Part shown: piece after piece, positions 1 through 64,000 of the stretch
Layout: the number at the start of each line of letters is the position of its first letter
Numbering within the stretch: the first letter of the stretch is position 1
Assembly (NCBI RefSeq): GCF_003721565.1
Contig: NZ_RJJE01000001.1
Coordinates: 372,001-436,000, forward strand
Length of the DNA: 64,000 bases
DNA from: Rufibacter immobilis
GTDB taxonomy: Bacteria; Bacteroidota; Bacteroidia; Cytophagales; Hymenobacteraceae
Reading direction: 5' to 3'
Made by a program: the position numbers and the translations under genes
The notes under the pieces: model-generated
Databases searched by the model: none
The model's input: the letters and a program-made list of their open reading frames with translations, nothing else
Told to the model about the DNA's origin: nothing

Positions 1-543
1 TCCCCTTCAGCGCGGCTCTCGTTCGCTGATATCCTGAAGCAGCAGAATTTACCGGAGCTGGAAGTCACCGAGGAATCTACCCCAGACGCCAGCCTGCGGC
101 AGAAATACTCCATGTACTCCTACTCAGTGCATTTCGCCGAGGTGCAGGTGCATCCGTTAACGGGCCAAATCAAAGTGACCAACATGGTTTCCTGCGCCGA
201 TGCCGGCACTATCATCAATGCCAAAACGGCTGGCAATCAGATGGTTGGCGGCGCAGTAGGCGGCATCGGCATGGCTCTTACCGAAGGCGCCGTCATGGAC
301 CACCGGTTCGGGCGGTACGTGACCAAAGACTTAGCCGAGTACCACGTGCCCGTTCACGCCGATGCGCCTAATATCTCGTCTCTGTTCGTGAACAAACCGG
401 ACCTCATCAACAACCCGAACGGCACCAAAGGCATCGGGGAAATCGCGATCATCGGCGTAGCCCCAGCCATTGCCAACGCCATCTTCAACGCCACCGGCAA
501 ACGGATTCGTGAGTTACCCATCACGCCGGATAAGCTGATTTAA
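1..543 (+). CDS. Molybdopterin-binding subunit of a xanthine dehydrogenase/aldehyde oxidase-family enzyme (3' end only)
   Basis: The reading frame is open from base 1, so the gene starts left of the window; the first in-frame ATG (112) is internal. The visible 180 residues match the C-terminal end of the large, molybdopterin-cytosine-dinucleotide-binding subunit of periplasmic aldehyde oxidoreductases and isoquinoline 1-oxidoreductases. Supporting features are a glycine-rich GGAVGGIGMAL segment, and NGTKGIGEIAIIGVAPAIAN followed by a TGKRIRELPITPDKL tail. In this family the Glu of the KGxGE motif is the catalytic base next to the Mo centre. These enzymes hydroxylate aldehydes or N-heterocycles with water and pass electrons to 2Fe-2S and FAD (or cytochrome) partners, which would be encoded upstream and are not visible. 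A hairpin terminator follows the stop. Family assignment is firm; the substrate cannot be read from this fragment. Confidence 0.9.
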   Translation, partial: SPSARLSFADILKQQNLPELEVTEESTPDASLRQKYSMYSYSVHFAEVQVHPLTGQIKVTNMVSCADAGTIINAKTAGNQMVGGAVGGIGMALTEGAVMDHRFGRYVTKDLAEYHVPVHADAPNISSLFVNKPDLINNPNGTKGIGEIAIIGVAPAIANAIFNATGKRIRELPITPDKLI

Positions 544-561
544 ACAGTTGGTAGTAAAACG

Positions 562-595
562 GAAAAGCCGCTTTTCTCAGGAGAAGCGGCTTTTC
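562..595 (+). terminator. Intrinsic terminator after the oxidoreductase gene
   Basis: A 12-bp stem (GAAAAGCCGCTT / AAGCGGCTTTTC) lies 19 bases after the stop at 543. It is A-rich before and T-rich after, so it could work in both directions. The right arm runs straight into the next hairpin repeat. Confidence 0.75.
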
Positions 596-634
596 TGTTT
601 TCAGGCTGTTTTTGGCAAAACAGCCTGAAAACAG
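595..634. repeat. Dispersed hairpin repeat, CTGTTTTC variant
   Basis: Near-perfect hairpin CTGTTTTCAGGCTGTTTT / AAAACAGCCTGAAAACAG. It has the same architecture as the GCGTTTAG family (outer GTTTT, variable GC stem, inner T-tract/A-tract) but with the outer arm CTGTTTTC. It lies directly downstream of the first gene's terminator. Confidence 0.6.
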
Positions 635-658
635 ATTAATTCAATACTATTGTAAACG

Positions 659-852
659 CTGGCGCGAGTCTCCAGACTCGTGTCTTCGGATGCCGGGGAG
701 TCTCTGACTCTCCTCGCTGCCTAGCAGCGAAAGTACGCATGGAGCAATCTTTCCAGGGTCTGGTAAAACAGCCGGATAGAGAATGCCTGTGGTTCCCGGC
801 GAGTCTGGAGACTCGCTTCATCCTTAGTCACGAGTCTGAAGACTCGCGCCAG
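659..852. mobile_element. MITE-like 190-bp element with inverted ends and internal palindromes
   Basis: The left end CTGGCGCGAGTCT and right end AGACTCGCGCCAG are inverted copies. Each end carries a small palindrome: CGAGTCT-CC-AGACTCG at 665-680 and CGAGTCTGAAGACTCG at 831-846. Two more of the same type lie inside, GAGTC-TCT-GACTC at 698-710 and CGAGTCTGGAGACTCG at 800-815. There is no credible coding sequence between the ends and no clear target duplication. The structure fits a non-autonomous miniature element or a clustered palindromic repeat family; which of these is inference. Confidence 0.5.
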
Positions 853-891
853 TTGGGGACAGTTAGTGAGTTGGCAGTAAGTTAGAGCCTT

Positions 892-935
892 TTCTGTTTT
901 GGAGGTGATTTTCTGAAAACGGCTTCAAAACAGAA
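892..935. repeat. Dispersed hairpin repeat, degenerate CTGTTTT variant
   Basis: Outer arms TTCTGTTTTG / CAAAACAGAA flank an imperfect centre (GGTGATTTTCTGAAAACGGC). The GATTTTCnGAAAAC centre is shared with the copies at 1208 and 35865, tying the CTGTTTT and GCGTTTAG variants together. Confidence 0.5.
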
Positions 936-946
936 TTTCCTCCTAT

Positions 947-967
947 GGCGCGGAAGTTCCTTCCGTG
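947..967. repeat. Small GGCGC-flanked palindrome
   Basis: GGCG-CGGAAG-TTC-CTTCCG-TG has the layout of the GGCG-CGAGTCT-CC-AGACTCG-TG palindrome at 661-682, but with a different stem sequence. This suggests a shared frame around a changeable palindrome. The rest of 968-1110 holds nothing I recognise. Confidence 0.35.
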
Positions 968-1110
968 ACTTTCTAGTTGAGAAGCTGTTGGCGGAGACGC
1001 TCGCAGGAGCTGCGCACACTACGAGGTCTTTGGAGCAGGCGCTATCGGAACATCTTTACTGCTCTCTGCAAAGATTTACTCAATAGCCTCTAACATTATT
1101 CCGAATAAAA

Positions 1111-1143
1111 AAACCTCACAGGTTCTTAAAACCTGTGAGGTTT
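1111..1143. terminator. Hairpin terminator downstream of uvrB
   Basis: AAACCTCACAGGT-TCTTAAA-ACCTGTGAGGTTT forms a 13-bp stem next to an A7 run at 1107-1113, which is a U-tract when read on the minus strand. It is 133 bases past the uvrB stop, with a hairpin repeat in between. Confidence 0.6.
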
Positions 1144-1207
1144 GAAATCGCAAAAGCGTTAATGAAAAGCCTATAAGTGTGTTAGGATTTTATAAGTGTC
1201 ACCGCCA

Positions 1208-1253
1208 TTTCTGTTTTTGGCCTGATTTTCAGAAAACAGGCCAAAAACAGAAA
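1208..1253. repeat. Dispersed hairpin repeat, CTGTTTTTGG variant
   Basis: TTTCTGTTTTTGGCCTG-ATTTTCAGAAAA-CAGGCCAAAAACAGAAA has perfect 17-bp arms and lies 23 bases 3' of the uvrB stop. It probably acts as the first terminator of uvrB. Confidence 0.7.
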
Positions 1254-1275
1254 CTCTCCAGCTAAATAGTATCCC

Positions 1276-3309
1276 CTAATCCCGCTTGCTTTTGAGCAGC
1301 TTGCGCAGCTCGGCTAACTCATCGCGGTATTTGGCGGCTTGCAGGAAGTCCAGTTCTTTGGCGGCGGCCTCCATCTGCTTTTCGGTTTTCTTGATGACCT
1401 TCTCCAGCTCGTCTTTCTTCATGTACTGCACCACCGGATCTGCGGCCACCGACATCAGGCTTTCGTCTGGACCGGCGTACACCTTAGGCTCCCGTTTATT
1501 GGAGTCGGCCACGGAGGTTTGTTCCATGATGGCTTCCTTGGATTTGTACACCGTGCGCGGCGTGATGCCGTGCTCCAGGTTGTACTCCATCTGAGTGGCT
1601 CTCCGGCGGTTGGTTTCGTCAATGGCGCGCTGCATGGAACCGGTCATTCTATCGGCGTACATGAGCACTTTGCCGTTCTCGTTCCGAGCGGCGCGGCCGA
1701 TGGTCTGGATCAGGGAACGCTGGTCGCGCAGGAAGCCTTCTTTGTCGGTGTCCAGAATGGCGACTAAGCTTACTTCGGGTAAATCCAGGCCTTCGCGGAG
1801 CAGGTTGACGCCAATGAGCACGTCTATGATGCCCAGACGCAGCTCGCGCAGAATCTCCACGCGCTCCAGTGATTTCACCTCGGAGTGAATGTATTTGACT
1901 TTGATGTTGAGGCGCTCCATGTATTTGGTGAGTTCCTCGGCCATGCGTTTGGTGAGGGTGGTCACCAGAATGCGGTCGCCGCGCTTGATGCGGTTATCCA
2001 CTTCGTCCAGCAGATCGTCAATCTGGTTTTGGCTGGGTCTGATCTCAATCTCGGGGTCCAGCAAGCCGGTGGGCCGAATGATCTGCTCCACTACCACACC
2101 TTCGGATTTCTGGATCTCGTAATCGCCGGGCGTGGCGCTCACGAAGATGACCTGGTGCATCACGCTCTCGAACTCGTTGAAAGTAAGCGGGCGGTTGTCC
2201 ATGGCGGCGGGTAAGCGGAAGCCGTATTCTACCAGCGCGGTTTTACGCGAGCGGTCACCGCCCCACATGGCGCGCACCTGCGGCAGCGTGGCGTGGCTCT
2301 CGTCAATCACCATCAGGAAATCATCGGGGAAATAGTCAAGGAGACAGAACGGACGGGCTCCGGGCTCGCGGCGGTCAAAGTAGCGCGAGTAGTTCTCAAT
2401 ACCGGAGCAGTAGCCCAGTTCCCGGATCATCTCCAGGTCAAACTCGGTGCGTTCTTTGATGCGTTTGGCTTCGTTGTCACGACCTTCTTTCAGGAAGTAC
2501 TCGTGCTGGGCCACCATGTCAAACTGAATCTCGTTGATGGCTTGGTTAAGCGTGTCTTTGCCCGTCACGAAGAGGTTGGCCGGGAACAGGGAAATGCTCT
2601 CCTCATCCGCTATTTTCTTTCCGCTCTGCGGGTCAATGCGCTGGATAGACTCAATCTCGTCGCCCCAGAAGTAAATGCGGTAGGCGAAATCGGCGTAGGC
2701 CGGAAAAATATCCACGGTATCGCCCTTCACCCGGAAAGTTCCACGTGTGAACTCCACCTCGGTGCGGCTGTAGAGAATGGACACGAACTGATAGAGCAGG
2801 TTGTTGCGGCTCACTTTCATGCCCGGGGCCAGCGGAATCACGTTCTTCCCAAACTCCTCGGGGTTGCCTATACCATAGATACAGCTCACTGAGGCGACCA
2901 CGATCACATCGCGGCGGCCGGACAGCAGCGCCGAGGTGGCGTGCAGCCGCAGTTTCTCAATCTCTTCGTTGATGGCCAGGTCTTTCTCAATGAAGACATC
3001 AGAGGAAGCGATGTAGGCCTCGGGCTGGTAGTAGTCATAGTACGAGATGAAGTACTCTACCGCGTTGTTGGGGAAGAACTGCTTGAACTCGCCGTAGAGC
3101 TGCGCGGCCAGGGTTTTGTTGTGGCACAGCACCAGCGTGGGCTTCTGCACCTGCTGCACCACATTAGCTACGGTAAAGGTTTTACCGGTGCCGGTTGCGC
3201 CCAGCAGTACCTGGGCAGGCTCGCCGTTATTGACACCCTCCACCAGTTGGGCAATGGCCCGGGGCTGGTCGCCGGTGGGTTTGAATTCTGATGTTAATTG
3301 GAACTTCAT
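1276..3309 (-). CDS. uvrB: Excinuclease ABC subunit UvrB
   Basis: The 677-residue protein is full length for UvrB, the damage-verifying helicase-like subunit that UvrA loads on lesions and that recruits UvrC for dual incision. Visible landmarks are Walker A GATGTGKT at 37-44, the beta-hairpin [11 protein letters not shown] near 91-101 that inserts between strands, DESHATLP near 338 (motif II), motif V/VI around [16 protein letters not shown] and QTIGRAARN, and a C-terminal UVR domain near 635-670 that contacts UvrC. The start fits the conserved N-terminus (FxLxSxFxPTGDQPxAI). The gene stands alone. A TAnnTTTG promoter element lies just upstream and two hairpins lie downstream. Confidence 0.98.
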
Positions 3310-3326
3310 ACGTGAAGATTTACACT

Positions 3327-3360
3327 CAAAGGTAACGTATTATAACACCTACTGCCGCAA
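3327..3360 (-). promoter_or_regulatory. Putative Bacteroidota-type promoter of uvrB
   Basis: Read on the minus strand, TACCTTTG (3334-3327) matches the TAnnTTTG -7 element and lies 18 bases before the uvrB start codon. A TTG at 3360-3358 sits 23 bases further upstream, slightly long for the -33 element. No other sigma-type match is visible in the gap. Confidence 0.5.
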
Positions 3361-3388
3361 TAGAGTTTAGCATTTGCTAAAGAAAGTA

Positions 3389-3428
3389 GCGTTTAGCGGC
3401 TCTTTTTCTGAAATTAACCGAAAAACGC
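3389..3428. repeat. Dispersed hairpin repeat, asymmetric GCGTTTAG copy
   Basis: GCGTTTAGCGGCTCTTTTTC followed by TGAAATTAACCG and AAAAACGC. The left arm is canonical; the right arm is the AAATT variant, so only the ends pair well. It lies downstream of the lipoprotein gene that ends at 3490 and overlaps the next hairpin by a few bases. Confidence 0.7.
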
Positions 3429-3449
3429 CACTTTGGGTAAAGTGGCGTT
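3424..3449. terminator. Terminator of the 118-residue lipoprotein gene
   Basis: AACGCCACTTT-GGGT-AAAGTGGCGTT is a perfect 11-bp hairpin. Read on the minus strand it is followed by a U-rich run from the adjoining AAAAA, and it lies 40 bases past the stop. Confidence 0.7.
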
Positions 3450-3489
3450 CCAGAAGGTGTTTGTAGAAGGATACGTAAAACCTAGAGCT

Positions 3490-3846
3490 TCAATTACAGG
3501 GAGCTTCGTTCACCGACAGCAATTTGACGTGGGGGTAAATCACCGGGATAAACCCAGGGCATTCAGGAACTTCGTCTTTAGACAGGGCTTTCATGGTGAT
3601 GTACACTTTCTTACCGGGTACCTGGTACACAGGATGCAGGTCAAATGTGTTGACGTATACAGAATCGTTCTGGGGTTTCTCGCCCACCAGTTCGGCGGCC
3701 GAAGGGTCTAGAATGGCTAATACGGTTCCGCAGCCTTGGTCCAGCACTACCGCCGGGTAACAGTCACTGATGACCTCTTCCTCTTCGCAGCCTGTGAAGG
3801 TTGCCATACCCGCAAGAGCCAATAAGACTAAGCCCCCCTTCTTCAT
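3490..3846 (-). CDS. Small secreted lipoprotein, unknown function
   Basis: 118 residues with a lipoprotein signal: MKKGGLVLLALAGMATFTGC, cleavage before Cys20, followed by EEEEV. The acidic run after the Cys resembles the export signal that sends Bacteroidota lipoproteins to the outer leaflet of the outer membrane. The mature part has four or five further Cys residues (SDCYP, QGCGT, PECPG, EAPCN), suggesting disulfides. I recognise no domain. Its size, GCEEE signal and Cys-rich body resemble the 115-residue lipoprotein at 37046-37393, but the bodies do not align convincingly by eye. It stands alone between uvrB and the sigma-factor cluster and has its own terminator. Confidence 0.75.
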   Translation of the reverse strand: MKKGGLVLLALAGMATFTGCEEEEVISDCYPAVVLDQGCGTVLAILDPSAAELVGEKPQNDSVYVNTFDLHPVYQVPGKKVYITMKALSKDEVPECPGFIPVIYPHVKLLSVNEAPCN

Positions 3847-3906
3847 TCTGTGTATGTTCTATGCTACAGTTTCTATACGTTTTTTTTGCTTCACTACAGC
3901 ATTTGT

Positions 3907-4122
3907 CTAAGGTAAAGTAACGGTACTCTTTTTCTGGCTTTTGTCTGCGAAGGCTTTTTCCATGTGCTGCTCAATGGCAGTCATTACGTTTTCTTCTTTT
4001 TCGCTTACAACGTCTTTAATTTCTTCTTTCAGCCACAAGGCTGAGGTTCCAACGTAAAGGGGTACAGAAAATAACAGCGCCCATGTTCTTACTACTTTGG
4101 GGAGAGAGTAAGTCTTGTTCAT
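3907..4122 (-). CDS. Small single-pass membrane protein, unknown
   Basis: 71 residues from the ATG at 4122. An upstream in-frame ATG at 4176 would add 18 residues with no family support, and the later start gives a clean N-terminus: MNKTYSLPKVVRT, a hydrophobic stretch (about 13-29), then a charged, probably helical tail rich in Glu and Lys. It follows the sigma/anti-sigma-like pair on the same strand after a 95-base gap, so it may belong to that transcription unit, but I cannot assign a role. The coding potential looks real because of the TM segment followed by an amphipathic tail, yet it remains a weak call. Confidence 0.5.
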   Translation of the reverse strand: MNKTYSLPKVVRTWALLFSVPLYVGTSALWLKEEIKDVVSEKEENVMTAIEQHMEKAFADKSQKKSTVTLP

Positions 4123-4217
4123 GATGGTAATCACTTGGTAAGAAAATAGCCTGAGTAGTGTAGACCGCAGAAGCACGTCCTACCCCTATTCAGCATTGAA
4201 ATTTGGAATAAAATAAT

Positions 4218-5912
4218 TTATTTAGTTAGGCGCCATCTGCCCCCAATACTTACCCCCAACTGATACGCGTTTGCCTGCTGTTGCTCTTCGCGTACCATAG
4301 GAGTGAGAGAGTAGGTAAACTCTGGCGCCACTAAAATACTCATTTTCCTGCTCACATCATACCCTAGCCCTATGGCCGTTGATGTAGCCCACTGGAGCGT
4401 CTTGAAAGGAGAGTCCTTGTCATTGAAGCCGTACTCCACCGCCGCCACCTGATCTGTCTCCGGTATAATGCTGTTCTGCACCAACACACTCAGGTTAACG
4501 CCGCCGGCGAAATAGGCATATAACTTTTTCATGTTCAGCCGGTAAGCTAACCGCAGCGGGAGCCCCACCTGCTGGTACTTGTATTTAGTATTATACTGAT
4601 CTGTGCGGCTCACGAAAACGTTCTGCGTAGAAACGTCACTTCTGGTAGTTAAAGCACTGGCGGCTAGCGGGGCACTTTTATTGGAACGCATATTGGCGTA
4701 GACGAACCCATTAGGGCTGGAGGCTGACGCCCCCGAAGCATAGACTAAGTAAGAATGCGTGGTAGTGGCCTCGTTTTGGGCATACATAATGCCGCTTTCT
4801 ATCTGCCATTTCTCGTTTATTCTGTAACTGGCACCCACCATGGCAGAATAGGAGTACGCCGGGTTATAACTCTTATTATATTCCTCCACCGCTTCTTGGT
4901 AACTGTGGTACTGCTCATACATCTGCGGCTGGGCCAATGTCATCTCGCTCATGCCCGCGCTCTGCCCAATCTTAACCTGGTTATAAGCGTACTGCGGTGT
5001 ATAGCTCATGTTCAGGCTCCACTTGTAGAAATCATTCTCTTCCTTCTTATCAATGCCTTGATTTTCGGATAGCTGCGGTTGTTGGGCTAGAACAGCAGGG
5101 TTCTCAGGCTCTTTCTGGGCCATAATGGTACGCTTGGGAACCATAGCCAAGGAGGAATCATTTCCGGCAACTGGCAACCCCTTATCTATAGCCAAATTGT
5201 TCGCCATGTCCCTTGTAAAAGGTTTAGCAGACATTGCATTGATGACTGGAGCTTTTGTCAACACAGCCTCCTCTGTTTGCTGGGTTGAAGAAGCTTGGCT
5301 TGCTTCTCCTAACCCCTCAGGTGCCGAACTATCTGCTGCTGGACCTACGCTGGCCAACGCCCCGGCAAAGGCTTCCTCCTTCCGGGCCAATGATGACTCT
5401 GCGCTGGCATTGGTAGTTCTGGGGTTATTCCAATTCCTGCGTTTAGTTCTTCCTGCCTCCTGGCTTAGCTGTTCTTTCTGGGCCTGATTTGCGTTTAGCG
5501 GCTCTTTTTCCAAAATTGGCCCCCAAACGGCAGCCAGTGCGTCTGATGTTTGTGCTGGATTCTGCCCTTCATTGGCAATTATTGTTTCCTTTGCCGCCGG
5601 TGCCGGAAGCTGTTTGTTTTCTTGAGACTGCTTAGGTGCTTGAGTAGCCAAAGAACCTGTTCCCAGAGGGGAGGAGGTATTTTGCCGCCAGAGCACCACG
5701 CCGGCAGATGTGAGCAGTAACAGGAAAACAGCCGCAATAGAGCGGTACCATTTCACCTGCTGCTTATAGCGCTGCAACTCATGGTTCTCCAGTTCTTTGC
5801 CTATGCCTTCCCAAATACGGGCTGGTGGTGTACTCTCAGCCCCCGCAAAGCCCTGCCGGAAGATATCTTCCACAGATTGGCCTTTGTCTTTCTCAGCCGG
5901 TGACTTTTTCAT
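4218..5912 (-). CDS. Membrane protein with anti-sigma-like N-terminus and beta-barrel-like C-terminus
   Basis: 564 residues. The first 55 or so are hydrophilic and include an RIWEGIGKELE segment typical of small cytoplasmic sigma-binding regions in Bacteroidota. One TM helix follows (about 56-75, YRSIAAVFLLLLTSAGVVLW), then a long low-complexity Ala/Gln/Ser-rich stretch (76-290). The final 270 residues have alternating aromatic strands and end in GVSIGGRWRLTK, resembling an outer-membrane beta-barrel or PorT-like domain. The start codon overlaps the sigma factor by 20 bases, the usual sigma/anti-sigma arrangement. The likely role is membrane-bound control of that sigma factor; this rests on position and topology, not on a recognised anti-sigma motif. 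Residues 129-141 are encoded by a copy of the dispersed hairpin repeat. It could also be annotated simply as an outer-membrane beta-barrel protein. Confidence 0.75.
   Translation of the reverse strand: MKKSPAEKDKGQSVEDIFRQGFAGAESTPPARIWEGIGKELENHELQRYKQQVKWYRSIAAVFLLLLTSAGVVLWRQNTSSPLGTGSLATQAPKQSQENKQLPAPAAKETIIANEGQNPAQTSDALAAVWGPILEKEPLNANQAQKEQLSQEAGRTKRRNWNNPRTTNASAESSLARKEEAFAGALASVGPAADSSAPEGLGEASQASSTQQTEEAVLTKAPVINAMSAKPFTRDMANNLAIDKGLPVAGNDSSLAMVPKRTIMAQKEPENPAVLAQQPQLSENQGIDKKEENDFYKWSLNMSYTPQYAYNQVKIGQSAGMSEMTLAQPQMYEQYHSYQEAVEEYNKSYNPAYSYSAMVGASYRINEKWQIESGIMYAQNEATTTHSYLVYASGASASSPNGFVYANMRSNKSAPLAASALTTRSDVSTQNVFVSRTDQYNTKYKYQQVGLPLRLAYRLNMKKLYAYFAGGVNLSVLVQNSIIPETDQVAAVEYGFNDKDSPFKTLQWATSTAIGLGYDVSRKMSILVAPEFTYSLTPMVREEQQQANAYQLGVSIGGRWRLTK
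5491..5529. repeat. Dispersed hairpin repeat inside a coding sequence
   Basis: GCGTTTAGCGGCTCTTTTTC plus CAAAATTGGCCCCCAAACG: the asymmetric form of the family, exactly 39 bases (13 codons), inside the anti-sigma-like gene. On the minus strand it encodes roughly VWGPILEKEPLNA in the low-complexity linker. It is in frame and introduces no stop. Confidence 0.8.
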
Positions 5913-6468
5913 GGTATTGCTTTTTTAACCGCAGCAAGGCCTGCCGTAAGCTGGCGCGGGCGCGGGAATATTGTGACTTAGAAGTACTTTCTGTGATGTC
6001 CAGCATCTCTCCAATTTCCTTGTGGGAAAAACCTTCTATCGCGTACAGGTTGAAAACGGCCTGATAACGGGGCGGTAGCTCCCGTACCAACTGCAACAGT
6101 TCTTCATAGGCAAACTGACTGTCCAGGCTGTCGTTCTCGGTTACATCCTCCCACTCCTCTTCCTGCTCCGTCACCATTAGATGCCGGTTGCTGCGCTGGT
6201 GCTTCAGGGCGGTGTTGATGACAATGCGCTTAATCCAAAACTCCAGCGGGCAGTCGCCTTTAAAATTCTTCAGGTACAGAAACACCTTCACGAAAGCATC
6301 CTGCAAGATGTCTTCGGCCTCAAAATCTGTACGGGCATACCGTTTACTCACGCTCAACATCTTGCCCGCGTACCGGTGGTAGAGCAGATGTTGGGCGTCT
6401 CGCTTCCCGGCTATCGCCCGCCTAATGAGGTCTTCCTCAGTAGGATCTTTGGATTTGAGAATCTTCAA
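5893..6468 (-). CDS. ECF-type RNA polymerase sigma factor
   Basis: 191 residues with the two domains of a sigma-70 family ECF factor. Region 2 (about 25-95) contains DFEAEDILQDAFVKVFLYLKNF and the FWIKRIVINTALKHQR segment that binds the -10 element. Region 4 (about 130-182) contains ELPPRYQAVFNLYAIEGFSHKEIGEML and a helix-turn-helix (ITESTSKSQYSRARASLRQ). The 20-base overlap with the downstream membrane protein implies coupled translation of sigma and regulator. In Bacteroidota such pairs often control envelope or nutrient-uptake genes; the target here is unknown. A 15-bp palindrome lies about 60 bases upstream of the start and may be its control site or the aroE terminator. Confidence 0.93.
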   Translation of the reverse strand: MKILKSKDPTEEDLIRRAIAGKRDAQHLLYHRYAGKMLSVSKRYARTDFEAEDILQDAFVKVFLYLKNFKGDCPLEFWIKRIVINTALKHQRSNRHLMVTEQEEEWEDVTENDSLDSQFAYEELLQLVRELPPRYQAVFNLYAIEGFSHKEIGEMLDITESTSKSQYSRARASLRQALLRLKKQYHEKVTG

Positions 6469-6528
6469 CGGTGGGTCCTGTATAATTTTCTACTGGTAAG
6501 AGCCCTGCAGTGCGCCAAAGGTTGCATG

Positions 6529-6575
6529 GCCATGTGCTTGGTTGTGAAATTATTTTCATGAACCAAGCACATGGC
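6529..6575. repeat. Palindrome upstream of the sigma factor gene
   Basis: GCCATGTGCTTGGTT and AACCAAGCACATGGC are perfect 15-bp arms around a 17-base centre that itself nearly pairs (TGAAA/TTTCA). It lacks a U-tract on either side, so it looks more like an operator or an RNA structure than a classical terminator. It lies between the aroE stop and the sigma factor start, on the transcript side of both. Confidence 0.55.
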
Positions 6576-6603
6576 TTAGAGAGAGGAGAGTAAATGGAAG
6601 TTA

Positions 6604-6640
6604 GTTTGGGCCCGATTCTGGAAAAACAGCCCCTAAACAG
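6604..6640. repeat. Dispersed hairpin repeat, reversed asymmetric copy
   Basis: Read on the minus strand: CTGTTTAGGGGCTGTTTTTC then CAGAATCGGGCCCAAAC. It lies immediately 3' of the aroE stop with its canonical arm nearest the gene. Confidence 0.65.
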
Positions 6641-6642
6641 GA

Positions 6643-7383
6643 TTAGCTATTCCAGATTTGCCAGGCTACTTCCGCCTGCAGGCAAAGCATTTCATAACCG
6701 TTAATGGTTCTGGCCCCCATCTCTTTCCCTTTTTTCAGGAACAGGGTTTCGGCGGGGTTATACACCAAATCATAGAGGTAGTGGTGGGCGGAAAGCAGAT
6801 GGTAAGGAATGGCGGGCGCCTCCTCCTGCTTTGGGTAGGTGCCTACCGGCGAGGCATTGATAATAAGGGAAACCGCCGACATAACGCTGGGCGATAGCTC
6901 GTCATAGGTGAGCACATGAGGGCTTCTTTTCTCTCTGGAGACTACCCGGTAGGCAATGTTCAGGTATTCCAAGGCCGCCATCACCGCCTTGGCGGCCCCC
7001 CCGGTACCCAAGACCAAGGCCTGCGACTGTGAATAGCAATGGTAGAAATTCTGGAGGGACTGCATGAACCCCTGGTAATCTGAATTATAGCCAATTAGCC
7101 GACCATTCTCAAACTTCACTACGTTGATGGCCCCAATGCGAGCGGCCGCCGGTTCCACCTCGTCCAGGAAAGGGATGACCACCTCTTTGTAAGGGATGGT
7201 CACATTTAGCCCCCTCAGATTAGGGTGGGCCTGTAACAATTGCGGGAATTGTTCAATGTCATCTAGCTCAAACAGATGGTATACACTATTTTGGATACCG
7301 TCTGCGGCAAATTTCTCTGTGAAATATTTTTGGGAAAAGGAATGGCTCAGCTTATAACCAACCAACCCATATTCATTTTTCAT
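6643..7383 (-). CDS. aroE: Shikimate dehydrogenase
   Basis: 246 residues. It reduces 3-dehydroshikimate to shikimate with NADPH in aromatic amino-acid biosynthesis. Visible landmarks are the substrate-binding YKLSHSFSQKYF near the N-terminus, NVTIPYKEVVIPFLDE with the catalytic Lys, IGAINVV, NSDYQGF (the Asp that pairs with the Lys), the dinucleotide-binding LGTGGAAKAVMAAL, and a C-terminal NGYEMLCLQAEVAWQIW helix. It is slightly shorter than the E. coli enzyme, as is usual in Bacteroidota. It is the last gene of the long minus-strand run from 15.4 kb, 37 bases after the DedA gene. Confidence 0.95.
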   Translation of the reverse strand: MKNEYGLVGYKLSHSFSQKYFTEKFAADGIQNSVYHLFELDDIEQFPQLLQAHPNLRGLNVTIPYKEVVIPFLDEVEPAAARIGAINVVKFENGRLIGYNSDYQGFMQSLQNFYHCYSQSQALVLGTGGAAKAVMAALEYLNIAYRVVSREKRSPHVLTYDELSPSVMSAVSLIINASPVGTYPKQEEAPAIPYHLLSAHHYLYDLVYNPAETLFLKKGKEMGARTINGYEMLCLQAEVAWQIWNS

Positions 7384-7420
7384 TTTGAACTAATTGGGAG
7401 AGTTGGCTAATATACAACGC

Positions 7421-8065
7421 TTATTGTTTTCTTGCGCTTAATTTATGCTTCACCATCTCTATGATAGGCGGTATTACTGAAAGCAAGATGATCCCGAAAA
7501 TCACCAGGGAGAAGTTCTTTTTCACCGCCGGTATGTTTCCGAAGACAAAACCAGCCACCACAAAACCTACTACCCATAGTAGCCCGCCAATCACATTATA
7601 TGACAGAAACTTACTGTACTTCATCGTTCCCACACCTGCCACAAAGGGGGCAAACGTACGGATGATGGGAATGAACCGGGCGAAGATGATGGTTTTTCCC
7701 CCATGCTTCTCATAGAACGCCTGAGTCTTAATAAGATACTCCCGCTTCAGGAACCGGTAATCCCTCCGGAACACTTTAGGACCGAAATGATTGCCTATCA
7801 TGTAATTAAGCGTATCTCCCAAGAAGGCGGCTACAAACAGCAGCACCAACAGCAGCCATACATTAAGATCACCTTTGGCGGCAAAAGCACCCGCGGCAAA
7901 CAAAAGGGAATCACCGGGCAGGAAGGGCATGACCACCACGCCTGTCTCCACAAAGATGATCAGGAACAGGATGATGTACGTCCAGGTACCATAATCTGTG
8001 ATGATTTGGCTCAGGTGCTGGTCCAGGTGCAGGAATAGATCGATGAACTGACGGAGTAACTCCAT
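7421..8065 (-). CDS. DedA/SNARE-associated family membrane protein
   Basis: 214 residues, with several hydrophobic segments and the DedA hallmarks: an ETGVVVMPFLPGDSLLFAAGAFA segment, GDTLNYMIGNHFG, and FARFIPIIRTFAPFVAGVGTM with the conserved Arg residues. Members act in the cytoplasmic membrane; several have been shown to flip undecaprenyl phosphate or phosphatidylethanolamine, which would suit a position downstream of capsule-export genes. That link is inference. It lies 24 bases after the phosphosulfolactate synthase gene and 37 before aroE, consistent with one transcript. Confidence 0.9.
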   Translation of the reverse strand: MELLRQFIDLFLHLDQHLSQIITDYGTWTYIILFLIIFVETGVVVMPFLPGDSLLFAAGAFAAKGDLNVWLLLVLLFVAAFLGDTLNYMIGNHFGPKVFRRDYRFLKREYLIKTQAFYEKHGGKTIIFARFIPIIRTFAPFVAGVGTMKYSKFLSYNVIGGLLWVVGFVVAGFVFGNIPAVKKNFSLVIFGIILLSVIPPIIEMVKHKLSARKQ

Positions 8066-8089
8066 GAAGGTGATGACGCTAAAGGTGGG

Positions 8090-8872
8090 TTAGATTAATT
8101 TATCTAACATTTCTTTGTCCAGGAAATGGGTAAAGGTATCGCCCCGCAGACCTAAACGAATGGTTTCCAGAGGCAGTACTTCATTAGGCGAAATGTTGCC
8201 TAAGTTTACATTGGCCCCCAATAATTTGATAAAGAAAACCTGTTGCGCTTTTTGGGGTGCTTCCCAGATAATCTTCTCAAAAGGAATTTTGGTCAGGATC
8301 TCTTCCACAAGACCGCTTCTCACTTCACCGGTAGACCGGAAAAGCCCCACATTACCCGCTTCCCTTGACTCACCAATCACTTTCCAAGCACCCGCATCCA
8401 GTTCTGCCTGCATGAGGCTGATCCACTTATACGGAGGAATGATTTTCTCGGCGTCTTTGGAACCTACCTCTGACAGCACGGTGGCCTGCTTGGCAAGCGT
8501 GCTGATGTACTGGCACTTCAGGTTGTGGTCCATTTCAATGGAACCATCAGAAACTTCGGCAAAATCAAGCTTGTATTTATCCAGCAGCTTTCTGTAGTCA
8601 TCAAATTGGCCACGCACTATAAAAGCTTCAAACAATGTACCCCCGAAATAAACCGGAATACCAGCCTCCTGATATATCTGAATCTTTTTGTCTAGGTTTG
8701 GGGTCACAAAAGATGTGGCCCAACCTAGTTTCACAATGTCTACGTACTCTCCGGCTACTTCTACAAAATTCTCCGTTTCTCTTAGACTTAGGCCCTTGTC
8801 CATGGCCATGGTGAAACCGCTTTCTCTAGGTTTAGAAGTTCGTTGTGGAAGGTGGGAAAGTTCGTAGTTCAT
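8090..8872 (-). CDS. Phosphosulfolactate synthase (ComA family)
   Basis: 260 residues matching the ComA (beta/alpha)8 family, which adds sulfite to phosphoenolpyruvate to form (R)-2-phospho-3-sulfolactate. Recognisable segments are KPRESGFTMAMDKGLSL, DIVKLGWATSF, GIPVYFGGTLFE, AEVSDGSIEM, KWISLMQAELDAGAWKVIGESRE, IIWEAPQKAQQVFFIKLLGANVNLGNI and RLGLRGDTF. In methanogens this is the first step to coenzyme M. In Bacteroidota the sulfolactate/sulfopyruvate route could instead feed cysteate for sulfonolipids, but no other step is visible here. It is 9 bases after the TPR gene, so almost certainly co-transcribed with it. Confidence 0.9.
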   Translation of the reverse strand: MNYELSHLPQRTSKPRESGFTMAMDKGLSLRETENFVEVAGEYVDIVKLGWATSFVTPNLDKKIQIYQEAGIPVYFGGTLFEAFIVRGQFDDYRKLLDKYKLDFAEVSDGSIEMDHNLKCQYISTLAKQATVLSEVGSKDAEKIIPPYKWISLMQAELDAGAWKVIGESREAGNVGLFRSTGEVRSGLVEEILTKIPFEKIIWEAPQKAQQVFFIKLLGANVNLGNISPNEVLPLETIRLGLRGDTFTHFLDKEMLDKLI

Positions 8873-8881
8873 GGGTTACTG

Positions 8882-10282
8882 TTATTTACGATACTGGTCA
8901 ATCAGGCGAGAGAGCGCCCGCTGAGACTCCAGTTCAGGAAAGAAGTCAAAGAGAAGCTTATGCTTATCGAAGTCCAAAATTAAGGCATTTTCCAGATAAT
9001 TATATGCCTGCTTATATTTTCCTGCGGCTAAACTGTAGGCGCAGAGTCTATAATGCAACTCGGCCTCGTCGGGCTGAAGCTCTAACGCATTCACAAGCAA
9101 GTCTATGGCGCCCTCGTAGTTGCCCTGTTCATATAGAATAATAGACCAACTTAGCCAGATATCTTTGTTTTCGGGGGCAATGGCACTGGCTTGCTCATAT
9201 GCTTCTACGCTGGAGATAATATTTCCCAACTGATATTCGGCAGCGGCCAAAGCCAACCAGTAATCGGCGTTATCAGCATAGAAAGAAATGGCTTTCCGGT
9301 AAAAATGCACCGCCTCCATCCATTTCCCTTGTAGATCTAGAATAATCCCTATGCCAAACCAAGCCTCATCCATCTCTGGAGATAGATCAATGGCTTTCTG
9401 ATAATATTTATGCGCCAGATCCCACTGAGAGAGTTTTTCATAGCATTCGCCAATATTGCAGAGAATATCAGCATTAGGGTCTGTATGTTCTAAAGCACCT
9501 TGAAAAGCCTCAATGGCTTTAGAGAATTCACCTAAATAAACGTAGTTATTCGCCAAGTTTACGTAGGCAGGCGCTAAATCTGGTTGAACCAACGTGGCAT
9601 ACTCATAGGCACCAACCGCTTTTTCATAGTTCCCCAAGCGGCTATGCACCAAACCCAGGTTAAACCAGGCCATGGCAGAATAAGGATCTTCGTCTACAAA
9701 CTCCTGAAAGAAGCTAATGACATCATCACCTTCACCAGTAATCTCCAGACAGTACAGGAGTTCTTGTAAGGCCAACTCATTCTCAATATTTACTTTGAGG
9801 CTTTTCTTATAATACTTCATGGCAGACTTGAATTTGCCCCAGCCTTGGTAAGAAAGTCCTATGTTAAAGTAAATATCATCCCGCACTTCAGACTGCTCCA
9901 CGGCTTGCTTGAAACAGTCTATGGCCAAAGCGAAATCTCCTTTTTGGTTGAAGATAATGCCCTTGGTTAGAGCAATATCTTCATTCTCCGGTTCCATCTG
10001 AGCCACTTCCTCCACAATATTGAGGGCTTCATCAAAAGCACCCAGCATAGCAAGAACCTGCGCTTTGTCAATAAGTAATTCTGTGGAGAAAGGATATTGC
10101 AGGATGCCTGCATTACAAGCTTTTAGTGCTTGGCTGTAATTAAAATTATTAGCATAATAGTCTATGATACTCTCATAATCTGAGAGATCAAAGAAAACAG
10201 TGGTATTGGCATCTAACATCGCCTCGAACCGTTGAATCAGCTCTAGATCGTCGCTAGAATATTCTTCAAAATTATCTTTCAT
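8882..10282 (-). CDS. Tetratricopeptide-repeat protein
   Basis: 466 residues made almost entirely of about eleven consecutive 34-residue TPR units, with typical pattern residues such as AWFNLGLVHSRLGNYEKAVGAYEYA and APAYVNLANNYVYLGEFSKAIEAFQGA. There is no signal peptide or TM segment, and the N-terminus is acidic (MKDNFEEYSSDDLE), so the protein should be cytoplasmic. TPR arrays are scaffolds for protein contacts and the partner cannot be read from sequence. Tight spacing to the phosphosulfolactate synthase gene (9 bases) implies a shared role. The gene is visibly richer in AT than the housekeeping genes further right. Confidence 0.9.
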   Translation of the reverse strand: MKDNFEEYSSDDLELIQRFEAMLDANTTVFFDLSDYESIIDYYANNFNYSQALKACNAGILQYPFSTELLIDKAQVLAMLGAFDEALNIVEEVAQMEPENEDIALTKGIIFNQKGDFALAIDCFKQAVEQSEVRDDIYFNIGLSYQGWGKFKSAMKYYKKSLKVNIENELALQELLYCLEITGEGDDVISFFQEFVDEDPYSAMAWFNLGLVHSRLGNYEKAVGAYEYATLVQPDLAPAYVNLANNYVYLGEFSKAIEAFQGALEHTDPNADILCNIGECYEKLSQWDLAHKYYQKAIDLSPEMDEAWFGIGIILDLQGKWMEAVHFYRKAISFYADNADYWLALAAAEYQLGNIISSVEAYEQASAIAPENKDIWLSWSIILYEQGNYEGAIDLLVNALELQPDEAELHYRLCAYSLAAGKYKQAYNYLENALILDFDKHKLLFDFFPELESQRALSRLIDQYRK

Positions 10283-10343
10283 TTACAAGTAAATCACATG
10301 GTGGCCGTAAAGCCTTCAGTACACATCTCTCTCCTCGGCAGCT

Positions 10344-11318
10344 CTAACTTGCGGTCATTTCCGCTAATTGTGTACAGCTCCAACGAAGGGTCTCTTCCAA
10401 CGGGCGGAACGTGAGGCCAGTTGCCCTAATTAGCTTTTCACTTGAATAAAAGTGTTCTTCTTTGGCAATACGGGCTGTTTCTTTTGTGATGAGAGGTTTA
10501 CTATTCATTATCTTTCCCCTCACGCTTTCTAAACGCCACAGCACCTCTGCTACCCAAGACGGAACTTTTACAAAAGGTGGCTTTTTCCCCATTAATTGGG
10601 CAACGTCTCTAAAGAAGCGCTCATAGGTAATTTGATGCCCATTAATGATAAAACGTTCTCCCCAGTTATTTCCGTTCATTAAACGCACCATAGCTTCTAC
10701 CACATCGCGTACATCTACGAAGTTAGCATACCCATGCGTATAGAAGGCACGTTCATCAGAAACATATTTGAAGAGTTGGGTGCTACTACGTGTTTGGTCG
10801 CCTGGTCCTAGAATAACAGAAGGATTGACAATAACGGCTTTCAGTCCTTCAGAGATACCCCTCCAAACCTCTACCTCTGCATAATGTTTGGAAAATGCAT
10901 AAACAGACTTTTCTGCCATGGGATCCCACTTTACATTTTCCTGGATGACTTTATCACCTCTTTTGCGATTAATCGCAGCAATTGAACTCACATGGCAAAG
11001 GCGTACACTTGGGTGATCTAAGCAAGCGTCTACTACATTTGCGGTTCCTTCTAAATTGATTTGTTGAAGCAGGGCCGCATCCTGAGGGGCGTAAGAAACA
11101 AATCCCGCACAATGGTATACTTCCTCCACCTCCTTCACCAGCGACCTCAGTAGTACTACATCCAGAATATCTCCCGCTATCCACTGAAGATTCTCATGGC
11201 TAAGCTCTGAAACTGTATTCCTGAAAATAGCGGTAACCTTACACCCCTCCTGCAACAAACGCTGTAACAAGAAATGGCCTAAGAGGCCACTACCACCGGT
11301 AACTAATACATGTTTCAA
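10344..11318 (-). CDS. NAD(P)-dependent epimerase/dehydratase (extended SDR family)
   Basis: 324 residues. The Rossmann motif is VTGGSGLLGHFLLQRLL at the N-terminus and the catalytic pair is YAFSK (SVYAFSKHYAE near 180). The pattern HVSSIAAINR, VNPSVILGPGD and FVDVRDVVEAMVRLM is characteristic of dihydroflavonol-4-reductase-like and sugar-nucleotide-modifying extended short-chain dehydrogenases. It is 19 bases from the PHP phosphatase gene of the capsule-export set, so modification of a nucleotide sugar is possible, but the sequence resembles DFR-type reductases as much as sugar epimerases. The substrate is unassigned. Confidence 0.85.
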   Translation of the reverse strand: MKHVLVTGGSGLLGHFLLQRLLQEGCKVTAIFRNTVSELSHENLQWIAGDILDVVLLRSLVKEVEEVYHCAGFVSYAPQDAALLQQINLEGTANVVDACLDHPSVRLCHVSSIAAINRKRGDKVIQENVKWDPMAEKSVYAFSKHYAEVEVWRGISEGLKAVIVNPSVILGPGDQTRSSTQLFKYVSDERAFYTHGYANFVDVRDVVEAMVRLMNGNNWGERFIINGHQITYERFFRDVAQLMGKKPPFVKVPSWVAEVLWRLESVRGKIMNSKPLITKETARIAKEEHFYSSEKLIRATGLTFRPLEETLRWSCTQLAEMTAS

Positions 11319-11337
11319 GAAGAGATGTAGATGAAGT

Positions 11338-12093
11338 TTAAAGCGTAGAATTGAGAAGCGGCAATTTTATTGCCGCTTTAAATAATGGTTCACTCATCAC
11401 TCGTTCAAGCACTCTAATGTGCTTCATGGAATGAGTATCTGTCCCCAAAAATTCAACCGACTTTCTCTGTATAAGCAACCGAGCCATGTCCTTAGCAGGC
11501 TTTGAATAATACCCTGCTATTGAGTTGAGGTTAATCTGAAACAGAATACCTGTTTCCCTTAAAGAAAGAAGAGCTTCGGGCCTACCGTAAAAGTAAGTAT
11601 ACCGCTCTGGATGCGCCAATACTGGCGTATAGCCCGCTGCTTGTATCTCAAAAATAATTTGGCGTAAATGAGCTGGCTCATTCATGTAAGAAGTCTCGAT
11701 CAGCAGAAATTTACGTTCGCCCCCAAAAGTCAGTAGCTCCTCCCCCTTTTCCAACTTAGAAACAAACCATTCATCCAAGTAATATTCTGCCGCGCAAGAT
11801 AGCTCAACAGGGAGACCGTGTGCTTTGATCGCCTCCTCTAACTGCTGTAATTTCTCTCTTATACAAACAGGAGTGTTCTTAAAAAAGTCTCCCATGATAT
11901 GGGGAGTCATACAGAGTTTTCTGAAACCTAAAGTATGTAAGGCTTCTACCAACTGTATGGAATCCTCAAGAGTAGCAGCCCCATCATCCAGCCCGGGTAA
12001 CAGATGCGAATGCATATCTGCTCCTAAAGCTGCATAAGAAGAGACATGGTTAGGTTCGCTTCTGCACCAGAGTTTCTTGAGACTACCCCACAT
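11338..12093 (-). CDS. CpsB/CapC-type tyrosine-protein phosphatase (PHP domain)
   Basis: 251 residues with PHP-family metal-binding motifs: DMHSHLLPGLDDGA near 26-39, MTPH near 61, E at SCAAEYYLDE, AHPERY near 160, and GTDTHS near 217. Members are Mn-dependent phosphatases that dephosphorylate the Tyr-rich tail of the partner BY-kinase/co-polymerase and so time capsule or exopolysaccharide chain length. The kinase gene with a strongly Tyr-rich tail lies 5 bases upstream on the same strand, which makes this partnership very likely. The N-terminus (MWGSLKKLWCR) resembles that of other Bacteroidota members. Confidence 0.92.
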   Translation of the reverse strand: MWGSLKKLWCRSEPNHVSSYAALGADMHSHLLPGLDDGAATLEDSIQLVEALHTLGFRKLCMTPHIMGDFFKNTPVCIREKLQQLEEAIKAHGLPVELSCAAEYYLDEWFVSKLEKGEELLTFGGERKFLLIETSYMNEPAHLRQIIFEIQAAGYTPVLAHPERYTYFYGRPEALLSLRETGILFQINLNSIAGYYSKPAKDMARLLIQRKSVEFLGTDTHSMKHIRVLERVMSEPLFKAAIKLPLLNSTL

Positions 12094-12098
12094 ATAGG

Positions 12099-14537
12099 TT
12101 ATTTGAATAGAGATTTCATTCTACTTCCTAATGTGGGCTTTTCCTCCTCATCGTAATATCCTTGGCCATAACCGTAGCCATAACCGTAGCCATAACCGTA
12201 GCCATAACCGTACATATTCATGCTATTTACATCATTCAAAACAGCAGCCATATTAGACAATTGATTTGTCCGCATGATTTTATCAATTCCTCTTAAGAAC
12301 GCTTTCTTAGAATAATTAGCTCTTACAATGTAAAGAGGAATATCTGCTTTCCGCATGATTAACACACCATCAGTAACCAAGCCAACTGGCGGGCTGTCTA
12401 CCAGAATCAAATCAAAAGTCTGATGCAATTCCTGAAGAACCTCATCAAAGCGGCTACCCATAATCAACTCAGATGGATTTGGTGGAGTAGGTCCCGCTGA
12501 TATGAAATTCAAATCTGTGATAGAAGTCTGTTGAATACATTCTTCTACAGAATGCTTGTCTATCAGGATAGTACTCATACCCTTACTGTTGTCACCGTCC
12601 AGGGCTAAGTGTACTTTAGGTTTCCTCATATCTAAATCCAGCACAACCACCTTCAAGCCTGACATAGCGATGATACCACCTAAATTCACTGCCACGAACG
12701 TCTTACCTTCCCCACTGATAGTAGAAGTAATAGAAACAATCCGTTTCCTCTTGGAGGAGCTCATGAACTCTAGGTTCGTCCGTATAGATCGGATTGATTC
12801 ACTTAATGCCGATTTTGGATTCTGGTTAACCACAAGCTTAGAGAAAGGCATCTTCTGCTTATCATAAGAAGGCACCACTCCCAAAACTGGAATAGAAGTA
12901 TTACGCTCCAATTCACGCACATTGGTGACCGTATCATGCATCAAGTAACGCGTAGCGATCAAGCCTAAACCTAAGAATAAACCTCCAGCAATACCTATTG
13001 CATAGATCATGATAGGGTTTGGCGATATAGGATTTCCCTCATTAGGTAAGCTTGCTGGAGACAGTATTTGAAAATCCGGGGTGGTACCAGCCATCGCTAT
13101 TCCATACTCAACCCTTTTATTCAAAATTTGGGTAAAGAAACCAGCATATAATCCAGATAGACGCTCCAATCTAGCCCGCTCCGTTTCTTGGGAAGGAGCT
13201 TGCAACATCTTGCCGGTTAGTTCTCCCTGAGTTCTATCAATATTCTCAATCTGCGCCTGTACTAGTGCCTTATTACTATTGATGATGGCATTTAACCTTC
13301 CTTGTGTGAATTTTAGCTGTTCTTCCCGCAAATTATCGGCAGCCGTATTACCTCTGCTTGTCATTCTTGCAGTTCTTGACCTTGCCTGCAACTGACTCAG
13401 CTCTGTGAGCAGTTCTGATAACTGAGGATCTTGATTGGGCTGCCCTTGGAGACCTGCCACAATCAACCCTAGGTCCTCATCCTGCTGCATCTTTGATTGT
13501 ATAGTATTATAAAGCGTAAGCAGAAAACGTTGCTCTAACTTTTTCTGCTCTAACTCCCTATATTCAGTTATAGCCTCTTGAAAGCTTGATCTGATATCAT
13601 ACGATTTATTCTGCCTTACAAAGCTTTCTATTTCGTCTTCTACCTTTTTAAGGCTATTTTCTGTCTCTTTTAACTGCTCTGTTAGGAAATTCAACGTTTG
13701 TCTACTGGCCTGATTACTTCTTTCAAGTTTGTGCTGTAGATAAACGGTATCTATGTTATTAACAATATCACGTGCTTTATACCTGTTAAAATCCTTAAAT
13801 GAAATCTGTATGGTTTTGGATTCAGGATTTAAGATTGCCGTTGAAAGATTTTCATCTATGTATCTTTTCAGGCGTTGGCTACTATGAACAATAAAATAGT
13901 AGGTCTCACCTACTTTAGCACTTGAAAAGGATGATGTAGTAGTGATGGTGATATTATTGCCAGAGATATTTACTGGTTGACCAACAGTAGCAACGAGACG
14001 TTCGCCTTCTTCCCCTACATAAACTTCGTATCTGCTTGGCGAACTGAAAGCGATGAATATCTGCTGATCAAATAAATCAAACGCAGAGGTATCATAGTTA
14101 ACGGCAAAGGGGCTGTCTTTATAGAGTTCTGCATCCAACACACGAGCGTCCACGTGATAGCTGACTTGTAAAGGCATAGTCTTTTTAAGCCTTTCATAAA
14201 CTATATCAGACTTTATGAGGTCGACCTCCCCCTGTAATTTACCAGCTCCAGCCTCTATAGGAAGCCCATTGCTTTCTAATCCCAAGACACCTGCCTCAGA
14301 TTGCTCGTCCAATTTTATGGTTGAGGAAGACTCGTATACTTTCTTTGTATATCTCAGGTAAAGATAAGCGCCAGCACCACCTAAGAGAATGAGTAACACA
14401 ACCCACAGAATGCTTCTTTTAACTACATCTAAAAGAGTAACGAAATCAATACTAGCACCACCGTCTTCCTCTTCTCCTTCATCACTTCCTAAACGATGAT
14501 CCAGTTCATCCAAATCATTGGCTGCCTTTACACTCAT
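12099..14537 (-). CDS. Wzc-type polysaccharide co-polymerase and tyrosine autokinase
   Basis: 812 residues. A cytoplasmic N-terminus with an acidic patch leads to TM1 (about 45-66), then a large periplasmic Wzz/GNVR region with long coiled coils (about 70-500). TM2 follows (about 505-528), then a cytoplasmic BY-kinase domain with Walker A SGEGKTF, Walker A' VVLDLDMRKPK and Walker B LILVDSPP. The tail is a run of Tyr-Gly pairs (eight) plus YY, the autophosphorylation cluster that the PHP phosphatase next door should reverse. It controls export and length of a surface polysaccharide with the Wza-like lipoprotein encoded 13 bases upstream. The Tyr tail is encoded by a perfect 12-bp tandem repeat. 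Confidence 0.95.
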   Translation of the reverse strand: MSVKAANDLDELDHRLGSDEGEEEDGGASIDFVTLLDVVKRSILWVVLLILLGGAGAYLYLRYTKKVYESSSTIKLDEQSEAGVLGLESNGLPIEAGAGKLQGEVDLIKSDIVYERLKKTMPLQVSYHVDARVLDAELYKDSPFAVNYDTSAFDLFDQQIFIAFSSPSRYEVYVGEEGERLVATVGQPVNISGNNITITTTSSFSSAKVGETYYFIVHSSQRLKRYIDENLSTAILNPESKTIQISFKDFNRYKARDIVNNIDTVYLQHKLERSNQASRQTLNFLTEQLKETENSLKKVEDEIESFVRQNKSYDIRSSFQEAITEYRELEQKKLEQRFLLTLYNTIQSKMQQDEDLGLIVAGLQGQPNQDPQLSELLTELSQLQARSRTARMTSRGNTAADNLREEQLKFTQGRLNAIINSNKALVQAQIENIDRTQGELTGKMLQAPSQETERARLERLSGLYAGFFTQILNKRVEYGIAMAGTTPDFQILSPASLPNEGNPISPNPIMIYAIGIAGGLFLGLGLIATRYLMHDTVTNVRELERNTSIPVLGVVPSYDKQKMPFSKLVVNQNPKSALSESIRSIRTNLEFMSSSKRKRIVSITSTISGEGKTFVAVNLGGIIAMSGLKVVVLDLDMRKPKVHLALDGDNSKGMSTILIDKHSVEECIQQTSITDLNFISAGPTPPNPSELIMGSRFDEVLQELHQTFDLILVDSPPVGLVTDGVLIMRKADIPLYIVRANYSKKAFLRGIDKIMRTNQLSNMAAVLNDVNSMNMYGYGYGYGYGYGYGYGQGYYDEEEKPTLGSRMKSLFK
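12166..12213 (-). repeat. 12-bp tandem repeat encoding the kinase Tyr tail
   Basis: Four head-to-tail copies of CCATAACCGTAG (the last ends in C). On the coding strand each unit reads as Tyr-Gly-Tyr-Gly. Loss or gain of a unit keeps the frame and changes the number of Tyr residues by two. Confidence 0.9.
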
Positions 14538-14550
14538 GAACGTATTTAAA

Positions 14551-15399
14551 CTAATTAACTATATTTCTAATAACTACATAAGAGGTAAGCACATTCGTAA
14601 CAGCCCCTAGCACAGTCAAAACATCACGAAGAGACTCATTAAACACCCGCCTAACAGGCTCAACGTAGACTACATCATTAGGCTGCACTCTTAGGTTCGC
14701 TTTCTGCAAACCAGCTACTGTAGACAGATCTATGACTTGAACAATTGGCTTCGCCGTTGAAATATCTCTGATCAATCTTATATTTTGGGCTTTCCCATTG
14801 TCAGGCATCCCCCCCGCTAATGCCAACACCTCCACCAGATTCATGTTTTCATGCGCCAACGGTACTACCGTACCACCAGTAGCTCCTAGCACTACCACTC
14901 TTCTGCTAACTACCTGAGAATAAACATAGGTATCTCTGTAATAAGTTTCAAACTTGCTTTGGAACATGCTATCTGCCTGGGCCACGGTATACCCTTGGAC
15001 ATACACAAACCCAATCATGGGCACCTTAACTTCTCCTGAAGGAAGAATAGTATAATCCTGTCGCTCTTGCTGTTGCCCTATCTGTTGATTACCTCTATTT
15101 GCACTGCTTCCACCTGCTGTCTGCAATAATTCCTGTCTAAGAAAATTATTAGGGTCAACTAGTATCTCTCCTTTATTAGTATAAATACGAATCTGCAAGA
15201 TATCATTAGGTTGAAGCTTATAGTTGCGCCCAGCTTCAGCCATGGAACTTCTCAGCAACTCTGTATTGAGTTCGCTTTCGGTTCTGAACATCACATTCTG
15301 CCTATAAACACTACAGGAACTCAACCAAACTAACACAGCAAAGAGAGAGAGCTTTGCGATGGGCTTCCACATGATTTTCTGGAACATCTTTTTAATCAT
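14551..15399 (-). CDS. Wza-like polysaccharide export outer-membrane lipoprotein
   Basis: 282 residues. A hydrophobic signal (LSLFAVLVWLSSC) ends in a lipobox Cys near residue 29. A polysaccharide-export domain follows (YKLQPNDILQIRIYT; VKVPMIGFVYVQGYTVAQAD), then a SLBB-type domain (VVVLGATGGTVVPLAHENMNLVEVLALAGGMPDNGKAQNIRLIR) ending in LRVQPNDVVYVEPVRRVF. A hydrophobic C-terminal helix (DVLTVLGAVTNVLTSYVVI) fits the membrane-spanning part of the channel. It is the first gene of the capsule-export operon; the promoter candidate lies 54 bases before the start. No glycosyltransferases are visible nearby, so the polymer's synthesis genes must lie elsewhere. Confidence 0.93.
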   Translation of the reverse strand: MIKKMFQKIMWKPIAKLSLFAVLVWLSSCSVYRQNVMFRTESELNTELLRSSMAEAGRNYKLQPNDILQIRIYTNKGEILVDPNNFLRQELLQTAGGSSANRGNQQIGQQQERQDYTILPSGEVKVPMIGFVYVQGYTVAQADSMFQSKFETYYRDTYVYSQVVSRRVVVLGATGGTVVPLAHENMNLVEVLALAGGMPDNGKAQNIRLIRDISTAKPIVQVIDLSTVAGLQKANLRVQPNDVVYVEPVRRVFNESLRDVLTVLGAVTNVLTSYVVIRNIVN

Positions 15400-15452
15400 C
15401 TAGAGATGGGCTTGTTTTTAATTAATAACTGACGCACAGTTAAAGCCAATTA

Positions 15453-15483
15453 CAAAGTAAGGCAAAAGTAACGGGTACGCCAA
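15453..15483 (-). promoter_or_regulatory. Putative promoter of the capsule-export operon
   Basis: On the minus strand TTG (15483-15481), then 20 bases, then TTACTTTG (15460-15453), one mismatch from TAnnTTTG. Spacing is ideal for the Bacteroidota housekeeping sigma factor, and the element precedes the wza-like start by 54 bases. Confidence 0.5.
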
Positions 15484-15546
15484 ACGGTAAGATTACCTTT
15501 AGACGCCTTATCTCTTAACCTTTGGTAGTTGAAACTGCAAAAAACA

Positions 15547-15565
15547 ACTAACATACGTTAGTATG
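15547..15565. promoter_or_regulatory. Operator-like palindrome before acyl-CoA dehydrogenase
   Basis: ACTAAC-ATAC-GTTAGT is a perfect 6+4+6 palindrome, overlapped by CATAC-GTTA-GTATG. It lies about 50 bases before the dehydrogenase start, in the gap shared with the divergent capsule operon. Size and symmetry suit a TetR-family repressor of fatty-acid genes; no regulator gene is visible in the window. Confidence 0.4.
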
Positions 15566-15612
15566 ATTACGTATTGTTCGCTAACTTTATAGGACATATC
15601 ACACCCCTCCCT

Positions 15613-16752
15613 ATGCAATTAAGCTATAACGAGAATCAACAAATGATTGCGGACATGGTCCGTGATTTTGGAGCAAAGTCCATTAAACCTGACATGATGA
15701 AATGGGATGAGTCTCAGGAGTTCCCCGTTCAGGTGTTCAAACAATTGGGCGAACTCGGATTAATGGGCGTTTTGGTCCCTCAGGAATACGGAGGCTCTGG
15801 TTTCGGGTACCCAGAATATGTTACAGCAATTGCAGAACTAGCAAAAATTGATGGATCAATTGGCTTATCCATGGCTGCGCATAATTCTCTCTGCACTGGC
15901 CATATCTTGCAGTTTGGCAATGAAGAACAAAAGAAGAAATGGCTCCCTAAACTTGCTAGTGCCGAATGGATTGGCGCTTGGGGACTTACTGAGCCCAATA
16001 CGGGATCTGACGCCGGCAATATGCGTACTGTTGCGGTAAGAGACGGAGACTATTGGGTATTGAATGGAGCCAAAAACTTTATTACCCACGGCAAGTCCGG
16101 CAATATAGCCGTAGTGATTGCCCGCACCGGTGAAGTTGGAGATTCCCATGCCATGACCGCATTTGTGATAGAAAAGCCAACCGAAGGATTCTACGCGGGC
16201 CGCAAAGAAGACAAATTGGGCATGCGGGCCTCAGAGACTACCGAACTTATCTTTGAGGACTGCCGCGTTCCTCATGAGAACATTTTGGGAGAGGTAGGCG
16301 AAGGATTCATCCAAGCTATGAAAGTTTTGGACGGGGGCAGAATTTCTATTGCGGCTCTGAGCTTAGGGATAGCCCAAGGTGCCTATGAAGCCGCCCTTGC
16401 TTATTCAAAAGAGCGCCACCAATTCAATAAACCTATCTCCCAGTTCCAAGGCATTGCTTTCAAGCTAGCCGACATGGCCACCGAGATTGAGGCAGCCGCT
16501 TTACTTACCTACAGGGCCGCGGCCATGAAGAGCCGGGGCGAAAATGTTAACAAAGAATCTGCCATGGCTAAATTATATGCTTCTGAAGTAAGTGTGCGGG
16601 TGGCTAATGAAGCAGTGCAAATCTTTGGTGGGTATGGCTATACCAAAGACTATCCTGCTGAGAAGTATTACCGTGATGCTAAGTTATGCACCATTGGTGA
16701 AGGTACTTCTGAAATTCAGAAACTTGTTATTTCCAGAGCTGTTTTAAAATAA
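15613..16752 (+). CDS. Acyl-CoA dehydrogenase
   Basis: 379 residues from the ATG at 15613. The in-frame ATG at 15574 would add 13 residues that no family member has, while MQLSYNENQQMIADMVRDF is the normal N-terminus. It is an FAD-dependent enzyme that introduces the trans-2 double bond in beta-oxidation. Landmarks are EPNTGSDAGNMRT (FAD and acyl-CoA contact), YWVLNGAKNFITHG, ERHQFNKPISQFQGI, VQIFGGYGYTKDYPAEKYYRDAK, and the C-terminal IGEGTSEIQKLVI. The catalytic Glu is expected in the YTKDYPAEK region for the short-chain type. The gene is divergent from the capsule operon and carries an operator-like palindrome upstream. Confidence 0.96.
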   Translation: MQLSYNENQQMIADMVRDFGAKSIKPDMMKWDESQEFPVQVFKQLGELGLMGVLVPQEYGGSGFGYPEYVTAIAELAKIDGSIGLSMAAHNSLCTGHILQFGNEEQKKKWLPKLASAEWIGAWGLTEPNTGSDAGNMRTVAVRDGDYWVLNGAKNFITHGKSGNIAVVIARTGEVGDSHAMTAFVIEKPTEGFYAGRKEDKLGMRASETTELIFEDCRVPHENILGEVGEGFIQAMKVLDGGRISIAALSLGIAQGAYEAALAYSKERHQFNKPISQFQGIAFKLADMATEIEAAALLTYRAAAMKSRGENVNKESAMAKLYASEVSVRVANEAVQIFGGYGYTKDYPAEKYYRDAKLCTIGEGTSEIQKLVISRAVLK

Positions 16753-16766
16753 TTGGGAATCAGGTA

Positions 16767-16797
16767 TTGACTGTGAGGATATTTGTAAATATCTTTG
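16767..16797 (+). promoter_or_regulatory. Promoter of rpsU
   Basis: TTG (16767-16769), 20 bases, TATCTTTG (16790-16797): an exact match to the Bacteroidota -33/-7 consensus. It lies 40 bases before the S21 start codon, giving a short leader. Confidence 0.8.
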
Positions 16798-16836
16798 CAC
16801 TCCTTAAAACAGTTGACTTTAAAAGCAATCAATTAT

Positions 16837-17031
16837 ATGATCATCATTAACGTAAAGGATAACGAGTCTGTAGACAAAGCCCTGAAGAGATTCAAAAAGA
16901 AATTTGAGAGAACTGGCGTGTTGAAACAACTGCGTGCAAGAACTTTCTTCCAGAAGCCTTCTGTAACAAAGAGAAAGCAGAAAGAAAGAGCTATTTACAA
17001 GCAACAGCTGTTCGCGAACGACAACTACTAG
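16837..17031 (+). CDS. rpsU: Ribosomal protein bS21
   Basis: 64 residues from the ATG at 16837. The ATG at 16795 lies at the promoter's expected transcription start and is not usable. MIIINVKDNESVDKALKRFKKKFERTGVLKQLRARTFFQKPSV followed by a basic tail is the standard Bacteroidota S21, a small-subunit protein near the anti-Shine-Dalgarno region of 16S rRNA. Bacteroidota ribosomes are known to occlude the anti-SD with bS21, bS18 and bS6. xerC follows after 74 bases that contain a hairpin with a U-tract overlapping its start codon. Confidence 0.97.
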   Translation: MIIINVKDNESVDKALKRFKKKFERTGVLKQLRARTFFQKPSVTKRKQKERAIYKQQLFANDNY

Positions 17032-17055
17032 TCGTTACTCCTAGATTTTACGTGG

Positions 17056-17120
17056 TAATTCCATAAATTAGTGGGTACCGCTCTCAAGCGGCTACTTATT
17101 AATTTATGGAATTATTTTTT
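17056..17120 (+). promoter_or_regulatory. Hairpin with U-tract enclosing the xerC start codon
   Basis: Perfect 15-bp outer arms TAATTCCATAAATTA (17056-17070) and TAATTTATGGAATTA (17100-17114) enclose an inner hairpin CCGCT-CTCA-AGCGG (17078-17091). They are followed at once by T6 (17115-17120). The ATG of xerC (17106-17108) lies within the right arm. The element looks like the rpsU terminator and also masks the xerC start in any read-through transcript. Confidence 0.65.
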
Positions 17121-17984
17121 AAGTACCTCCAGTACGAAAAGCGCTTCAGCCCGCACACCATTACCTCTTACCAAACGGATCTACATCAGTTCCAGGAGTA
17201 TTTGCAGGAGGTGTATCAGTTGGAAGACCTAAAGGTCGCAGATCATGCTATCATCCGCTCGTGGGTAGTCACGCTGGTTCAGAAAGAATTAGACAGCCGT
17301 ACCATCCACCGTAAAATTGCTTCTTTACGGTCTTATTACCGTTTCTTAGTGCAGCGCGGGCTATTGGAAACCAATCCAACCCTCCGCATAAAAGCCCCCA
17401 AGCTAGCCAAGAAGCTTCCCGCCTTTATTCCTGAAGATGCGTTCACCCAACTGCTTGACCAAAGTGAATTCACTACCGATTTCAAGGGCCAACGAGAAAG
17501 GCTTATCTTAGAGTTGCTGTATGGAACAGGTATGCGTCTGGCAGAACTCACCACTCTACAGTTAGAGGACATCAACTTAGCGGCCAGCACCTTAAAAGTG
17601 CTGGGCAAAGGGAACAAAGAACGGATTCTACCCCTGAATGCCTCCTTGATCAATGCCCTCTCCCACTACCTGCAACTGCGCAGTGCTACTTTTCCCAATA
17701 ACAATTCTTCTTTTCTCTTCGTTACGGATAAAGAGGCCCCACTCTACCCCAAGTATGTGTACAGGGTGGTAAAAAAGTACATCAGCACGGTGTCTACCGC
17801 TAACAAAAATAGCCCGCACGTGCTACGTCACTCTTTTGCTACGCACTTACTCAACAGAGGGGCAGATTTGGGTGCCATCAAGGATTTGCTGGGCCACGCC
17901 AGTTTGGCGGCAACGCAAGTCTATACGCATAATTCGATTGAGAAACTCAAAGCTATTTTTGAGAAAGCTCATCCCAAAGCTTAA
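17106..17984 (+). CDS. xerC: Tyrosine recombinase XerC/XerD family
   Basis: 292 residues, the size of Xer recombinases that resolve chromosome dimers at dif with FtsK. The SAM-like N-terminal domain (FFKYLQYEKRFSPHTITSYQTDLHQF) begins right at the start codon. Catalytic residues are visible: Arg in GTGMRLAEL, Lys in LGKGNKERILPL, HVLRHSFATHLLNRGADL (His-x-x-Arg), His in LLGHASL, and the nucleophile Tyr in ATQVYTHNS. Position between rpsU and hpf is the conserved arrangement in this phylum. The start codon is buried in a hairpin, which may keep expression low. Assignment to XerC rather than XerD is by synteny. Confidence 0.93.
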   Translation: MELFFKYLQYEKRFSPHTITSYQTDLHQFQEYLQEVYQLEDLKVADHAIIRSWVVTLVQKELDSRTIHRKIASLRSYYRFLVQRGLLETNPTLRIKAPKLAKKLPAFIPEDAFTQLLDQSEFTTDFKGQRERLILELLYGTGMRLAELTTLQLEDINLAASTLKVLGKGNKERILPLNASLINALSHYLQLRSATFPNNNSSFLFVTDKEAPLYPKYVYRVVKKYISTVSTANKNSPHVLRHSFATHLLNRGADLGAIKDLLGHASLAATQVYTHNSIEKLKAIFEKAHPKA

Positions 17985-18010
17985 TTCGTATCACCCTAAA
18001 GAAGTAAACT

Positions 18011-18310
18011 ATGAAACTGCAAATCCGATCTGTACACTTTACCGCAGACCAAAGCCTGTTAGACTTCCTGCAGAAGAAAATTGACAAGCTGGACACATTC
18101 TTTGACCGCATTGTAAGTGGCGAAGTGGTATTGCGTGTACAAAAACCTGAGTCACATGACAACAAACTGGTGGAGCTGAAACTCTTTGTGCCTGGTGCAA
18201 CCCTGTTCTGCAAAGAAGAAGCCGGTACCTTTGAGACAGCTACTGATAAAGCCATAGAAGACATGAAGAAGCAGCTGATCAGATACAAAGACAAACTGAC
18301 CACGCACTAA
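18011..18310 (+). CDS. hpf: Ribosome hibernation-promoting factor, short form (HPF/RaiA family)
   Basis: 99 residues, the short form lacking the dimerising C-terminal domain. MKLQIRSVHFTADQSLLDFLQKKIDKLDTFFDRI and the following strand pattern, plus ATDKAIEDMKKQLIRYKDKL, match the beta-alpha-beta-beta-beta-alpha fold that blocks the mRNA and tRNA sites of the idle 30S subunit. It lies 26 bases after xerC and is probably transcribed with it. In many Bacteroidota tRNA genes and tuf follow; here the convergent metK follows, so the synteny ends at this point. Confidence 0.93.
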   Translation: MKLQIRSVHFTADQSLLDFLQKKIDKLDTFFDRIVSGEVVLRVQKPESHDNKLVELKLFVPGATLFCKEEAGTFETATDKAIEDMKKQLIRYKDKLTTH

Positions 18311-18329
18311 GCGCTAGTCTATATAAATA

Positions 18330-18378
18330 AAAAGAGCCCCGTTTAGGGGCTCTTTTCGTAAAAACAGGCGCTAAACGC
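18330..18378. terminator. Compound hairpin terminator between hpf and metK (repeat family member)
   Basis: AAAAGAGCCCC-GTTTA-GGGGCTCTTTT (18330-18356) is a bidirectional terminator whose loop and right arm are the start of a dispersed-repeat copy. That copy continues to AACAGGCGCTAAACGC at 18378. The genes converge here, so it serves both. Confidence 0.85.
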
Positions 18379-18385
18379 AAACTCC

Positions 18386-19690
18386 CTATAAAGAGAAAGC
18401 AGCCTTGATTTTATCTACGTAATCTAGTTTCTCCCAAGTGAAGGTTTCAAACTCACGTACCTCTGTGGCACCGTTTACCAGATACTCCACTTTCTTCACG
18501 CTAGACTCACGGCCCATGTGTCCGTAGGCGGCGGTTTCAGAGAAAATAGGGTTCTGCAACCCGAAACGCTTCACAATATCATACGGGCGCATCTCAAACA
18601 GCTCATTCACTTTGTTCGCAATCTCGCCATCTGTCATGGTTTCTCCGTTCGCGCCTTTCACTTTGGTGGTACCGTAAGTAGTCACGTACAGACCTACTGG
18701 CTCAGCTACTCCAATCGCATACGCCACCTGTACCAATACTTGGTCTGCCACCCCGGCGGCTACCAGGTTTTTGGCAATATGGCGGGCCGCATACGCCGCA
18801 GAACGGTCTACTTTTGAGGAATCTTTTCCAGAGAAAGCACCTCCGCCGTGGGCTCCTTTCCCGCCGAACGTGTCAACAATGATCTTACGGCCGGTTAAGC
18901 CAGTATCTCCGTGCGGACCGCCAATCACGAATTTACCGGTTGGGTTAATGTGGTAGGTAATGTCTCCGGCGAATAAGTCTGCAGTACGCTGCGGCAATTT
19001 GCTTTTCACGCGCGGGAGCAGAATATTGAGTACGTCTTCCTTGATTTTAGCCACCATCTTCTCCTCGGCCTGCTTAGAAGCTGCCCGATCATTGGCATCA
19101 GATGCCTCAAACTCATCATGCTGGGTAGAGATCACAATGGTGTCAATCTTCTCCGGCACGTGGTTGTCTGAGTAGCGAATGGTTACCTGTGACTTGGCAT
19201 CCGGGCGCAGGTACGTCATTTCTTTTTCTTCCTTCCGGATGGCGGCTAGTTCTTTCAGCAGCAGGTGCGAGATCTCCAGCGCCAACGGCATATAGCTGTC
19301 CGTTTCATTGGTGGCATAGCCGAACATCATGCCCTGGTCACCAGCTCCCTGATCTTCTGGGTTCTCGCGCTCCACACCTTGGTTAATGTCACCGGACTGC
19401 TCATGGATGGCAGAAATCACCCCACAGGCCTCAGCGTCAAACTTATATTCTGACTTGGTGTAGCCAATGCGGCGGATTACCTCGCGGGCCACCTTCTGCA
19501 CGTCTACGTACGCAGATGATTTCACCTCGCCACTCAGCACCACCAAGCCGGTAGTTACCAATGTTTCACACGCCACCTTAGACTGAGGATCTTGCTTCAG
19601 GAACTCGTCTAACAGGGCGTCAGAGATTTGATCGGCTACTTTATCCGGATGTCCTTCCGATACCGACTCAGATGTAAAAAGATAAGGCAT
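18386..19690 (-). CDS. metK: S-adenosylmethionine synthetase
   Basis: 434 residues. It makes S-adenosylmethionine from methionine and ATP. Landmarks are [25 protein letters not shown] at the N-terminus, [21 protein letters not shown], the P-loop-like [21 protein letters not shown], and [22 protein letters not shown] with conserved Lys and Asp. It is about 50 residues longer than the E. coli enzyme. The extra length sits in a charged insertion around 190-240 ([18 protein letters not shown] region), normal for Bacteroidota. A -7 element TAATTTTG lies about 55 bases upstream. I see no riboswitch fold in the leader. Confidence 0.97.
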
Positions 19691-19744
19691 TATCTACTGT
19701 TTTATTACAACGACAAGGCGGTACCGCAGGTGGTCCGCAAGAGA

Positions 19745-19752
19745 CAAAATTA
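19745..19752 (-). promoter_or_regulatory. Possible -7 element for metK
   Basis: Minus-strand TAATTTTG fits TAnnTTTG, 55 bases before the start codon. No TTG at the right distance is visible, so this is a half match only. Confidence 0.3.
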
Positions 19753-19794
19753 GTCTAATTGAGGGAGATGTGAAAGCATGCGGGGCAAATCAAA

Positions 19795-19882
19795 TTTAGG
19801 GGCAGCCGTTTCTTGCTTTCTTCCTAAGAAATAGACTGCTTTCTACTTTTGGTTCAATTCTGGAAAAACGGCTGCTAAACGC
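19795..19882. repeat. Split copy of the dispersed hairpin repeat
   Basis: The left arm TTTAGGGGCAGCCGTTT (from 19796) and right arm AAAAACGGCTGCTAAACGC (to 19882) are family arms separated by about 50 unrelated bases. The right part, read on the minus strand as GCGTTTAGCAGCCGTTTTTC plus CAGAATTG, is an asymmetric copy. It lies between the divergent metK and PAP2 genes, so it is not at a gene end. Confidence 0.6.
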
Positions 19883-19996
19883 ATTTACTTTATGCAATGG
19901 CGCCCAATACCGCTCCTGTACCTGCCCAGAAACTTTTTCCCCACCTGCCCGTTTCAGAAGCATCTTACAATAATTATTCAGTCCATTCATCCAACT

Positions 19997-20821
19997 ATGA
20001 AAAAATACATTTATACGCTTGTCTTGAGTGTTTTCACGTTCACTCATTCGTTTGCACAATCTTCTTCTCCTTATAAAACTTCTTTCAAGGTTGATGCCCC
20101 TGTTACGGTAGCAGGCATGGGCTTAAGTGGCCTGGGGCTGTACCTCATGCAGCAGAAAGACCCTTTCACTGACATAGAAGCAGAAAACCTTAACAGGAAT
20201 GATGTCAATGGCTTTGACCGGTTCTCTGCCGGAAACCATAGCAAGAGTGCTAAGAAAGCTAGTGATATGGTTTTGTACAGCTCCTTGGCAGCTCCGGCAT
20301 TATTGCTTTTTGACAAAGATATCAGCCAGAATGGCGGTCAGTTGCTCGCACTTTATGTAGAAACCATGTCTATTACAGGTACGCTTTTCACCTTGGGTTC
20401 GGCGGCTTTTCCTAGGGCAAGACCATTAACTTATAGTAAAAATCGCAATGAAGTTCCTTTGAGTGAGCTGACAAGAGCCAATGCACAGAACTCTTTCTTT
20501 GCCGGGCATACGGCTGCGGTGTCTACTATCTCGTTCTTCACCGCCAAGGTGTTCCATGACTACAACCCAGATTCACCGGCGCGTCCGTTTGTGTGGGCCG
20601 GGGCCGCCATTGTGCCTGCAGCAGTAGGTTATCTGCGCTTAGAGGCTGGTAAACACTTCTTGAGCGACAACTTGATAGGGTATGGCGTTGGGGCAGCCGT
20701 GGGTATTTTGGTACCGCAGCTGCACAAGAAAAGCAATGCCAGCGGCCTCTCTATTACACCTAGTGTGATTCCGGTATTGGGCCAGAACCTGGATGGGGTA
20801 TCGCTTCGGTATAAGTTCTGA
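19997..20821 (+). CDS. PAP2-family phosphatase, first of a tandem pair
   Basis: 274 residues from the ATG at 19997. The upstream ATG at 19892 falls within the repeat-bearing gap, while MKKYIYTLVLSVFTFTHSFAQ is a clean signal peptide. PAP2/haloperoxidase motifs are degenerate but present: RARPLTYSK (motif 1), FFAGHTAA (motif 2, Ala for the usual Ser), and YLRLEAGKHFLSDNLIG (motif 3, with His and Asp). This family removes phosphate from lipids such as phosphatidate or undecaprenyl pyrophosphate on the outer side of the membrane. The stop overlaps the ATG of the second copy (TGATG), implying coupled translation. Hydrophobic stretches are moderate, so an outer-membrane or periplasmic place is possible. 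Confidence 0.85.
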   Translation: MKKYIYTLVLSVFTFTHSFAQSSSPYKTSFKVDAPVTVAGMGLSGLGLYLMQQKDPFTDIEAENLNRNDVNGFDRFSAGNHSKSAKKASDMVLYSSLAAPALLLFDKDISQNGGQLLALYVETMSITGTLFTLGSAAFPRARPLTYSKNRNEVPLSELTRANAQNSFFAGHTAAVSTISFFTAKVFHDYNPDSPARPFVWAGAAIVPAAVGYLRLEAGKHFLSDNLIGYGVGAAVGILVPQLHKKSNASGLSITPSVIPVLGQNLDGVSLRYKF

Positions 20822-21660
20822 TGAAATCGCTCTTTGCAAAGTATTGGGCAGTTTTAGGCTTGTTTTGGGTAGGTGCGGTAGTGTCTCCGCCAGTACAGGC
20901 ACAAGACACGCCACGTCTTTACCACACAGACTTGCTGCGCGACGGGCTTATCACGGCAGGCGGAGTGACCATGGCCGTAACAGGTTCTGTACTTCTGAGC
21001 AACAAGACGCCGTTGACAATAACAGATCTTGCCTCCTTTGACAAAAGCCAAGTGAACAAGTTTGACCGTTGGGCGGCCGGAAACTTCAGCCAGAAAGCCA
21101 AAGATGCCAGTGATGTCTTCTTCTATACCTCGTACGGCCTGCCGTTGCTTTTCCTGGCAGACCAAAAAGCGGTCCCGCATGCGAAGGACATCTATTTTAT
21201 GTATGCCGAAACCATTTCTCTGGCTGGAGGAATTTATGCTCTTACCGCTGGTTTAACCAACCGGAAGCGGCCAAATGTGTATGCCACTCAGGCGCCTTTG
21301 GAGGAACGCTTGCACAAGTATGCAAAGAACTCCTTCTTTGCCGGACATACCGCCGCAACCGCCAGCGTCACGTTCTTTACGGCCAAAGTTTTCCATGACC
21401 TTCACCCAAATTCGCCCTGGCGCCCCGTGGTATGGGGAGCGGCCGCGGCTTTCCCGGCTACGGTAGGGTATCTCCGCCTGCGGGCCGGAAAACATTTCTT
21501 GAGCGACAACATCATTGGCTACGCCCTAGGAGCCAGCATAGGGATTCTGGTGCCAGAACTGCATAAAAGGAGCCAAGAAACCAGTTGGAGCTTGGTTCCT
21601 GCCTCTGAACAGGCCGCTGGCGAACCATTACAGGGCATTTCCTTCACGAAACGTTTTTAA
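20821..21660 (+). CDS. PAP2-family phosphatase, second of a tandem pair
   Basis: 279 residues, clearly a duplicate of the preceding gene. The strings FFAGHTAA, FFTAKVFHD, VGYLRL-AGKHFLSDN-IGY and GILVP-LHK occur in both in the same order. A signal peptide is visible (MKSLFAKYWAVLGLFWVGAVVSPPVQAQ). Motif 1 is NRKRPNVYA, motif 2 FFAGHTAA, and motif 3 YLRLRAGKHFLSD. Divergence is greatest in the N-terminal third and the tail, so the pair may have different substrates. The genes share one transcript and end at a cluster of hairpins facing the convergent peptidase gene. Confidence 0.87.
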   Translation: MKSLFAKYWAVLGLFWVGAVVSPPVQAQDTPRLYHTDLLRDGLITAGGVTMAVTGSVLLSNKTPLTITDLASFDKSQVNKFDRWAAGNFSQKAKDASDVFFYTSYGLPLLFLADQKAVPHAKDIYFMYAETISLAGGIYALTAGLTNRKRPNVYATQAPLEERLHKYAKNSFFAGHTAATASVTFFTAKVFHDLHPNSPWRPVVWGAAAAFPATVGYLRLRAGKHFLSDNIIGYALGASIGILVPELHKRSQETSWSLVPASEQAAGEPLQGISFTKRF

Positions 21661-21673
21661 CCTAATTTTGAAA

Positions 21674-21735
21674 AAAGAGGCTCTAAACAGGACCGCCAGC
21701 TATAGGTAGCTGGCGGTCCTGTTTAGAGCCTCTTT
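21674..21735. repeat. Inside-out palindrome built from repeat arms
   Basis: Perfect 27-bp arms (21674-21700 and 21709-21735) with an 8-base loop. The outer part is the repeat arm AAAGAGGCTCTAAAC / GTTTAGAGCCTCTTT; the inner part AGGACCGCCAGC / GCTGGCGGTCCT is locus-specific. This is the reverse nesting of the copies at 45244, 48402 and 54705. It acts as a terminator after the second PAP2 gene. Confidence 0.8.
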
Positions 21736-21757
21736 GGCTTTGGCTTTCACTCTGCCG

Positions 21758-21809
21758 CGTTCTGCGTTTAGGGCCTCTTTTTGGAAAAAGAGGCCCTAAA
21801 CGCAGAACG
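21758..21809. repeat. Dispersed hairpin repeat, perfect copy
   Basis: CGTTCTGCGTTTAGGGCCTC and its exact complement around TTTTTGGAAAAA. It is the second hairpin in the convergent gap, probably the terminator of the S9 peptidase gene. The stem GGCCTC/GAGGCC shows a base-pair change relative to the GGGCTC and GGGCCG copies. Confidence 0.9.
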
Positions 21810-21838
21810 GGTTACTTTTCTTCAGGCCCTTTTGATCA

Positions 21839-24211
21839 TTATCTCCGGAGATTGGTTTCAAAGAGTTTGAGAATACGCTTGTACTCATCGGTCCAACTGG
21901 AAGGTTCTACAAAGCCATGATCCTCTACCGGGTAAACGGCCAGTTCCCAATTGTCTTTCCCTAACTCTATCAACCGCTGACTCAACCGCACAATATCCTG
22001 AAAGTGGACGTTGGTATCTACCATGCCGTGGCACATGAGCAAAGCTCCTTTCAAGCCTTCAGCATAATATATAGGTGAGCTTCGGACGTAGGCCAAACTG
22101 TCTGCCTGGGGCTCATTCAAGATGTTGGAGGTATAGCCATGGTTGTAATGAGCCCAGTCTGTGACGGAACGTAATGCGGCCCCGGCGGCAAATACATCTG
22201 GTTGGGTGAACATGGCCATTAGGGTAATAAAACCGCCGTAAGACCCACCGTAAATCCCGATGCGTTTTGGATCAACGCCATGTTTCTCCACCAAGAAGTT
22301 GGCTCCGTCTACGTGATCGCTCAGGTCTTTTCCGCCCATGTGCCGGTAAATACCCGTACGCCAATCTCTACCATACCCTGCGCTCCCCCGGTAATCAATA
22401 TCTAAGACGGTGTACCCCTTGTCTACCAAAAGATTATGGAACATGAATTCTCTGAAGTAAGAGCTCCACCACTTATGGGCATTCTGCAAATATCCGGCTC
22501 CGTGCACAAAAATCACGGCAGGCCCCGCTCCAGTCGCATTGGCCGGTTTATACAAGCGAGCGTGCACATCGGCCCCGTCCGTCGCTTTGAAGGTGATCAC
22601 CTCCGGGTCTCGCCACGGGTAACTATTGAATTCCGATGTGGTTGAATGCGTGATCTGTGTGGGTTTGGCCCCGGGCTTATTGTCCATGAGGTAGAGTTCC
22701 CAAGGCTTATTTGTGTACGAGTACCGAACGGCCAGTTTCTTCTCATCTGGCGACATGGTTACTTCATGGCCTCCCGTCATATGGGTAATCTGTTCCATCT
22801 TACCCCCATTCAAAAGCATACGGTAGAAATGCTGCTCCCCGGGGTGCACCTGATTGGTAGTGAGGTACCAGTACTTTTTATCCTGAGCCATTTGCACGCT
22901 CTGCACCTCAAACGTACCGCTGGTTAGCGCAGTTTTCTTTCCGGTAGAAGCGTTAACCGTATACAAGTGCGCATATCCGCTTTCCTCTGACACAAACCAG
23001 ACGCTCTCATTGTCTGGCATCCAACCTATTTCACCGGGGCCATACCCGTTGATCCAAGCTTCGTCATGCTGTCGGGCCAATTCTTTTAAGGCACGAGTGC
23101 CCGGATCAAAAGCCAAAATCCAGCGGTCTTTGTTATCCTGTGATCTTGCTACCAACACGGCCTTTTTACCATCTCCTGAGTAATACGGGCCAAACATTAT
23201 CACTTTTCTAGCTTCTGCCGTAGAACGTCCTGCCTCCGCAGTAGCTTGCCCGCTTATGCGTTGATAGCCTGGTTTGTCTTGTATGCCTGAAAGTTCTTTG
23301 AAAGAGATGGTATAGGTGGTGTCTAGCTGTGTATCATATACCCCCATTTCATAAGTAGCCTGCACTGCCCCCACCTTGGTTCTGGTAGGAATGTCTTCTG
23401 TGTAGCCAGAAGCTGTCACATAATTAGGCACCTGCGCCACTTTACTGTTCGCTGGCCGGGCGACCAACCGGTACGTGATGAACCTCCCGTTGGGACTCAG
23501 TACTATATTGTCTACTGATTTATCCTCTGTATAAATTTCTTTGGGCTTGCTCTTGGCATTCTCCTTCTGCACCAGTCGCTGCTGTTTCCGCTCTTCTTCT
23601 CTTTTTTGAACAATTACCAGCAGCTCACGCTGTTGTTCCCGCAGAAATAATTCCTGCTTATCTTTGATTAGATCTGGATCGGCAGGCTTTCGTCCTTTCC
23701 TGAAATCTGTCAATTGCCGAGTTTGGCCATTGCCAACATTCCAGGCATATAGGTTACCGTCTTTCAAGTAAGTTACTTCCTGCTCATCAAACGTAAAGCT
23801 GGGAGAAGATTCACGTTCAACCGTCTTGGTAAGTTGCTTCAGTTTTCCAGACTTCACCTCCACCAGAAACAGGTCCCCTCCCCTTTCATACAGTCTATGG
23901 GTTCTCTTCTGGTTATACACCCCGCCCGGAGTAAGTAATTTTTTACGAGCTGCCGCTGCTACCTTGGTAGGCTTGCCCCCATTTGCCGCTACAGAGTAGA
24001 GTGAATCTTTCCTCCCTCTCTCTGGGTTCCACTGGAAATACACCTGCTTGCTGTCATCTGACCAGTAAATATTGCTAGGCGAGGATCCAATCCACTGTGC
24101 AGGATCCCGCATTATTTTCTCTACCGTAAGGGTAGGGCTGGTTTGGGCGTGACAAACAGCGAATGAGCAAACCAAATAAAAAAGAAGCACACAAGTAACT
24201 ACATATTTCAT
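21839..24211 (-). CDS. S9-family prolyl oligopeptidase / dipeptidyl-peptidase
   Basis: 790 residues with a signal peptide (VTCVLLFYLVCSFAVCHAQ) and a long N-terminal beta-propeller with repeated strand patterns (YWSDDSKQVYFQWNPE and GWMPDNESVWFVSEESGYAHLY). The C-terminal alpha/beta-hydrolase domain has Ser in GGSYGGF (near 662), Asp in HGMVDTNVHF (near 731) and His in EDHGF (near 763). It should cleave dipeptides or short peptides after Pro or similar residues in the periplasm. It lies downstream of the SusC/SusD/DUF1735 set on the same strand, but a 477-base gap and two long palindromes stand between, so a functional link (peptide uptake) is only suggestive. Confidence 0.95.
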   Translation of the reverse strand: MKYVVTCVLLFYLVCSFAVCHAQTSPTLTVEKIMRDPAQWIGSSPSNIYWSDDSKQVYFQWNPERGRKDSLYSVAANGGKPTKVAAAARKKLLTPGGVYNQKRTHRLYERGGDLFLVEVKSGKLKQLTKTVERESSPSFTFDEQEVTYLKDGNLYAWNVGNGQTRQLTDFRKGRKPADPDLIKDKQELFLREQQRELLVIVQKREEERKQQRLVQKENAKSKPKEIYTEDKSVDNIVLSPNGRFITYRLVARPANSKVAQVPNYVTASGYTEDIPTRTKVGAVQATYEMGVYDTQLDTTYTISFKELSGIQDKPGYQRISGQATAEAGRSTAEARKVIMFGPYYSGDGKKAVLVARSQDNKDRWILAFDPGTRALKELARQHDEAWINGYGPGEIGWMPDNESVWFVSEESGYAHLYTVNASTGKKTALTSGTFEVQSVQMAQDKKYWYLTTNQVHPGEQHFYRMLLNGGKMEQITHMTGGHEVTMSPDEKKLAVRYSYTNKPWELYLMDNKPGAKPTQITHSTTSEFNSYPWRDPEVITFKATDGADVHARLYKPANATGAGPAVIFVHGAGYLQNAHKWWSSYFREFMFHNLLVDKGYTVLDIDYRGSAGYGRDWRTGIYRHMGGKDLSDHVDGANFLVEKHGVDPKRIGIYGGSYGGFITLMAMFTQPDVFAAGAALRSVTDWAHYNHGYTSNILNEPQADSLAYVRSSPIYYAEGLKGALLMCHGMVDTNVHFQDIVRLSQRLIELGKDNWELAVYPVEDHGFVEPSSWTDEYKRILKLFETNLRR

Positions 24212-24244
24212 AGATCACATTATAATTAGAACAATTTCTTATAA

Positions 24245-24326
24245 ATGGCAGTCTTTTATTAACTACCAATAAAAAAGTCCTAGTAATCTAGGACTTTTTT
24301 ATTGGTAGTTAATAAAAGACTGCCAT
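24245..24326. repeat. Perfect palindrome with 39-bp arms
   Basis: The arms 24245-24283 and 24288-24326 are exact reverse complements around TAAT. The arm begins ATGGCAGTC and ends AAAAAAGTCCTAG. It is AT-rich with a T6/A6 tract near the centre and lies 34 bases upstream of the S9 peptidase start codon, inside its expected leader or promoter region. It could be a terminator for upstream transcription, but the length far exceeds any need for termination. Confidence 0.9.
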
Positions 24327-24803
24327 GCGGAACTCCAGCGCAGAGGGTTCGGGCGGTTCAACCAGAAAGCAGAGAATCTAGAGGCCAAACCCTACAAACT
24401 AGTGTTTACTGGCGATGTTTAGTCCTTTGTTGTGCGGCACATATGCTGGCCTTTCTACGCCTGCACGCAGAGGACAGGCGAGATACTGGCCCTGAACTAG
24501 AATATCGAAGTCTACACTCAGCCATAAGCTATACAAACAGTTGCAGCCGCTCGACATCAATTAGACATGCACTGATGATGGCTTGCTTTCAGCAAAAGGT
24601 TGCCACTGGAAAACCATCTAATTGGAAACATCTACACCAGAAACGTAAAGGGGTAAACCTGTACCTCTACAAGGAACAGAAGATTAGTCAGAATATAGCC
24701 TGTCTTTCCAAAAAGGAACAAAACCGATACTCTGTCACAAGGCTAATATCCTACTACAGAAATTAGTATACGTCATAGACCACACACAACGTAATAAAAG
24801 CCT
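24327..24803. other. Unexplained 477-bp segment between two long palindromes
   Basis: No credible gene. An open plus-strand frame (24302-24766) starts inside the palindrome, is Cys/Arg-rich without domain character, and lacks a promoter or ribosome-binding context. Composition is intermediate between the AT-rich Sus locus and the peptidase gene. It could be a decayed gene or a non-coding element; nothing specific is recognisable. Confidence 0.4.
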
Positions 24804-24861
24804 TTAGTATAAAGATCAAAAAAGGGCTGCAAATACAGCCCTTTTTTGATCTTTATACTAA
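24804..24861. terminator. Terminator of the Sus operon with 26-bp perfect arms
   Basis: TTAGTATAAAGATCAAAAAA-GGGCTG and its exact complement surround the 6-base loop CAAATA. The right arm contains the stop codon of the DUF1735 gene (24858-24860), so the hairpin forms at the very end of the message. Confidence 0.9.
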
Positions 24862-25829
24862 GGTCTTGGCCCAGTATATTCCCACTTCTCTTTTAAATAA
24901 AGAGTATTAACTCCATTTACAGTCATTATATAACTTACTTCTAAGGTTTTTTGATCTGCAGAAACTATTGTCATTTTATTTAACCCTGTAGGATCTAGCT
25001 TAGCATCTCTATTACTTGAATTGGGAACTGGGAAATAATTAGTTACAGAAGTTACATTATCAGTATTCAAGTCAAAGTTAAATACTGGGCTAAAGTTTCC
25101 ATATAGACTTCCAGCCCCATTATTAAAGAAGCTGATACCTTGAGTCCCTCCGTTTAAAGCAGGGTCGAACAATTCATTTGAATCTGCATCTACTGTCCTT
25201 AAGTGCCTAGTACGAGGCGAGTTAGCAGTATGAAGAGGAGCCGTCACATTATTAAAAACAAGGTTAGTCACCCTATAAACACCATCATATTTATTCTTAG
25301 CATTAAGTGGCAAAATGGCTGTTTTAAAATTTGTGCTGACAGTACCAGAACTTGCACTAGAAATTGAAATAGCTAATGCATAGGTAAGAGCAGGGTTAAA
25401 TAAATAAGGCTTCACTTTTACAGGAAGAGAAGCAGTTCGCTCTCCTTTAGGAATAGTTATTGTTGCTGATGGAATAGAGTACATTGATTCTGGCAAAAGA
25501 ACAAACTTAGAACCAGTTTTGGTATTATGTTCAGTTAAAGCAGAAGGATCATTCATGATAGTTACCGTGATATCCTCTGGCGCAACGTTGGGGCCTCCAT
25601 AATTAATAAGTACAGGAATTTCTTCTTCTGCTCCTTGAATGATAGGAAACGAGAATGCATACATAGGAAATATGGTACCCGTAGGAAATGTTGCACCTTT
25701 ATTACCAACATACTTTATCTCAATTATATTTTGAGATTTACTTGCATCGAAAACAGGATCCTCATCAAGGCAAGAACTAAGGCTTGCCATAGCAACGAAG
25801 GCTGTTAATAAACTTAATATCTTCTTCAT
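24858..25829 (-). CDS. DUF1735-type surface lipoprotein of a Sus-like locus
   Basis: 323 residues with a lipoprotein signal (MKKILSLLTAFVAMASLSSC, Cys20). The N-terminal half has the pattern of the DUF1735 (BT_3987-like) domain: LINYGGPNVAPEDITVTIMNDPSAL, YNTKTGSKFVLLPESMYSIPSATITIPKGERTAS-type strands and ALAISISSASSGTVS. The C-terminal half is a separate beta domain with NKYDGVYRVT and a closing ADQKTLEVSYIMTVNGVNTLYLKEKWEYTGP. Such proteins follow SusD genes and bind glycans or peptides at the cell surface. It is 15 bases after the SusD gene and is the last gene of the operon. Confidence 0.85.
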   Translation of the reverse strand: MKKILSLLTAFVAMASLSSCLDEDPVFDASKSQNIIEIKYVGNKGATFPTGTIFPMYAFSFPIIQGAEEEIPVLINYGGPNVAPEDITVTIMNDPSALTEHNTKTGSKFVLLPESMYSIPSATITIPKGERTASLPVKVKPYLFNPALTYALAISISSASSGTVSTNFKTAILPLNAKNKYDGVYRVTNLVFNNVTAPLHTANSPRTRHLRTVDADSNELFDPALNGGTQGISFFNNGAGSLYGNFSPVFNFDLNTDNVTSVTNYFPVPNSSNRDAKLDPTGLNKMTIVSADQKTLEVSYIMTVNGVNTLYLKEKWEYTGPRP

Positions 25830-25844
25830 ACTATTGAGCTTTTT

Positions 25845-27407
25845 TTAGTTGACGTCCCAGAAAATTGGAGTATTGAATACAAAGTTAGGTCCTGTAGAAG
25901 GGACGTTCGCAGAGTTCAACTGATATTCTGTGTTAGGGTAAAGCAGTCTTTTAGGTAATCTATCCGGACTAGTTGCTTGAGACACAGTAGAAACAAAAGT
26001 TGAGCTAGATGAGACAGAAGGGTAACCTGTTCTTCTAAATTCACTCCAAGCCTCATGACCATGTATAAAATTGAGTGCAATATATTTTTGAGTAATTATA
26101 GTTTCAATTTTATTAGTCGAAGCCTCAAAATCTACAAGTTGGTTCTCTTTGTTTGCAGCTAAGTAGGCATCTGCATCAGCAATTGGGTCTTTACCTGCAA
26201 GAACAGCATTATTAGCACCTTTGTAAAGATAGCGGAACGAACTGATTACCCCTTGTCTATATGCTGTTGCTGCCGTTCCAGTCAGTAGCCCTCGTTGCAT
26301 TGCCTCTGCCTGTAAAAAGTAACTTTCAGCTGCAAGTACAATAGGCATACCCATAGTACGGCCTTTGAATAAGCCAACAGTATCTAATGCATTCAATCCT
26401 GTCCCTCTACCAATGTACCAAGCAATTGTGTTTGCGGGTGCTGTAGGAACACTACCCTCTTGATTGCCTAAACGATTATTAGGTGTACTAGGAAATGAGC
26501 GATATATAGTAGCTCCTCTCACCGGATCTGATATTCTGCTTCCATTATACATAGTTAAAGCATACGAACCAGGAATGTATTGACGACCACCGGAAGCAGC
26601 AGCACCAGAAGTGGAACTATGGTAGGTACCCCAATAAGGATTTTGATTTGCAGTTGTGTAACCAGGGTTAATCAAGGCATCATCTGTTAAGAAAACAGGA
26701 GAGGCACCGAAAGTAGCAAATCTTTCATTAACAAAAGAAGTCAAAGAAGAAACTCCTGAAATACGGATGAGCATTCTAAGCTTAACAGTATTCGCAAATT
26801 GCTTCCACCTCTCCATATTTCCACCAAACATTACATCTGTAGTCCCTGGGTTAGTTGCAGTAGGAGAATTATTTATAATGTACACAGCTGAATCTAATTG
26901 CACAATCAAGTCTTTATATATATCTGCTGCATTGTCGTATTGAGGAGAAATATTACCATCTCCTATCAAAGAATTTGTATAGGGCAAATCACCATATTGG
27001 TCTACAAGCATCTGAAAATTATGCGATTTCATAATTTTAGCAATAGCATAAAATCTTGCTAGTGCTGGATCATTTTTCGTATTATCAATTACATACTGGT
27101 AATCGTTAAGATTATCATACATTCCTGTCCAAAGTCCTGTATTGTCAGTAGTGCTATAGTTATACGTAATATACGCACCAGAAAAGCCGAAGCCTCCCGC
27201 ATTGGCTGCATACCCTACTACTCCTGATCCGTAATTATTATAGGTTACCATTAAGGATGCGGTAGTAGTTAAAGCACCAGGTAATATAAGCTGAGGAGTA
27301 GTAGAAGTTGCTGAATTTGGATTTTCATTCACGTCAAGGAAGTCATTACATGACACTGTCATTAAAGTCCAAATACTTAGAGCAAGTAATCTGAATATTT
27401 TCTTCAT
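25845..27407 (-). CDS. SusD/RagB-family nutrient-binding outer-membrane lipoprotein
   Basis: 520 residues with a lipoprotein signal (LLALSIWTLMTVSC, then NDFLDVNENPNS). DVNENPN, the helical TPR-like core (IAKIMKSHNFQMLVDQYGDLPY) and the closing HGHEAWSEFRRTGYPSV are typical of the SusD-like type 2 group. It forms the lid that captures substrate over the SusC channel. It lies 18 bases after the SusC gene, in the conserved order. This subgroup often goes with peptides or small glycans, so carbohydrate specificity should not be assumed. AT content is visibly above that of flanking genes. Confidence 0.94.
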   Translation of the reverse strand: MKKIFRLLALSIWTLMTVSCNDFLDVNENPNSATSTTPQLILPGALTTTASLMVTYNNYGSGVVGYAANAGGFGFSGAYITYNYSTTDNTGLWTGMYDNLNDYQYVIDNTKNDPALARFYAIAKIMKSHNFQMLVDQYGDLPYTNSLIGDGNISPQYDNAADIYKDLIVQLDSAVYIINNSPTATNPGTTDVMFGGNMERWKQFANTVKLRMLIRISGVSSLTSFVNERFATFGASPVFLTDDALINPGYTTANQNPYWGTYHSSTSGAAASGGRQYIPGSYALTMYNGSRISDPVRGATIYRSFPSTPNNRLGNQEGSVPTAPANTIAWYIGRGTGLNALDTVGLFKGRTMGMPIVLAAESYFLQAEAMQRGLLTGTAATAYRQGVISSFRYLYKGANNAVLAGKDPIADADAYLAANKENQLVDFEASTNKIETIITQKYIALNFIHGHEAWSEFRRTGYPSVSSSSTFVSTVSQATSPDRLPKRLLYPNTEYQLNSANVPSTGPNFVFNTPIFWDVN

Positions 27408-27425
27408 TTAAGTTTTCTCTTTTAA

Positions 27426-30400
27426 TTAAAAAGTTACAGCAACTGTTGCACCGTAGTATCTTGTTGGAGGTGTTTGTCCCAATGTAGTTATACCGATTGC
27501 ATTTGTATCTGATAAATTATAATCTGGATCAGTAAATTTATTTGATCTAGGTGTCCATAAGAATAGATTTCTGCCCTGCAAAGCGATGGTAGCACCTTTT
27601 ACAAACCCTGTTCTTGCCAGCAGTGCTCTTGGAACTTCATAAGAAATGGATGCCTCTCTTAATTTCCAGTAATCTCCTTTAGTAGTGTAGTTAGTTGCAA
27701 CATTCCTATTAAAATTGTTACTCGCCCAGAAATCAGAACCTCCATCTCTTACTGTTATGCTGGTATTTGCCACGTATTGCCCTGTTTCTTCATCGAAGAA
27801 GGAAGAATTAGGAAATATAAAGCGGTCACGGTTATACACAGCGGTTGCAGCAGAAGATCCAGAAAAGTCTAAACTAGAACTGCTGTTATGATATCTATAG
27901 AAATTACCTCTGTATTCAAATAAAGTAGTTAGCCTAAAATTCTTGTATCTAACTTCTGCGTCAACACCCATTCTATGCAAAGGTTCTGTATGCCCTAAAT
28001 AAACTTGTGTATTATTTATTGAAGGATAACCAGTAATTCTATCAACAACTACTCTTCCTTGATCATCTCTTATGTAATCATTTCCTAGCAAAGCTGGGAA
28101 TCTGTTTCCCACAATTGCATATACTTGAGCAGCTCCCCCTGTTGACAATTGAAGACGTTCTTGGTCACTAGAAATTGAAACCACTTTACTATCATTGAAG
28201 GTATAATTTGTGCCAACAGTTACTGTCCAATCTGCACCCCTGATAGGTGTTACAGCTACTCTTGCTTCTACACCTTTGTTGGTTACTTCGCCTGTATTTG
28301 TTAGAAAGCTTGTATATCCTGTAGTTGAGGAAATACCAGTAGATACTGTTTGGTCTACTGTACTGCTGGCATAATAAGTACCACTAGCAGTAATCAAACC
28401 ATCTTTCAAAGTAACGTCAAAACCTGCTTCGTATGCAGTAGTCATCTCAGGCTTCAGGTTTGAAGACACAATTGAATTATTTATAGTATATGCTGCTAAG
28501 CTACCATATGGGAAGCCTGGAGCCACTCCAAAGGTAGGATTTAACTGATAAGCCCCAAAGGTACCACCAAGGTTTACCTGTCCTACTTTAGATATACCTC
28601 CACGCACCTTCAATTCATCAATCCATTCGCTCTCACTTAAGAATGGAATAGCTTCACTTGCCATGAATGAAATATCTGCCGCAGGGTAGAAGAATGATCT
28701 GTTTTCAGGTGCCAAGATAGATACCCAGTCATTACGACCTGTTAAGTGCAAAAACAGATAGTCTTTATATCCTAAAGTTAAATCACCAAACAGGCCAATC
28801 TGACGTGCTGTATAATTGGCCTCAGAAGCTGCCCTAGTATTTAAGCGGCTGTTACTCACATTGTACAAGTCTGGAATAACTAAACCTCCAGAAGTACCTA
28901 CGCTCAAAGATTTTGAATAATTGGTACGAATGCTATGCCCAAGGATAAAACGAACATTGAAATCAGGAGTAACGTTTTTATTAAATTGAGCTAAGAAATC
29001 ACCATTCAGCTGATTTGTAGTAGTATTTCCATCAGTAACACCTCCCGTAACATCATACTTGCTAGCTGAAATTGACTTTGTATAGTCAGTTAGTGTAAAT
29101 ACACCAGTAGTTGATTTAGTTGTTACATTTCTATTAGAAATACCTACACGATATGTAAAATCTAACCAATCCAGAGGGGCATATTTAATTTCCGTGCTGG
29201 CAACCAAGTATATATTCCTTGAATTTTGTCTATTATTATCAATCAAGAAATATGGGTTATCGTAATACTCATTGTAATACCCATTAGGGTTAGCAAACTT
29301 GTTATTCTGCCAATCCTTATACTGCAAAAGAGGAATATGTGCAGGCGTCTGTAGCAACGCATCATAGATAGCAGAAGTCTGTGATGTTATATCATACAAG
29401 TTACTGGTGTAATTTGTATTGAATGCCAAACTAACTTTGTTACCCAAATCATGAGTCCCATTTACTCTGACACTCTCCCGGTTGTATTGATCTTTATAAG
29501 TAGTGCCTTTATTCTTCAACCGTTGTGCTGACACATAAAAAGTAGTACGTCCGTTTTCTGACCCTGAAGACAAAGACACATCTGTTTGATTTTGCACACC
29601 TGTTTCCCAGAAATCATATTTGTCATCTCTAGCTGTGTATGGAACAGTTTGAATAGAACCATCTTCCAGAGGTTTACCTATCTGAACCATTGAGCCATCA
29701 AATCTTGGCCCATACTGCTGGTTCTCATATGGAACGTAAGTCAAAAAGCCTGTTGCAAATCCAGAACCAAACTCATTTTGTAAAGCAGGATGAAAACTTA
29801 CTTGCTCTAAAGTGGTTGTATGCGCCACCCTTATGGAAGACTGACCTTTTTTACCTTTTTTAGTAAAAAGGAGGATCGCACCATTAGAAGCACTTGAACC
29901 ATAAAGTGCCGCCGCATTAGCACCATTTAACACTTGGACTGTCTCAATATCTTCTGGGTTTAGATTACCTAGCACTTCATTGGGAACAATCACATTATCC
30001 AGTACTATCAACGCTTGGTTATTACCAGTCAAAGAACGGTTACCTCTTAATACAATACGAACGTTAGGGTTTACACCGCTACTAACAGCATTTATTTGCA
30101 GACCTGCAACCTTTCCCGTTAATCCAACAGCAACATTTTGAGCCCTACCTTGCGTCAACTCCTCGCTCTTCACAATGGTTGTATTATAACCTTGCTCTTT
30201 AACCTGCCTCTCAATACCCCCAGCACCTACTACTACTACTTCACTTAGTGCCTTAGAATCTGTAGCAAGACGAACATTGATTGATGTTTGGGTACCAATA
30301 GCAATTTCTTGGTTAGTGTAACCGATAAAAGAAAACACCAAGGCACCTCCAGAACTCGGCACATTGATAGAATAACTCCCATCAATTCCGGTTGGGGAGG

Positions 30401-30554
30401 CTGTACTGGTTCCTTTGAGCTGAACAGTCACCCCAGGCATTCCCTCTCCTGTTGTGGCATCCGTCACTCTTCCTGACACAGTTCGACTCTGAGCCCACGC
30501 CTGTGTCAGAAGCGTCAGCATCAGGACGAAGCTGAAAAGTAAATTTTTCTTCAT
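27426..30554 (-). CDS. SusC/RagA-family TonB-dependent outer-membrane transporter
   Basis: 1042 residues. A signal peptide (LLFSFVLMLTLLTQAWAQ) is followed by a carboxypeptidase-D-like regulatory domain (SGRVTDATTGEGMPGVTVQLKGT), then a linker SEVVVVGAGGIERQVKEQGYNTTIVKSEELTQG leading to the plug (VAVGLTGKVAGLQI, VRIVLRGNRSLTGNNQALIVLDN). A 22-strand barrel follows, ending YYGATVAVTF with the terminal Phe required by the Bam complex. It takes up SusD-captured substrate using TonB energy. It is the first gene of the operon; upstream is a 475-base AT-rich gap with only a weak -7 match. No sigma or FecI/FecR pair adjoins it. Confidence 0.96.
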   Translation of the reverse strand: MKKNLLFSFVLMLTLLTQAWAQSRTVSGRVTDATTGEGMPGVTVQLKGTSTASPTGIDGSYSINVPSSGGALVFSFIGYTNQEIAIGTQTSINVRLATDSKALSEVVVVGAGGIERQVKEQGYNTTIVKSEELTQGRAQNVAVGLTGKVAGLQINAVSSGVNPNVRIVLRGNRSLTGNNQALIVLDNVIVPNEVLGNLNPEDIETVQVLNGANAAALYGSSASNGAILLFTKKGKKGQSSIRVAHTTTLEQVSFHPALQNEFGSGFATGFLTYVPYENQQYGPRFDGSMVQIGKPLEDGSIQTVPYTARDDKYDFWETGVQNQTDVSLSSGSENGRTTFYVSAQRLKNKGTTYKDQYNRESVRVNGTHDLGNKVSLAFNTNYTSNLYDITSQTSAIYDALLQTPAHIPLLQYKDWQNNKFANPNGYYNEYYDNPYFLIDNNRQNSRNIYLVASTEIKYAPLDWLDFTYRVGISNRNVTTKSTTGVFTLTDYTKSISASKYDVTGGVTDGNTTTNQLNGDFLAQFNKNVTPDFNVRFILGHSIRTNYSKSLSVGTSGGLVIPDLYNVSNSRLNTRAASEANYTARQIGLFGDLTLGYKDYLFLHLTGRNDWVSILAPENRSFFYPAADISFMASEAIPFLSESEWIDELKVRGGISKVGQVNLGGTFGAYQLNPTFGVAPGFPYGSLAAYTINNSIVSSNLKPEMTTAYEAGFDVTLKDGLITASGTYYASSTVDQTVSTGISSTTGYTSFLTNTGEVTNKGVEARVAVTPIRGADWTVTVGTNYTFNDSKVVSISSDQERLQLSTGGAAQVYAIVGNRFPALLGNDYIRDDQGRVVVDRITGYPSINNTQVYLGHTEPLHRMGVDAEVRYKNFRLTTLFEYRGNFYRYHNSSSSLDFSGSSAATAVYNRDRFIFPNSSFFDEETGQYVANTSITVRDGGSDFWASNNFNRNVATNYTTKGDYWKLREASISYEVPRALLARTGFVKGATIALQGRNLFLWTPRSNKFTDPDYNLSDTNAIGITTLGQTPPTRYYGATVAVTF

Positions 30555-31029
30555 GTGTTTTTTGGTTTGTTTGTAGAGTTAGAATATAGTTTATAATCAA
30601 ATATATCACTTATAACCACATTAACAAATCATTAACACAATAATTACTTTCAAAACTAAACCAAAACTTCATTTAAACGTTTAAGAATTTCTTATCAGCG
30701 CATTATAATATAAATATTTCATAATATCAGTTAACATCCTTCCTGAGGTTATATCATATCCTCAACATATATCGTACCTTTGTTAAAAAATTTACAATAA
30801 CATAAACCCCTAACTTCCATTAGAAAAATATAACCTAAAAATAGTCTATCTAAGAAGTTTGTTCTACGATGCTATCTACAAAGTTTGAAAAGGGAAGTTT
30901 GTATGTTATAGTCAAGAGACACGGTTAAACACAAAGCCAGGGAACATTTTAAATATTCCACTTATACAAGTTGAGTGTTACTACCGCAATAGCTATTGAA
31001 ACTGCGCCTAGATTCCTAAAAACCTTACC
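30555..31029. other. AT-rich non-coding region upstream of the SusC operon
   Basis: 475 bases, visibly very AT-rich, without coding frames. A minus-strand TAGTTTTG (30658-30651) fits the -7 element about 100 bases before the SusC start, but no -33 TTG lies at the right distance. The length suggests further regulatory sites that I cannot identify. Confidence 0.4.
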
Positions 31030-31085
31030 CTTCATCACAAAGAAGCCCCTGACAGCGAATTAGCAGGGGCTTCTTTGTGATGAAG
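31030..31085. terminator. Long hairpin terminator after the DUF6588-like gene
   Basis: Perfect 22-bp arms (CTTCATCACAAAGAAGCCCCTG and its complement, split here as 31030-31051 and 31064-31085) around a 12-base loop. It lies 12 bases past the stop at 31098 on the minus strand. Confidence 0.85.
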
Positions 31086-31097
31086 AAAGAGATAGTA

Positions 31098-32195
31098 TTA
31101 ATTAAACCCCAACCCAATACCGGCAGACGCCGTTGAATATTTGGAAAGAGTATACTCCCCATACAAGGAGAAGAAGGCTAGTTTAAGGCGCAAACCGGCC
31201 GTGGCTCCCCACTGGGAGTCCTTCATATTAAGCGTCACCGGATTCTCCAGGTCCTCTACATATTTAGCATAAGGGGCGGTAGTCCGGTAAGCCACTACTG
31301 GATATCTTCCCTCTGCATTCAAATCAGTCTCAATGTTGCTGTACCGCACACCCGCATAGGCAGTGAGCACACTTAGGGTCTTTGAAGCTACTAAACTGCC
31401 GGTCCAGGCTTTGGTAGTTAACCGGATAGCTTGGTTGTCATAATAGCCTTCCTGCAATTGCTGGGAGCTCGCAAACGCTCGGTCTCTCGTTGCCAACTGC
31501 ACATCAATACCTCTATAAGCACTCTTCAAATTGGTGTAACCCCCAAAGACGGTAATGTCAAAACCGGGAATCATACTGATGACCGGAATCCACTGTTTAA
31601 TCCCATGTTTAAGCCCTACTCCCCACAACTCCCCTTCAAAGTCATCAAACTTTACCTTAGGGGAAAACCTAACCGCTATTTCGGTGTCTTTGACCAGCCC
31701 TAAGCTAACCTGCGCCATGGGCACCGGCAAAAAGCTGAAACCCGCTCCCTGCGGGGAATTGATTTTAGCGATTTCCTCATCCCGGCCGTTGAGAGGGTTT
31801 CTAGCCACAAGGGTAAGTTCCGGCCCTTCCTGGTCATTTCCTAAAACGGTAGGCGCAATAGAATTCCCGGGGTTAAACTTAACCTGGGTAAGGCCCAAGG
31901 CCTGCAGGTCAAACGTCTTATCTTTATCTGGGACCACTGCGCCAGTCGCAAAGACCCTCACGTCAAAGCGGCCCAGTTTCATGGCTTTGCCCGAGTTAAA
32001 CCAGCCTCCATTCAGGCTGTGGCCCAAAGATTTGCTGGCGGGCTCCACGTATGCTCCCAATAATTTATTGGCATCCTGCCTTCCGGCCCGCAGAAACTCC
32101 CCTACCTCATCCTGCGCCTGGGCGGCAGTAGTGGTCAGGAGAAGGCCTAGCACCGGCACAGCCCAAAAAGAAACTTTAAGTAAAGATTTCATCAT
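31098..32195 (-). CDS. DUF6588-like secreted/outer-membrane protein
   Basis: About 365 residues. Adjacent ATGs at 32195 and 32192 both give a good signal peptide (KSLLKVSFWAVPVLGLLLTTTAAQAQ), and the ATG at 32222 gives a poor one. The mature protein starts with GEFLRAGRQDANKLLGAYVEPASKSLGHSLNGGWFNSGKAMKLGRFDV, close to the pattern of the uncharacterised DUF6588 family, and continues in beta-strands typical of an outer-membrane barrel (VKHGIKQWIPVISMIPGFDITVFGGYTNLKS-type segments), ending in GIGLGFN with an aromatic near the C-terminus. Function is unknown. It stands alone between the Sus locus and the TSUP gene, with its own terminator. Confidence 0.75.
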   Translation of the reverse strand: MMKSLLKVSFWAVPVLGLLLTTTAAQAQDEVGEFLRAGRQDANKLLGAYVEPASKSLGHSLNGGWFNSGKAMKLGRFDVRVFATGAVVPDKDKTFDLQALGLTQVKFNPGNSIAPTVLGNDQEGPELTLVARNPLNGRDEEIAKINSPQGAGFSFLPVPMAQVSLGLVKDTEIAVRFSPKVKFDDFEGELWGVGLKHGIKQWIPVISMIPGFDITVFGGYTNLKSAYRGIDVQLATRDRAFASSQQLQEGYYDNQAIRLTTKAWTGSLVASKTLSVLTAYAGVRYSNIETDLNAEGRYPVVAYRTTAPYAKYVEDLENPVTLNMKDSQWGATAGLRLKLAFFSLYGEYTLSKYSTASAGIGLGFN

Positions 32196-32315
32196 AGTAC
32201 AATATAGTGCACAGGTAGTCAATTGCTACTGCCTGAAGATTTAAAGCCTGCTAACTTCAGCATAAAACTATTCTTTTCAAATAGCTTCGCACCAGAATAC
32301 GCAGGAGTTAGTAGC

Positions 32316-32351
32316 CGTTTAGCGGCTCTTTTTCCAAAATTAGGGCAAAAC
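32316..32351. repeat. Dispersed hairpin repeat, asymmetric copy
   Basis: CGTTTAGCGGCTCTTTTTC followed by CAAAATTAGGGCAAAAC. The same AAAATTnGG right arm occurs in the copies at 5491, 51906 and 62339. It lies 11 bases past the TSUP stop. Confidence 0.7.
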
Positions 32352-32361
32352 CAGAAGGGTG

Positions 32362-33117
32362 CTACTGAAAAGTATCATAGGCGAACTTGAGGATGATGCC
32401 CGTTACTACCACCAAAAACAGCTTCCGCACGAAACCAGAGCCTTGCGCCAAGGCGATACGCGTTCCCACCATAGAACCTGCAATGCTGCTGATGGCCATT
32501 GGAATCCCGATGTGGTAGAGAATATACCCTTTATACCCAAAGTACAGCAGCGCCGACAGGTTGGTAGCCACATTCACCACCTTAGCCGAAGCGGAGGCCG
32601 CCAGAAAGTTAAACCCGAAGATCCCCACGAAGATGAACATCAGGAAGGAACCGGTACCGGGACCGAAAAAACCATCATAGAAGCCAATGACCAATCCTAC
32701 CGCAACTCCATACCAAACTGCCTTGGCAGGAGCTAACCGAGGCGCATGAATGCTCCCGAAGTCTTTCCGGAAGAAGGTGTACACCGCTACGGAGATCAGA
32801 AGCACCAGAATCAAGGGGCGCAGCAAACTGGTATCAAAATGACTCACGGCCCGGGCTCCCAGAAAAGAGAAAATAAAAGCCGAGGCCGCCGCCGGAACCA
32901 AGGCCCGCCAATTGATCTCCACATTGCGGGCGTAGCGCCACATGGAGACGGAGGTACCCGCAATACTGGAAAGCTTACCCGTTCCGAACACTGTGGGCAC
33001 CGGTACATGAGGCAGAAACACAAACAACGCCGGCAACTGTATCAGTCCACCGCCCCCCACTACAGAATCAATCAAGCCCGCCAGAAAGGCAAACAGGCAC
33101 AGGTACAGAATTTCCAA
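32362..33117 (-). CDS. TSUP (TauE/SafE) family membrane permease
   Basis: 251 residues with seven or eight hydrophobic helices. Landmarks are the N-terminal AFLAGLIDSVVGGGGLIQLPALF repeat and its second-half counterpart VGLVIGFYDGFFGPGTGSFLMFIFV, the paired Gly-rich motifs that define the family, plus GTGKLSSIAGTSVSMWRY. Members move sulfite, sulfoacetate or related small sulfonates, but many have unknown substrates. The gene is flanked by unrelated secreted-protein genes, so context gives no substrate. A link to the sulfite-using phosphosulfolactate synthase 24 kb away is speculative. Confidence 0.92.
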   Translation of the reverse strand: MEILYLCLFAFLAGLIDSVVGGGGLIQLPALFVFLPHVPVPTVFGTGKLSSIAGTSVSMWRYARNVEINWRALVPAAASAFIFSFLGARAVSHFDTSLLRPLILVLLISVAVYTFFRKDFGSIHAPRLAPAKAVWYGVAVGLVIGFYDGFFGPGTGSFLMFIFVGIFGFNFLAASASAKVVNVATNLSALLYFGYKGYILYHIGIPMAISSIAGSMVGTRIALAQGSGFVRKLFLVVVTGIILKFAYDTFQ

Positions 33118-33206
33118 CGTCTATGATTTTCGCCAGCAACGCGGCGGATGTTTCTGCAAATATTCTAAAAGGCGCGGGCTATTCAAACACTGCCCAAACA
33201 GAAAGT

Positions 33207-33251
33207 GCGTTTAGCGGCCGTTTTTCCAAAATCTGCTCAAAAACGGCCGCC
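33207..33251. repeat. Dispersed hairpin repeat overlapping a stop codon
   Basis: GCGTTTAGCGGCCGTTTTTC, CAAAATCTGCTC, AAAAACGGCCGCC. The arms GGCGGCCGTTTTT-like and AAAAACGGCCGCC pair strongly. The stop codon of the lamin-tail protein gene (33237-33239, minus strand) and its last four codons lie inside the repeat. Confidence 0.75.
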
Positions 33252-35807
33252 CACCACGGTGGTTTCTTTAAGGATTTCCTTTTGGCCCTGAAGGTTAAAC
33301 AGTTCTACCAGCACCACATAGTACCCAATGGCCGCCTTGGCCCCGCCGTCGGTGAGGCCGTCCCACTGCAGCACGCTTTCCGTGCCCAACAGCGTATTGG
33401 CCGCCAGTTTCCGGACCCGCCTGCCCTGGGCATCAAAGATGGTGATGTTGGCCACAAAACCCGTCTGCGCCAGTTTGAACTGCAGGAGCAGCGCATCGTC
33501 TACCCCATCGCCGTCTGGCGTGAAGGTCTTGGGTTGAAGCGTCAGTTTCCGGTTCTGGAGATTATCCTGCTGGCTTTGTGAATTCTCATAGCCCGGCGTG
33601 GCTTTCACAGTGGTGGCGGCAGAATGGAAGTTAGCCGCCACAGATGGTCCCGTAAGCAAGATGCGCTCCAGCGAAATTCCCTCGGCCTCAGAAATGAGCC
33701 TGAAGTGCTGGCTGCTCTGATAGCTTACCTCATCCATAATAGTGTCATTGGGCAAAAGCAGCACTACGGTTCCGGCTTCATCTGGATAGGAAGGCATGGA
33801 GGGTAAACTTCTATATCTATCTGCCCGCCCTGCCGGATATTCCGTTTGCAGCGCTGCTGGGTCTGCCGTTAACACCAGATATGCCCCGGGCGCCATGATC
33901 AGGTTCTGGTCAGTGATGACGCGTGCACTTGCTATCTGCCCACTGGCTCGGTTGGCCAGCCTCCATCCCTGCAAGTTCAGGTTTTTGGCAGATCGGTTTA
34001 CTATTTCCACAAAATCTACGCCGCTTGGCCTGGGGTTGAACAGCACTTCATTGATCACTACATCACCTTTCTGCGGAGTGGCGGGCAGTAATACCGTTTG
34101 TTGCTGAGGTGCCGCCACATTCCCCGCACAATCGCGCAAGCCTTGAACCATTACCACGTATTGTGCATTCTCCTGCATGGCAGAGGCAAGCGTAATTTCC
34201 ACTTGATTTAACTCTGGCAACAGCACCCGCACTTGCTGCACCGTTAGCCCCGCAGACACTGTATACAAGGAAACGGCAACTGCCTGGGCACTGTCTACGG
34301 CTTCATTAAATGTGAGCAGCAATTTAGTGGGAGCAATGGCGGCAACGGCCTGCAGTACGGGAGCGGCTTGGTCTGCCTGTTGCACCGAATTAGTTTGCCC
34401 GGGTGTCCCGCCCTGTGGGTTCTCTGAGGCCCTCCACTGTGACGCACCTTTGCAGGAACTATTTACATCTATCAACTCAAGGCTCCAACCACCCTCTTTC
34501 TTTGTATTGTCACGGTACCAGTTGGCGGTGTAGCGCACAAAATCTATAATCTGACCATTGGCGTTGAACAGTTCCACGTCATCGCCGGTGTCATTGAGGG
34601 AAGGAAACGTGGGCAGCCCCACCACCGGACCATACTCTTTATATAGAGCCGTATCTGCCGCGGCACAAACAATCACGTAAGCACCGGGCCGCAACAAGTA
34701 CCCCGGAAAAGTAGCGCGGGAAGCCGTTGCATCTGAGTATTGCCAGCCTTGCAGGTTAAAGGTCTTGTCACTGCGGTTATAAAGCTCTATATATTCTGCG
34801 GCCGGAAGATCTTGCCGGGGGTTGAAGTCGGGGTATATTTCCGTGATCCTGACATCGCCCGCCTGGGCAATGGGCGCATAGGAGAATGAAGCGCTGAGGT
34901 TAGTAGCCGTATTCCCATCTGCGTCTGCCACCCTTGCTACCTGAATTTGGTTGGTGCCGGTCTCAAAATCCTGCTCAAACTGCAGCCGTACCAGCGTTGG
35001 CTGGCTCGCTTGCCACTCTACAGAGACAGGAGTTACGCTTCCATTCAGCTTATAAGTAGACGCATTCATAGCATCTGCCTCGGCAATGGGCTCAGAAAAG
35101 GTAAGCTCTACCGTTCTTGGTCCGGTAGCAGCAGCACTTACTAAAGCGGGGGCACCAATGTCTTTCACAGTGAAATCATCAAAGAAGAAGCGCTGCGCAT
35201 TAGCCTGCGAATACCGGAACAAAACTCCGGTGTACGCCGAGGTGGTGTAACGGGCATCCTGCACCGTTCCCTGCACCGCATACTGCTGCCGGGTACCGCT
35301 CACGTCCAACTCTAAGGTCCAGGTGTGGGTGGCGGTTCGGGTTACCCTTACCCAAATCTTATTATCTGAGGCAGCTATGGTTTTGTCTGGGCCGTTGATG
35401 ATTCTGGTTATTGCGGTGCCGTCTTTTCGGTAGAGGCTCACCTCGTCTTCGGTGCCGCCCATACGCACGAAATATCCGCGCAAAGCACTTTTCAGCTCCG
35501 GCACGTCTGAGATCAAGTACACCTCGGCATAGTTGCCCGAAGAAGTAGCGAAGGCCAGTTGCGCATAGAACTCCCACTGGGTACTGCCGGCCAAAGAGTT
35601 GGCGGTAGAAAGATAAATCACAGAACCCGTCACGGCCGGACCACGGCTCTGCAACTGGCGGGTGGAGTTCACCTGAAAAAAATCAAGATCGCCGCGCCAG
35701 GCGGGAGCTTGGGTGAAGTCGCCGTCAGAGAATGATTCCTGTACCTGCGCCCGCAGGCCCGGGAAAACGCTTAGCCACAGAAGAAAGACAAGAAAGAATT
35801 GCCTCAT
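33237..35807 (-). CDS. Secreted lamin-tail-domain protein with FlgD-like C-terminal domain
   Basis: 856 residues with a signal peptide (MRQFFLVFLLWLSVFPGLRAQ). A laminin-G-like or concanavalin-like beta domain follows (about 22-215, with AEVYLISDVPELKSALRGYFVRMGG), then a bacterial Ig-like domain (about 220-310, TVELTFSEPIAEADAMN). Lamin-tail domain 1 (about 314-470) has GDVRITEIYPDFNP, EYIELYNRSDKTFNLQGW and DTGDDVELFNANGQIID. A second Ig-like domain precedes lamin-tail domain 2 (about 580-730, KGDVVINEVLFNP). The end has FTPDGDGVDDALLLQFKL and YYVVLVELFNLQGQ, a FlgD/gliding-type Ig module. Such proteins are exported to the surface, often by T9SS. The last residues and stop are supplied by a dispersed hairpin repeat. 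Confidence 0.85.
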   Translation of the reverse strand: MRQFFLVFLLWLSVFPGLRAQVQESFSDGDFTQAPAWRGDLDFFQVNSTRQLQSRGPAVTGSVIYLSTANSLAGSTQWEFYAQLAFATSSGNYAEVYLISDVPELKSALRGYFVRMGGTEDEVSLYRKDGTAITRIINGPDKTIAASDNKIWVRVTRTATHTWTLELDVSGTRQQYAVQGTVQDARYTTSAYTGVLFRYSQANAQRFFFDDFTVKDIGAPALVSAAATGPRTVELTFSEPIAEADAMNASTYKLNGSVTPVSVEWQASQPTLVRLQFEQDFETGTNQIQVARVADADGNTATNLSASFSYAPIAQAGDVRITEIYPDFNPRQDLPAAEYIELYNRSDKTFNLQGWQYSDATASRATFPGYLLRPGAYVIVCAAADTALYKEYGPVVGLPTFPSLNDTGDDVELFNANGQIIDFVRYTANWYRDNTKKEGGWSLELIDVNSSCKGASQWRASENPQGGTPGQTNSVQQADQAAPVLQAVAAIAPTKLLLTFNEAVDSAQAVAVSLYTVSAGLTVQQVRVLLPELNQVEITLASAMQENAQYVVMVQGLRDCAGNVAAPQQQTVLLPATPQKGDVVINEVLFNPRPSGVDFVEIVNRSAKNLNLQGWRLANRASGQIASARVITDQNLIMAPGAYLVLTADPAALQTEYPAGRADRYRSLPSMPSYPDEAGTVVLLLPNDTIMDEVSYQSSQHFRLISEAEGISLERILLTGPSVAANFHSAATTVKATPGYENSQSQQDNLQNRKLTLQPKTFTPDGDGVDDALLLQFKLAQTGFVANITIFDAQGRRVRKLAANTLLGTESVLQWDGLTDGGAKAAIGYYVVLVELFNLQGQKEILKETTVVGGRF

Positions 35808-35864
35808 GTATAGCCTGTACTTTAATTATAATGAAAAGTTGGCTTACTTTGCAATTGGCCTGCG

Positions 35865-35904
35865 GCGTTTAGAGCCTGATTTTCAGAAAACAAGCGCTAA
35901 ACGC
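35865..35904. repeat. Dispersed hairpin repeat in a divergent promoter gap
   Basis: GCGTTTAGAGCCTGATTTTC AGAAAACAAGCGCTAAACGC. It is upstream of both the lamin-tail gene and asd, one of only three copies not at a gene end. Confidence 0.75.
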
Positions 35905-35973
35905 AAAAGCCATAACTCTGGAGAAAACCAGCAGGTTCTCTCAGACATCTTATTATATTATATACACCCTTAC

Positions 35974-36963
35974 ATGAAAGTAGCTGTAGTAGGCGCCACC
36001 GGCCTAGTGGGTGGCGAAATGCTGAAGGTCCTGGCGGAGCGTAACTTCCCGGTAGACGAATTATTGTTAGTAGCCTCTGAAAAGTCAGTGGGCCAGAAGA
36101 TGGAATTCCAAGGCAAGGAATATACAGTCATCGGCATGGCCGATGCCATTGCGCAGAAACCCCAGATCGCGATTTTCTCGGCGGGCGGCAGCGTGAGCAA
36201 GGAAATGGCTCCTAAGTTTGCCGAAGCCGGCACCACCGTGGTAGACAACTCCTCGGCCTGGCGCATGGACCCCACCAAAAAGCTGGTGGTTCCGGAAATC
36301 AACGCGTCTGAGCTGACCCCTTCAGATAAAATCATTGCCAACCCCAACTGTTCCACCATCCAAATGGTGGTAGCCCTGAACCACCTGCACAAGGCTTTCA
36401 AGATTAAGCGCATTGTGGTGAGCACCTACCAGTCTGTGACCGGAACCGGTAAGAAAGCCGTGGACCAGCTTATGAACGAGCGCGCCGGCAAAGAAGGAGA
36501 AAAAGCCTACGCTTACCCTATTGACCTGAACGTGATTCCGCACATTGATGTGTTCACAGAAAACGGCTACACCAAAGAGGAAATGAAAATGGTGAACGAG
36601 ACCAAGAAGATCATGGGTGATGACACCATTAGGGTAACTGCCACCACGGTGCGTATTCCGGTTATGGGCGGTCACTCAGAATCTGTGAACGTGGAGTTTG
36701 AGCAGGATTTCACGCTGGAAGAAGTGTACCGCATTCTACAGGAAACCCCTGGCGTAGTAGTGGTAGACGATGTGACCAACCTGAAATACCCCATGCCTAT
36801 GGACGCCCACGGCAAAGACGACGTATTGGTAGGCCGCATCCGCCGTGATGACACCCAACCCAATACTCTAAACCTCTGGGTAGTGGCCGATAACCTGCGC
36901 AAAGGCGCCGCCACCAATGCCGTCCAGATTGCGGAATACCTGGTGGAGCACAAACTGGTATAA
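35974..36963 (+). CDS. asd: Aspartate-semialdehyde dehydrogenase
   Basis: 330 residues from the ATG at 35974. Upstream in-frame ATGs extend into the divergent gene and the repeat, while MKVAVVGATGLVGGEMLKVLAER is the family N-terminus. It reduces aspartyl phosphate with NADPH, the branch-point step to lysine/diaminopimelate, threonine and methionine. Landmarks are the nucleotide-binding GATGLVGGEM, FSAGGSVSKE, the catalytic Cys126 in NPNCSTIQM, YQSVTGTGKKAVDQL, IPVMGGHSESVNVEF with the active-site His, and VGRIRRD near the C-terminus. A hairpin terminator follows 20 bases after the stop. Confidence 0.97.
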   Translation: MKVAVVGATGLVGGEMLKVLAERNFPVDELLLVASEKSVGQKMEFQGKEYTVIGMADAIAQKPQIAIFSAGGSVSKEMAPKFAEAGTTVVDNSSAWRMDPTKKLVVPEINASELTPSDKIIANPNCSTIQMVVALNHLHKAFKIKRIVVSTYQSVTGTGKKAVDQLMNERAGKEGEKAYAYPIDLNVIPHIDVFTENGYTKEEMKMVNETKKIMGDDTIRVTATTVRIPVMGGHSESVNVEFEQDFTLEEVYRILQETPGVVVVDDVTNLKYPMPMDAHGKDDVLVGRIRRDDTQPNTLNLWVVADNLRKGAATNAVQIAEYLVEHKLV

Positions 36964-36983
36964 GTTTAGCTTCTCCAGATTAT

Positions 36984-37022
36984 AAAAAGAAAGGCCACCT
37001 GCGTAGGGTGGCCTTTCTTTTT
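36984..37022. terminator. Bidirectional terminator after asd
   Basis: AAAAAGAAAGGCCACC-TGCGTAG-GGTGGCCTTTCTTTTT: a 16-bp stem with A/T tracts on both sides. It also serves the convergent lipoprotein gene that ends at 37046. Confidence 0.9.
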
Positions 37023-37045
37023 GATGATAGAAAGTATTAGCCCGA

Positions 37046-37393
37046 CTATTTCCCGTTGGTCCAGATCACCCGCAGCTCCCGGACTTCTTTAGAGAAGTTA
37101 GGACAGGTATCATCGCCGGCATAACACAGTAGATTGCCGTCACAGTCATACACTGCGTCAATGGAGTTTACGGCTGGGTCACAGTTACGGAGCACAAAAA
37201 CGGTACGCCCATTCAGGTTCCCGGTCTGCACGGCCTGGCAATACTCAGACTTCTGGAGCTCCTGCACCCGCCTGCGCAGCCACTCTATGTTCTGGGTGGG
37301 CTCGCTTACCACACAGGCCTTATAAAGCACTTCTTCCTCGCAGCCGGAGAGGGCAAAAAAACAGAAAAAACAGAGAGCGTACAGGTATCTCAT
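37046..37393 (-). CDS. Small Cys-rich lipoprotein, unknown function
   Basis: 115 residues. The signal MRYLYALCFFCFFALSGC (Cys18) is followed by EEEV, an acidic surface-export type. The mature part has six Cys residues (YKACVV, SEYCQA, RNCDP, YDCDG, LLCYAG, DTCPN), enough for three disulfides, and a helical stretch (NIEWLRRRVQELQKSEY). I recognise no family. The C-terminal VYDCDGNLLCYAGDDTCPNF resembles short Cys-bearing modules of other small Bacteroidota lipoproteins. It may be a distant relative of the 118-residue lipoprotein at 3490-3846, but that is not established. Confidence 0.7.
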   Translation of the reverse strand: MRYLYALCFFCFFALSGCEEEVLYKACVVSEPTQNIEWLRRRVQELQKSEYCQAVQTGNLNGRTVFVLRNCDPAVNSIDAVYDCDGNLLCYAGDDTCPNFSKEVRELRVIWTNGK

Positions 37394-37489
37394 AGCAGCA
37401 GCTTTGTTACATAGATACCCAAACTACCCTAGAGGTTGCATCTGATTTTCTGCATTTTTGAAGTCCTCCGCTTCTTGCCTATTCCGTAA

Positions 37490-37528
37490 CGTTTAGGGGC
37501 CGTTTTTTGAAAAACGGCCCCTAAACAG
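37490..37528. repeat. Dispersed hairpin repeat, near-perfect copy
   Basis: CGTTTAGGGGCCGTTTTTT-G-AAAAACGGCCCCTAAACAG. It lies 26 bases past the stop of the 1832-residue protein gene and is a strong terminator for it. Confidence 0.9.
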
Positions 37529-37553
37529 AGTCAAAAGTAAAGCAACATAAACG

Positions 37554-40500
37554 CTACTGCTTCATGATCCGGTGTACGGTTTTGCCGTGTTTGGTCTGTA
37601 CGGTCACTATGTACATTCCTTGCCGCTGATTGGTCAGGTCAAGGGTTACCTTTTTCTCAGTCAGGTTCTCTTTCGCCAGTACTACCCGGCCGAACATGTC
37701 TGTCACCTGAATAGAAGTAACCCTGAGCTGTGACTGCGGAATCTCTACGTAGACAATACCTGTGGTAGTAGGTACCGGGTACACTTTCACAGACTGCACA
37801 TAGTCCTCGTTATCACGGCCTATTTCGTTGGCGAACTTCAGCGGCACCAGGTGATAGCCAGAGGTGTACGGCGGGGCGTCTTTGTACTGCCGCACCACCC
37901 CTTCCAGCTTCAGCATTCCGGTGGGCGCTTTCATGTTGTAAAGCGAAGAGGTACTAGGTACGAACATGTTTACCATGCCAGCGGTTGTCTCCAAGGCCAC
38001 TTCAAAACCATGGTATCCTAAACCGGTAGTCCACTGGCTCTTATCCACCACGTAAGCCCGATGAATGGTCACCGGCACAGACTCCAGCTCCTCACCAATA
38101 GCGGTCACGGTAGCCCGCGCAGGCAACGCACTGTTGGTCTTCAGCAGGAACAGGGAATCCACGTCTACCCGCAGCATGCCGTTGTAGTTGCGCAGGACCC
38201 CAATGGCGGCCACACTGTCTTTGAGGTTAGGAACAAACGTTCTAAGACCTTTGGCGCTAAGGTACAGTTGCACCGCTTTGCCTCCGCTCATCAGAGACAG
38301 GTCCAGGTGCGCTTTAGACAGGTTAGGGCTGGCTACCACCCCTCTCAACAGCACGTATTCGCCTAAGTGGATCTCTTTGCCAGCGGCATCTACCTCACGC
38401 GCCTGGGCAATGGTATACTCCCGCAGTTCACGGGGCTCCTCCTCATTGCTGTCGCCGGAAGGCAACACATAGCGGTACACGTTTCCTACGGCAGACGACA
38501 CAATGTAAGCGGTATCCAAACCAGGGCTCAGGGTAAGACCGCGAAGGTCAGTCCCATGGATTTCTGGCAGTGGCAAGGTCCAGGAAAGTTTCTGGGCCGG
38601 ATTGCTGTCATCGCGGAAGATAAGCTTGGCCGGTTGGTCTCCGCTGGCGTCTACCACAGCATACATGCGGTTGTTGCTCGCTGCGTAAATAGACTTTGAG
38701 TTAGAGACAATCTTGATGGTTTCTTCCAGCTTCCAGTTAATACCATTGGTGCTGGTATACTTGTCGATTTTGTTTCCGGAGATGTAAGGCACATAAAGGG
38801 TATTCCCTTCCGGCGACATAGCCGAGGCTCTGGCTACCGAACCAGACGTACGACCCGACAGTGCAGTCGCATCTGCCAAGGTCACCACAGTTTCAAAAGA
38901 AGTAGGGTCTGTGGCACTCTGCTTGAAGAGGTAGCTCTTATTCCCCGTCACAGAAGTCACGAAGATATTGCCATTGTCATCTGAAGTTGGGTTGGTGAGC
39001 GAAATGTCTGTGTCTACCCGAGCCAGTGGCTCTCCGGTAGTAGCATCCAGTTTGTAGAGAATGGTATTGAACGCGACCAGTATGTTTCCGTCATGGGCCA
39101 GGCCAATGCCGGTCACCAGCCTCACCTCATCTCTAAAGCCTTTGAAGTTGATGAAGTGCACATAGGATTTATCGCCTTGGTAGAACTCCAGCTTGTCACT
39201 GGTGAGCTCCCACTTGGTCGCATCTGGGTTATGCACACGTACACCGCGGCTGTAGCCCACAGACCAAACCTTTCCTTTTCTGTCTACCGTTACGCCATGG
39301 GCATTGGTGGTAGGTGCCGCAGCGAAGGCTGCGATACAGTTCCCGTCTGGGTCTTTTACGCGGCAATCATACACAAAGCCGGGAGCCGGAATCTCAACAG
39401 GCCCGGTGATGGGCGCATCGCTTTTAGAAAGTTGCAAGGCTATTGGGTTGCTGATGCTCACGTTCTTCCCGTCTGAGGCAAGAACGCGGTGGTAGAAGGT
39501 GACAGGCTGGTTTATAGCGGCATCTCCCAGTAAAGCAAACCACTCTTCCTGCGGCACGCTGTACTCGGTGTTGAGGCCTACTGGCTTATGCAACACTAGT
39601 TGCTTGAACTGCGCATCTTTGGCAACCTGGTACGTATAGGTCACGGTATTTCTTTCAGCGTCTGCCTCTGCCTCCCATTTCACGGAGAAGAAGCCTTTGA
39701 TGTTCCGTACCGGATATACCGTGTCGGTGTCATGGGAGGAAATCACCGCCACTCCGGGTGCCAGGTTGGTTGTTTTATAAAGTTGGGTGCGTACTTCGCC
39801 TTCAGGCAGTGAATCAGTTTTGATGAGGACATAGAAGGCGCCCATGCTCATGAGTTCTTTCACGGCATAATCAGCCGGTAGGCTGCCGGTAAAGGTACCG
39901 TTCCGGCCATCTGTTGATTCCACTTGCAGGGCAAGTTTCAGAGTGCCTTCCTCGGGATATAGTCCCTGGTATAGAGCCACAGCGGTACGTTCTGGCAAGA
40001 CAGCGCCTTTCAACCCGCTGAACGAGCCTACAATCCTGATGTCATTGCCTACTTCCACGGTTTCTACCGTGCCGGTGGCTTGCCCTACCGTTGCCTTCCG
40101 CTTATTATAAGAAGAAAGTGTACCTACTCCGGCTCCGCTAATCTGCACATCGCGTCTGATCAGGTGGCCATTGGCCCCCACAATCACTTCCGGCAGGCTC
40201 TTCTCGTTGAACACCGGCATGGCATCAGCGTCTGGGTGCTTAATCTCGAAGGTGGTATAGACAATGGTGTCCTGTTCCAGGAAAACATCCATCAAAGTAA
40301 CCGTGTTAGGAGCCACGGCATCATACCCCAGGTATTTGCGCGGCCCGGAACCGGCCGCTCCGGCGTTCATGAAATCCACGCCCCCGTGCTTGCCAGGATA
40401 GTACGCGTGGTGGTGACCGCTGATGTAGGTATGCACGTCCAGTTCCTCCATCATGGCCTGCAAGGCGGTGGCGTTGTTCAGGATGTTACCGGCAGAGTTG

Positions 40501-43052
40501 TATTCCTGCGCCACCCCGTACAGCGGCAAGTGGCCCACTAGAAACCGGAACTTAGCCGCTTTGGCCGCCGGGCTGCTGAACTGCGCGCGCACCCACTGCA
40601 ATTGCGCTTCGCTGATGTTGGCACTGCTGGCTTCCCATGACACAAAGAAAATATCTGAGTTGGCCGTAGGCTTGTAGGAGAAATAGAACGGATAATTGGT
40701 AGTATCTACCGGATGCCAGTTAGGGAAGTTACCGGGCTTTCTCCAGTAGTTGAGGGCTTCCTGACGGTCAACCGGCATTCCGGCGGCGGCATCATGGTTG
40801 CCCATGGTGAAGGCAAATGGAATACCCGCTTCACGCAGTGGTTTGGCTACTTTGTTGTCAAAGCCGTTCCACATGTTGGCTACCTGAGTGGCATTGAGAG
40901 AGGCCGATTGGCCGGCAATCATGTCTCCGCCAGCTACCACCATGTCTGGTTGCCACAGGCGCGGAATGCGCTGCATGATGCTGTCTACCTGCCACTCATA
41001 GGTCACTGATCCGAAACCTGAATTCAGGTCACTGATAACGGCCAACCGGAAATCGCCGCGGGCGGGCATCACTTTGGCTTGGTAGGTGCGGCTGGCGCGG
41101 GTGTTGCGTACGTCCGTTACCTCAAACCGGAAATTCACCTTGCTGTTGATGGGGTCTTCCAGCTTGTGGGTAAAGGTATAGTCTTGCTGCGGCTGAGCCT
41201 TTAGGGCAATGGTGGCACCCAACTGCTGCTCAGAACCACCGTCTACAGATTTAAAGACCTTGAGTTCTTTCAGGTTGATGTCTGCCACCCGGGTTTCCAA
41301 GTTCAGGTCCAGCGTGAGCGGCTGCCCGAACGGATGACGACCAGACTCTTTGCCTTCTTTGAACACCACCTGTGTGAGCGACACCACCCGGTACTCAAAG
41401 TTCTTGGACACCGTACGCCCAAAGCTGTCTTCCAGCTCAAAGCGGAAATATACCGGCCCCAGCGGGTCTGAGGCTAAATAGCTGAAGTTGTAAGTTTGGC
41501 TGTAACCGCCGTTCAAGGCAATGTCTCCCCCCACTTGCTGCTCCTGGTTTTCGCCTATTTTCTTAAAAACACGCAGTTTTTGCAAAGTAAACCCTGAGTT
41601 AGGACTGTTAAGCAAAAGATCAAAGGAGCTAGTGCGGTTCTCCACCACTTCCTCTACCTCCAGGCCATGAGAGAAAGCGATGGAGGGCATGCTCTCCCCT
41701 ACTTTCACCAGAGACAAGGCATCTGCGTTCACATACTGCCCGCTGGCGTTGTTACTGATGACCACAGAGTCATTAGGACCCAGATCAAAGGTACCCAGCA
41801 CATTAAACTTGCCGCCGTTTGCCGTTTGGTTCACGCGCACAGTGTCTGGGGCGGCACCGCCGGTACGGTAGATGATGTAAGGCGTATTGGTGCTTCGGTT
41901 GCTGGCGGCCACCCACCAGGCGCTGAGTTCATAGCGGCCCGCCGATATTCCTTTCAGTTTATAAGAGGCGTATTTGGAGCCGTCTCCGGTGGTCATGAGC
42001 CGCGACTTGGACGTACCGTAAAACCCAGTGTTGGAAGACTCTGACCAGGCTCCACCCCGCTCTGCGTAGAAAACAGGATTGTCTGTATCATAGACGTGGG
42101 TACGGCGTTTCAGGATCAAGGCCGTGGGCACCGGACGCTGCAAACCCGCATCTGAAGGCCGAATGGTCCATTTCCCGTTCACTGACATAGCAGATGAGCC
42201 GCCACCGTCTAAGTTCATGGCTTCTTGAGCGCCAATGCTCACCAGCACATCTGCTAGTTGCGGCAGGGAAAGCCCGGCACTGATGCCATCGTTTCGGCCC
42301 TCTACCACCATCAGGATCACTTTGTTGTCTGCGGTGCGGCCAATGGCGGTGCGGGGTTCGCGGTTGTCGCCGCTGGCCCACATGAGTTCTTCGTCTTTGG
42401 TCATGCGTTTTACGCCGTTGTGCACCAGCACCGGCCCAGCACCCAGGGCGGTGGTAGCTGGCCATAAAGCCGCTCCGGCCGGGTAAGTAGCAGTGGGCTG
42501 CTGCTTCAGCTGGCTTACTGGATTGGGATTGGGGTACTGGTACATGGTGTTGGCTGAACCCACGTGGTAAATCCAGGCAATGTCGGCAATGTTGCCTGGC
42601 AAAATCCCGAAGGCGCTTCGGGTGGGGTAATTTCCGCCCGAGGATTTCGCATTGATGGCCAGAATTTTTCCATCCTGCACAGTAGTACCCATGGCCTCAT
42701 AGGTAGTGGTATTGAAGAACCCGCCGTTGATCACGGCGTACACCGGCTCTTTCTCTAAAGCCGCCCAGGCATCGGGCGTTTTCCCGGAACCGGCTCCGGT
42801 ACCGCCGCCGTACACGGCCTTGAACTCCATGTTAGGGTCATTGAGGTCTATCAGGGTGTAGTACATCCTGAGCGGGGTCACGCCTGGCGCGGCGGGGGTT
42901 TCAGAATAGAAAACTTTGATGGAGGGGGGAAGCCCGGCATTGAGTTGTTCGGGCTGGGTCCAGGTGTATTGGGCAAAGAGCGGCTGCCCCCACAGGAGCA
43001 GGCACGCCCATAGCACCATCCGGACTTTCTGGGAAAGTAGATGTTTTTTCAT
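37554..43052 (-). CDS. Multidomain T9SS-exported phosphodiester glycosidase / calcineurin-like phosphoesterase
   Basis: 1832 residues with a signal peptide (LWACLLLWGQPLFAQ). The order is: an N-acetylglucosamine-1-phosphodiester alpha-N-acetylglucosaminidase (NAGPA) domain (about 60-325, YAVINGGFFNTTTYEAMGTTV, NREPRTAIGRTADNKVILMVVEGR, MNLDGGGSSAM); a Golvesin-like beta domain (about 330-460); Ig-like linkers; a calcineurin-like phosphoesterase domain (about 664-940, AVISDLNSG, VVAGGDM, TMGNHDAA, VGHLPLYG, ISGHHHAYYP); more beta modules; an NHL/YVTN-like propeller (about 1225-1535); an OB-like module; and a T9SS type A sorting domain (about 1745-1832, VYPVPTTTGIVYVEI through GMYIVTVQTKHGKTVHRIMKQ). 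Both catalytic domains attack phosphodiester or phosphate bonds, suggesting extracellular breakdown of a phospho-glycan or teichoic-acid-like polymer. Fusion and order are visible; the substrate is inference. Confidence 0.88.
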   Translation of the reverse strand: MKKHLLSQKVRMVLWACLLLWGQPLFAQYTWTQPEQLNAGLPPSIKVFYSETPAAPGVTPLRMYYTLIDLNDPNMEFKAVYGGGTGAGSGKTPDAWAALEKEPVYAVINGGFFNTTTYEAMGTTVQDGKILAINAKSSGGNYPTRSAFGILPGNIADIAWIYHVGSANTMYQYPNPNPVSQLKQQPTATYPAGAALWPATTALGAGPVLVHNGVKRMTKDEELMWASGDNREPRTAIGRTADNKVILMVVEGRNDGISAGLSLPQLADVLVSIGAQEAMNLDGGGSSAMSVNGKWTIRPSDAGLQRPVPTALILKRRTHVYDTDNPVFYAERGGAWSESSNTGFYGTSKSRLMTTGDGSKYASYKLKGISAGRYELSAWWVAASNRSTNTPYIIYRTGGAAPDTVRVNQTANGGKFNVLGTFDLGPNDSVVISNNASGQYVNADALSLVKVGESMPSIAFSHGLEVEEVVENRTSSFDLLLNSPNSGFTLQKLRVFKKIGENQEQQVGGDIALNGGYSQTYNFSYLASDPLGPVYFRFELEDSFGRTVSKNFEYRVVSLTQVVFKEGKESGRHPFGQPLTLDLNLETRVADINLKELKVFKSVDGGSEQQLGATIALKAQPQQDYTFTHKLEDPINSKVNFRFEVTDVRNTRASRTYQAKVMPARGDFRLAVISDLNSGFGSVTYEWQVDSIMQRIPRLWQPDMVVAGGDMIAGQSASLNATQVANMWNGFDNKVAKPLREAGIPFAFTMGNHDAAAGMPVDRQEALNYWRKPGNFPNWHPVDTTNYPFYFSYKPTANSDIFFVSWEASSANISEAQLQWVRAQFSSPAAKAAKFRFLVGHLPLYGVAQEYNSAGNILNNATALQAMMEELDVHTYISGHHHAYYPGKHGGVDFMNAGAAGSGPRKYLGYDAVAPNTVTLMDVFLEQDTIVYTTFEIKHPDADAMPVFNEKSLPEVIVGANGHLIRRDVQISGAGVGTLSSYNKRKATVGQATGTVETVEVGNDIRIVGSFSGLKGAVLPERTAVALYQGLYPEEGTLKLALQVESTDGRNGTFTGSLPADYAVKELMSMGAFYVLIKTDSLPEGEVRTQLYKTTNLAPGVAVISSHDTDTVYPVRNIKGFFSVKWEAEADAERNTVTYTYQVAKDAQFKQLVLHKPVGLNTEYSVPQEEWFALLGDAAINQPVTFYHRVLASDGKNVSISNPIALQLSKSDAPITGPVEIPAPGFVYDCRVKDPDGNCIAAFAAAPTTNAHGVTVDRKGKVWSVGYSRGVRVHNPDATKWELTSDKLEFYQGDKSYVHFINFKGFRDEVRLVTGIGLAHDGNILVAFNTILYKLDATTGEPLARVDTDISLTNPTSDDNGNIFVTSVTGNKSYLFKQSATDPTSFETVVTLADATALSGRTSGSVARASAMSPEGNTLYVPYISGNKIDKYTSTNGINWKLEETIKIVSNSKSIYAASNNRMYAVVDASGDQPAKLIFRDDSNPAQKLSWTLPLPEIHGTDLRGLTLSPGLDTAYIVSSAVGNVYRYVLPSGDSNEEEPRELREYTIAQAREVDAAGKEIHLGEYVLLRGVVASPNLSKAHLDLSLMSGGKAVQLYLSAKGLRTFVPNLKDSVAAIGVLRNYNGMLRVDVDSLFLLKTNSALPARATVTAIGEELESVPVTIHRAYVVDKSQWTTGLGYHGFEVALETTAGMVNMFVPSTSSLYNMKAPTGMLKLEGVVRQYKDAPPYTSGYHLVPLKFANEIGRDNEDYVQSVKVYPVPTTTGIVYVEIPQSQLRVTSIQVTDMFGRVVLAKENLTEKKVTLDLTNQRQGMYIVTVQTKHGKTVHRIMKQ

Positions 43053-43354
43053 TGACGATTAGGTTAAGTTAAGGGGGGTAAGTTGAAACGTATATAGCAC
43101 CCGCTGTTGGCAGGCATGGGGTAAGCGTTCACTTCATTAACTAAACCAGCTCATCTTCCTGGCGGCTGTATTCTCTTCTTATCTTTATAGGCTAGGGGTA
43201 GAACTGCTTTCCAAAATAGAAGATATTCTATTGATCACCAACTATTTCTTTAATATTTTTATAAAAGTAGCTATACTTTTTATCAATAAGTTAAAACTAA
43301 TATTACCTGTGCGTTAAAAAATAGAAAACAGGTCAGCGGCAACGGCCAAAAAGA
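43053..43354. other. Non-coding region upstream of the multidomain gene
   Basis: About 300 bases, AT-rich from 43200, without coding frames. No TAnnTTTG match in the right place is visible; the promoter must be here but cannot be pinpointed. Confidence 0.35.
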
Positions 43355-43418
43355 AAGGCGCCGGTAGAGTAAAAGTGAGGTTGTTCTTAACACCTCACTT
43401 TTACTCTACCGGCGCCTT
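43355..43418. repeat. Long perfect palindrome with 27-bp arms
   Basis: The arms AAGGCGCCGGTAGAGTAAAA plus GTGAGGT (43355-43381) and their exact complement (43392-43418) surround a 10-base loop. Outside the arms, GTCAGC (left) and GCTGAC (right) pair again after a short mismatch, extending the structure. It lies between the 1832-residue gene's upstream region and the terminator repeat of the next gene. Confidence 0.85.
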
Positions 43419-43444
43419 GGAGCTGACACTGCTGTTTATCTTTC

Positions 43445-43482
43445 CGTTTAGGGGTTGTTTTTTGAAAATCAGCCCCTAAACG
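43445..43482. repeat. Dispersed hairpin repeat
   Basis: CGTTTAGGGGTTGTTTTTTG AAAATCAGCCCCTAAACG. It contains one G-T pair and one mismatch and lies 7 bases past the stop of the lipoprotein gene that ends at 43490. Confidence 0.85.
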
Positions 43483-43489
43483 TCTTCAA

Positions 43490-44560
43490 CTACTGGTATT
43501 GGATGTACAAGGGTTTGGGGTTGAGCGCCAGCACTTCTTTAGGAGTGTACAGTTTGGAACCGGGCTTCTTGGTATCATTGTAGTAGAAAATCTTAAACCC
43601 AGTGTACTGCACCGGTTCCCGTTTAATATAGGTGTTGTACGTGTTCTTCTTCAGCGCCCTGTCGCCCCAGCCGTCCATGTGCATGACAAACTGCACGTTG
43701 GGCCGCAGCTGAATGTTTTTGTAATTGGTGACCATACGCTTGGTGAAGCGGTGCACCACCAGAATCTTGGGCGGCAGGTTGTACCTAACGGCCAGGTCAT
43801 TGAGAAAAGCGGTGGCGTAATTGATTTCCTTCGCGTCTAAGGTACCAATCTTGCGCCCCGGCACGGCACCGTTCTTCATGGCAAACTCAGGGTCAATGCC
43901 TAGGTGCACCTGGGGTAGCTTGAGGTACTTCTCCAGGCGGGGCAACTCGGCCTCTACCGTGCTCTGCCCTATCTGGATGTCCAGAAACACAATGGCGTTT
44001 CTTCTGGCGGCCCAGGAAATCACGGTATCGGCTAGGTGGTCGCTCATTCTGAGGCGGTACATTCCCCCTTTGCCGGGTGCGCCCTGTGCCGTCACGAAGA
44101 TGAGGTGCAGGGCCGGTTGTACCGGAGTGGCGGGGTCTGCCGCCTGCCAGGCTTTCACTTCACCGTCCAGCTTCTCCAGCATTTTATCCGGGGCTATCTC
44201 CCCCAGAATGCCCATGCGTTTAGAGAGCGGATTTCCGTAATAGGCCACAATGCGCTTGTGCGGCAAAATAGCCCCGGGTTTGGAGGCAGCCTCGTCTTTC
44301 ACTACAACAGCAGGCGCGGCGGCGGCTGAGTCTGGGGTGGCGGTGGTATCTTTAGCCGGCACCGGAGCCGAAACCGTTTTTTTGGTTGTGTCAACTGCCG
44401 TCTGGCTAGAATCTGTTTTGGGTACGGAGGAACCGGAAGCCGGAGGAGTGCCGGTTTCTTTTCTGGCGCCTTCTGAGCTGCAAGCCGCCAGGAATCCAAA
44501 TGCTAGTACATATAAAAACTGCCGACAGCCCTTGCCTTTCCGGATCAAATCAATGTTCAT
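43490..44560 (-). CDS. Lipoprotein with a TIM-barrel-like domain, unknown function
   Basis: 356 residues. The N-terminal signal ends at FGFLAACSSE (lipobox Cys near 28). A low-complexity Thr/Ala/Pro/Lys spacer (about 30-95) tethers a compact domain (about 100-356) that begins IVAYYGNPLSKRMGILGEIAPDKM. It contains ALHLIFVTAQG, AIVFLDIQIGQSTVEAELPRL, VHLGIDPEFAM, ILVVHRFTKRMV, VQFVMHMDGWGD and closes YTPKEVLALNPKPLYIQYQ. The order of strands ending in Asp or His resembles a glycoside-hydrolase-like barrel; DPEF and HMDGWGD hold candidate acidic residues. I do not recognise a named family. The AYYGNP motif occurs in hypothetical cell-surface proteins of several phyla. Confidence 0.7.
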   Translation of the reverse strand: MNIDLIRKGKGCRQFLYVLAFGFLAACSSEGARKETGTPPASGSSVPKTDSSQTAVDTTKKTVSAPVPAKDTTATPDSAAAAPAVVVKDEAASKPGAILPHKRIVAYYGNPLSKRMGILGEIAPDKMLEKLDGEVKAWQAADPATPVQPALHLIFVTAQGAPGKGGMYRLRMSDHLADTVISWAARRNAIVFLDIQIGQSTVEAELPRLEKYLKLPQVHLGIDPEFAMKNGAVPGRKIGTLDAKEINYATAFLNDLAVRYNLPPKILVVHRFTKRMVTNYKNIQLRPNVQFVMHMDGWGDRALKKNTYNTYIKREPVQYTGFKIFYYNDTKKPGSKLYTPKEVLALNPKPLYIQYQ

Positions 44561-44743
44561 GGAGTACTACTGTAATAAGTAAATCTGTGTTCCCGCAGAA
44601 ACGGGTCTGGAAGATAGGCTTTTTCGCTTGCTTCTCCATAGGAATTGACCAAACGCCGTGAATTCTGCGGCACGGCGTTGAAAAACTGGCATCTCGCTTC
44701 ATTCTCTGTATTTATAGCGCTAAAATGAACTCGTTCCCTTTTT

Positions 44744-44751
44744 TAGTTTTG
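44744..44751 (+). promoter_or_regulatory. Possible -7 element for the response regulator gene
   Basis: TAGTTTTG matches TAnnTTTG 40 bases before the start codon. No TTG is placed correctly upstream. Confidence 0.3.
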
Positions 44752-44790
44752 CGTATATAATACCTTTACTGATCAATTAGCGCTCCCACC

Positions 44791-45216
44791 ATGGAAAAGA
44801 TAAACCGTGTCCTTTTAATTGACGACGACGACATCACCAACTACATGAACAAGAGGGTCTTAAACAAGATTGAGGTTGCGCAACAGATAGACGTAGTCAC
44901 AGACGGCCAAGCCGCCCTCACTTATTTAAGCAGTCCAGAGCATTTGCAGGCTACGTTACCCCTAGACCTGATTCTGGTAGACATCAAAATGTCTGGTATG
45001 GATGGTTTTGACTTCCTGGACCGCTATGAACAGCTGCCGCCGGCCCAAAAAGCCAAAAAGCTGTTCGCGCTGTCTTCCTCGGCCAGCTTTTATGACCTGC
45101 ATCGCCTCAAAGAATTCTCTGACGTAGACGGCCACCTGTCAAAACCGCTTACCCAGGCAGATGCTCTGCACCTCATCAAAGAGCACTTCGGCTCACAGGA
45201 CGAAGGCGCTTTGTAG
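44791..45216 (+). CDS. Single-domain response regulator (CheY/Rcp1-like)
   Basis: 141 residues forming only a receiver domain: acidic pocket LIDDDDITNYMNKRVL (residues 9-14), phospho-acceptor Asp64 in ILVDIKMSGMDG, Ser/Thr switch in ALSSSAS, and Lys in LSKPLT near 118. There is no output domain, so it should act by protein contact or as a phosphorelay shuttle. The style (DDDxITNxxNxRVL, then IKMSGMDGFDFL) is that of the Rcp1-like regulators common next to hybrid kinases, but no kinase gene is in the window. It converges on the BNR-repeat gene at a perfect repeat hairpin. Confidence 0.93.
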   Translation: MEKINRVLLIDDDDITNYMNKRVLNKIEVAQQIDVVTDGQAALTYLSSPEHLQATLPLDLILVDIKMSGMDGFDFLDRYEQLPPAQKAKKLFALSSSASFYDLHRLKEFSDVDGHLSKPLTQADALHLIKEHFGSQDEGAL

Positions 45217-45243
45217 AAAACTTTTCCCGGAGCGATCAAGAAG

Positions 45244-45304
45244 GAAGCCGCCTTGCGTTTAGGGGCCGTTTTTGAAAAAACGGCCCCTAAACGCAAGGCG
45301 GCTT
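45244..45304. repeat. Dispersed hairpin repeat with extended perfect arms
   Basis: Core GCGTTTAGGGGCCGTTTTT / AAAAACGGCCCCTAAACGC, extended outward by AAGCCGCCTT / AAGGCGGCTT, which is found at no other copy in the window. The total arm is about 29 bp, in a convergent gap. Confidence 0.92.
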
Positions 45305-45323
45305 TCTATTAAACTATCTGAGG

Positions 45324-48266
45324 CTATTCTCTGCCGCGGCGTTCTGGGGCTTTCAGAGTGAAGTCCTGAGTGACTTTGGCACCGTTGGCCTCCACTTCCA
45401 CCACGTACTTTCCGGGCTTCAGATAAAGCTGCGCATTGGCCGCTGGCGTTACTTTCACCGGCTCACCGGCTTTGCGGCCTTCGTTCAGGGCTTGTTCATA
45501 GGCAGCGGCGTGGGCGGCATCCAGCGTGAAGTCATAGCTAACGTAATTAAGCCCACGCTCACTTTGGTCTCTCAACTCTTTCAGGACCTGCCCTTTCTCC
45601 GTTTTCACCCGCACAGTAGTGGTACCGGCGGCATTCACATAAAACGGAATAGTGACCGCTGGCGCGAAAGCTTCGCTCCAGGCCCCAAACTTCTGCCCCC
45701 ACCGCTCCGAATACTGTGGCGCATTGAACGGGAACGCGTGCACTCCTTTCTTCTGCACCTCCGGCGTGAGTTGCTGCAGATGGGCTACATTGCCTATATA
45801 GATGGAACGGCCATGCGTACCCACCACCAGATCATTCTCCCTGGGGTGAATGGCCAAATCATGCACCGCCACCGCCGGCAACCCATCGCCCCCCAGTGCC
45901 TGGAAAGTTTTCCCTTTGTCTAAGGACACATACAATCCATTGTCTGAACCCACATACAGGATGTTAGGATTTTTAGGGTCTTCTTTGACCACGTTCAGCG
46001 GTTCTTTGGGTAAATCTGTGCCCAGGCGTTTCCAGGTTTTTCCGTAGTCCTGTGACACGTAGAGGTACGGCGTGAAATCATCCCAGCGGTACCCGTTCAA
46101 GGTGGCGTACACCGTACCCTCCTGCTCAGCAGAGGCCGCCAAACCACTGATCCACATATCCTGCGGCAGTTTATCTGAAATTTTAGTCCAGGAGTAACCG
46201 CCATCTCTGCTCACATGAATCAAACCATCGTCTGAGCCGGTGTAGAGCAGGCCGAATTTCTTGGGTGATTCCTCAATGGTAGTTAAGGTGCCGTAGCCCA
46301 CGTCGCCTTTGCGGCCGCCTTTGGTGAGATCCCCGGAAAGCGCTTCCATGTTCTCGCCTTTGTTGAGCGAACGGTGGAATTTATTGGAGCCGAAATACAG
46401 CACGTCCTGGTTGTGGCGCGACAGCAGAATAGGGCTTTCCCAGTTAAACCGAAGCGGCCGCTCCCCTAGCTGATGCTTGGGCTGGATGGAGAGCCGCTGC
46501 CCGGTAGCCTTGTTCAACCGGAAGTACGCCCCATACTGGGAGCCGGTGTACACGATGTTGTTGTCCCGGAAATCTACCTGTACCATCATGCCGTCGCCGC
46601 CGCCCAGGCGTTGGTAAGGATAGCGGCCGTTCTCGGTCCAGGCAGAGCTGGCCTGGTAACTGCTGGGGCCTCCCCACACGCCGTTGTCCTGCAGACCGCC
46701 GTACACTTGGTAAGGAGTGGCCATGTCAACGGCAACCGAATAGAATTGTCCCACGGCCGGAGTGTTGGCCTTGAACCAGGTCTTTCCGTCATCATAGGTG
46801 ATGTTGATGCCGCCGTCGTTGCCGTTGACCAGGTGCCCAGCGCGGTGCGGGCTCACCCACATGTCCTGATGGTCTGAGTGCACGTTATCGCCGCTGATCT
46901 CCCGCCAGGTCTTGCCGGCATCCTCTGATTTAAGCAAGGGCACACCCAGCACATACACATGGTCTGGATTCAACGGTGACACCCTGATCACGCCAAAGTA
47001 GTAACCGTAGGTATAATACAGATCATCTATGTAGCCCTCGTGGGTTTTCTTCCAGATCTGGCCACCATTGTCTGAGCGGTACACCTGCGCGCCGGTCACG
47101 GGCGTCTCAATCATGAGGGAGTTGGCGTCTACCAAGAAGTCTGAGAGTGCCACCGGCCTTATTTGCTCTGAGCGCACCAGCTCCTTCACACTTCTGGCGG
47201 TGTACTGGCGCGGGAAGTTGTTTTCATCCAGAAAAGTGTTGAGGGTGGCATCATCTAGCTTAAGGAAGTCTTCTTTGGTGAAATCCCTGAACTGCTCTTT
47301 TCGCAGCTTTTTGCCCGTGGCGGGCGCGGCTTTCACCTCCTGGCGCAGGTCTTGGTTATCTACGCTGGCGTACAGAATGTTGGGGTTCTGCGGGAAGATG
47401 CTCAGGCCAATGCGGCCTATCCCCTCTCCGCCGGGAAAACCGCTGCTACCGCCCGTGACGCGCTGCCAGGTTTCACCGCCGTTGGTGCTTTTGAAAATCC
47501 CGGATCCGCTACCACTTTCCACAAAATTCCAGGCGCGGCGCTGGCGATGCCACATGCTGGCGTACAGCGTATTGGGATTGGCCGGGTCTATGACCAAATC
47601 AACAGCCCCAGTATTGTCATCAGCGCCCTTCAGAACGTGTTTCCAGGTGGTGCCGCCGTCTGTGGTTTTATAGATGCCGCGCTCTGGGTTGGCAGAGTAG
47701 AGATGCCCCACGGCCGCCACCCACGCCACATTGGGGTCTGTGGGGTGCAGCATGATGCGCCCAATATGTTGGCTTTCCGGGAGGCCTTTGTACTGCCAGG
47801 TTTTGCCTCCATCCTGACTCTTGTATATCCCCATTCCGGAGTAAGAAGAGCGGCTGGAATTGGACTCGCCGGTGCCGGCCCAGATGGTGTTGGTTTTCCA
47901 GTCTACGGCCACGTCTCCCAAGGTCATGACCGCCTCACGGTCAAAGAGCGGTTCAAAAGAGATGCCGTTGTTGGTGGTGCGCCACAATCCGCCGGAGGCG
48001 TAGGCCACGTAGAATTGGGTTGGGTCTGCCGGGTTCACCTCCACGTCTACCACGCGCCCGCTCATAACGGTGGGCCCCACGTTCCGGAAGGGCAGATTGC
48101 CTACTAGGGAGTTTTGCTGCAATTTAAGCCGTTGCTCATAGCCTTCCAGACGGGCTTTGGCGGGGGTAAAAGGAGGTTGCTTTTCTTTCTTTTGGGCCAG
48201 AACCGGCAGGCTCAACAGCCCCATGAGCACCAGCGGAAAAACGGGTTTAGACAATGTGTAACGCAC
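45324..48266 (-). CDS. Secreted BNR/sortilin-type repeat protein (glycosyl-hydrolase-like beta-propeller)
   Basis: 980 residues with a signal peptide (KPVFPLVLMGLLSLPVLAQ). Most of the protein is a large propeller of sortilin/VPS10-like repeats with Asp-box (S/T-x-D-x-G-x-x-W) motifs visible many times: SQDGGKTWQYK, TTDGGTTWKHV, STNGGETWQRV, SEDAGKTWREI, SRDGGYSWTKI, SQDYGKTWKRL. The C-terminal 150 residues are a beta-rich module (VTIPFYVNAAGTTTVRVKT, KPGKYVVEVEANGAKVTQDF). This large family is abundant in Bacteroidota and usually annotated as glycosyl hydrolase or WD40/YVTN/BNR protein; enzyme activity is unproven for this subgroup. There is no clear T9SS tail. Confidence 0.9.
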   Translation of the reverse strand: MRYTLSKPVFPLVLMGLLSLPVLAQKKEKQPPFTPAKARLEGYEQRLKLQQNSLVGNLPFRNVGPTVMSGRVVDVEVNPADPTQFYVAYASGGLWRTTNNGISFEPLFDREAVMTLGDVAVDWKTNTIWAGTGESNSSRSSYSGMGIYKSQDGGKTWQYKGLPESQHIGRIMLHPTDPNVAWVAAVGHLYSANPERGIYKTTDGGTTWKHVLKGADDNTGAVDLVIDPANPNTLYASMWHRQRRAWNFVESGSGSGIFKSTNGGETWQRVTGGSSGFPGGEGIGRIGLSIFPQNPNILYASVDNQDLRQEVKAAPATGKKLRKEQFRDFTKEDFLKLDDATLNTFLDENNFPRQYTARSVKELVRSEQIRPVALSDFLVDANSLMIETPVTGAQVYRSDNGGQIWKKTHEGYIDDLYYTYGYYFGVIRVSPLNPDHVYVLGVPLLKSEDAGKTWREISGDNVHSDHQDMWVSPHRAGHLVNGNDGGINITYDDGKTWFKANTPAVGQFYSVAVDMATPYQVYGGLQDNGVWGGPSSYQASSAWTENGRYPYQRLGGGDGMMVQVDFRDNNIVYTGSQYGAYFRLNKATGQRLSIQPKHQLGERPLRFNWESPILLSRHNQDVLYFGSNKFHRSLNKGENMEALSGDLTKGGRKGDVGYGTLTTIEESPKKFGLLYTGSDDGLIHVSRDGGYSWTKISDKLPQDMWISGLAASAEQEGTVYATLNGYRWDDFTPYLYVSQDYGKTWKRLGTDLPKEPLNVVKEDPKNPNILYVGSDNGLYVSLDKGKTFQALGGDGLPAVAVHDLAIHPRENDLVVGTHGRSIYIGNVAHLQQLTPEVQKKGVHAFPFNAPQYSERWGQKFGAWSEAFAPAVTIPFYVNAAGTTTVRVKTEKGQVLKELRDQSERGLNYVSYDFTLDAAHAAAYEQALNEGRKAGEPVKVTPAANAQLYLKPGKYVVEVEANGAKVTQDFTLKAPERRGRE

Positions 48267-48401
48267 AGAGACGAGGGTTAGGTGGATGTACAGCGATGAC
48301 GCCTATCTTACCCCTGAAAGTAAGGGAATTTCAGGAGTTAACGAAACCGCCCCTCTTAATTTACCAGCCAGCGTACCCTTCTGGTTGCAGCCTGAACCCA
48401 A

Positions 48402-48457
48402 ACCGCCCCGCGTTTAGGGGCCGTTTTTCTAAAAACGGCCCCTAAACGCGGGGCGGT
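48402..48457. repeat. Dispersed hairpin repeat with extended perfect arms
   Basis: Same core as the copy at 45244, extended by ACCGCCCC / GGGGCGGT. It lies 24 bases past the alpha/beta-hydrolase stop. The extension differs from those at 45244 and 54705. Confidence 0.92.
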
Positions 48458-48480
48458 CCCTTTATAAGAACATCGCTTTT

Positions 48481-49278
48481 CTATTGCGGCTGTGCGTTGG
48501 CGGGAGAAAGCGTTTCCGCGAATTTAAGCAGCGCCTGCCGGGTAAGCGCCGTACGTTCCCACATGCCCATGTGCCCCACGTGCCCCAGAAAATACGTCAT
48601 GCTGTTCTCTGGAAGGTGGCATTGCTGCAACGTGGCCTCCAAGGGCACCGCCGGGTCTTCTTTGCCCGCCAGAAAAAAAACCGGGGCCACGGTGGTTTTA
48701 AGCTCCTCAGTTCTGTCTGCCCGGTCGCGCATGGCCTGGAGGCAGCCTATAATCGTTTCTGGAGGGGTGGCTTTGCCGATAGCCTGCATTTTCTCTATAG
48801 CGGCCTGGCAACTCTGCCGGTTACTCTCCGCGAAGAGCGGCGCCACGAAGGAATCCATGAACTTGTCCACGCCGTGTTTCTGCACAAAATCGGCGGTTTT
48901 GTTGCGGGCTTCCTTTTTCTCCTCGGTGTCTGGCAGAGCGCTGGAATGGAACAGGCAGAGCCCGAAGAGCAATTCTGGAAACTCTTCGGCCAGGGCCAGG
49001 CTCACGTAGCCGCCCATGGAGTGCCCCACCAGCAGACACTTGTCTACCTGGAGCTGCCGCAGGGTTTCCCGCACCTGCCGCGCCTGGTTCTCCATGGAAT
49101 AATCGTCTGTGGGTGGGTTCTCGCCGTGGCCGGGTAAGTCAAGGGCAATCACGCGGAACTGGTGCTGGAGGGGTTTGGTGAAATCGGTCCAGAGGTCTTT
49201 GCTTTCGCAGAAACCGTGCAGAAAGACAAGGACGGGACCAGAACCGGCATCGGTGTAAGCCAGAGTGGAATGGGTCAT
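48481..49278 (-). CDS. Alpha/beta-hydrolase
   Basis: 265 residues, single domain, no signal. Oxyanion-hole LHGFCESKDLW, nucleophile elbow GHSMGGYVSLALAEEFPE (Ser near 98), late acid Asp in LAGKEDPAVPLE and His in LGHVGHMGMWE. The length and lid region (residues 130-190) place it with small esterases and MhpC/BioH-like hydrolases acting on esters or C-C bonds. Nothing in the neighbourhood points to a substrate. Flanking genes are on the same strand but are separated by repeats, so it is probably monocistronic. Confidence 0.92.
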   Translation of the reverse strand: MTHSTLAYTDAGSGPVLVFLHGFCESKDLWTDFTKPLQHQFRVIALDLPGHGENPPTDDYSMENQARQVRETLRQLQVDKCLLVGHSMGGYVSLALAEEFPELLFGLCLFHSSALPDTEEKKEARNKTADFVQKHGVDKFMDSFVAPLFAESNRQSCQAAIEKMQAIGKATPPETIIGCLQAMRDRADRTEELKTTVAPVFFLAGKEDPAVPLEATLQQCHLPENSMTYFLGHVGHMGMWERTALTRQALLKFAETLSPANAQPQ

Positions 49279-49291
49279 GGGAATGTATTTT

Positions 49292-49329
49292 CGTTTTAGG
49301 TCCGTTTTACGAGAAAGAGCCGCTAAACG
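49292..49329. repeat. Dispersed hairpin repeat, decayed copy
   Basis: CGTTTTAGGTCCGTTTTACG AGAAAGAGCCGCTAAACG. The outer arms pair while the centre is mismatched. It lies 11 bases past the stop of the 94-residue membrane protein gene. Confidence 0.6.
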
Positions 49330-49340
49330 GCAATTGGAAT

Positions 49341-49625
49341 TTAGTGCGGTTGGGGCTGGGGGTTTAAGGCGGCGGCATCGGCCAGTTTCTGGTTTCTCTT
49401 CCGGATGGTGATTCGACTCACCAAAACGGTGATCACACCAATGAAGAGGGCTTTCTTCTGGAGTTGAAAGTGCGCCATCACCTCAGAGAATGTCATCTTT
49501 TGCCCAGCGAGCAGCTGCTTGAGGGGCGTGTATAAATCTATGACGAGGTAAATGGTGAGGGTGAGTAGGAAAGAGCCCAGGCAGATGAGGACTTTCTCTT
49601 TCAGCGGAATGGAGGGTACAGCCAT
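49341..49625 (-). CDS. Small two-helix membrane protein, unknown
   Basis: 94 residues with two hydrophobic segments (about 12-30, VLICLGSFLLTLTIYLVIDLY; about 55-70, ALFIGVITVLVS) separated by a polar stretch and followed by a basic RITIRKRNQKL and a Pro/Gln tail. Both termini are likely cytoplasmic. I recognise no family. The frame is bounded by repeats on both sides and has no overlapping credible alternative; a longer overlapping frame on the same strand (49483-49734) runs through the repeat and is rejected. Confidence 0.55.
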   Translation of the reverse strand: MAVPSIPLKEKVLICLGSFLLTLTIYLVIDLYTPLKQLLAGQKMTFSEVMAHFQLQKKALFIGVITVLVSRITIRKRNQKLADAAALNPQPQPH

Positions 49626-49693
49626 GAAAACGGATTTCTGATTTTCTGAAAGATAATGATTTTATCTCTAATACGGCCTCGCCTGCCTTTTCA

Positions 49694-49732
49694 CGTTTAG
49701 GGGCTCTTTTTGGAAAAACTGCCCCTAAACGC
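49694..49732. repeat. Dispersed hairpin repeat
   Basis: CGTTTAGGGGCTCTTTTTGG AAAAACTGCCCCTAAACGC. The stem has a two-base internal mismatch (TC against CT). It lies between the dxs terminator position and the small membrane protein gene. Confidence 0.85.
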
Positions 49733-49787
49733 AAAAGGCCCCACCGGTACTTAAACCGGCGGGCCTTTCTTATAAGTTAATGCCAGG

Positions 49788-51704
49788 CTACACGCGCACG
49801 GCAACGTCCATCATCTCTCTTACGGCACGCTCAATGCCTTCGGGGTCAAAACCGCAGAGGCGGTGCAGCTCCAGTTGGCTACCGTGCTCCACAATCACGT
49901 CTGGGATACCGAGGCGTTTCACCTGGGCCTGGTAGCCATGATCGGCCATGAACTCCAGCACCGCGCTCCCGAAACCGCCTTGCAGGCAGCCGTCTTCCAC
50001 GGTGAGTACTTTGTCATACTTCTGGAAGATGTGGTGCAGCAATTTCTCATCCAGCGGCTTGGCAAAGCGCATGTCAAAATGGCCCGGACGGAGCCCGTCC
50101 AGTTTCAGGTTTTTGCACACATCTACCACATAGTTGCCAATGTGGCCAATGGTTAGAACTGCTACTTCCTCGCCTTCCTGTATGGTGCGGCCTTTGCCTA
50201 CCTCAATCAGTTCCAGCGGGGTGCGCCAGGCGGGCATCACTCCCTCGCCGCGCGGGTAACGGATGGTGAAAGGCCCCATGCCGTCCTGACTGGCGGTGAA
50301 CATGAGGTTACGCAACTCCTGCTCGTTCATAGGCGAAGACACCACCATGTTAGGGATGCAGCGCATGTAGGCAATGTCATAGGAGCCGTGGTGGGTCTGG
50401 CCGTCGGCGCCGGCAAAACCGGCCCGGTCCAGGCAGAAAACTACGTGCAGGTTCTGCAGACACACGTCATGCACCACCTGGTCATAGCCGCGCTGCATGA
50501 AGCTGGAGTAGATGTTGCAGAACGGTACCAGCCCTTGCGTGGCCAGACCCGCCGAGAAGGTGACGGCGTGCTGTTCGGCAATTCCCACATCCAGCGCGCG
50601 GTCTGGCATGGCCTTCATCATGATGTTCATGGAAGACCCACTGGGCATGGCGGGCGTTACCCCAAAAATCTTCGGGTTCTGCTCAGCCATCTCCAGCAGC
50701 GTGTGCCCAAACACATCCTGGTACTTGGGTGGCTGCGGCGTGGTGTGGTGTACTTTGTAGATTTCGCCGGTTACTTTGTCAAACAGGCCGGGCGCGTGCC
50801 ACTTGGTCTGCTCTTTCTCCGCCAGGGCGAAGCCCTTGCCCTTTACCGTCACACAGTGCAGGATTTTAGGGCCCGGTATCTTTTTAAGGTCGTTGAGGAC
50901 CATGGCCAGATGATGCACATCGTGCCCGTCAATCGGCCCGAAATAGCGGAATTTAAGGCTCTCAAATAAGTTGCTCTGCTTCAGGAGCGTGGCTTTGATG
51001 CCGCTTTCCACCTTAGAGGCAATCTGCTGGGCATTGGGCCCAAACTTGCTGATCTTGCCCAGAATGTTCCAGATCTCGTCGCGCACTTTGTTGTAGGTGC
51101 GGGAGGTGGTAATATCTGTGAGGTATTCTTTGAGCGCGCCCACGTTGGGGTCAATGCTCATGCAGTTGTCATTGAGCACCACCAGCAGATCGGCGTCAGT
51201 GGCGCCTGCGTGGTTAAGGGCCTCAAAGGCCATACCGGCGGTCATGGAACCGTCGCCAATCACGGCTATGTGGTGGCGGTCCAGTTCCTGTTTGTATTGG
51301 GAGGCCACGGCCATGCCCAGAGCCGCCGAGATAGACGTGCTGGAGTGGCCTACGCCAAAGGTATCATACTCGCTTTCTTTGCGTTTGGGAAAGCCGGAGA
51401 TGCCGTTGAGTTTACGGTTGGTATGGAAGGCGTCGCGGCGGCCAGTCAGGATCTTATGGCCGTAGGCCTGGTGCCCCACGTCCCAGACCAGCTGGTCATA
51501 CGGCGTGTTGAACACGTAGTGCAACGCCACCGTCAGTTCCACCACGCCCAGGCTCGCCCCAAAGTGCCCCCCGTAGATAGACACATTATCAATGATGAAC
51601 TGCCGTAATTCCTGGCACACCTGCAGCAACTGGTCTTCAGACAGCTGGCGCAAATCGGCTGGCGAATCAATCTTGGCCAGCAGTTCTCCGGGTTCAATGA
51701 TCAT
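49788..51704 (-). CDS. dxs: 1-deoxy-D-xylulose-5-phosphate synthase
   Basis: 638 residues. It is the thiamine-diphosphate enzyme that joins pyruvate and glyceraldehyde 3-phosphate at the start of the MEP isoprenoid pathway. Landmarks are YGGHFGASLGVVELTVALHYVF, WDVGHQAYGHKILTGR, GVGHSSTSISAALGMA, the ThDP motif GDGSMTAGMAFEALNHAG...LVVLNDN, GPIDGHDV, VGIAEQHAVTFSAGLA, AGADGQTHHGSYD and IRYPRGEG. The C-terminal transketolase fold ends with EDGCLQGGFGSAVLEF. It is divergent from scpA, with a 320-base gap that carries one repeat. Its isoprenoids would feed the prenyltransferase encoded at 62.4 kb. Confidence 0.97.
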   Translation of the reverse strand: MIIEPGELLAKIDSPADLRQLSEDQLLQVCQELRQFIIDNVSIYGGHFGASLGVVELTVALHYVFNTPYDQLVWDVGHQAYGHKILTGRRDAFHTNRKLNGISGFPKRKESEYDTFGVGHSSTSISAALGMAVASQYKQELDRHHIAVIGDGSMTAGMAFEALNHAGATDADLLVVLNDNCMSIDPNVGALKEYLTDITTSRTYNKVRDEIWNILGKISKFGPNAQQIASKVESGIKATLLKQSNLFESLKFRYFGPIDGHDVHHLAMVLNDLKKIPGPKILHCVTVKGKGFALAEKEQTKWHAPGLFDKVTGEIYKVHHTTPQPPKYQDVFGHTLLEMAEQNPKIFGVTPAMPSGSSMNIMMKAMPDRALDVGIAEQHAVTFSAGLATQGLVPFCNIYSSFMQRGYDQVVHDVCLQNLHVVFCLDRAGFAGADGQTHHGSYDIAYMRCIPNMVVSSPMNEQELRNLMFTASQDGMGPFTIRYPRGEGVMPAWRTPLELIEVGKGRTIQEGEEVAVLTIGHIGNYVVDVCKNLKLDGLRPGHFDMRFAKPLDEKLLHHIFQKYDKVLTVEDGCLQGGFGSAVLEFMADHGYQAQVKRLGIPDVIVEHGSQLELHRLCGFDPEGIERAVREMMDVAVRV

Positions 51705-51905
51705 AGGTATGCAATTGGGTGGATATGGGTGAAACAGGGAAAGGCTCTGAAAGTTTACCTATACGTGCAACGCCCAAGTAAAAGGTAAAATTACAGATTT
51801 TTTCTTACAGTAGCCCTCTCCCGCCGCTGAACCGAAGAAGACAAATAAAATGCCAGAAAACCTGCCTTTGGCCAAAGAATAGCCGTTCTGCCGCGGGCTT
51901 CACGT

Positions 51906-51944
51906 GCGTTTAGGGGCTGTTTTTCAGAAATTAAGGCAAAAACG
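51906..51944. repeat. Dispersed hairpin repeat, asymmetric copy in a divergent gap
   Basis: GCGTTTAGGGGCTGTTTTTC AGAAATTAAGGCAAAAACG. It lies between the dxs and scpA starts, not at a gene end. The remainder of 51705-52024 shows nothing else I can name. Confidence 0.7.
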
Positions 51945-52024
51945 ACTAAAGGTGGGAGGAACATTGGCGGATGGCGTTTCTTCTGCTTAATTTTGAGACT
52001 TGAACCATTGCCGTACGCTAGCCT

Positions 52025-52801
52025 GTGAGTTTTGAGATAAAGCTGTCGCTGTTTGAGGGCCCGTTTGATTTGTTGCTTTTCTTTATTGAGCGCGACGAGC
52101 TGGACATCCATGATATTCCCATCTTCAAGATCACGAATGACTTTGTGGGGTACATACGGGAGTTGGAGAGCCTGAACATGGAGGTGGCCAGCGAGTTCAT
52201 TCTCACCGCCGCCACGCTCATGCGCATCAAGGCCAAGATGCTGCTGCCCCGCTTTGAGAAAGATGAGGAAGGCAACGAGATAGACCCCCGCCAGGAACTG
52301 GTGCAGCACCTGCTGGAGTACAAACGCTACAAAGAAGTGCTGGGCGACCTGAGCCTGCTGGAAGACGTGCGCCTGCAACAGGAACAGCGCGGCAACACAG
52401 ACGAGGAACTGAGCAAGATCGCCGCCAAACACCAGCTGGAGTACGAGCTCAAAGACCTCAACCTCTACCACCTCATGCAAAGCTTCCACCGGGCTATGCA
52501 GCGCTACGAGGAAGAGCAGAACCGGCCCAAGCATACGGTGGTCACCTACCCCTACACCATAGACCAGCAGCGCACCTACATCAAAACCCGCGTACGGGCG
52601 CAGGGCGTGCTGCCCTTCACAGATCTGGTGGAGGCTTTCCCAGACAAAATCGGGTTAATCTTTAACTTCCTGGCTATCTTGGACTTGCTCCAGCTCAATG
52701 AGATTGGCTTGGAGATTGGGGATGGCTTTAATAACTTCCGCATTGTGCCCTATTCTGAAACCCAGCACCTGACCGTCACTGACCATGGATCTGAATCGTA
52801 A
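52025..52801 (+). CDS. scpA: Segregation and condensation protein A
   Basis: 258 residues from a GTG start at 52025; translation begins exactly at the conserved SFEIKLSLFEGPFDLLLFFIERDELDIHDIPI. It is the kleisin subunit that links SMC heads in chromosome condensation. The N-terminal domain contacts the SMC neck, followed by a low-complexity acidic middle (AAKHQLEYELKDLNLYHLM) and the winged-helix C-terminus (VLPFTDLVEAFPDKIGLIFNFLAILDLLQLNEIGLEI). The stop codon overlaps the next gene by 17 bases. scpB is not in the window. Confidence 0.95.
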   Translation: MSFEIKLSLFEGPFDLLLFFIERDELDIHDIPIFKITNDFVGYIRELESLNMEVASEFILTAATLMRIKAKMLLPRFEKDEEGNEIDPRQELVQHLLEYKRYKEVLGDLSLLEDVRLQQEQRGNTDEELSKIAAKHQLEYELKDLNLYHLMQSFHRAMQRYEEEQNRPKHTVVTYPYTIDQQRTYIKTRVRAQGVLPFTDLVEAFPDKIGLIFNFLAILDLLQLNEIGLEIGDGFNNFRIVPYSETQHLTVTDHGSES

Positions 52802-53840
52802 GAAACTGCTCTCCTATTTCACGCCGCAACGCATTCTCATTCCGGTGGTGATTGGCCTGGGCATGATTGGGTACATGTTCTACCGCGACAGCGCGGAGAT
52901 GGATTTCACGCCACTTTACAACGCCAAACCGTTCTGGCTCTTCATGACCTTTGCCGTGCTGGTGGTGCGGGACTTCGGGTATATCTGGCGCATCAGGTAC
53001 GTGACGGAGAAGTTCCTGAGCTGGCGCAAAAGCCTGGACGTGATCATGCTCTGGGAGTTTGCCTCCTGCGTGATGCCTTCTGTGGTGGGCGGCTCTACGG
53101 TGGCCGCTTTCATCCTGAACAAAGAGGGCTTGAGCCTGGGCAAATCACTGGCCTACGTGATGGTGACCGCCATGCTGGACAACCTGTACTTCATCATTGC
53201 GGTGCCGCTGGTGTTCCTGATCACTGCCGGAGATATTTTCCCGGAGGTGAGCGCCATGGAGTTTTCCGTGACCCAGAGTCTGGAAATCGCGTTTGTGATC
53301 AGTTATCTGCTCATTGCGGTGTATGCGTTCCTGATGGCGTACGGGCTACTCATTAACCCCACGGCCGTAAAACGCATTTTCCTGCGGGCCACCTCCTTTA
53401 GGTTAACCCGCCGCTGGAGACCTGCCGCCTACAAAAACGGGAACGAACTGGTGTGGGCCTCGCAGCAATTGAAGGGCAGCACGTTCAGTTACTGGGCCAA
53501 TGCCGCCCTCAGCACCGCCTTCGTCTGGACAGCCCGTTACTTTGTGATCAACTGCCTAATTGCGGCGTTCACAGACATCAGCTTCCATGACCACGTGCTT
53601 ATTTTCTCGCGCAACATGGTGTATAAGATTGTGCTCTTGGTGGCCGTGACGCCGGGCGGCGCCGGTATTGCCGAGGTGGCTTTCCCTACCTTCTTCGGGC
53701 AGTTCCTGGGCCGGTTCACCACGGTGATTGTACTGCTGTACCGCGTGGTTACGTATTACCTGTACCTTATCTTAGGTTCTATCTTCCTGCCCCGCTGGGT
53801 ACTGCGCGTGTTTGGCGAGCATCCGCAGGATGAAGAATAA
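52785..53840 (+). CDS. YbhN/LPG-synthase-type membrane protein (flippase-like)
   Basis: 351 residues with about eight TM helices. It matches the membrane half of lysylphosphatidylglycerol synthases without the aminoacyltransferase domain: FASCVMPSVVGGSTVAAFILNKEGLSLGKSLAYVMVTAMLDNLYFIIAVPLVF and VTPGGAGIAEVAFPTFFGQF. Such stand-alone domains are thought to flip lipids or lipid-linked intermediates. The start overlaps scpA by 17 bases, so expression is coupled, although no functional tie is obvious. A perfect repeat hairpin ends the operon. Confidence 0.88.
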   Translation: MDLNRKKLLSYFTPQRILIPVVIGLGMIGYMFYRDSAEMDFTPLYNAKPFWLFMTFAVLVVRDFGYIWRIRYVTEKFLSWRKSLDVIMLWEFASCVMPSVVGGSTVAAFILNKEGLSLGKSLAYVMVTAMLDNLYFIIAVPLVFLITAGDIFPEVSAMEFSVTQSLEIAFVISYLLIAVYAFLMAYGLLINPTAVKRIFLRATSFRLTRRWRPAAYKNGNELVWASQQLKGSTFSYWANAALSTAFVWTARYFVINCLIAAFTDISFHDHVLIFSRNMVYKIVLLVAVTPGGAGIAEVAFPTFFGQFLGRFTTVIVLLYRVVTYYLYLILGSIFLPRWVLRVFGEHPQDEE

Positions 53841-53847
53841 TCCTTTT

Positions 53848-53886
53848 GCGTTTAGGGGCTCTTTTTGGAAAAAGAGCCCCTAAACG
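53848..53886. repeat. Dispersed hairpin repeat, perfect copy
   Basis: GCGTTTAGGGGCTCTTTTTG GAAAAAGAGCCCCTAAACG. It starts 7 bases after the stop of the YbhN-like gene and works as its terminator. Confidence 0.93.
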
Positions 53887-54214
53887 GCTTCTGCCAACGT
53901 CACATCGCTTTTCTCTCCCAATCACTTTCTCTGAAGCCATTTTAGGCCTGTTGCGCCAGCGCACTAGGCAATTCGCCCATGCTCTAGCACGAAATATTCA
54001 GCAGCCGAAGGGCGTACCAAAAACCTCACTTCTCTGAGTCGCTCCAGTTTAGACTCGTGCCTAATCTGTCTTTCCTTTCAGAACTGGGAACAGATCACAA
54101 AGCATCTTAATGCCTCTTCGGTTAGGGCCACCCAATAAACCAAGCCCATTTTCTTACGTATCCAAGTGAGTAGTCTTATTAAAGGCGTTTGTTTTAAACC
54201 TTTATTCTACCACT
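53887..54214. other. Non-coding gap with a faint palindrome remnant
   Basis: No gene. Around 54036-54062 GAGTCGCTCCAGTTTAGACT resembles a decayed version of the CGAGTCT palindromes at 660-850. The promoter for the next gene should lie near 54150-54210, but no TAnnTTTG match is clear. Confidence 0.4.
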
Positions 54215-54697
54215 ATGGAAACGATAGCAACTAGATCAACTTCATCAACCCAGGGCATTGGGGTACGCTATGGTATTTTGTCTGCCGTAGTGATGATCAT
54301 ATACTTTTTTGTAATTAACGCAATTGGGTTGCAAGACTCAGAGCTGGTGCGCTTTGGGAGCAATATCTTTATTTTAGGCGCCGTGGTACTGGCTATTGCC
54401 AGCCTCAAGAAACACTATGACGGCAGAAACAGACAAACTCCCTATTTACCTGGCCTGGCCATAGGCTTTCTGGTGGGTTTGATTGGGTCTGCCCTCTATG
54501 CAGCATTTATTTTGCTCCATGCCATATTTCTTGACCCAGAGTATGCCGGCGTTCTGGAGACCCAGGATTATTACGGTGTGCAGCTTCCGCTGATGATGGT
54601 AGCCGGATCTGTGGTGATCTTAGGCACGGCGGTGGGCGCCATGACGGGCTATGTGCTCATGATGGCTTTTGACAAATCTGGCGGAGCGTATAAATAA
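54215..54697 (+). CDS. DUF4199-like membrane protein
   Basis: 160 residues with four hydrophobic helices (about 20-38, 47-63, 79-103, 128-150). GVRYGILSAVVMIIYFFVINAIG at the front, a basic loop (SLKKHYDGRNRQTPYLPGLAIGFLVGLIGSALYAAF) and a TGYVLMMAFDKS end fit the DUF4199 pattern, a Bacteroidota-wide family of unknown function. It is a single gene with its own long terminator. The family name is a moderate-confidence visual match. Confidence 0.7.
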   Translation: METIATRSTSSTQGIGVRYGILSAVVMIIYFFVINAIGLQDSELVRFGSNIFILGAVVLAIASLKKHYDGRNRQTPYLPGLAIGFLVGLIGSALYAAFILLHAIFLDPEYAGVLETQDYYGVQLPLMMVAGSVVILGTAVGAMTGYVLMMAFDKSGGAYK

Positions 54698-54704
54698 TTT
54701 CCAG

Positions 54705-54778
54705 AAAGCTGCCTCTGTGATGCGTTTAGGGCCTGTTTTTCCAAAAACAGGCCCTAAACGCATCACAGAGGCAGCTTT
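54705..54778. repeat. Dispersed hairpin repeat with the longest extended arms
   Basis: Core GCGTTTAGGGCCTGTTTTT / AAAAACAGGCCCTAAACGC, extended by AAAGCTGCCTCTGTGAT / ATCACAGAGGCAGCTTT, for about 36 bp of perfect arm. It is followed by T8 and serves the DUF4199-like gene and the convergent TonB-domain gene. Confidence 0.93.
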
Positions 54779-54843
54779 TTTTCATAAATTTCAGTTTAAG
54801 ACCACCAAGTAGTTTCAAGTGAGGGGCAACAGTAAAGGCAACT

Positions 54844-55785
54844 CTAGCGGCTCTTTACCCTGTAGGGAGCTGTAAATTTTACGTTGACTGCTTTCCCATT
54901 CAGCATGCCTGGTTTCCAGAGAGGCATCTGCTTGGCAGTATGCAAAACGGCCTCATCCACATCAGGTCGCAGAGATTTGGTTACTTGGAAATCCGCCAGA
55001 GTTCCGTCTGCTTTCACCACGAAAGAGAATTCTACTGTTCCACTCACTCCAGCGTTTCGTGCCAGGGGTGGCAGCACAAATGTCTTGTCCATGAATTTCA
55101 TGAACGCCGGTATGCCTCCCGGAAATTCAGGCATTTTCTCTTCTCCCTGGGTAGCACCTCCTGCACCAGCCTTTTCATACGTTTTCACCCCTGCTTCCAC
55201 ACGCACGGGTAACTTATTTTCTTTGGGCGGAATAGGACAGGAATAACCGGAGTTATAGGCACAGTATGGGTTATACGCCTTATTGAAATCCAGCCACACG
55301 CTGTCTTGGCCTAAGGGGATGGAAAAATCCAGGTAGCGGCCGGTAGCATAGGTTTCCTGCCCAGTGGTGGCATCTGTGAACGGAATAAACAGGTACGTGT
55401 GGTATTTGGGCTGCTTTATAAGTTCCTGGTTCTGGTACACGTTCAATTGCAGCGGCCTCCCCTGAAGTTGGAAATGCAGTTCCCCGTACTTGACATAGTC
55501 GGCTAGGCGCGGGCCGGTGGCGGGCATCTTGAAAATGGCTTCCTGCGCGGTGCGCACAAACTTAGCCTGCACCCGGTAAGCTTCATTGACTGGAAAATAG
55601 GCCAAACCCTTGAAGCTGGCCTTCTCCTCTGCGGGCAAGGGAGAGTTTTGGCCGTATCTAAAGAGACTGTCTTGTTGTATTCTTTGGCGGGTTATCTCTA
55701 CTTTGTAATTATGTAAATCTGATTGCTGGGTGTGCCCCAGCAGAGGCAATGCCAGTAACAGAAAGAGGAGAAAAGGCATTCTCAT
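54844..55785 (-). CDS. DUF1684 domain fused to a TonB C-terminal domain
   Basis: 313 residues from the ATG at 55785. ATGs upstream (55848) give a poor N-terminus, while FMRMPFLLFLLLALPLLGHTQ is a signal peptide. Residues about 25-205 are a DUF1684 domain with its closing signature YLDFSIPLGQDSVWLDFNKAYNPYCAYNSGYSCPIPPKENKLPVRVEAGVK. A Gly-rich linker leads to a TonB C-terminal domain (about 230-313): FPGGIPAFMKFMDKTFVLPPLARNAGVSGTVEFSFVVKADGTLADFQVTKSL and the closing HTAKQMPLWKPGMLNGKAVNVKFTAPYRV. The protein lacks an inner-membrane anchor apart from the signal, so it is probably periplasmic or a binding partner of TonB-dependent receptors and not a full energy transducer. Function unknown. 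Confidence 0.85.
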   Translation of the reverse strand: MRMPFLLFLLLALPLLGHTQQSDLHNYKVEITRQRIQQDSLFRYGQNSPLPAEEKASFKGLAYFPVNEAYRVQAKFVRTAQEAIFKMPATGPRLADYVKYGELHFQLQGRPLQLNVYQNQELIKQPKYHTYLFIPFTDATTGQETYATGRYLDFSIPLGQDSVWLDFNKAYNPYCAYNSGYSCPIPPKENKLPVRVEAGVKTYEKAGAGGATQGEEKMPEFPGGIPAFMKFMDKTFVLPPLARNAGVSGTVEFSFVVKADGTLADFQVTKSLRPDVDEAVLHTAKQMPLWKPGMLNGKAVNVKFTAPYRVKSR

Positions 55786-55851
55786 GAACAGGTATTTTCT
55801 TTTAAAGGTAAGATTTTCAAGCATAGTTGCTGCTCCAGACATGGACAATAA

Positions 55852-55882
55852 AAAACCGCCTGACTTTGCAGCCAGGCGGTTT
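55852..55882. terminator. Terminator of ndk
   Basis: AAAACCGCCTG-ACTTTGCAG-CCAGGCGGTTTT, 23 bases past the ndk stop on the minus strand. A U-rich tract follows in that direction. Confidence 0.85.
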
Positions 55883-55905
55883 TGCCTTATTTTCTAAAAA
55901 AGAGC

Positions 55906-56325
55906 TTAAAAACGCTCGTCAGCAGAGAAGAAGAAGTCGCCTTCAATCTGGGCGTTCTCGTCAGAGTCTGACCCGTGCACCGCGTTAGCCTCTACAGACT
56001 TTGCATAGATCTTCCGGATGGTTCCTTCCTCGGCCTGGGCTGGGTTAGTAGCACCAATCAACGTACGGAAATCCAGTACCGCGTTCTCTTTCTCCAAGAT
56101 CATGGCTACAATTGGGCCAGAGCTCATGTATTTCACCAGGTCACCGTAGAAAGGACGCTCTTTGTGCACTTCGTAGAATTTACCGGCACGCTCCTCTGTC
56201 AGGCGGGTCTTTTTCATGGCCACTACTCTAAAGCCAGCTTCTTCCATCATTTTAGTGATACCGCCAATGTGGTTGTCCTGCACGGCATCTGGTTTAATCA
56301 TGGTGAACGTTACGTTTCCAGCCAT
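55906..56325 (-). CDS. ndk: Nucleoside diphosphate kinase
   Basis: 139 residues, the normal length. It equilibrates NTP and dNTP pools by a phospho-His intermediate. The catalytic His117 is in [24 protein letters not shown] opens the fold, [22 protein letters not shown] and [22 protein letters not shown] are standard. It is divergent from nrnA. A minus-strand TAATTTTG (56369-56362) could be its -7 element, but no -33 site is placed correctly. Confidence 0.97.
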
Positions 56326-56438
56326 TTTCTTCTTCGTTTTAGATACAAATTAAATTTTGCCCAAAATTAACACAGTTTAGGCCAAAACCCACGTTGTACG
56401 GCAAAATTAGAACCCCAGTTTCTGGCCTGCTCATTAAA

Positions 56439-56470
56439 TTTGGTTTGTACTTTATTTCTTCAGAATTTTG
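56439..56470 (+). promoter_or_regulatory. Putative promoter of nrnA
   Basis: TTTG (56439-56442), 20 bases, GAATTTTG (56463-56470): one mismatch from TAnnTTTG with ideal spacing. It is 44 bases before the start codon. Confidence 0.5.
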
Positions 56471-56514
56471 CATCTTGTATCCGCTCCATTTTTTTAGCGG
56501 ACTGAGAGTATACA

Positions 56515-57525
56515 ATGCAGCAAATCAACGCGCTAAAGGAGCTTCTGGCATCTCCTAAGAAGATCATGATCACGACGCACCATAAACCGGATGCGGACGC
56601 TTTGGGTTCTTCTCTGGGGCTAGCCGGCTATCTTAAGAAAAAAGGCCATCAGGTACAGGTGATCACCCCTTCAGATTACCCCTCTTTCCTTAACTGGATG
56701 AGCGGCAATGAAGAAGTGTTGGTGTTCGGCCCCAAAACAGATGCCAAAGCCCAACAGATTATCAGGGAAGCCGAAGTCCTCTTTTGCCTGGACTTCAGTG
56801 CCCTGAGCAGAATCAACGAACTGGGGGAATACGTGCGCCAAGCCAAGGGCACCAAGGTACTTATTGACCACCACCTGCAACCCGAAGATTTCGCAGACAT
56901 CATGTTCTCAGACACCAATGCTGCCGCCACGGCCGAAATTGTGTATGAGGTAATCAGGGCGTTGGGCGACGAGGCATTGGTAGACGTGCCTATTGGCGAA
57001 TGCCTGTACGCCGGCATTATGACCGATACCGGCTCTTTCCGCCATGCCAGCACCACCCGTAACGTGCACATGATTATTGCAGATTTGCTGCACAACGGCA
57101 TAGACATCTGCAAAATTCACCGCAATATCTATGACAGCTACTCAGAAACCCGTTTGCGGTTCCTGGGTTATGTGCTGAAAGATAAGCTCAAAGTAGTTCG
57201 GGAATACAATACGGCCTTTATTGCGGTCACCGCAGCAGAGCTGAAGGAATACAACTCCCAGACCGGCGACACCGAAGGTCTGGTGAACTTTGCTCTTTCT
57301 ATTGAAGGCGTACGCTTTGCCGCCCTGTTCATAGACCGCACAGAAGCCGTGAAAATCTCTTTCCGGTCTGTGGGTGATATCTCTGTCAATGAGTTTGCCC
57401 GCCAGCACTTCAATGGCGGTGGGCACAAAAACGCAGCGGGTGGTATCTCCTATATTCCTCTGAACGAAACCGTTGATAAGTTTGTGAGTCTATTACCGCT
57501 TTACGCGGATCAATTAATAAACTAA
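56515..57525 (+). CDS. nrnA: DHH/DHHA1 phosphoesterase (NrnA-type oligoribonuclease/pAp phosphatase)
   Basis: 336 residues. The DHH domain has TTHHKPDADALGSSLGL (motif I), a CLDFSAL metal-binding segment and LIDHHLQPEDFAD (motif III). The C-terminal DHHA1 domain has the GGGHKNAAGG signature. NrnA enzymes degrade 2-5-mer RNA and dephosphorylate pAp and in some bacteria act on cyclic di-AMP products. Similar genes with only DHH/DHHA1 and no extra domain are normally called NrnA. Two FKBP isomerase genes follow at 31 and 18 bases, so it heads a three-gene operon. Confidence 0.93.
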   Translation: MQQINALKELLASPKKIMITTHHKPDADALGSSLGLAGYLKKKGHQVQVITPSDYPSFLNWMSGNEEVLVFGPKTDAKAQQIIREAEVLFCLDFSALSRINELGEYVRQAKGTKVLIDHHLQPEDFADIMFSDTNAAATAEIVYEVIRALGDEALVDVPIGECLYAGIMTDTGSFRHASTTRNVHMIIADLLHNGIDICKIHRNIYDSYSETRLRFLGYVLKDKLKVVREYNTAFIAVTAAELKEYNSQTGDTEGLVNFALSIEGVRFAALFIDRTEAVKISFRSVGDISVNEFARQHFNGGGHKNAAGGISYIPLNETVDKFVSLLPLYADQLIN

Positions 57526-57556
57526 ACCCTTTAAGAAGCATACTAATCTAAAAACA

Positions 57557-58549
57557 ATGTTTAAAAAATCACTTTACCTGCTACCAGCCGTAGCGGTAGC
57601 CCTATTCTCTTACTCTTGCAAGAACCTGGGCAAAGATGAATTCGTGAAAGCCCCTTCCGGACTGGAGTACAAACTTTACTCCCAAACCAAAGAAGGAGAA
57701 TATGAAGTAAAAGAATACAAAGTTGACTCCGCTGCCTACAAAGCCAAACTAGACAAAGTAATGAGCTTTGAGATGGAGTACCGCAACAGCAAAGACTCCC
57801 TGCTGTTCAACTCTAAAGACAACGCCATGCCAATTCAGATTAAAATGGTGGAGTCTCCAAACAAAGGCAGCATTGAAGAAGCGTTCCTGATGTTGGACAA
57901 AGGTGACAGCGCCGTGTTCAAAATCAACGCAGACACCTTGTTTGCCAAAACCTTCAGAAGCCCATTGCCTCCTTTCATTGAGAAAGGCAGCTACCTGACC
58001 TTCTATGTAAAGGCAATTAACTTGCAGACGGAGCAGGAAGCCATGGCGGATTATCCAAAGATGATGGAGCGCCAGAAGAAAGAAATGGAAGCCCGCGCCG
58101 CTAAACAAGGTCCGCTTGATGACAAATTGATTCAGGAGTATGTGAAGAAAGAGAAACTGCAGATGCAGAAAACTCCTTCTGGCGTGTACTATGCCGTTAC
58201 ACAGGCAGGTACCGGTGCCAACGCGACAGACGGCAAAGTAGTGAGCGTGAAATACAAAGGCACCCTGCTGAACGGCAAAGAGTTTGACTCTTCAGACAAA
58301 TCTAACGGTGGTAACCCAATTGAATTCCCATTAGGCCAAGGCCAGGTAATCAAAGGTTGGGAAGAAGGCATTAAACAATTCAACAAAGGCAGCAAAGGCA
58401 TTCTGTTGATTCCTTCACCACAAGGCTACGGCTCAATGGCCCGTGGCGCAGACTTGCCAGCCAACTCCATCCTTCGTTTCGACGTGGAACTGGTAGACAT
58501 TAAAGATGCACCGGCTGCTCCGGCAGGTCCTGCCGCTCCTGGTTTATAA
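57557..58549 (+). CDS. FKBP-type peptidyl-prolyl isomerase lipoprotein
   Basis: 330 residues. The signal MFKKSLYLLPAVAVALFSYSC (Cys21) is a lipobox. Residues about 25-190 form an unusual N-terminal region with repeated Lys/Glu-rich strands that looks like a degenerate FKBP-like fold (SMLFNSKDNAMPIQIKMV-type segments). The C-terminal FKBP domain (about 215-318) has VSVKYKGTLLNGKEFDSSDKSNGGNPIEFPLGQGQVIKGWEEGIKQFNKGSKGILLIPSPQGYG, with the usual aromatic and Asp active-site residues. It catalyses proline isomerisation or acts as a chaperone in the periplasm. It sits 18 bases from a second FKBP gene. Confidence 0.93.
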   Translation: MFKKSLYLLPAVAVALFSYSCKNLGKDEFVKAPSGLEYKLYSQTKEGEYEVKEYKVDSAAYKAKLDKVMSFEMEYRNSKDSLLFNSKDNAMPIQIKMVESPNKGSIEEAFLMLDKGDSAVFKINADTLFAKTFRSPLPPFIEKGSYLTFYVKAINLQTEQEAMADYPKMMERQKKEMEARAAKQGPLDDKLIQEYVKKEKLQMQKTPSGVYYAVTQAGTGANATDGKVVSVKYKGTLLNGKEFDSSDKSNGGNPIEFPLGQGQVIKGWEEGIKQFNKGSKGILLIPSPQGYGSMARGADLPANSILRFDVELVDIKDAPAAPAGPAAPGL

Positions 58550-58567
58550 TCTTTTTAGTTTAATTAT

Positions 58568-59089
58568 ATGCAACAGATAGTGATAAGAAGCAAAGTGTGG
58601 AAATGGATGCTGGCTATTTGTGTCATGTTCAGCTTTCTTTCCTGCAAAGACGAGGATCCTTACAATCCTTATGCAAACTTTGACCATGCCGCGCAGGCTG
58701 CCCGGGATGAAGAAGTCATTAAGAAATATCTGACAGATAACAATATTACTGATTTCACCCGTACGGCTTCTGGTCTCTATTATGTAAAATTAGAAGCCGG
58801 CACTGGTAATAAGCCCACTGTAGGTACTAATGTAGAAGTAACCTACATAGGTAAAATCATTCAAAGCGGCTATATCTTTGATTCTTCCTTCAAAAGAGGC
58901 CAAAATTTTCGATTTAACCTTGGCCGGAAAGAGGTAATTCCTGGTTGGGATGAAGGTGTAGCCTTAATGCCAAAAGGTGAAAAAGCCTTGCTGCTTATTC
59001 CTTCAAGATTAGCCTATGGCTTGATGGGAAGCGGCAGCATTCCCCCCAATACGCCTATCATGTTTGAAGTGCAGTTAATCAACTTCTAA
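58568..59089 (+). CDS. FKBP-type peptidyl-prolyl isomerase, small lipoprotein
   Basis: 173 residues. The signal WKWMLAICVMFSFLSC (Cys near 25) is followed by a short helical spacer (NFDHAAQAARDEEVIKKYLTDNNITDF) that occurs in many Bacteroidota FKBPs. The single FKBP domain (about 75-173) has VEVTYIGKIIQSGYIFDSSFKRGQNFRFNLGRKEVIPGWDEGVALMPKGEKALLLIPSRLAYG. It is the last gene of the nrnA operon. Active-site positions Tyr, Asp and Trp appear conserved, so it should be catalytically competent, unlike some paralogues in which the loop is lost. Confidence 0.93.
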   Translation: MQQIVIRSKVWKWMLAICVMFSFLSCKDEDPYNPYANFDHAAQAARDEEVIKKYLTDNNITDFTRTASGLYYVKLEAGTGNKPTVGTNVEVTYIGKIIQSGYIFDSSFKRGQNFRFNLGRKEVIPGWDEGVALMPKGEKALLLIPSRLAYGLMGSGSIPPNTPIMFEVQLINF

Positions 59090-59105
59090 TAGGAGAAAGA
59101 ATTCA

Positions 59106-59152
59106 GTAAAAGGAGAGGCTCCCTGTTCATCACAGGGAGCCTCTCCTTTTAC
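59106..59152. terminator. Terminator between FKBP and recO genes
   Basis: Perfect 20-bp arms GTAAAAGGAGAGGCTCCCTG and its complement with a 7-base loop, in a convergent gap. It has no similarity to the repeat family. Confidence 0.9.
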
Positions 59153-59195
59153 AATAAAGCAGAAGGCATAAGCTTCTATCTCACTACATGCTCAC

Positions 59196-59906
59196 TTATT
59201 CACTCAGCACTTCCGAGAGGACAGGCAGCGATTTTATTTCGCCTAGTTGATCAATGTGCAGCTGAAAATAGCGCACCAACAGATACAGAAGCTCGCGGCG
59301 GACTGTTCCGTTAGGTAGATTAGCTTCTTCTTTCCTGGTGATTACTTCTTTTAGATATGGCTCCAGCCGCTGCAATTGCATTAAGCTGTTACCTAGTGTA
59401 GCAGCCCCTCCGGCCTCAAAAGCCACCTGCGTGATGACTTCCTCGGCTGAGGAAACCCCAAAGCCCAGAAGTCCAGCCAACTCCAGCATAAAAGCCAAGT
59501 GGAAATTCTCAAATCTGGTCTGCATTTGGTCAAAGTGCAGGATGGAATGGTACAGAAACTCAAATAAGTATCTATTTTCTTCTTCTTCCCTAACAGCCTT
59601 AGACACCAATTCAGATAAAAAAAGTAGAATGCTGCTTTTTCTGATGTCATAGGCCACTGAAGAGAACTGATAACTGCATTTATATTCTGAAATTCGGGTA
59701 AGCCCACCTTTGGCCGATGGGTACACCACCATATCCAGCAGCGTGAATGGCTGAAACAATGCAATACGCGACGCACTTCCTTTCTTCCGGACACTGTTCA
59801 CTATATAGCTCTGCAACCCCAACTCCTCTGTGTAAATGCGCACAATGATAGATGACTCCCTGAATTTGATGAAGTTCAGGACAATGCCCCTGGTTTTAAC
59901 CAACAT
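59196..59906 (-). CDS. recO: DNA repair protein RecO
   Basis: 236 residues. The N-terminal OB fold MLVKTRGIVLNFIKFRESSIIVRIYTEELGLQSYIVNSVRKKGS and a helical C-terminal domain (LFEFLYHSILHFDQ, FHLAFMLELAGLLGFG) fit RecO. It loads RecA on SSB-coated DNA with RecR in gap repair. The zinc-finger Cys residues found in some RecO proteins are absent, as in other Bacteroidota. The gene is followed in this phylum by porZ, as here, with 94 bases between the recO start and the upstream porZ stop. Confidence 0.94.
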   Translation of the reverse strand: MLVKTRGIVLNFIKFRESSIIVRIYTEELGLQSYIVNSVRKKGSASRIALFQPFTLLDMVVYPSAKGGLTRISEYKCSYQFSSVAYDIRKSSILLFLSELVSKAVREEEENRYLFEFLYHSILHFDQMQTRFENFHLAFMLELAGLLGFGVSSAEEVITQVAFEAGGAATLGNSLMQLQRLEPYLKEVITRKEEANLPNGTVRRELLYLLVRYFQLHIDQLGEIKSLPVLSEVLSE

Positions 59907-60000
59907 AGATTTCTAGAAGTAATGAATGCTTCTTCATACGTAGTAATTCCGCAGAAGCAGAAAAGGGAATATACGGTATAGTAATTTGGGAGAAGTAAAT

Positions 60001-62295
60001 TTACTGAATGGCTATTTTAGTCATGCAGGTCTGCGCTCCATCTGCGGAAGAAGCCATGACCAGATACACGCCGGGCTTCGCTTTACGGCCGCTGTAATCA
60101 CGTCCGTTCCAGGCAAAAGTGCCGCCGGTTGCTTTTCCCTCAAACACCAGCAGTCCTGCTGCATCTGTAATCTTCACCCAGCCGTTGTCTGGCACTCCCG
60201 CAATGCCAATGGTACCGGTAAAACCCGCGCGCACTGGGTTTGGAAATACCTTCAAGCAACCTTTATTTACTTTCTCTGTACGGGTAGCCGTGCCCCTGTA
60301 AATAGCCACTCCTGCCTCAGTACCAATGAGTACTTCACCGGTGGCATGGTTAATGGAAATATCCCTGATTTTGTCTGAGGGAAGAGGGCTATTCTTAGTG
60401 GTGAAATGATGCATCATCTCTTCGCCGGTTTCATTGAATAGCCAGAGGCCGGTATCAGTCCCAATCCATTTCCGGTTACCGCCGTCTATGGCAATACTTC
60501 TGATCACCTGCCCTTGCAGCAAGGGGCGCCGTTCATAGATGGGTAAATATGCTCCTGCGTAAGAAGACGTGAAGATATCTGGTGAGCTGGTAAATACGGC
60601 AACACCGTTATTGGTTCCTGCCCATACCTCGCCCTGCAAATCTACGGCCAGACTGAACACCTGAATGCCGGGCAACCCGCCCTGTCCTGCCCCTCCAAGA
60701 TGCACATACGCAGAGGTCACATCATCATACACAATCAGGCCAGCGTCGCGGCCGTTGGTGCTAATGGTCACCCATTTATAGCCATTGCCATCCACAATTA
60801 CCTTATCTACCCCGCTCCCTAACCCGTAACCGGTAAATGGGTGTGATTTCCAGGTACCGTCTGGTTTCAACTCAAACAAACCCGGGGCATTGGCAATTTG
60901 ATTTCTGTTGGCTACCCACAGGCTGCCTGCTGCGTCTGTTGCCAAGCCTGTAACCCTTATATAAGACCTGTCATTGGCGTCAATAGCGCTCAACAGCGGG
61001 CTGTTGGTGTTGTTGTAGAGCTTCACATCGTTCAGTCCGTTCCACTCAAGAAGCCCTGCTCCATAGCTGGCGATGTAGAATTTACCTGTTACTACATTAC
61101 GATGCGCCATCACCAAGTCACGGGCATGGGATGGGAACTGACCTCCACTGGCAAAGTTATAGCTCACCCACTGCCCGTTCTGGTACTGGTAGAATCCTGC
61201 GCCCGATCCTTGCTGTAGGTACGCTTGGTTGTATCCGCCCCCAAGCACCGTAAACAATCCGGGTTCTGCATACACACTAAACACATCAACATTGGCGGGA
61301 CCATTAGGCACGTAACTTCTCACTCCTGTACCGGAAACATATACCAGTCCCCGGTCATAACTGGCCGCCCAGACACCCCCACTTCTGGCAGGGAGCGCCA
61401 TACGCACGTTTGAGAGCACAGGATCTGTGTACTGAGCTACTTGACCTGTCCCTGACACCTCCAGCACTTGGGCTGTCCCAGATACCGTTAGCCTTTTCCC
61501 GTTGCTCTGTAATGAGCTGAATTGATTATCTGAAGTAGAGAAAGCGGTTTTTGACCAAGAAGCCCCATTGAAACGGTACAACCCATTTCCGTTCACACCC
61601 ACATATATTCCTCCGGCAAAAGCGGCTATGGTTTTAATGGTTTCAGCCCCGGCCGCGGGTAGACCCTGAGAGCTGCCAAACCGTTTCCAGCTTCTAAAGT
61701 CCAGCAGATTAGTACTGTTGAGAGAGGCAGCCATTACTCCTCCGGAGGAAGCAATGTAAAGACTGTCGTTTAAAACGGTAGAGGCATAGACCTGCACCAC
61801 TTCGCCCTGCGCCCCAAGGTTGCTGTAGGTGTCTTTTATCTCCAGCTTCACCAGATCCACCACCACCAATCCGAAGGAGGTGGCCACGTAAGCTTTCTTA
61901 TTATGTGTATAGAGATGATGGATTACCTTAGCGCCCGCCATGGGCTTACGGAGAAGTTCGGTTAGGTTATTTACCTTCCCATTGGAAACGAGATCTAAGT
62001 TGGTGTTCTCATACGCCACTAGCAGTGTTGCCGTCACGGTATCATACGCCAATGTACTTATGTTCACATCACTGAAGCCATCTGTACGGGAAAGGGTCTG
62101 GAGCGTGTTCTCGTCTTTGATTAACCTGAAGAAGCCATCCTCTGTGGCGCAGTAAACCGAGGAAGGTGTTTCAGCCACGGCTTTGGCACGATGATTAGGC
62201 ACATGGATCTGCCATGTGCCAATAGGGAGACTGCTGGTTTGCGCACCGGCTGCTACAGCCGCCAATAAGGCCATCCAAAGCATGCTCCATTTCAT
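60001..62295 (-). CDS. porZ: T9SS component PorZ (beta-propeller surface protein)
   Basis: 764 residues from the ATG at 62295. MKWSMLWMALLAAVAAGAQ is a good signal, and the ATG at 62313 adds only MVPSGL. The N-terminal propeller begins IGTWQIHVPNHRAKAVAETPSSVYCATEDGFFRL, the pattern typical of PorZ. Two propeller domains follow (KVIHHLYTHNKKAYVATSFGLVVVDL; GVDKVIVDGNGYKWVTISTNG), and the end is a T9SS type A sorting domain (VFPNPVRAGFTGTIGIAGVP ... GVYLVMASSADGAQTCMTKIAIQ). PorZ helps the T9SS attachment complex join A-LPS to cargo. The recO-porZ order is conserved. Other T9SS genes are not in this window. Confidence 0.9.
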   Translation of the reverse strand: MKWSMLWMALLAAVAAGAQTSSLPIGTWQIHVPNHRAKAVAETPSSVYCATEDGFFRLIKDENTLQTLSRTDGFSDVNISTLAYDTVTATLLVAYENTNLDLVSNGKVNNLTELLRKPMAGAKVIHHLYTHNKKAYVATSFGLVVVDLVKLEIKDTYSNLGAQGEVVQVYASTVLNDSLYIASSGGVMAASLNSTNLLDFRSWKRFGSSQGLPAAGAETIKTIAAFAGGIYVGVNGNGLYRFNGASWSKTAFSTSDNQFSSLQSNGKRLTVSGTAQVLEVSGTGQVAQYTDPVLSNVRMALPARSGGVWAASYDRGLVYVSGTGVRSYVPNGPANVDVFSVYAEPGLFTVLGGGYNQAYLQQGSGAGFYQYQNGQWVSYNFASGGQFPSHARDLVMAHRNVVTGKFYIASYGAGLLEWNGLNDVKLYNNTNSPLLSAIDANDRSYIRVTGLATDAAGSLWVANRNQIANAPGLFELKPDGTWKSHPFTGYGLGSGVDKVIVDGNGYKWVTISTNGRDAGLIVYDDVTSAYVHLGGAGQGGLPGIQVFSLAVDLQGEVWAGTNNGVAVFTSSPDIFTSSYAGAYLPIYERRPLLQGQVIRSIAIDGGNRKWIGTDTGLWLFNETGEEMMHHFTTKNSPLPSDKIRDISINHATGEVLIGTEAGVAIYRGTATRTEKVNKGCLKVFPNPVRAGFTGTIGIAGVPDNGWVKITDAAGLLVFEGKATGGTFAWNGRDYSGRKAKPGVYLVMASSADGAQTCMTKIAIQ

Positions 62296-62338
62296 TAAAC
62301 CTGAAGGCACCATACGTAAAGTTACACAGGATTCAAGA

Positions 62339-62376
62339 CGTTTAGAGCCTGTTTTTCCGAAATTTGGGCTAAAACA
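62339..62376. repeat. Dispersed hairpin repeat, asymmetric copy
   Basis: CGTTTAGAGCCTGTTTTTCC GAAATTTGGGCTAAAAC. The AAATTTGGG arm variant is like that at 32316. It lies about 50 bases past the prenyltransferase stop. Confidence 0.7.
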
Positions 62377-62427
62377 CAGCAGTTATCTCCTTTGCCGGAA
62401 ACTCAGAACACCTCGTTTCGGCAAAGC

Positions 62428-63276
62428 TTAATGCAGCACGAGCATAGAACAGATGCCCGTGAGCATGATGACCTTACAAAGCCAGCTAAGATGGGTGAAC
62501 TCTCTTTTCCTGTCGGCGAAGAAGAGTTGCCGTACCAGCACCAGCGTAGGCAGCACCACGCCCACAAAGAGATACCAGACAAACTGCGGTTCATGCTGGC
62601 GCTCCAGCATCACAAAGCCCGTAAAAACCAGGAACAGCGCCAGCAGCAGATAGAGCACCCATTTGGTTTTAGGAATGCCTGCCACAATGGGCAAGGTTCG
62701 GCACTGGAAAGAGGCATCGCCGCGCACATCTTCCATGTCTTTGATGATCTCGCGCACCAGTGAAATGAGAAACGCGAACATACCATAGGCCCAGGCCGCT
62801 TTAGATGGCTGCCCCGCCTGTAACGGCACCACCAGCACCATGGCCGCCGAGAGCAGGGCAATGGTCACATTCCCTATCAGAGGGCGCTTCTTGAACTGGG
62901 CAGAATACCCCCACAGCAGCAACGCCACCCCCAGCAGCACTAACGCAATGCGCCAGCCCAGCAGCAAGCCTAACACCACACCGGTGGCAGAGAGGTAGAG
63001 ATGGATCATCATGGCTTTGCGCCGGGTAAGGGTTTTGCCCACCACTACCCGTTCGGGCTTGTTGATGCGGTCAATCTTGAGGTCATAGTAATCATTGATG
63101 ATGTACCCCGCCGCCGCCACGCAGATAGTAGCCAGCAACAGCACCCCAAACGGCCATGACAGTGACTGCGCCAGGGAACGCTCCGGGAACACCAGGAACT
63201 TCCGGACCAGCACCTGCGCCAGCAGCATGATAACTAAATTAGGAACCCTTACCAGGGAGAGAAACTGCTTCACCAC
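62428..63276 (-). CDS. UbiA-family prenyltransferase (geranylgeranylglycerol-phosphate geranylgeranyltransferase-like)
   Basis: 282 residues and about eight TM helices. The two Asp-rich motifs are present: NDYYDLKIDRINKPERVV (residues 61-78, first Asp motif NDxxDxxxD) and DMEDVRGDASFQCRTLPI (second motif). These bind Mg and the isoprenoid diphosphate. The N-terminus and first motif are close to archaeal-type DGGGP synthases, for which reason Bacteroidota copies carry that name, but the physiological role in bacteria (quinone, hopanoid or ether-lipid precursors) is uncertain. The isoprenoid supply would start with Dxs at 49.8 kb. It stands between the porZ and cold-shock genes. Confidence 0.88.
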   Translation of the reverse strand: MVKQFLSLVRVPNLVIMLLAQVLVRKFLVFPERSLAQSLSWPFGVLLLATICVAAAGYIINDYYDLKIDRINKPERVVVGKTLTRRKAMMIHLYLSATGVVLGLLLGWRIALVLLGVALLLWGYSAQFKKRPLIGNVTIALLSAAMVLVVPLQAGQPSKAAWAYGMFAFLISLVREIIKDMEDVRGDASFQCRTLPIVAGIPKTKWVLYLLLALFLVFTGFVMLERQHEPQFVWYLFVGVVLPTLVLVRQLFFADRKREFTHLSWLCKVIMLTGICSMLVLH

Positions 63277-63321
63277 TACACAAAGGAAAGCGGAAGTTAC
63301 GTTTAAATTACCACCTATGAA

Positions 63322-63348
63322 AAAAGCCCCTGGGGTGCAGGGGCTTTT
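63322..63348. terminator. Terminator of the cold-shock protein gene
   Basis: AAAAGCCCCTG-GGGTG-CAGGGGCTTTT, 39 bases past the csp stop on the minus strand. A/T tracts on both sides make it bidirectional. Confidence 0.85.
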
Positions 63349-63386
63349 GAGGGGAATACAAAATGAGTTATGAGAACGTAGAAGTG

Positions 63387-63581
63387 TTAGATCTTCTTAA
63401 CGTTAACGGCATTGATGCCTTTTTTACCTTCTTTGGTGTCGAACTCTACTTTGTCGTGCTGTTGGATCTGGATACCGTTGAGGCCTGTAATGTGTACAAA
63501 GAAATCCTCATTGGTGGCTTCTTCTGTGATAAAGCCGTAGCCTTTGGATTCGTTGAAGAATTTAACAGTTCCTGTTTTCAT
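63387..63581 (-). CDS. Cold-shock domain protein (CspA family)
   Basis: 64 residues, a single OB fold. RNP1 is KGYGFIT and RNP2 is FFVHIT: TGTVKFFNESKGYGFITEEATNEDFFVHITGLNGIQIQQHDKVEFDTKEGKKGINAVNVKKI. It binds single-stranded RNA and DNA as a chaperone. About 110 bases of AT-rich leader separate it from the KdsC-like gene, similar to the long structured leaders known for csp genes; no specific element is visible. There are several paralogues in most Bacteroidota genomes, so I do not give a letter. Confidence 0.95.
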   Translation of the reverse strand: MKTGTVKFFNESKGYGFITEEATNEDFFVHITGLNGIQIQQHDKVEFDTKEGKKGINAVNVKKI

Positions 63582-63692
63582 AAAAATTTAAAAATTGAAA
63601 TAATGAATGATTCTGTAAATATATGATTATTATATAAAATTCAAACTTTATTTACAAAATATTGAAACTAATTAGAAAAGGGCATATTTGGC

Positions 63693-64000
63693 CTACCACT
63701 TCTTCTGCAGTTTCATCACCATTTCAATGAGTTCACGCACGGCTCCCTTGCCGCCTTCCGCTGAGGCCACGTACTGACTGATGTCACAGATATCAATCGC
63801 GGCATCTGCCGGGCACGCTGAAATTCCGCAGTGCTGCATCACTTCCAGGTCAGGCATGTCATCGCCCATGAACACGACGGTGTCTGGGTCAATGCCGTAA
63901 TAGTAGGCGTAATTCTGGAACGTGTCCAGCTTGTTCTCCACCCCCAGGTAAATGTCTTTCACATCCAGAGACTCCAGCCGCTTGCGTACCCCAGGTTCGT
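63693..64000 (-). CDS. 3-deoxy-D-manno-octulosonate 8-phosphate phosphatase (KdsC-like), 5' part missing
   Basis: The C-terminal 102 residues of a HAD-family phosphatase; the frame stays open to the right edge, so the gene starts beyond 64000 (the GTG at 63962 is internal). GDDMPDLEVMQHCG is the HAD motif IV that binds Mg. DVKDIYLGVENKLDTFQNYAYYYGI before it and GGKGAVRELIEMVMKLQKKW after it match KdsC, which makes Kdo from Kdo-8-P for lipopolysaccharide. Catalytic motif I (DxDG) is outside the window. A broad HAD-IIIC enzyme of other specificity is possible, but the GGKGAVRE end is characteristic. Confidence 0.9.
   Translation of the reverse strand, partial: EPGVRKRLESLDVKDIYLGVENKLDTFQNYAYYYGIDPDTVVFMGDDMPDLEVMQHCGISACPADAAIDICDISQYVASAEGGKGAVRELIEMVMKLQKKW

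What the first reader, a model, noticed from the sequence alone, without database searches (positions are those of the whole stretch)
595..62376. A dispersed family of about 23 short hairpin repeats with compensating stem changes
The sequence shows GTTTAG-stem-TTTTT/AAAAA-stem-CTAAAC units of about 40 bp at 595, 892, 1208, 3389, 5491, 6604, 18330, 19795, 21674, 21758, 32316, 33207, 35865, 37490, 43445, 45244, 48402, 49292, 49694, 51906, 53848, 54705 and 62339. In the well-formed copies both arms change together: GGGCCG/CGGCCC, GGGCTC/GAGCCC, GGCCTG/CAGGCC and GGCCTC/GAGGCC. That is covariation, so a folded hairpin appears to be maintained. Almost all copies sit just 3' of a gene, so they probably work as terminators or mRNA 3'-end protectors. 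I know no named family with this core; novelty is not established.
Basis: partly seen in the sequence, partly recalled or inferred. Interest (0 to 1): 0.85.

Follow-up and report, generated by a model that had tools for sequence, protein, structure and literature searches.

The report
Genus-wide palindromic DNA motif near genes
A 36-base palindromic DNA motif is scattered through all 16 genomes examined of one bacterial genus, mostly just after genes, and appears to be kept and newly made by point mutation rather than by jumping, which suggests that an unknown DNA-reading factor uses it.

Summary
Shuffled sequence gives none. The exact skeleton occurs 1051 times in this genome, 10-1103 times in 15 congeners and at most once in each of 63 other genomes. 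About a sixth of copies here cap a longer, covarying, terminator-like stem. Plain copies of this genome pair less than shuffled arms, and over all tandem copies G.T and A.C mismatches are equally common on the transcribed strand (193 vs 174), unlike ordinary terminators (24 vs 5). Between two congeners skeleton bases diverge 10%, arms 26%, loop 34%. Copies recur in orthologous gaps; in the coding sequences tested they arise without insertion. Arms differ between species like dialects, and gaps between converging genes usually hold exactly one copy. Best reading: a DNA-level recognition site for an unidentified factor, mostly at ends of transcription units. An uptake-sequence-like drive is the main rival. 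It is not a proven member of any named family.

The parts
597..632 (.). family copy (convergent gap), 16 of 16 pairs formed
896..931 (.). family copy (convergent gap)
1213..1248 (.). family copy (convergent gap)
3391..3426 (.). family copy, asymmetric form (tandem gap); a weak copy (score 15) in the one orthologous gap testable
5493..5528 (.). family copy inside ORF 4218-5912(-); weaker copy (22.6) at the corresponding place of the G002 gene
6603..6638 (.). family copy (tandem gap); copy in the one orthologous gap testable
18341..18376 (.). family copy 3' of metK (convergent gap; copy in 3 of 4 orthologous gaps); its left arm also completes a terminator with AAAAGAGCCCC just upstream
21653..21688 (.). 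family copy with degenerate left arm, overlapping a gene end; its A-rich half pairs with a T-rich half ending near 21735, around a terminator hairpin
21766..21801 (.). family copy at tip of stem 21758-21809
32317..32352 (.). family copy, asymmetric form (tandem gap); copy in 5 of 7 orthologous gaps
33209..33244 (.). family copy, asymmetric form (tandem gap); copy in 4 of 7 orthologous gaps
35867..35902 (.). family copy at the called 5' end of gene 35806-36963(+)
37491..37526 (.). family copy, perfect arms (tandem gap); copy in 3 of 4 orthologous gaps
43446..43481 (.). family copy (tandem gap); no copy over threshold in 5 of 5 orthologous gaps, though G011 has a family-like stretch by eye
45257..45292 (.). 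family copy at tip of terminator-like stem 45245-45304 (convergent gap); copy in 13 of 13 orthologous gaps
48412..48447 (.). family copy at tip of stem 48402-48457 (tandem gap); copy in 13 of 13 orthologous gaps, with covariation
49293..49328 (.). family copy (tandem gap); copy in 5 of 8 orthologous gaps
49695..49730 (.). family copy just after a terminator-like hairpin 3' of dxs (49788-51704,-); copy in 7 of 8 orthologous gaps
51908..51943 (.). family copy, asymmetric form, in the divergent dxs/scpA gap; 11 of 12 orthologous gaps hold a copy, not always at the same offset
53850..53885 (.). family copy, perfect arms (tandem gap); copy in 4 of 4 orthologous gaps
54724..54759 (.). family copy at tip of stem 54705-54778, followed by a T-tract (convergent gap); copy in 2 of 2 orthologous gaps
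62340..62375 (.). family copy, asymmetric form (tandem gap); copy in 5 of 7 orthologous gaps

Best explanation
The family is a genus-specific DNA recognition motif of 36 bp: two inverted half-sites GTTT-N8-TTTT at fixed spacing. SHOWN in the samples examined: copies recur in orthologous gaps; skeleton bases are more constrained than arms or loop; in the coding sequences tested, copies arise without insertion; arms follow species dialects; gaps between converging genes usually hold exactly one copy, and copies prefer gene 3' ends. INFERRED: an unidentified sequence-specific factor binds the palindrome as DNA at the ends of transcription units, where a two-sided site serves both convergent genes, either as a roadblock to RNA polymerase or as a topoisomerase or nucleoid-protein site. 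In a minority of places the motif has been built into the apical part of a terminator-like (often two-way) hairpin, and there the arms covary.
For: Whole-genome counts of the exact skeleton: 1051 here, 10-1103 in 15 congeners, 0 or 1 in each of 63 others. Of 17 window gaps with a copy and at least one orthologous gap, 16 have a copy in at least one relative, e.g. 13 of 13 at 45257 and at 48412. G004/G014 (86% identity, 260 kb): 68 of 86 and 69 of 86 syntenic copies recognised in the other genome; of the remaining 35, 18 have the same length, 17 could not be judged and none shows a clean 28-48 base difference. 99 of 101 ortholog pairs: skeleton diverges 0.104, arms 0.259, loop 0.338; neutral simulations give equal values. 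Coding sequence: a histidine-kinase copy absent, with no gap, from 7 orthologs of 75-78% identity; another gene has it strong in 2, weak in 2 and absent in 11 of 15 genomes, no gap in any; a tilS copy scores 14 or more in 14 of 16 species, no gap in 16. Mismatches in 231 tandem copies: G.T 193, A.C 174; in 51 ordinary terminators 24 and 5 (Fisher p 0.0016). Of 47 convergent gaps 35 hold one copy, 6 none, 6 two (Poisson 17, 17, 9). Copies per kb here: convergent 5.6, tandem 2.7, divergent 1.3.
Against: No factor is identified. 21 copies lie in divergent gaps and 12 in called genes, where an end-of-unit role does not apply. In the relatives the position bias is weaker: 3.0, 1.7 and 1.5 copies per kb. 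The asymmetric form has no significant orientation to transcription (29 vs 17, p 0.10). A well-conserved factor such as gyrase would not explain the dialects. Some pairing signal exists outside the tip copies: relatives' plain copies 0.561 vs 0.521, copies with outer stem 3-5 (z 5.0 and 7.5), G014 0.494 vs 0.450, G009 z 3.6, though four other relatives give z 0.7-1.8 and G013 -1.9. The retention rate between G004 and G014 (0.774) does not by itself exclude decay from perfect ancestors (simulated 0.73 at 16% per branch). Ortholog 36-mers were placed by best ungapped match, which lowers divergence. The tilS copies may partly reflect protein conservation, and at the second tilS site three species lack a copy and have an alignment gap.
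Confidence: 0.5

Rival explanations
1. Uptake-sequence-like motif: a DNA receptor prefers this palindrome, and biased uptake plus recombination drives it to high number, in dialects, by point mutation, as with DUS/USS of Neisseriaceae and Pasteurellaceae. Position at gene ends and in terminators is then mere tolerance.
For: Species dialects: GTTTAG arms 70% here, 0-20% in the congeners sampled; G012 prefers GTTTTCGGGCTC, G013 GTTTTTGGCCTG. In-place origin without indels in coding sequence. At the first tilS site the local dialect comes with an arginine found in none of the 15 other species. The longest copy-free stretch of C1:1-400000 (20.7 kb) has low GC, 0.446, like foreign DNA. Papers state the same traits for uptake sequences: point-mutation origin (PMC1939737, passages), dialects and inverted pairs at terminators (PMC3630211, passages).
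Against: Half-sites hardly occur alone: 234 of 234 hits of GTTTAG.G.C..TTTTT have at least 5 of 8 partner bases, and of 164 GTTTAGGGGC one has no partner (chance level). Spacing is not more even than expected once gap class and length are fixed (permutation P 0.97). Competence of these bacteria was not tested.
Confidence: 0.25
2. RNA hairpin at mRNA 3' ends (terminator or exonuclease barrier) for the family as a whole.
For: Covariation and T enrichment in copies that cap an outer stem; covariation at one locus in 14 species, 19 cells changed on both sides vs 4.3 shuffled; in the 70 copies chosen for pairing, 75 such cells vs 40; tandem tip copies show G.T 16 vs A.C 6.
Against: No strand bias of mismatches over all tandem copies, no T enrichment after plain copies, no covariation over all copies in this genome, 21 copies in divergent gaps.
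Confidence: 0.1
3. REP-like mobile palindrome moved by a RAYT (Y1 transposase).
For: Size, palindromy, number and position are those of REPs; one Y1_Tnp gene in the genome, named REP-associated tyrosine transposase by NCBIfam, with two family-like hairpins beside it seen by eye.
Against: None of 35 testable differences between G004 and G014 shows a clean 28-48 base length change (17 of them could not be judged); copies arise in coding sequence without indels; no GTAG or CGTC tag visible in the flank base counts; G006 has no Y1_Tnp match but about 5 copies per 10 kb in 40 kb; at one copy per about 2.3 kb, copies beside the gene are expected.
Confidence: 0.1
4. Mutational by-product: template switching at chance palindromes perfects arms and extends stems, without any function.
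For: Outer stems scoring 6 or more occur in 35 of 203 copies (2.1 expected) and only where the core has at least 13 of 16 pairs.
Against: It does not explain a fixed sequence skeleton, its constraint or one copy per convergent gap.
Confidence: 0.05

Closest known systems
REP (repetitive extragenic palindromes; GTAG and CGTC families, Di Nocera et al. 2013, PMC3733652)
   Same: Short palindrome of 20-40 bp, very many copies, mostly between convergent or tandem genes and near stop codons
   Different: No GTAG/CGTC tag visible, no insertion signature found, in-place origin in coding sequence, dialects between species, no clear transposase link
DNA uptake sequences (DUS of Neisseriaceae, USS of Pasteurellaceae)
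   Same: Very many copies, species dialects, origin by point mutation in existing sequence, inverted pairs at terminators
   Different: Here practically always an inverted pair of fixed 36 bp, about 94% intergenic in this genome, usually one per convergent gap; no uptake known to me or tested
Intrinsic terminators
   Same: About a sixth of copies here form the tip of a longer stem, with T enriched after it
   Different: Plain copies have the T-rich arm first and the A-rich arm last, with no T enrichment after them

Membership tests
REP | 20-40 bp palindrome in high copy number, mostly extragenic | tested here: met
   203 copies in 464 kb, 13 of them in called genes; 1051 exact skeletons in the genome
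REP | GTAG or CGTC tag at one end | tested here: not met
   judged from base counts of the flanks, which read roughly TTTGC/TTTCC before and GCAA or AGA after the core; copies were not searched one by one for the tag
REP | spread as a mobile element (insertions at empty sites), RAYT-linked | tested here: inconclusive
   no clean length change in 35 cases, 17 of them not judgeable; no gap at two coding sites where relatives lack the copy; G006 lacks Y1_Tnp yet has copies. Only species, not strains, were compared
DUS/USS | evolves in place by point mutation; dialects between related species | tested here: met
DUS/USS | occurs as single oriented copies, common in coding sequence | tested here: not met
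   234 of 234 long-pattern half-sites have the partner half, 11 lie in genes
DUS/USS | enhances DNA uptake through a receptor | not testable with these tools
   needs an uptake assay
Intrinsic terminator | GC-rich hairpin directly followed by a T-tract in the sense direction | tested here: inconclusive
   tandem copies with outer stem of 6 or more have on average 4.2 T in 10 nt at the 3' end, plain copies 2.3
Intrinsic terminator | stem kept at RNA level (G.U favoured over A.C on the transcribed strand) | tested here: not met
   193 vs 174 over all 231 tandem copies; 24 vs 5 in 51 ordinary terminators; tip copies alone 16 vs 6
Rfam family | match at the gathering score | tested here: not met
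   0 matches in the window; 15 weak matches at E up to 1, all below gathering scores

The most novel reading that the evidence does not exclude
A driven, dialect-forming palindromic DNA motif in Bacteroidota, comparable to uptake sequences but practically always an inverted pair: a self-recognition or end-of-transcription mark read by a fast-evolving genus-specific factor, which rewrites existing DNA (perhaps even codons of tilS) by point mutation instead of inserting.
Probability: 0.3. Interest if true: 0.85.

Novelty: new variant of a known kind. Interest (0 to 1): 0.62.

Why it matters
REPs are often taken as miniature mobile elements or RNA hairpins. Here sixteen related genomes hold a REP-like family for which I find no sign of insertion, whose DNA skeleton is constrained and whose arms change species by species. 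That gives a tractable system for asking how a thousand or more dispersed sites change together and which factor reads them, and it warns that shared arm variants among repeats are not by themselves proof of RNA folding.

Tried and rejected
Single half-sites as the unit: rejected, 234 of 234 have the partner. Element arm borrowed as the 3' arm of an outside terminator: real at metK and a few loci, but overall little above shuffled flanks (score 6 or more: tandem 2 vs 1, convergent 8 vs 4). Distance-regulated spacing: not found. Rfam membership: none. Named carriers through plasmid records: only chance-level matches, E 6. Window gap 43053-43489 as an insertion test: flanks not alignable by eye. 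Naming the organism: the nearest named MetK loci are Pontibacter, 83-85%, and records of the own or a very near genome may be hidden there; Rufibacter is my guess from recall, not a result. Generic scans of two Pontibacter and four Hymenobacter loci of about 21 kb gave no copy. Covariance-model counts per genome were cut at 87 scored candidates and are lower bounds; the model also has 1-4 weak matches in 4 of 63 genomes outside the genus. My interim view that RNA folding is irrelevant was too strong: tip copies do covary.

Limits: gene calls are from my own hexamer caller, not a published program; the pair model was trained on copies with at least 11 pairs, which favours paired copies; the control terminators were picked for strong stems; relatives were sampled, not read whole; an orthologous gap counted as holding a copy need not hold it at the same offset. 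No paper on this family was seen in searches (open-access full text; of these, 62, 63 and 89 listed only the first 10, 10 and 8 of 18, 30,660 and 77 papers). Papers: abstract, outline and passages of PMC3733652; passages of PMC6006769, PMC12306157 and PMC3630211; outline, abstract and passages of PMC1939737; all others in search listings only.
Full report
Observation. The window is G000:C8:372001-436000 of a 4.77 Mb genome. It found none in one shuffle each of the window and of 400 kb of C1. In the 464 kb examined there are 203 copies, about one per 2.3 kb; extrapolated, about 2000 per genome. The exact skeleton GTTT-N8-TTTT-N4-AAAA-N8-AAAC occurs 1051 times in the whole genome, 10-1103 times in each of 15 congeners, and at most once in each of 63 other genomes of the family and order (5 of 63 have one); the reversed control pattern gives 0 or 1. 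G012 has only 10, probably because its dialect breaks the TTTT part.

Position. Gene calls are mine. Of 203 copies, 55 lie in convergent gaps (5.6 per kb), 113 in tandem gaps (2.7 per kb), 22 in divergent gaps (1.3 per kb) and 13 in called genes. Tandem copies lie a median 37 nt after the stop, and 89 of 113 are nearer the stop than the next start. In the relatives sampled the bias is weaker: 3.0, 1.7 and 1.5 per kb. Gaps between converging genes usually hold exactly one copy: of 47 such gaps of 40 bp or more in C1:1-400000, 35 have one, 6 have two and 6 none, against about 17, 9 and 17 by Poisson; of 149 tandem gaps 74 have one, 12 more and 63 none, against 51, 22 and 76. Among gaps of 60 bp or more in the 464 kb, 44 of 51 convergent gaps hold a copy. 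With class and length of gap held fixed, spacing along the chromosome is not more even than chance.

Is it an RNA hairpin? Two tests speak against it for the family as a whole. First, if the stem were selected in the transcript, G.U pairs should outnumber A.C mismatches on the transcribed strand. In 231 tandem copies (113 here, 118 in relatives) they are equal (193 vs 174, p 0.35), while 51 ordinary terminators of the same genomes show 24 vs 5 (p 0.0005); the difference has Fisher p 0.0016. Second, counting all 192 ungapped copies of this genome, the inner arms pair no better than shuffled arms (0.617 vs 0.613). The split matters: copies whose flanks extend the stem by 6 or more do covary (here 0.905 vs 0.835, relatives 0.811 vs 0.598), so do those with 3-5 (z 5.0 and 7.5), while plain copies of this genome pair less than shuffled (0.518 vs 0.574). 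Plain copies of the relatives pooled pair a little better (0.561 vs 0.521), which pooling of dialects can also produce; single relatives gave z from -1.9 (G013) to 3.6 (G009), and G014 0.494 vs 0.450.

The terminator-linked minority. 35 of 203 copies have an outer stem scoring 6 or more (2.1 expected), all of them among the 100 copies with at least 13 of 16 core pairs. At window 45257 all 13 relatives with the orthologous gap have a copy; by eye, 10 of the 12 whose copy is printed carry it at the tip of an outer stem whose sequence differs from species to species and often ends in T-runs. At 48412 all 13 relatives have a copy, and the 14 sequences show 19 cells changed on both sides against 4.3 in shuffles, with 93% paired. 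3' of dxs, 9 of the 10 relatives whose 3' side was printed show, by eye, an ordinary terminator directly followed by a family copy. In this genome 33 of 168 convergent and tandem copies are tips, 40 have a separate hairpin within 50 nt, 4 lend an arm to an outside hairpin and 91 have nothing of the kind.

How it evolves. Of 17 window gaps with a copy and at least one orthologous gap, 16 hold a copy in at least one relative; the exception is 43446. Four further window gaps hold copies only in relatives, so there is turnover. G004 and G014 (86% identity over 260 kb) hold 91 and 94 copies. In each direction 86 are in alignable places, and 68 and 69 are recognised in the other genome. Of the 35 remaining, 18 have the same length, 17 could not be judged, and none shows a clean 28-48 base difference. 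In 99 of 101 ortholog pairs (at least 20 of 36 bases alike) the 16 skeleton positions differ by 10.4%, the arms by 25.9% and the loop by 33.8%; neutral simulations with the same recognition threshold give equal values. The retention rate itself does not exclude decay from perfect ancestors. Double changes in paired positions are hardly above independence (73 vs 66.3). So the skeleton is constrained as sequence, while pairing of the arms is at most weakly kept in this pair of species.

In coding sequence copies can arise without insertion. A hybrid histidine kinase gene has a copy (score 39) where seven orthologs of 75-78% identity have none and no gap. Another gene has a strong copy in G000 and G010, weak ones in G003 and G014 and none in the other 11 of 15, with no gap in any. 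In tilS a copy lies at the same codons, without gap in 16 of 16 species and with score 14 or more in 14; a second site scores so in 11 of 16, and three of the others have an alignment gap there. Protein conservation may contribute to the tilS sites. At the first site G000 has the arm GTTTAG and with it an arginine where the other 15 have leucine or glutamine; this is one case and only suggestive.

Dialects. GTTTAG begins 70% of arms here and 0-20% in the congeners sampled; G012 prefers GTTTTCGGGCTC and G006/G013 GTTTTTGGCCTG. Since nearly all testable window copies sit in gaps where relatives also have copies, the local dialect probably replaced older sequence in place (inference).

What it most likely is. 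A DNA-level recognition site of an unknown factor, preferably at ends of transcription units (inference). One copy per convergent gap and two-fold symmetry fit a two-sided role there. Dialects and in-place change fit an uptake-sequence-like process, which I keep as the main rival; published work describes point-mutation origin, dialects and inverted pairs at terminators for those sequences (PMC1939737 and PMC3630211, passages). The REP/RAYT reading shares number and position (PMC3733652, abstract and passages) but lacks the tag, and I found no insertion.

Noticed in passing
window 24245-24326, 24804-24861, 31030-31085, 43355-43418, 59106-59152: Long, nearly perfect hairpins (stem scores 19-39) that are not family members and look like very long two-way terminators.
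   Followed up: no
L051:1220-1380: Upstream of the Y1 transposase gene (L051:1432-1977) lie short palindromes of another kind (around TCCGGATT and GGGATT...AATCCC), which may be that transposase's own REPs (by eye).
   Followed up: no
G000:C1:27374-48089: The longest copy-free stretch in the 400 kb of C1 read: 20.7 kb, GC 0.446 against 0.52, 21 called genes; perhaps a recent acquisition.
   Followed up: no
window 6.6-18.3 kb and 21.8-32.3 kb: The two long copy-free stretches of the window hold a polysaccharide tyrosine-kinase gene and genes 25845-30554 without ortholog in the relatives' fetched stretches.
   Followed up: partly
window 21661-21838: A terminator hairpin is flanked by two half-elements that pair with each other; the four relatives printed keep this inside-out arrangement with changed sequence (by eye).
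   Followed up: partly
L040:4114-5517 (tilS): Two family copies lie in the coding frame of tilS, the first without gap in 16 of 16 species and with score 14 or more in 14.
   Followed up: yes
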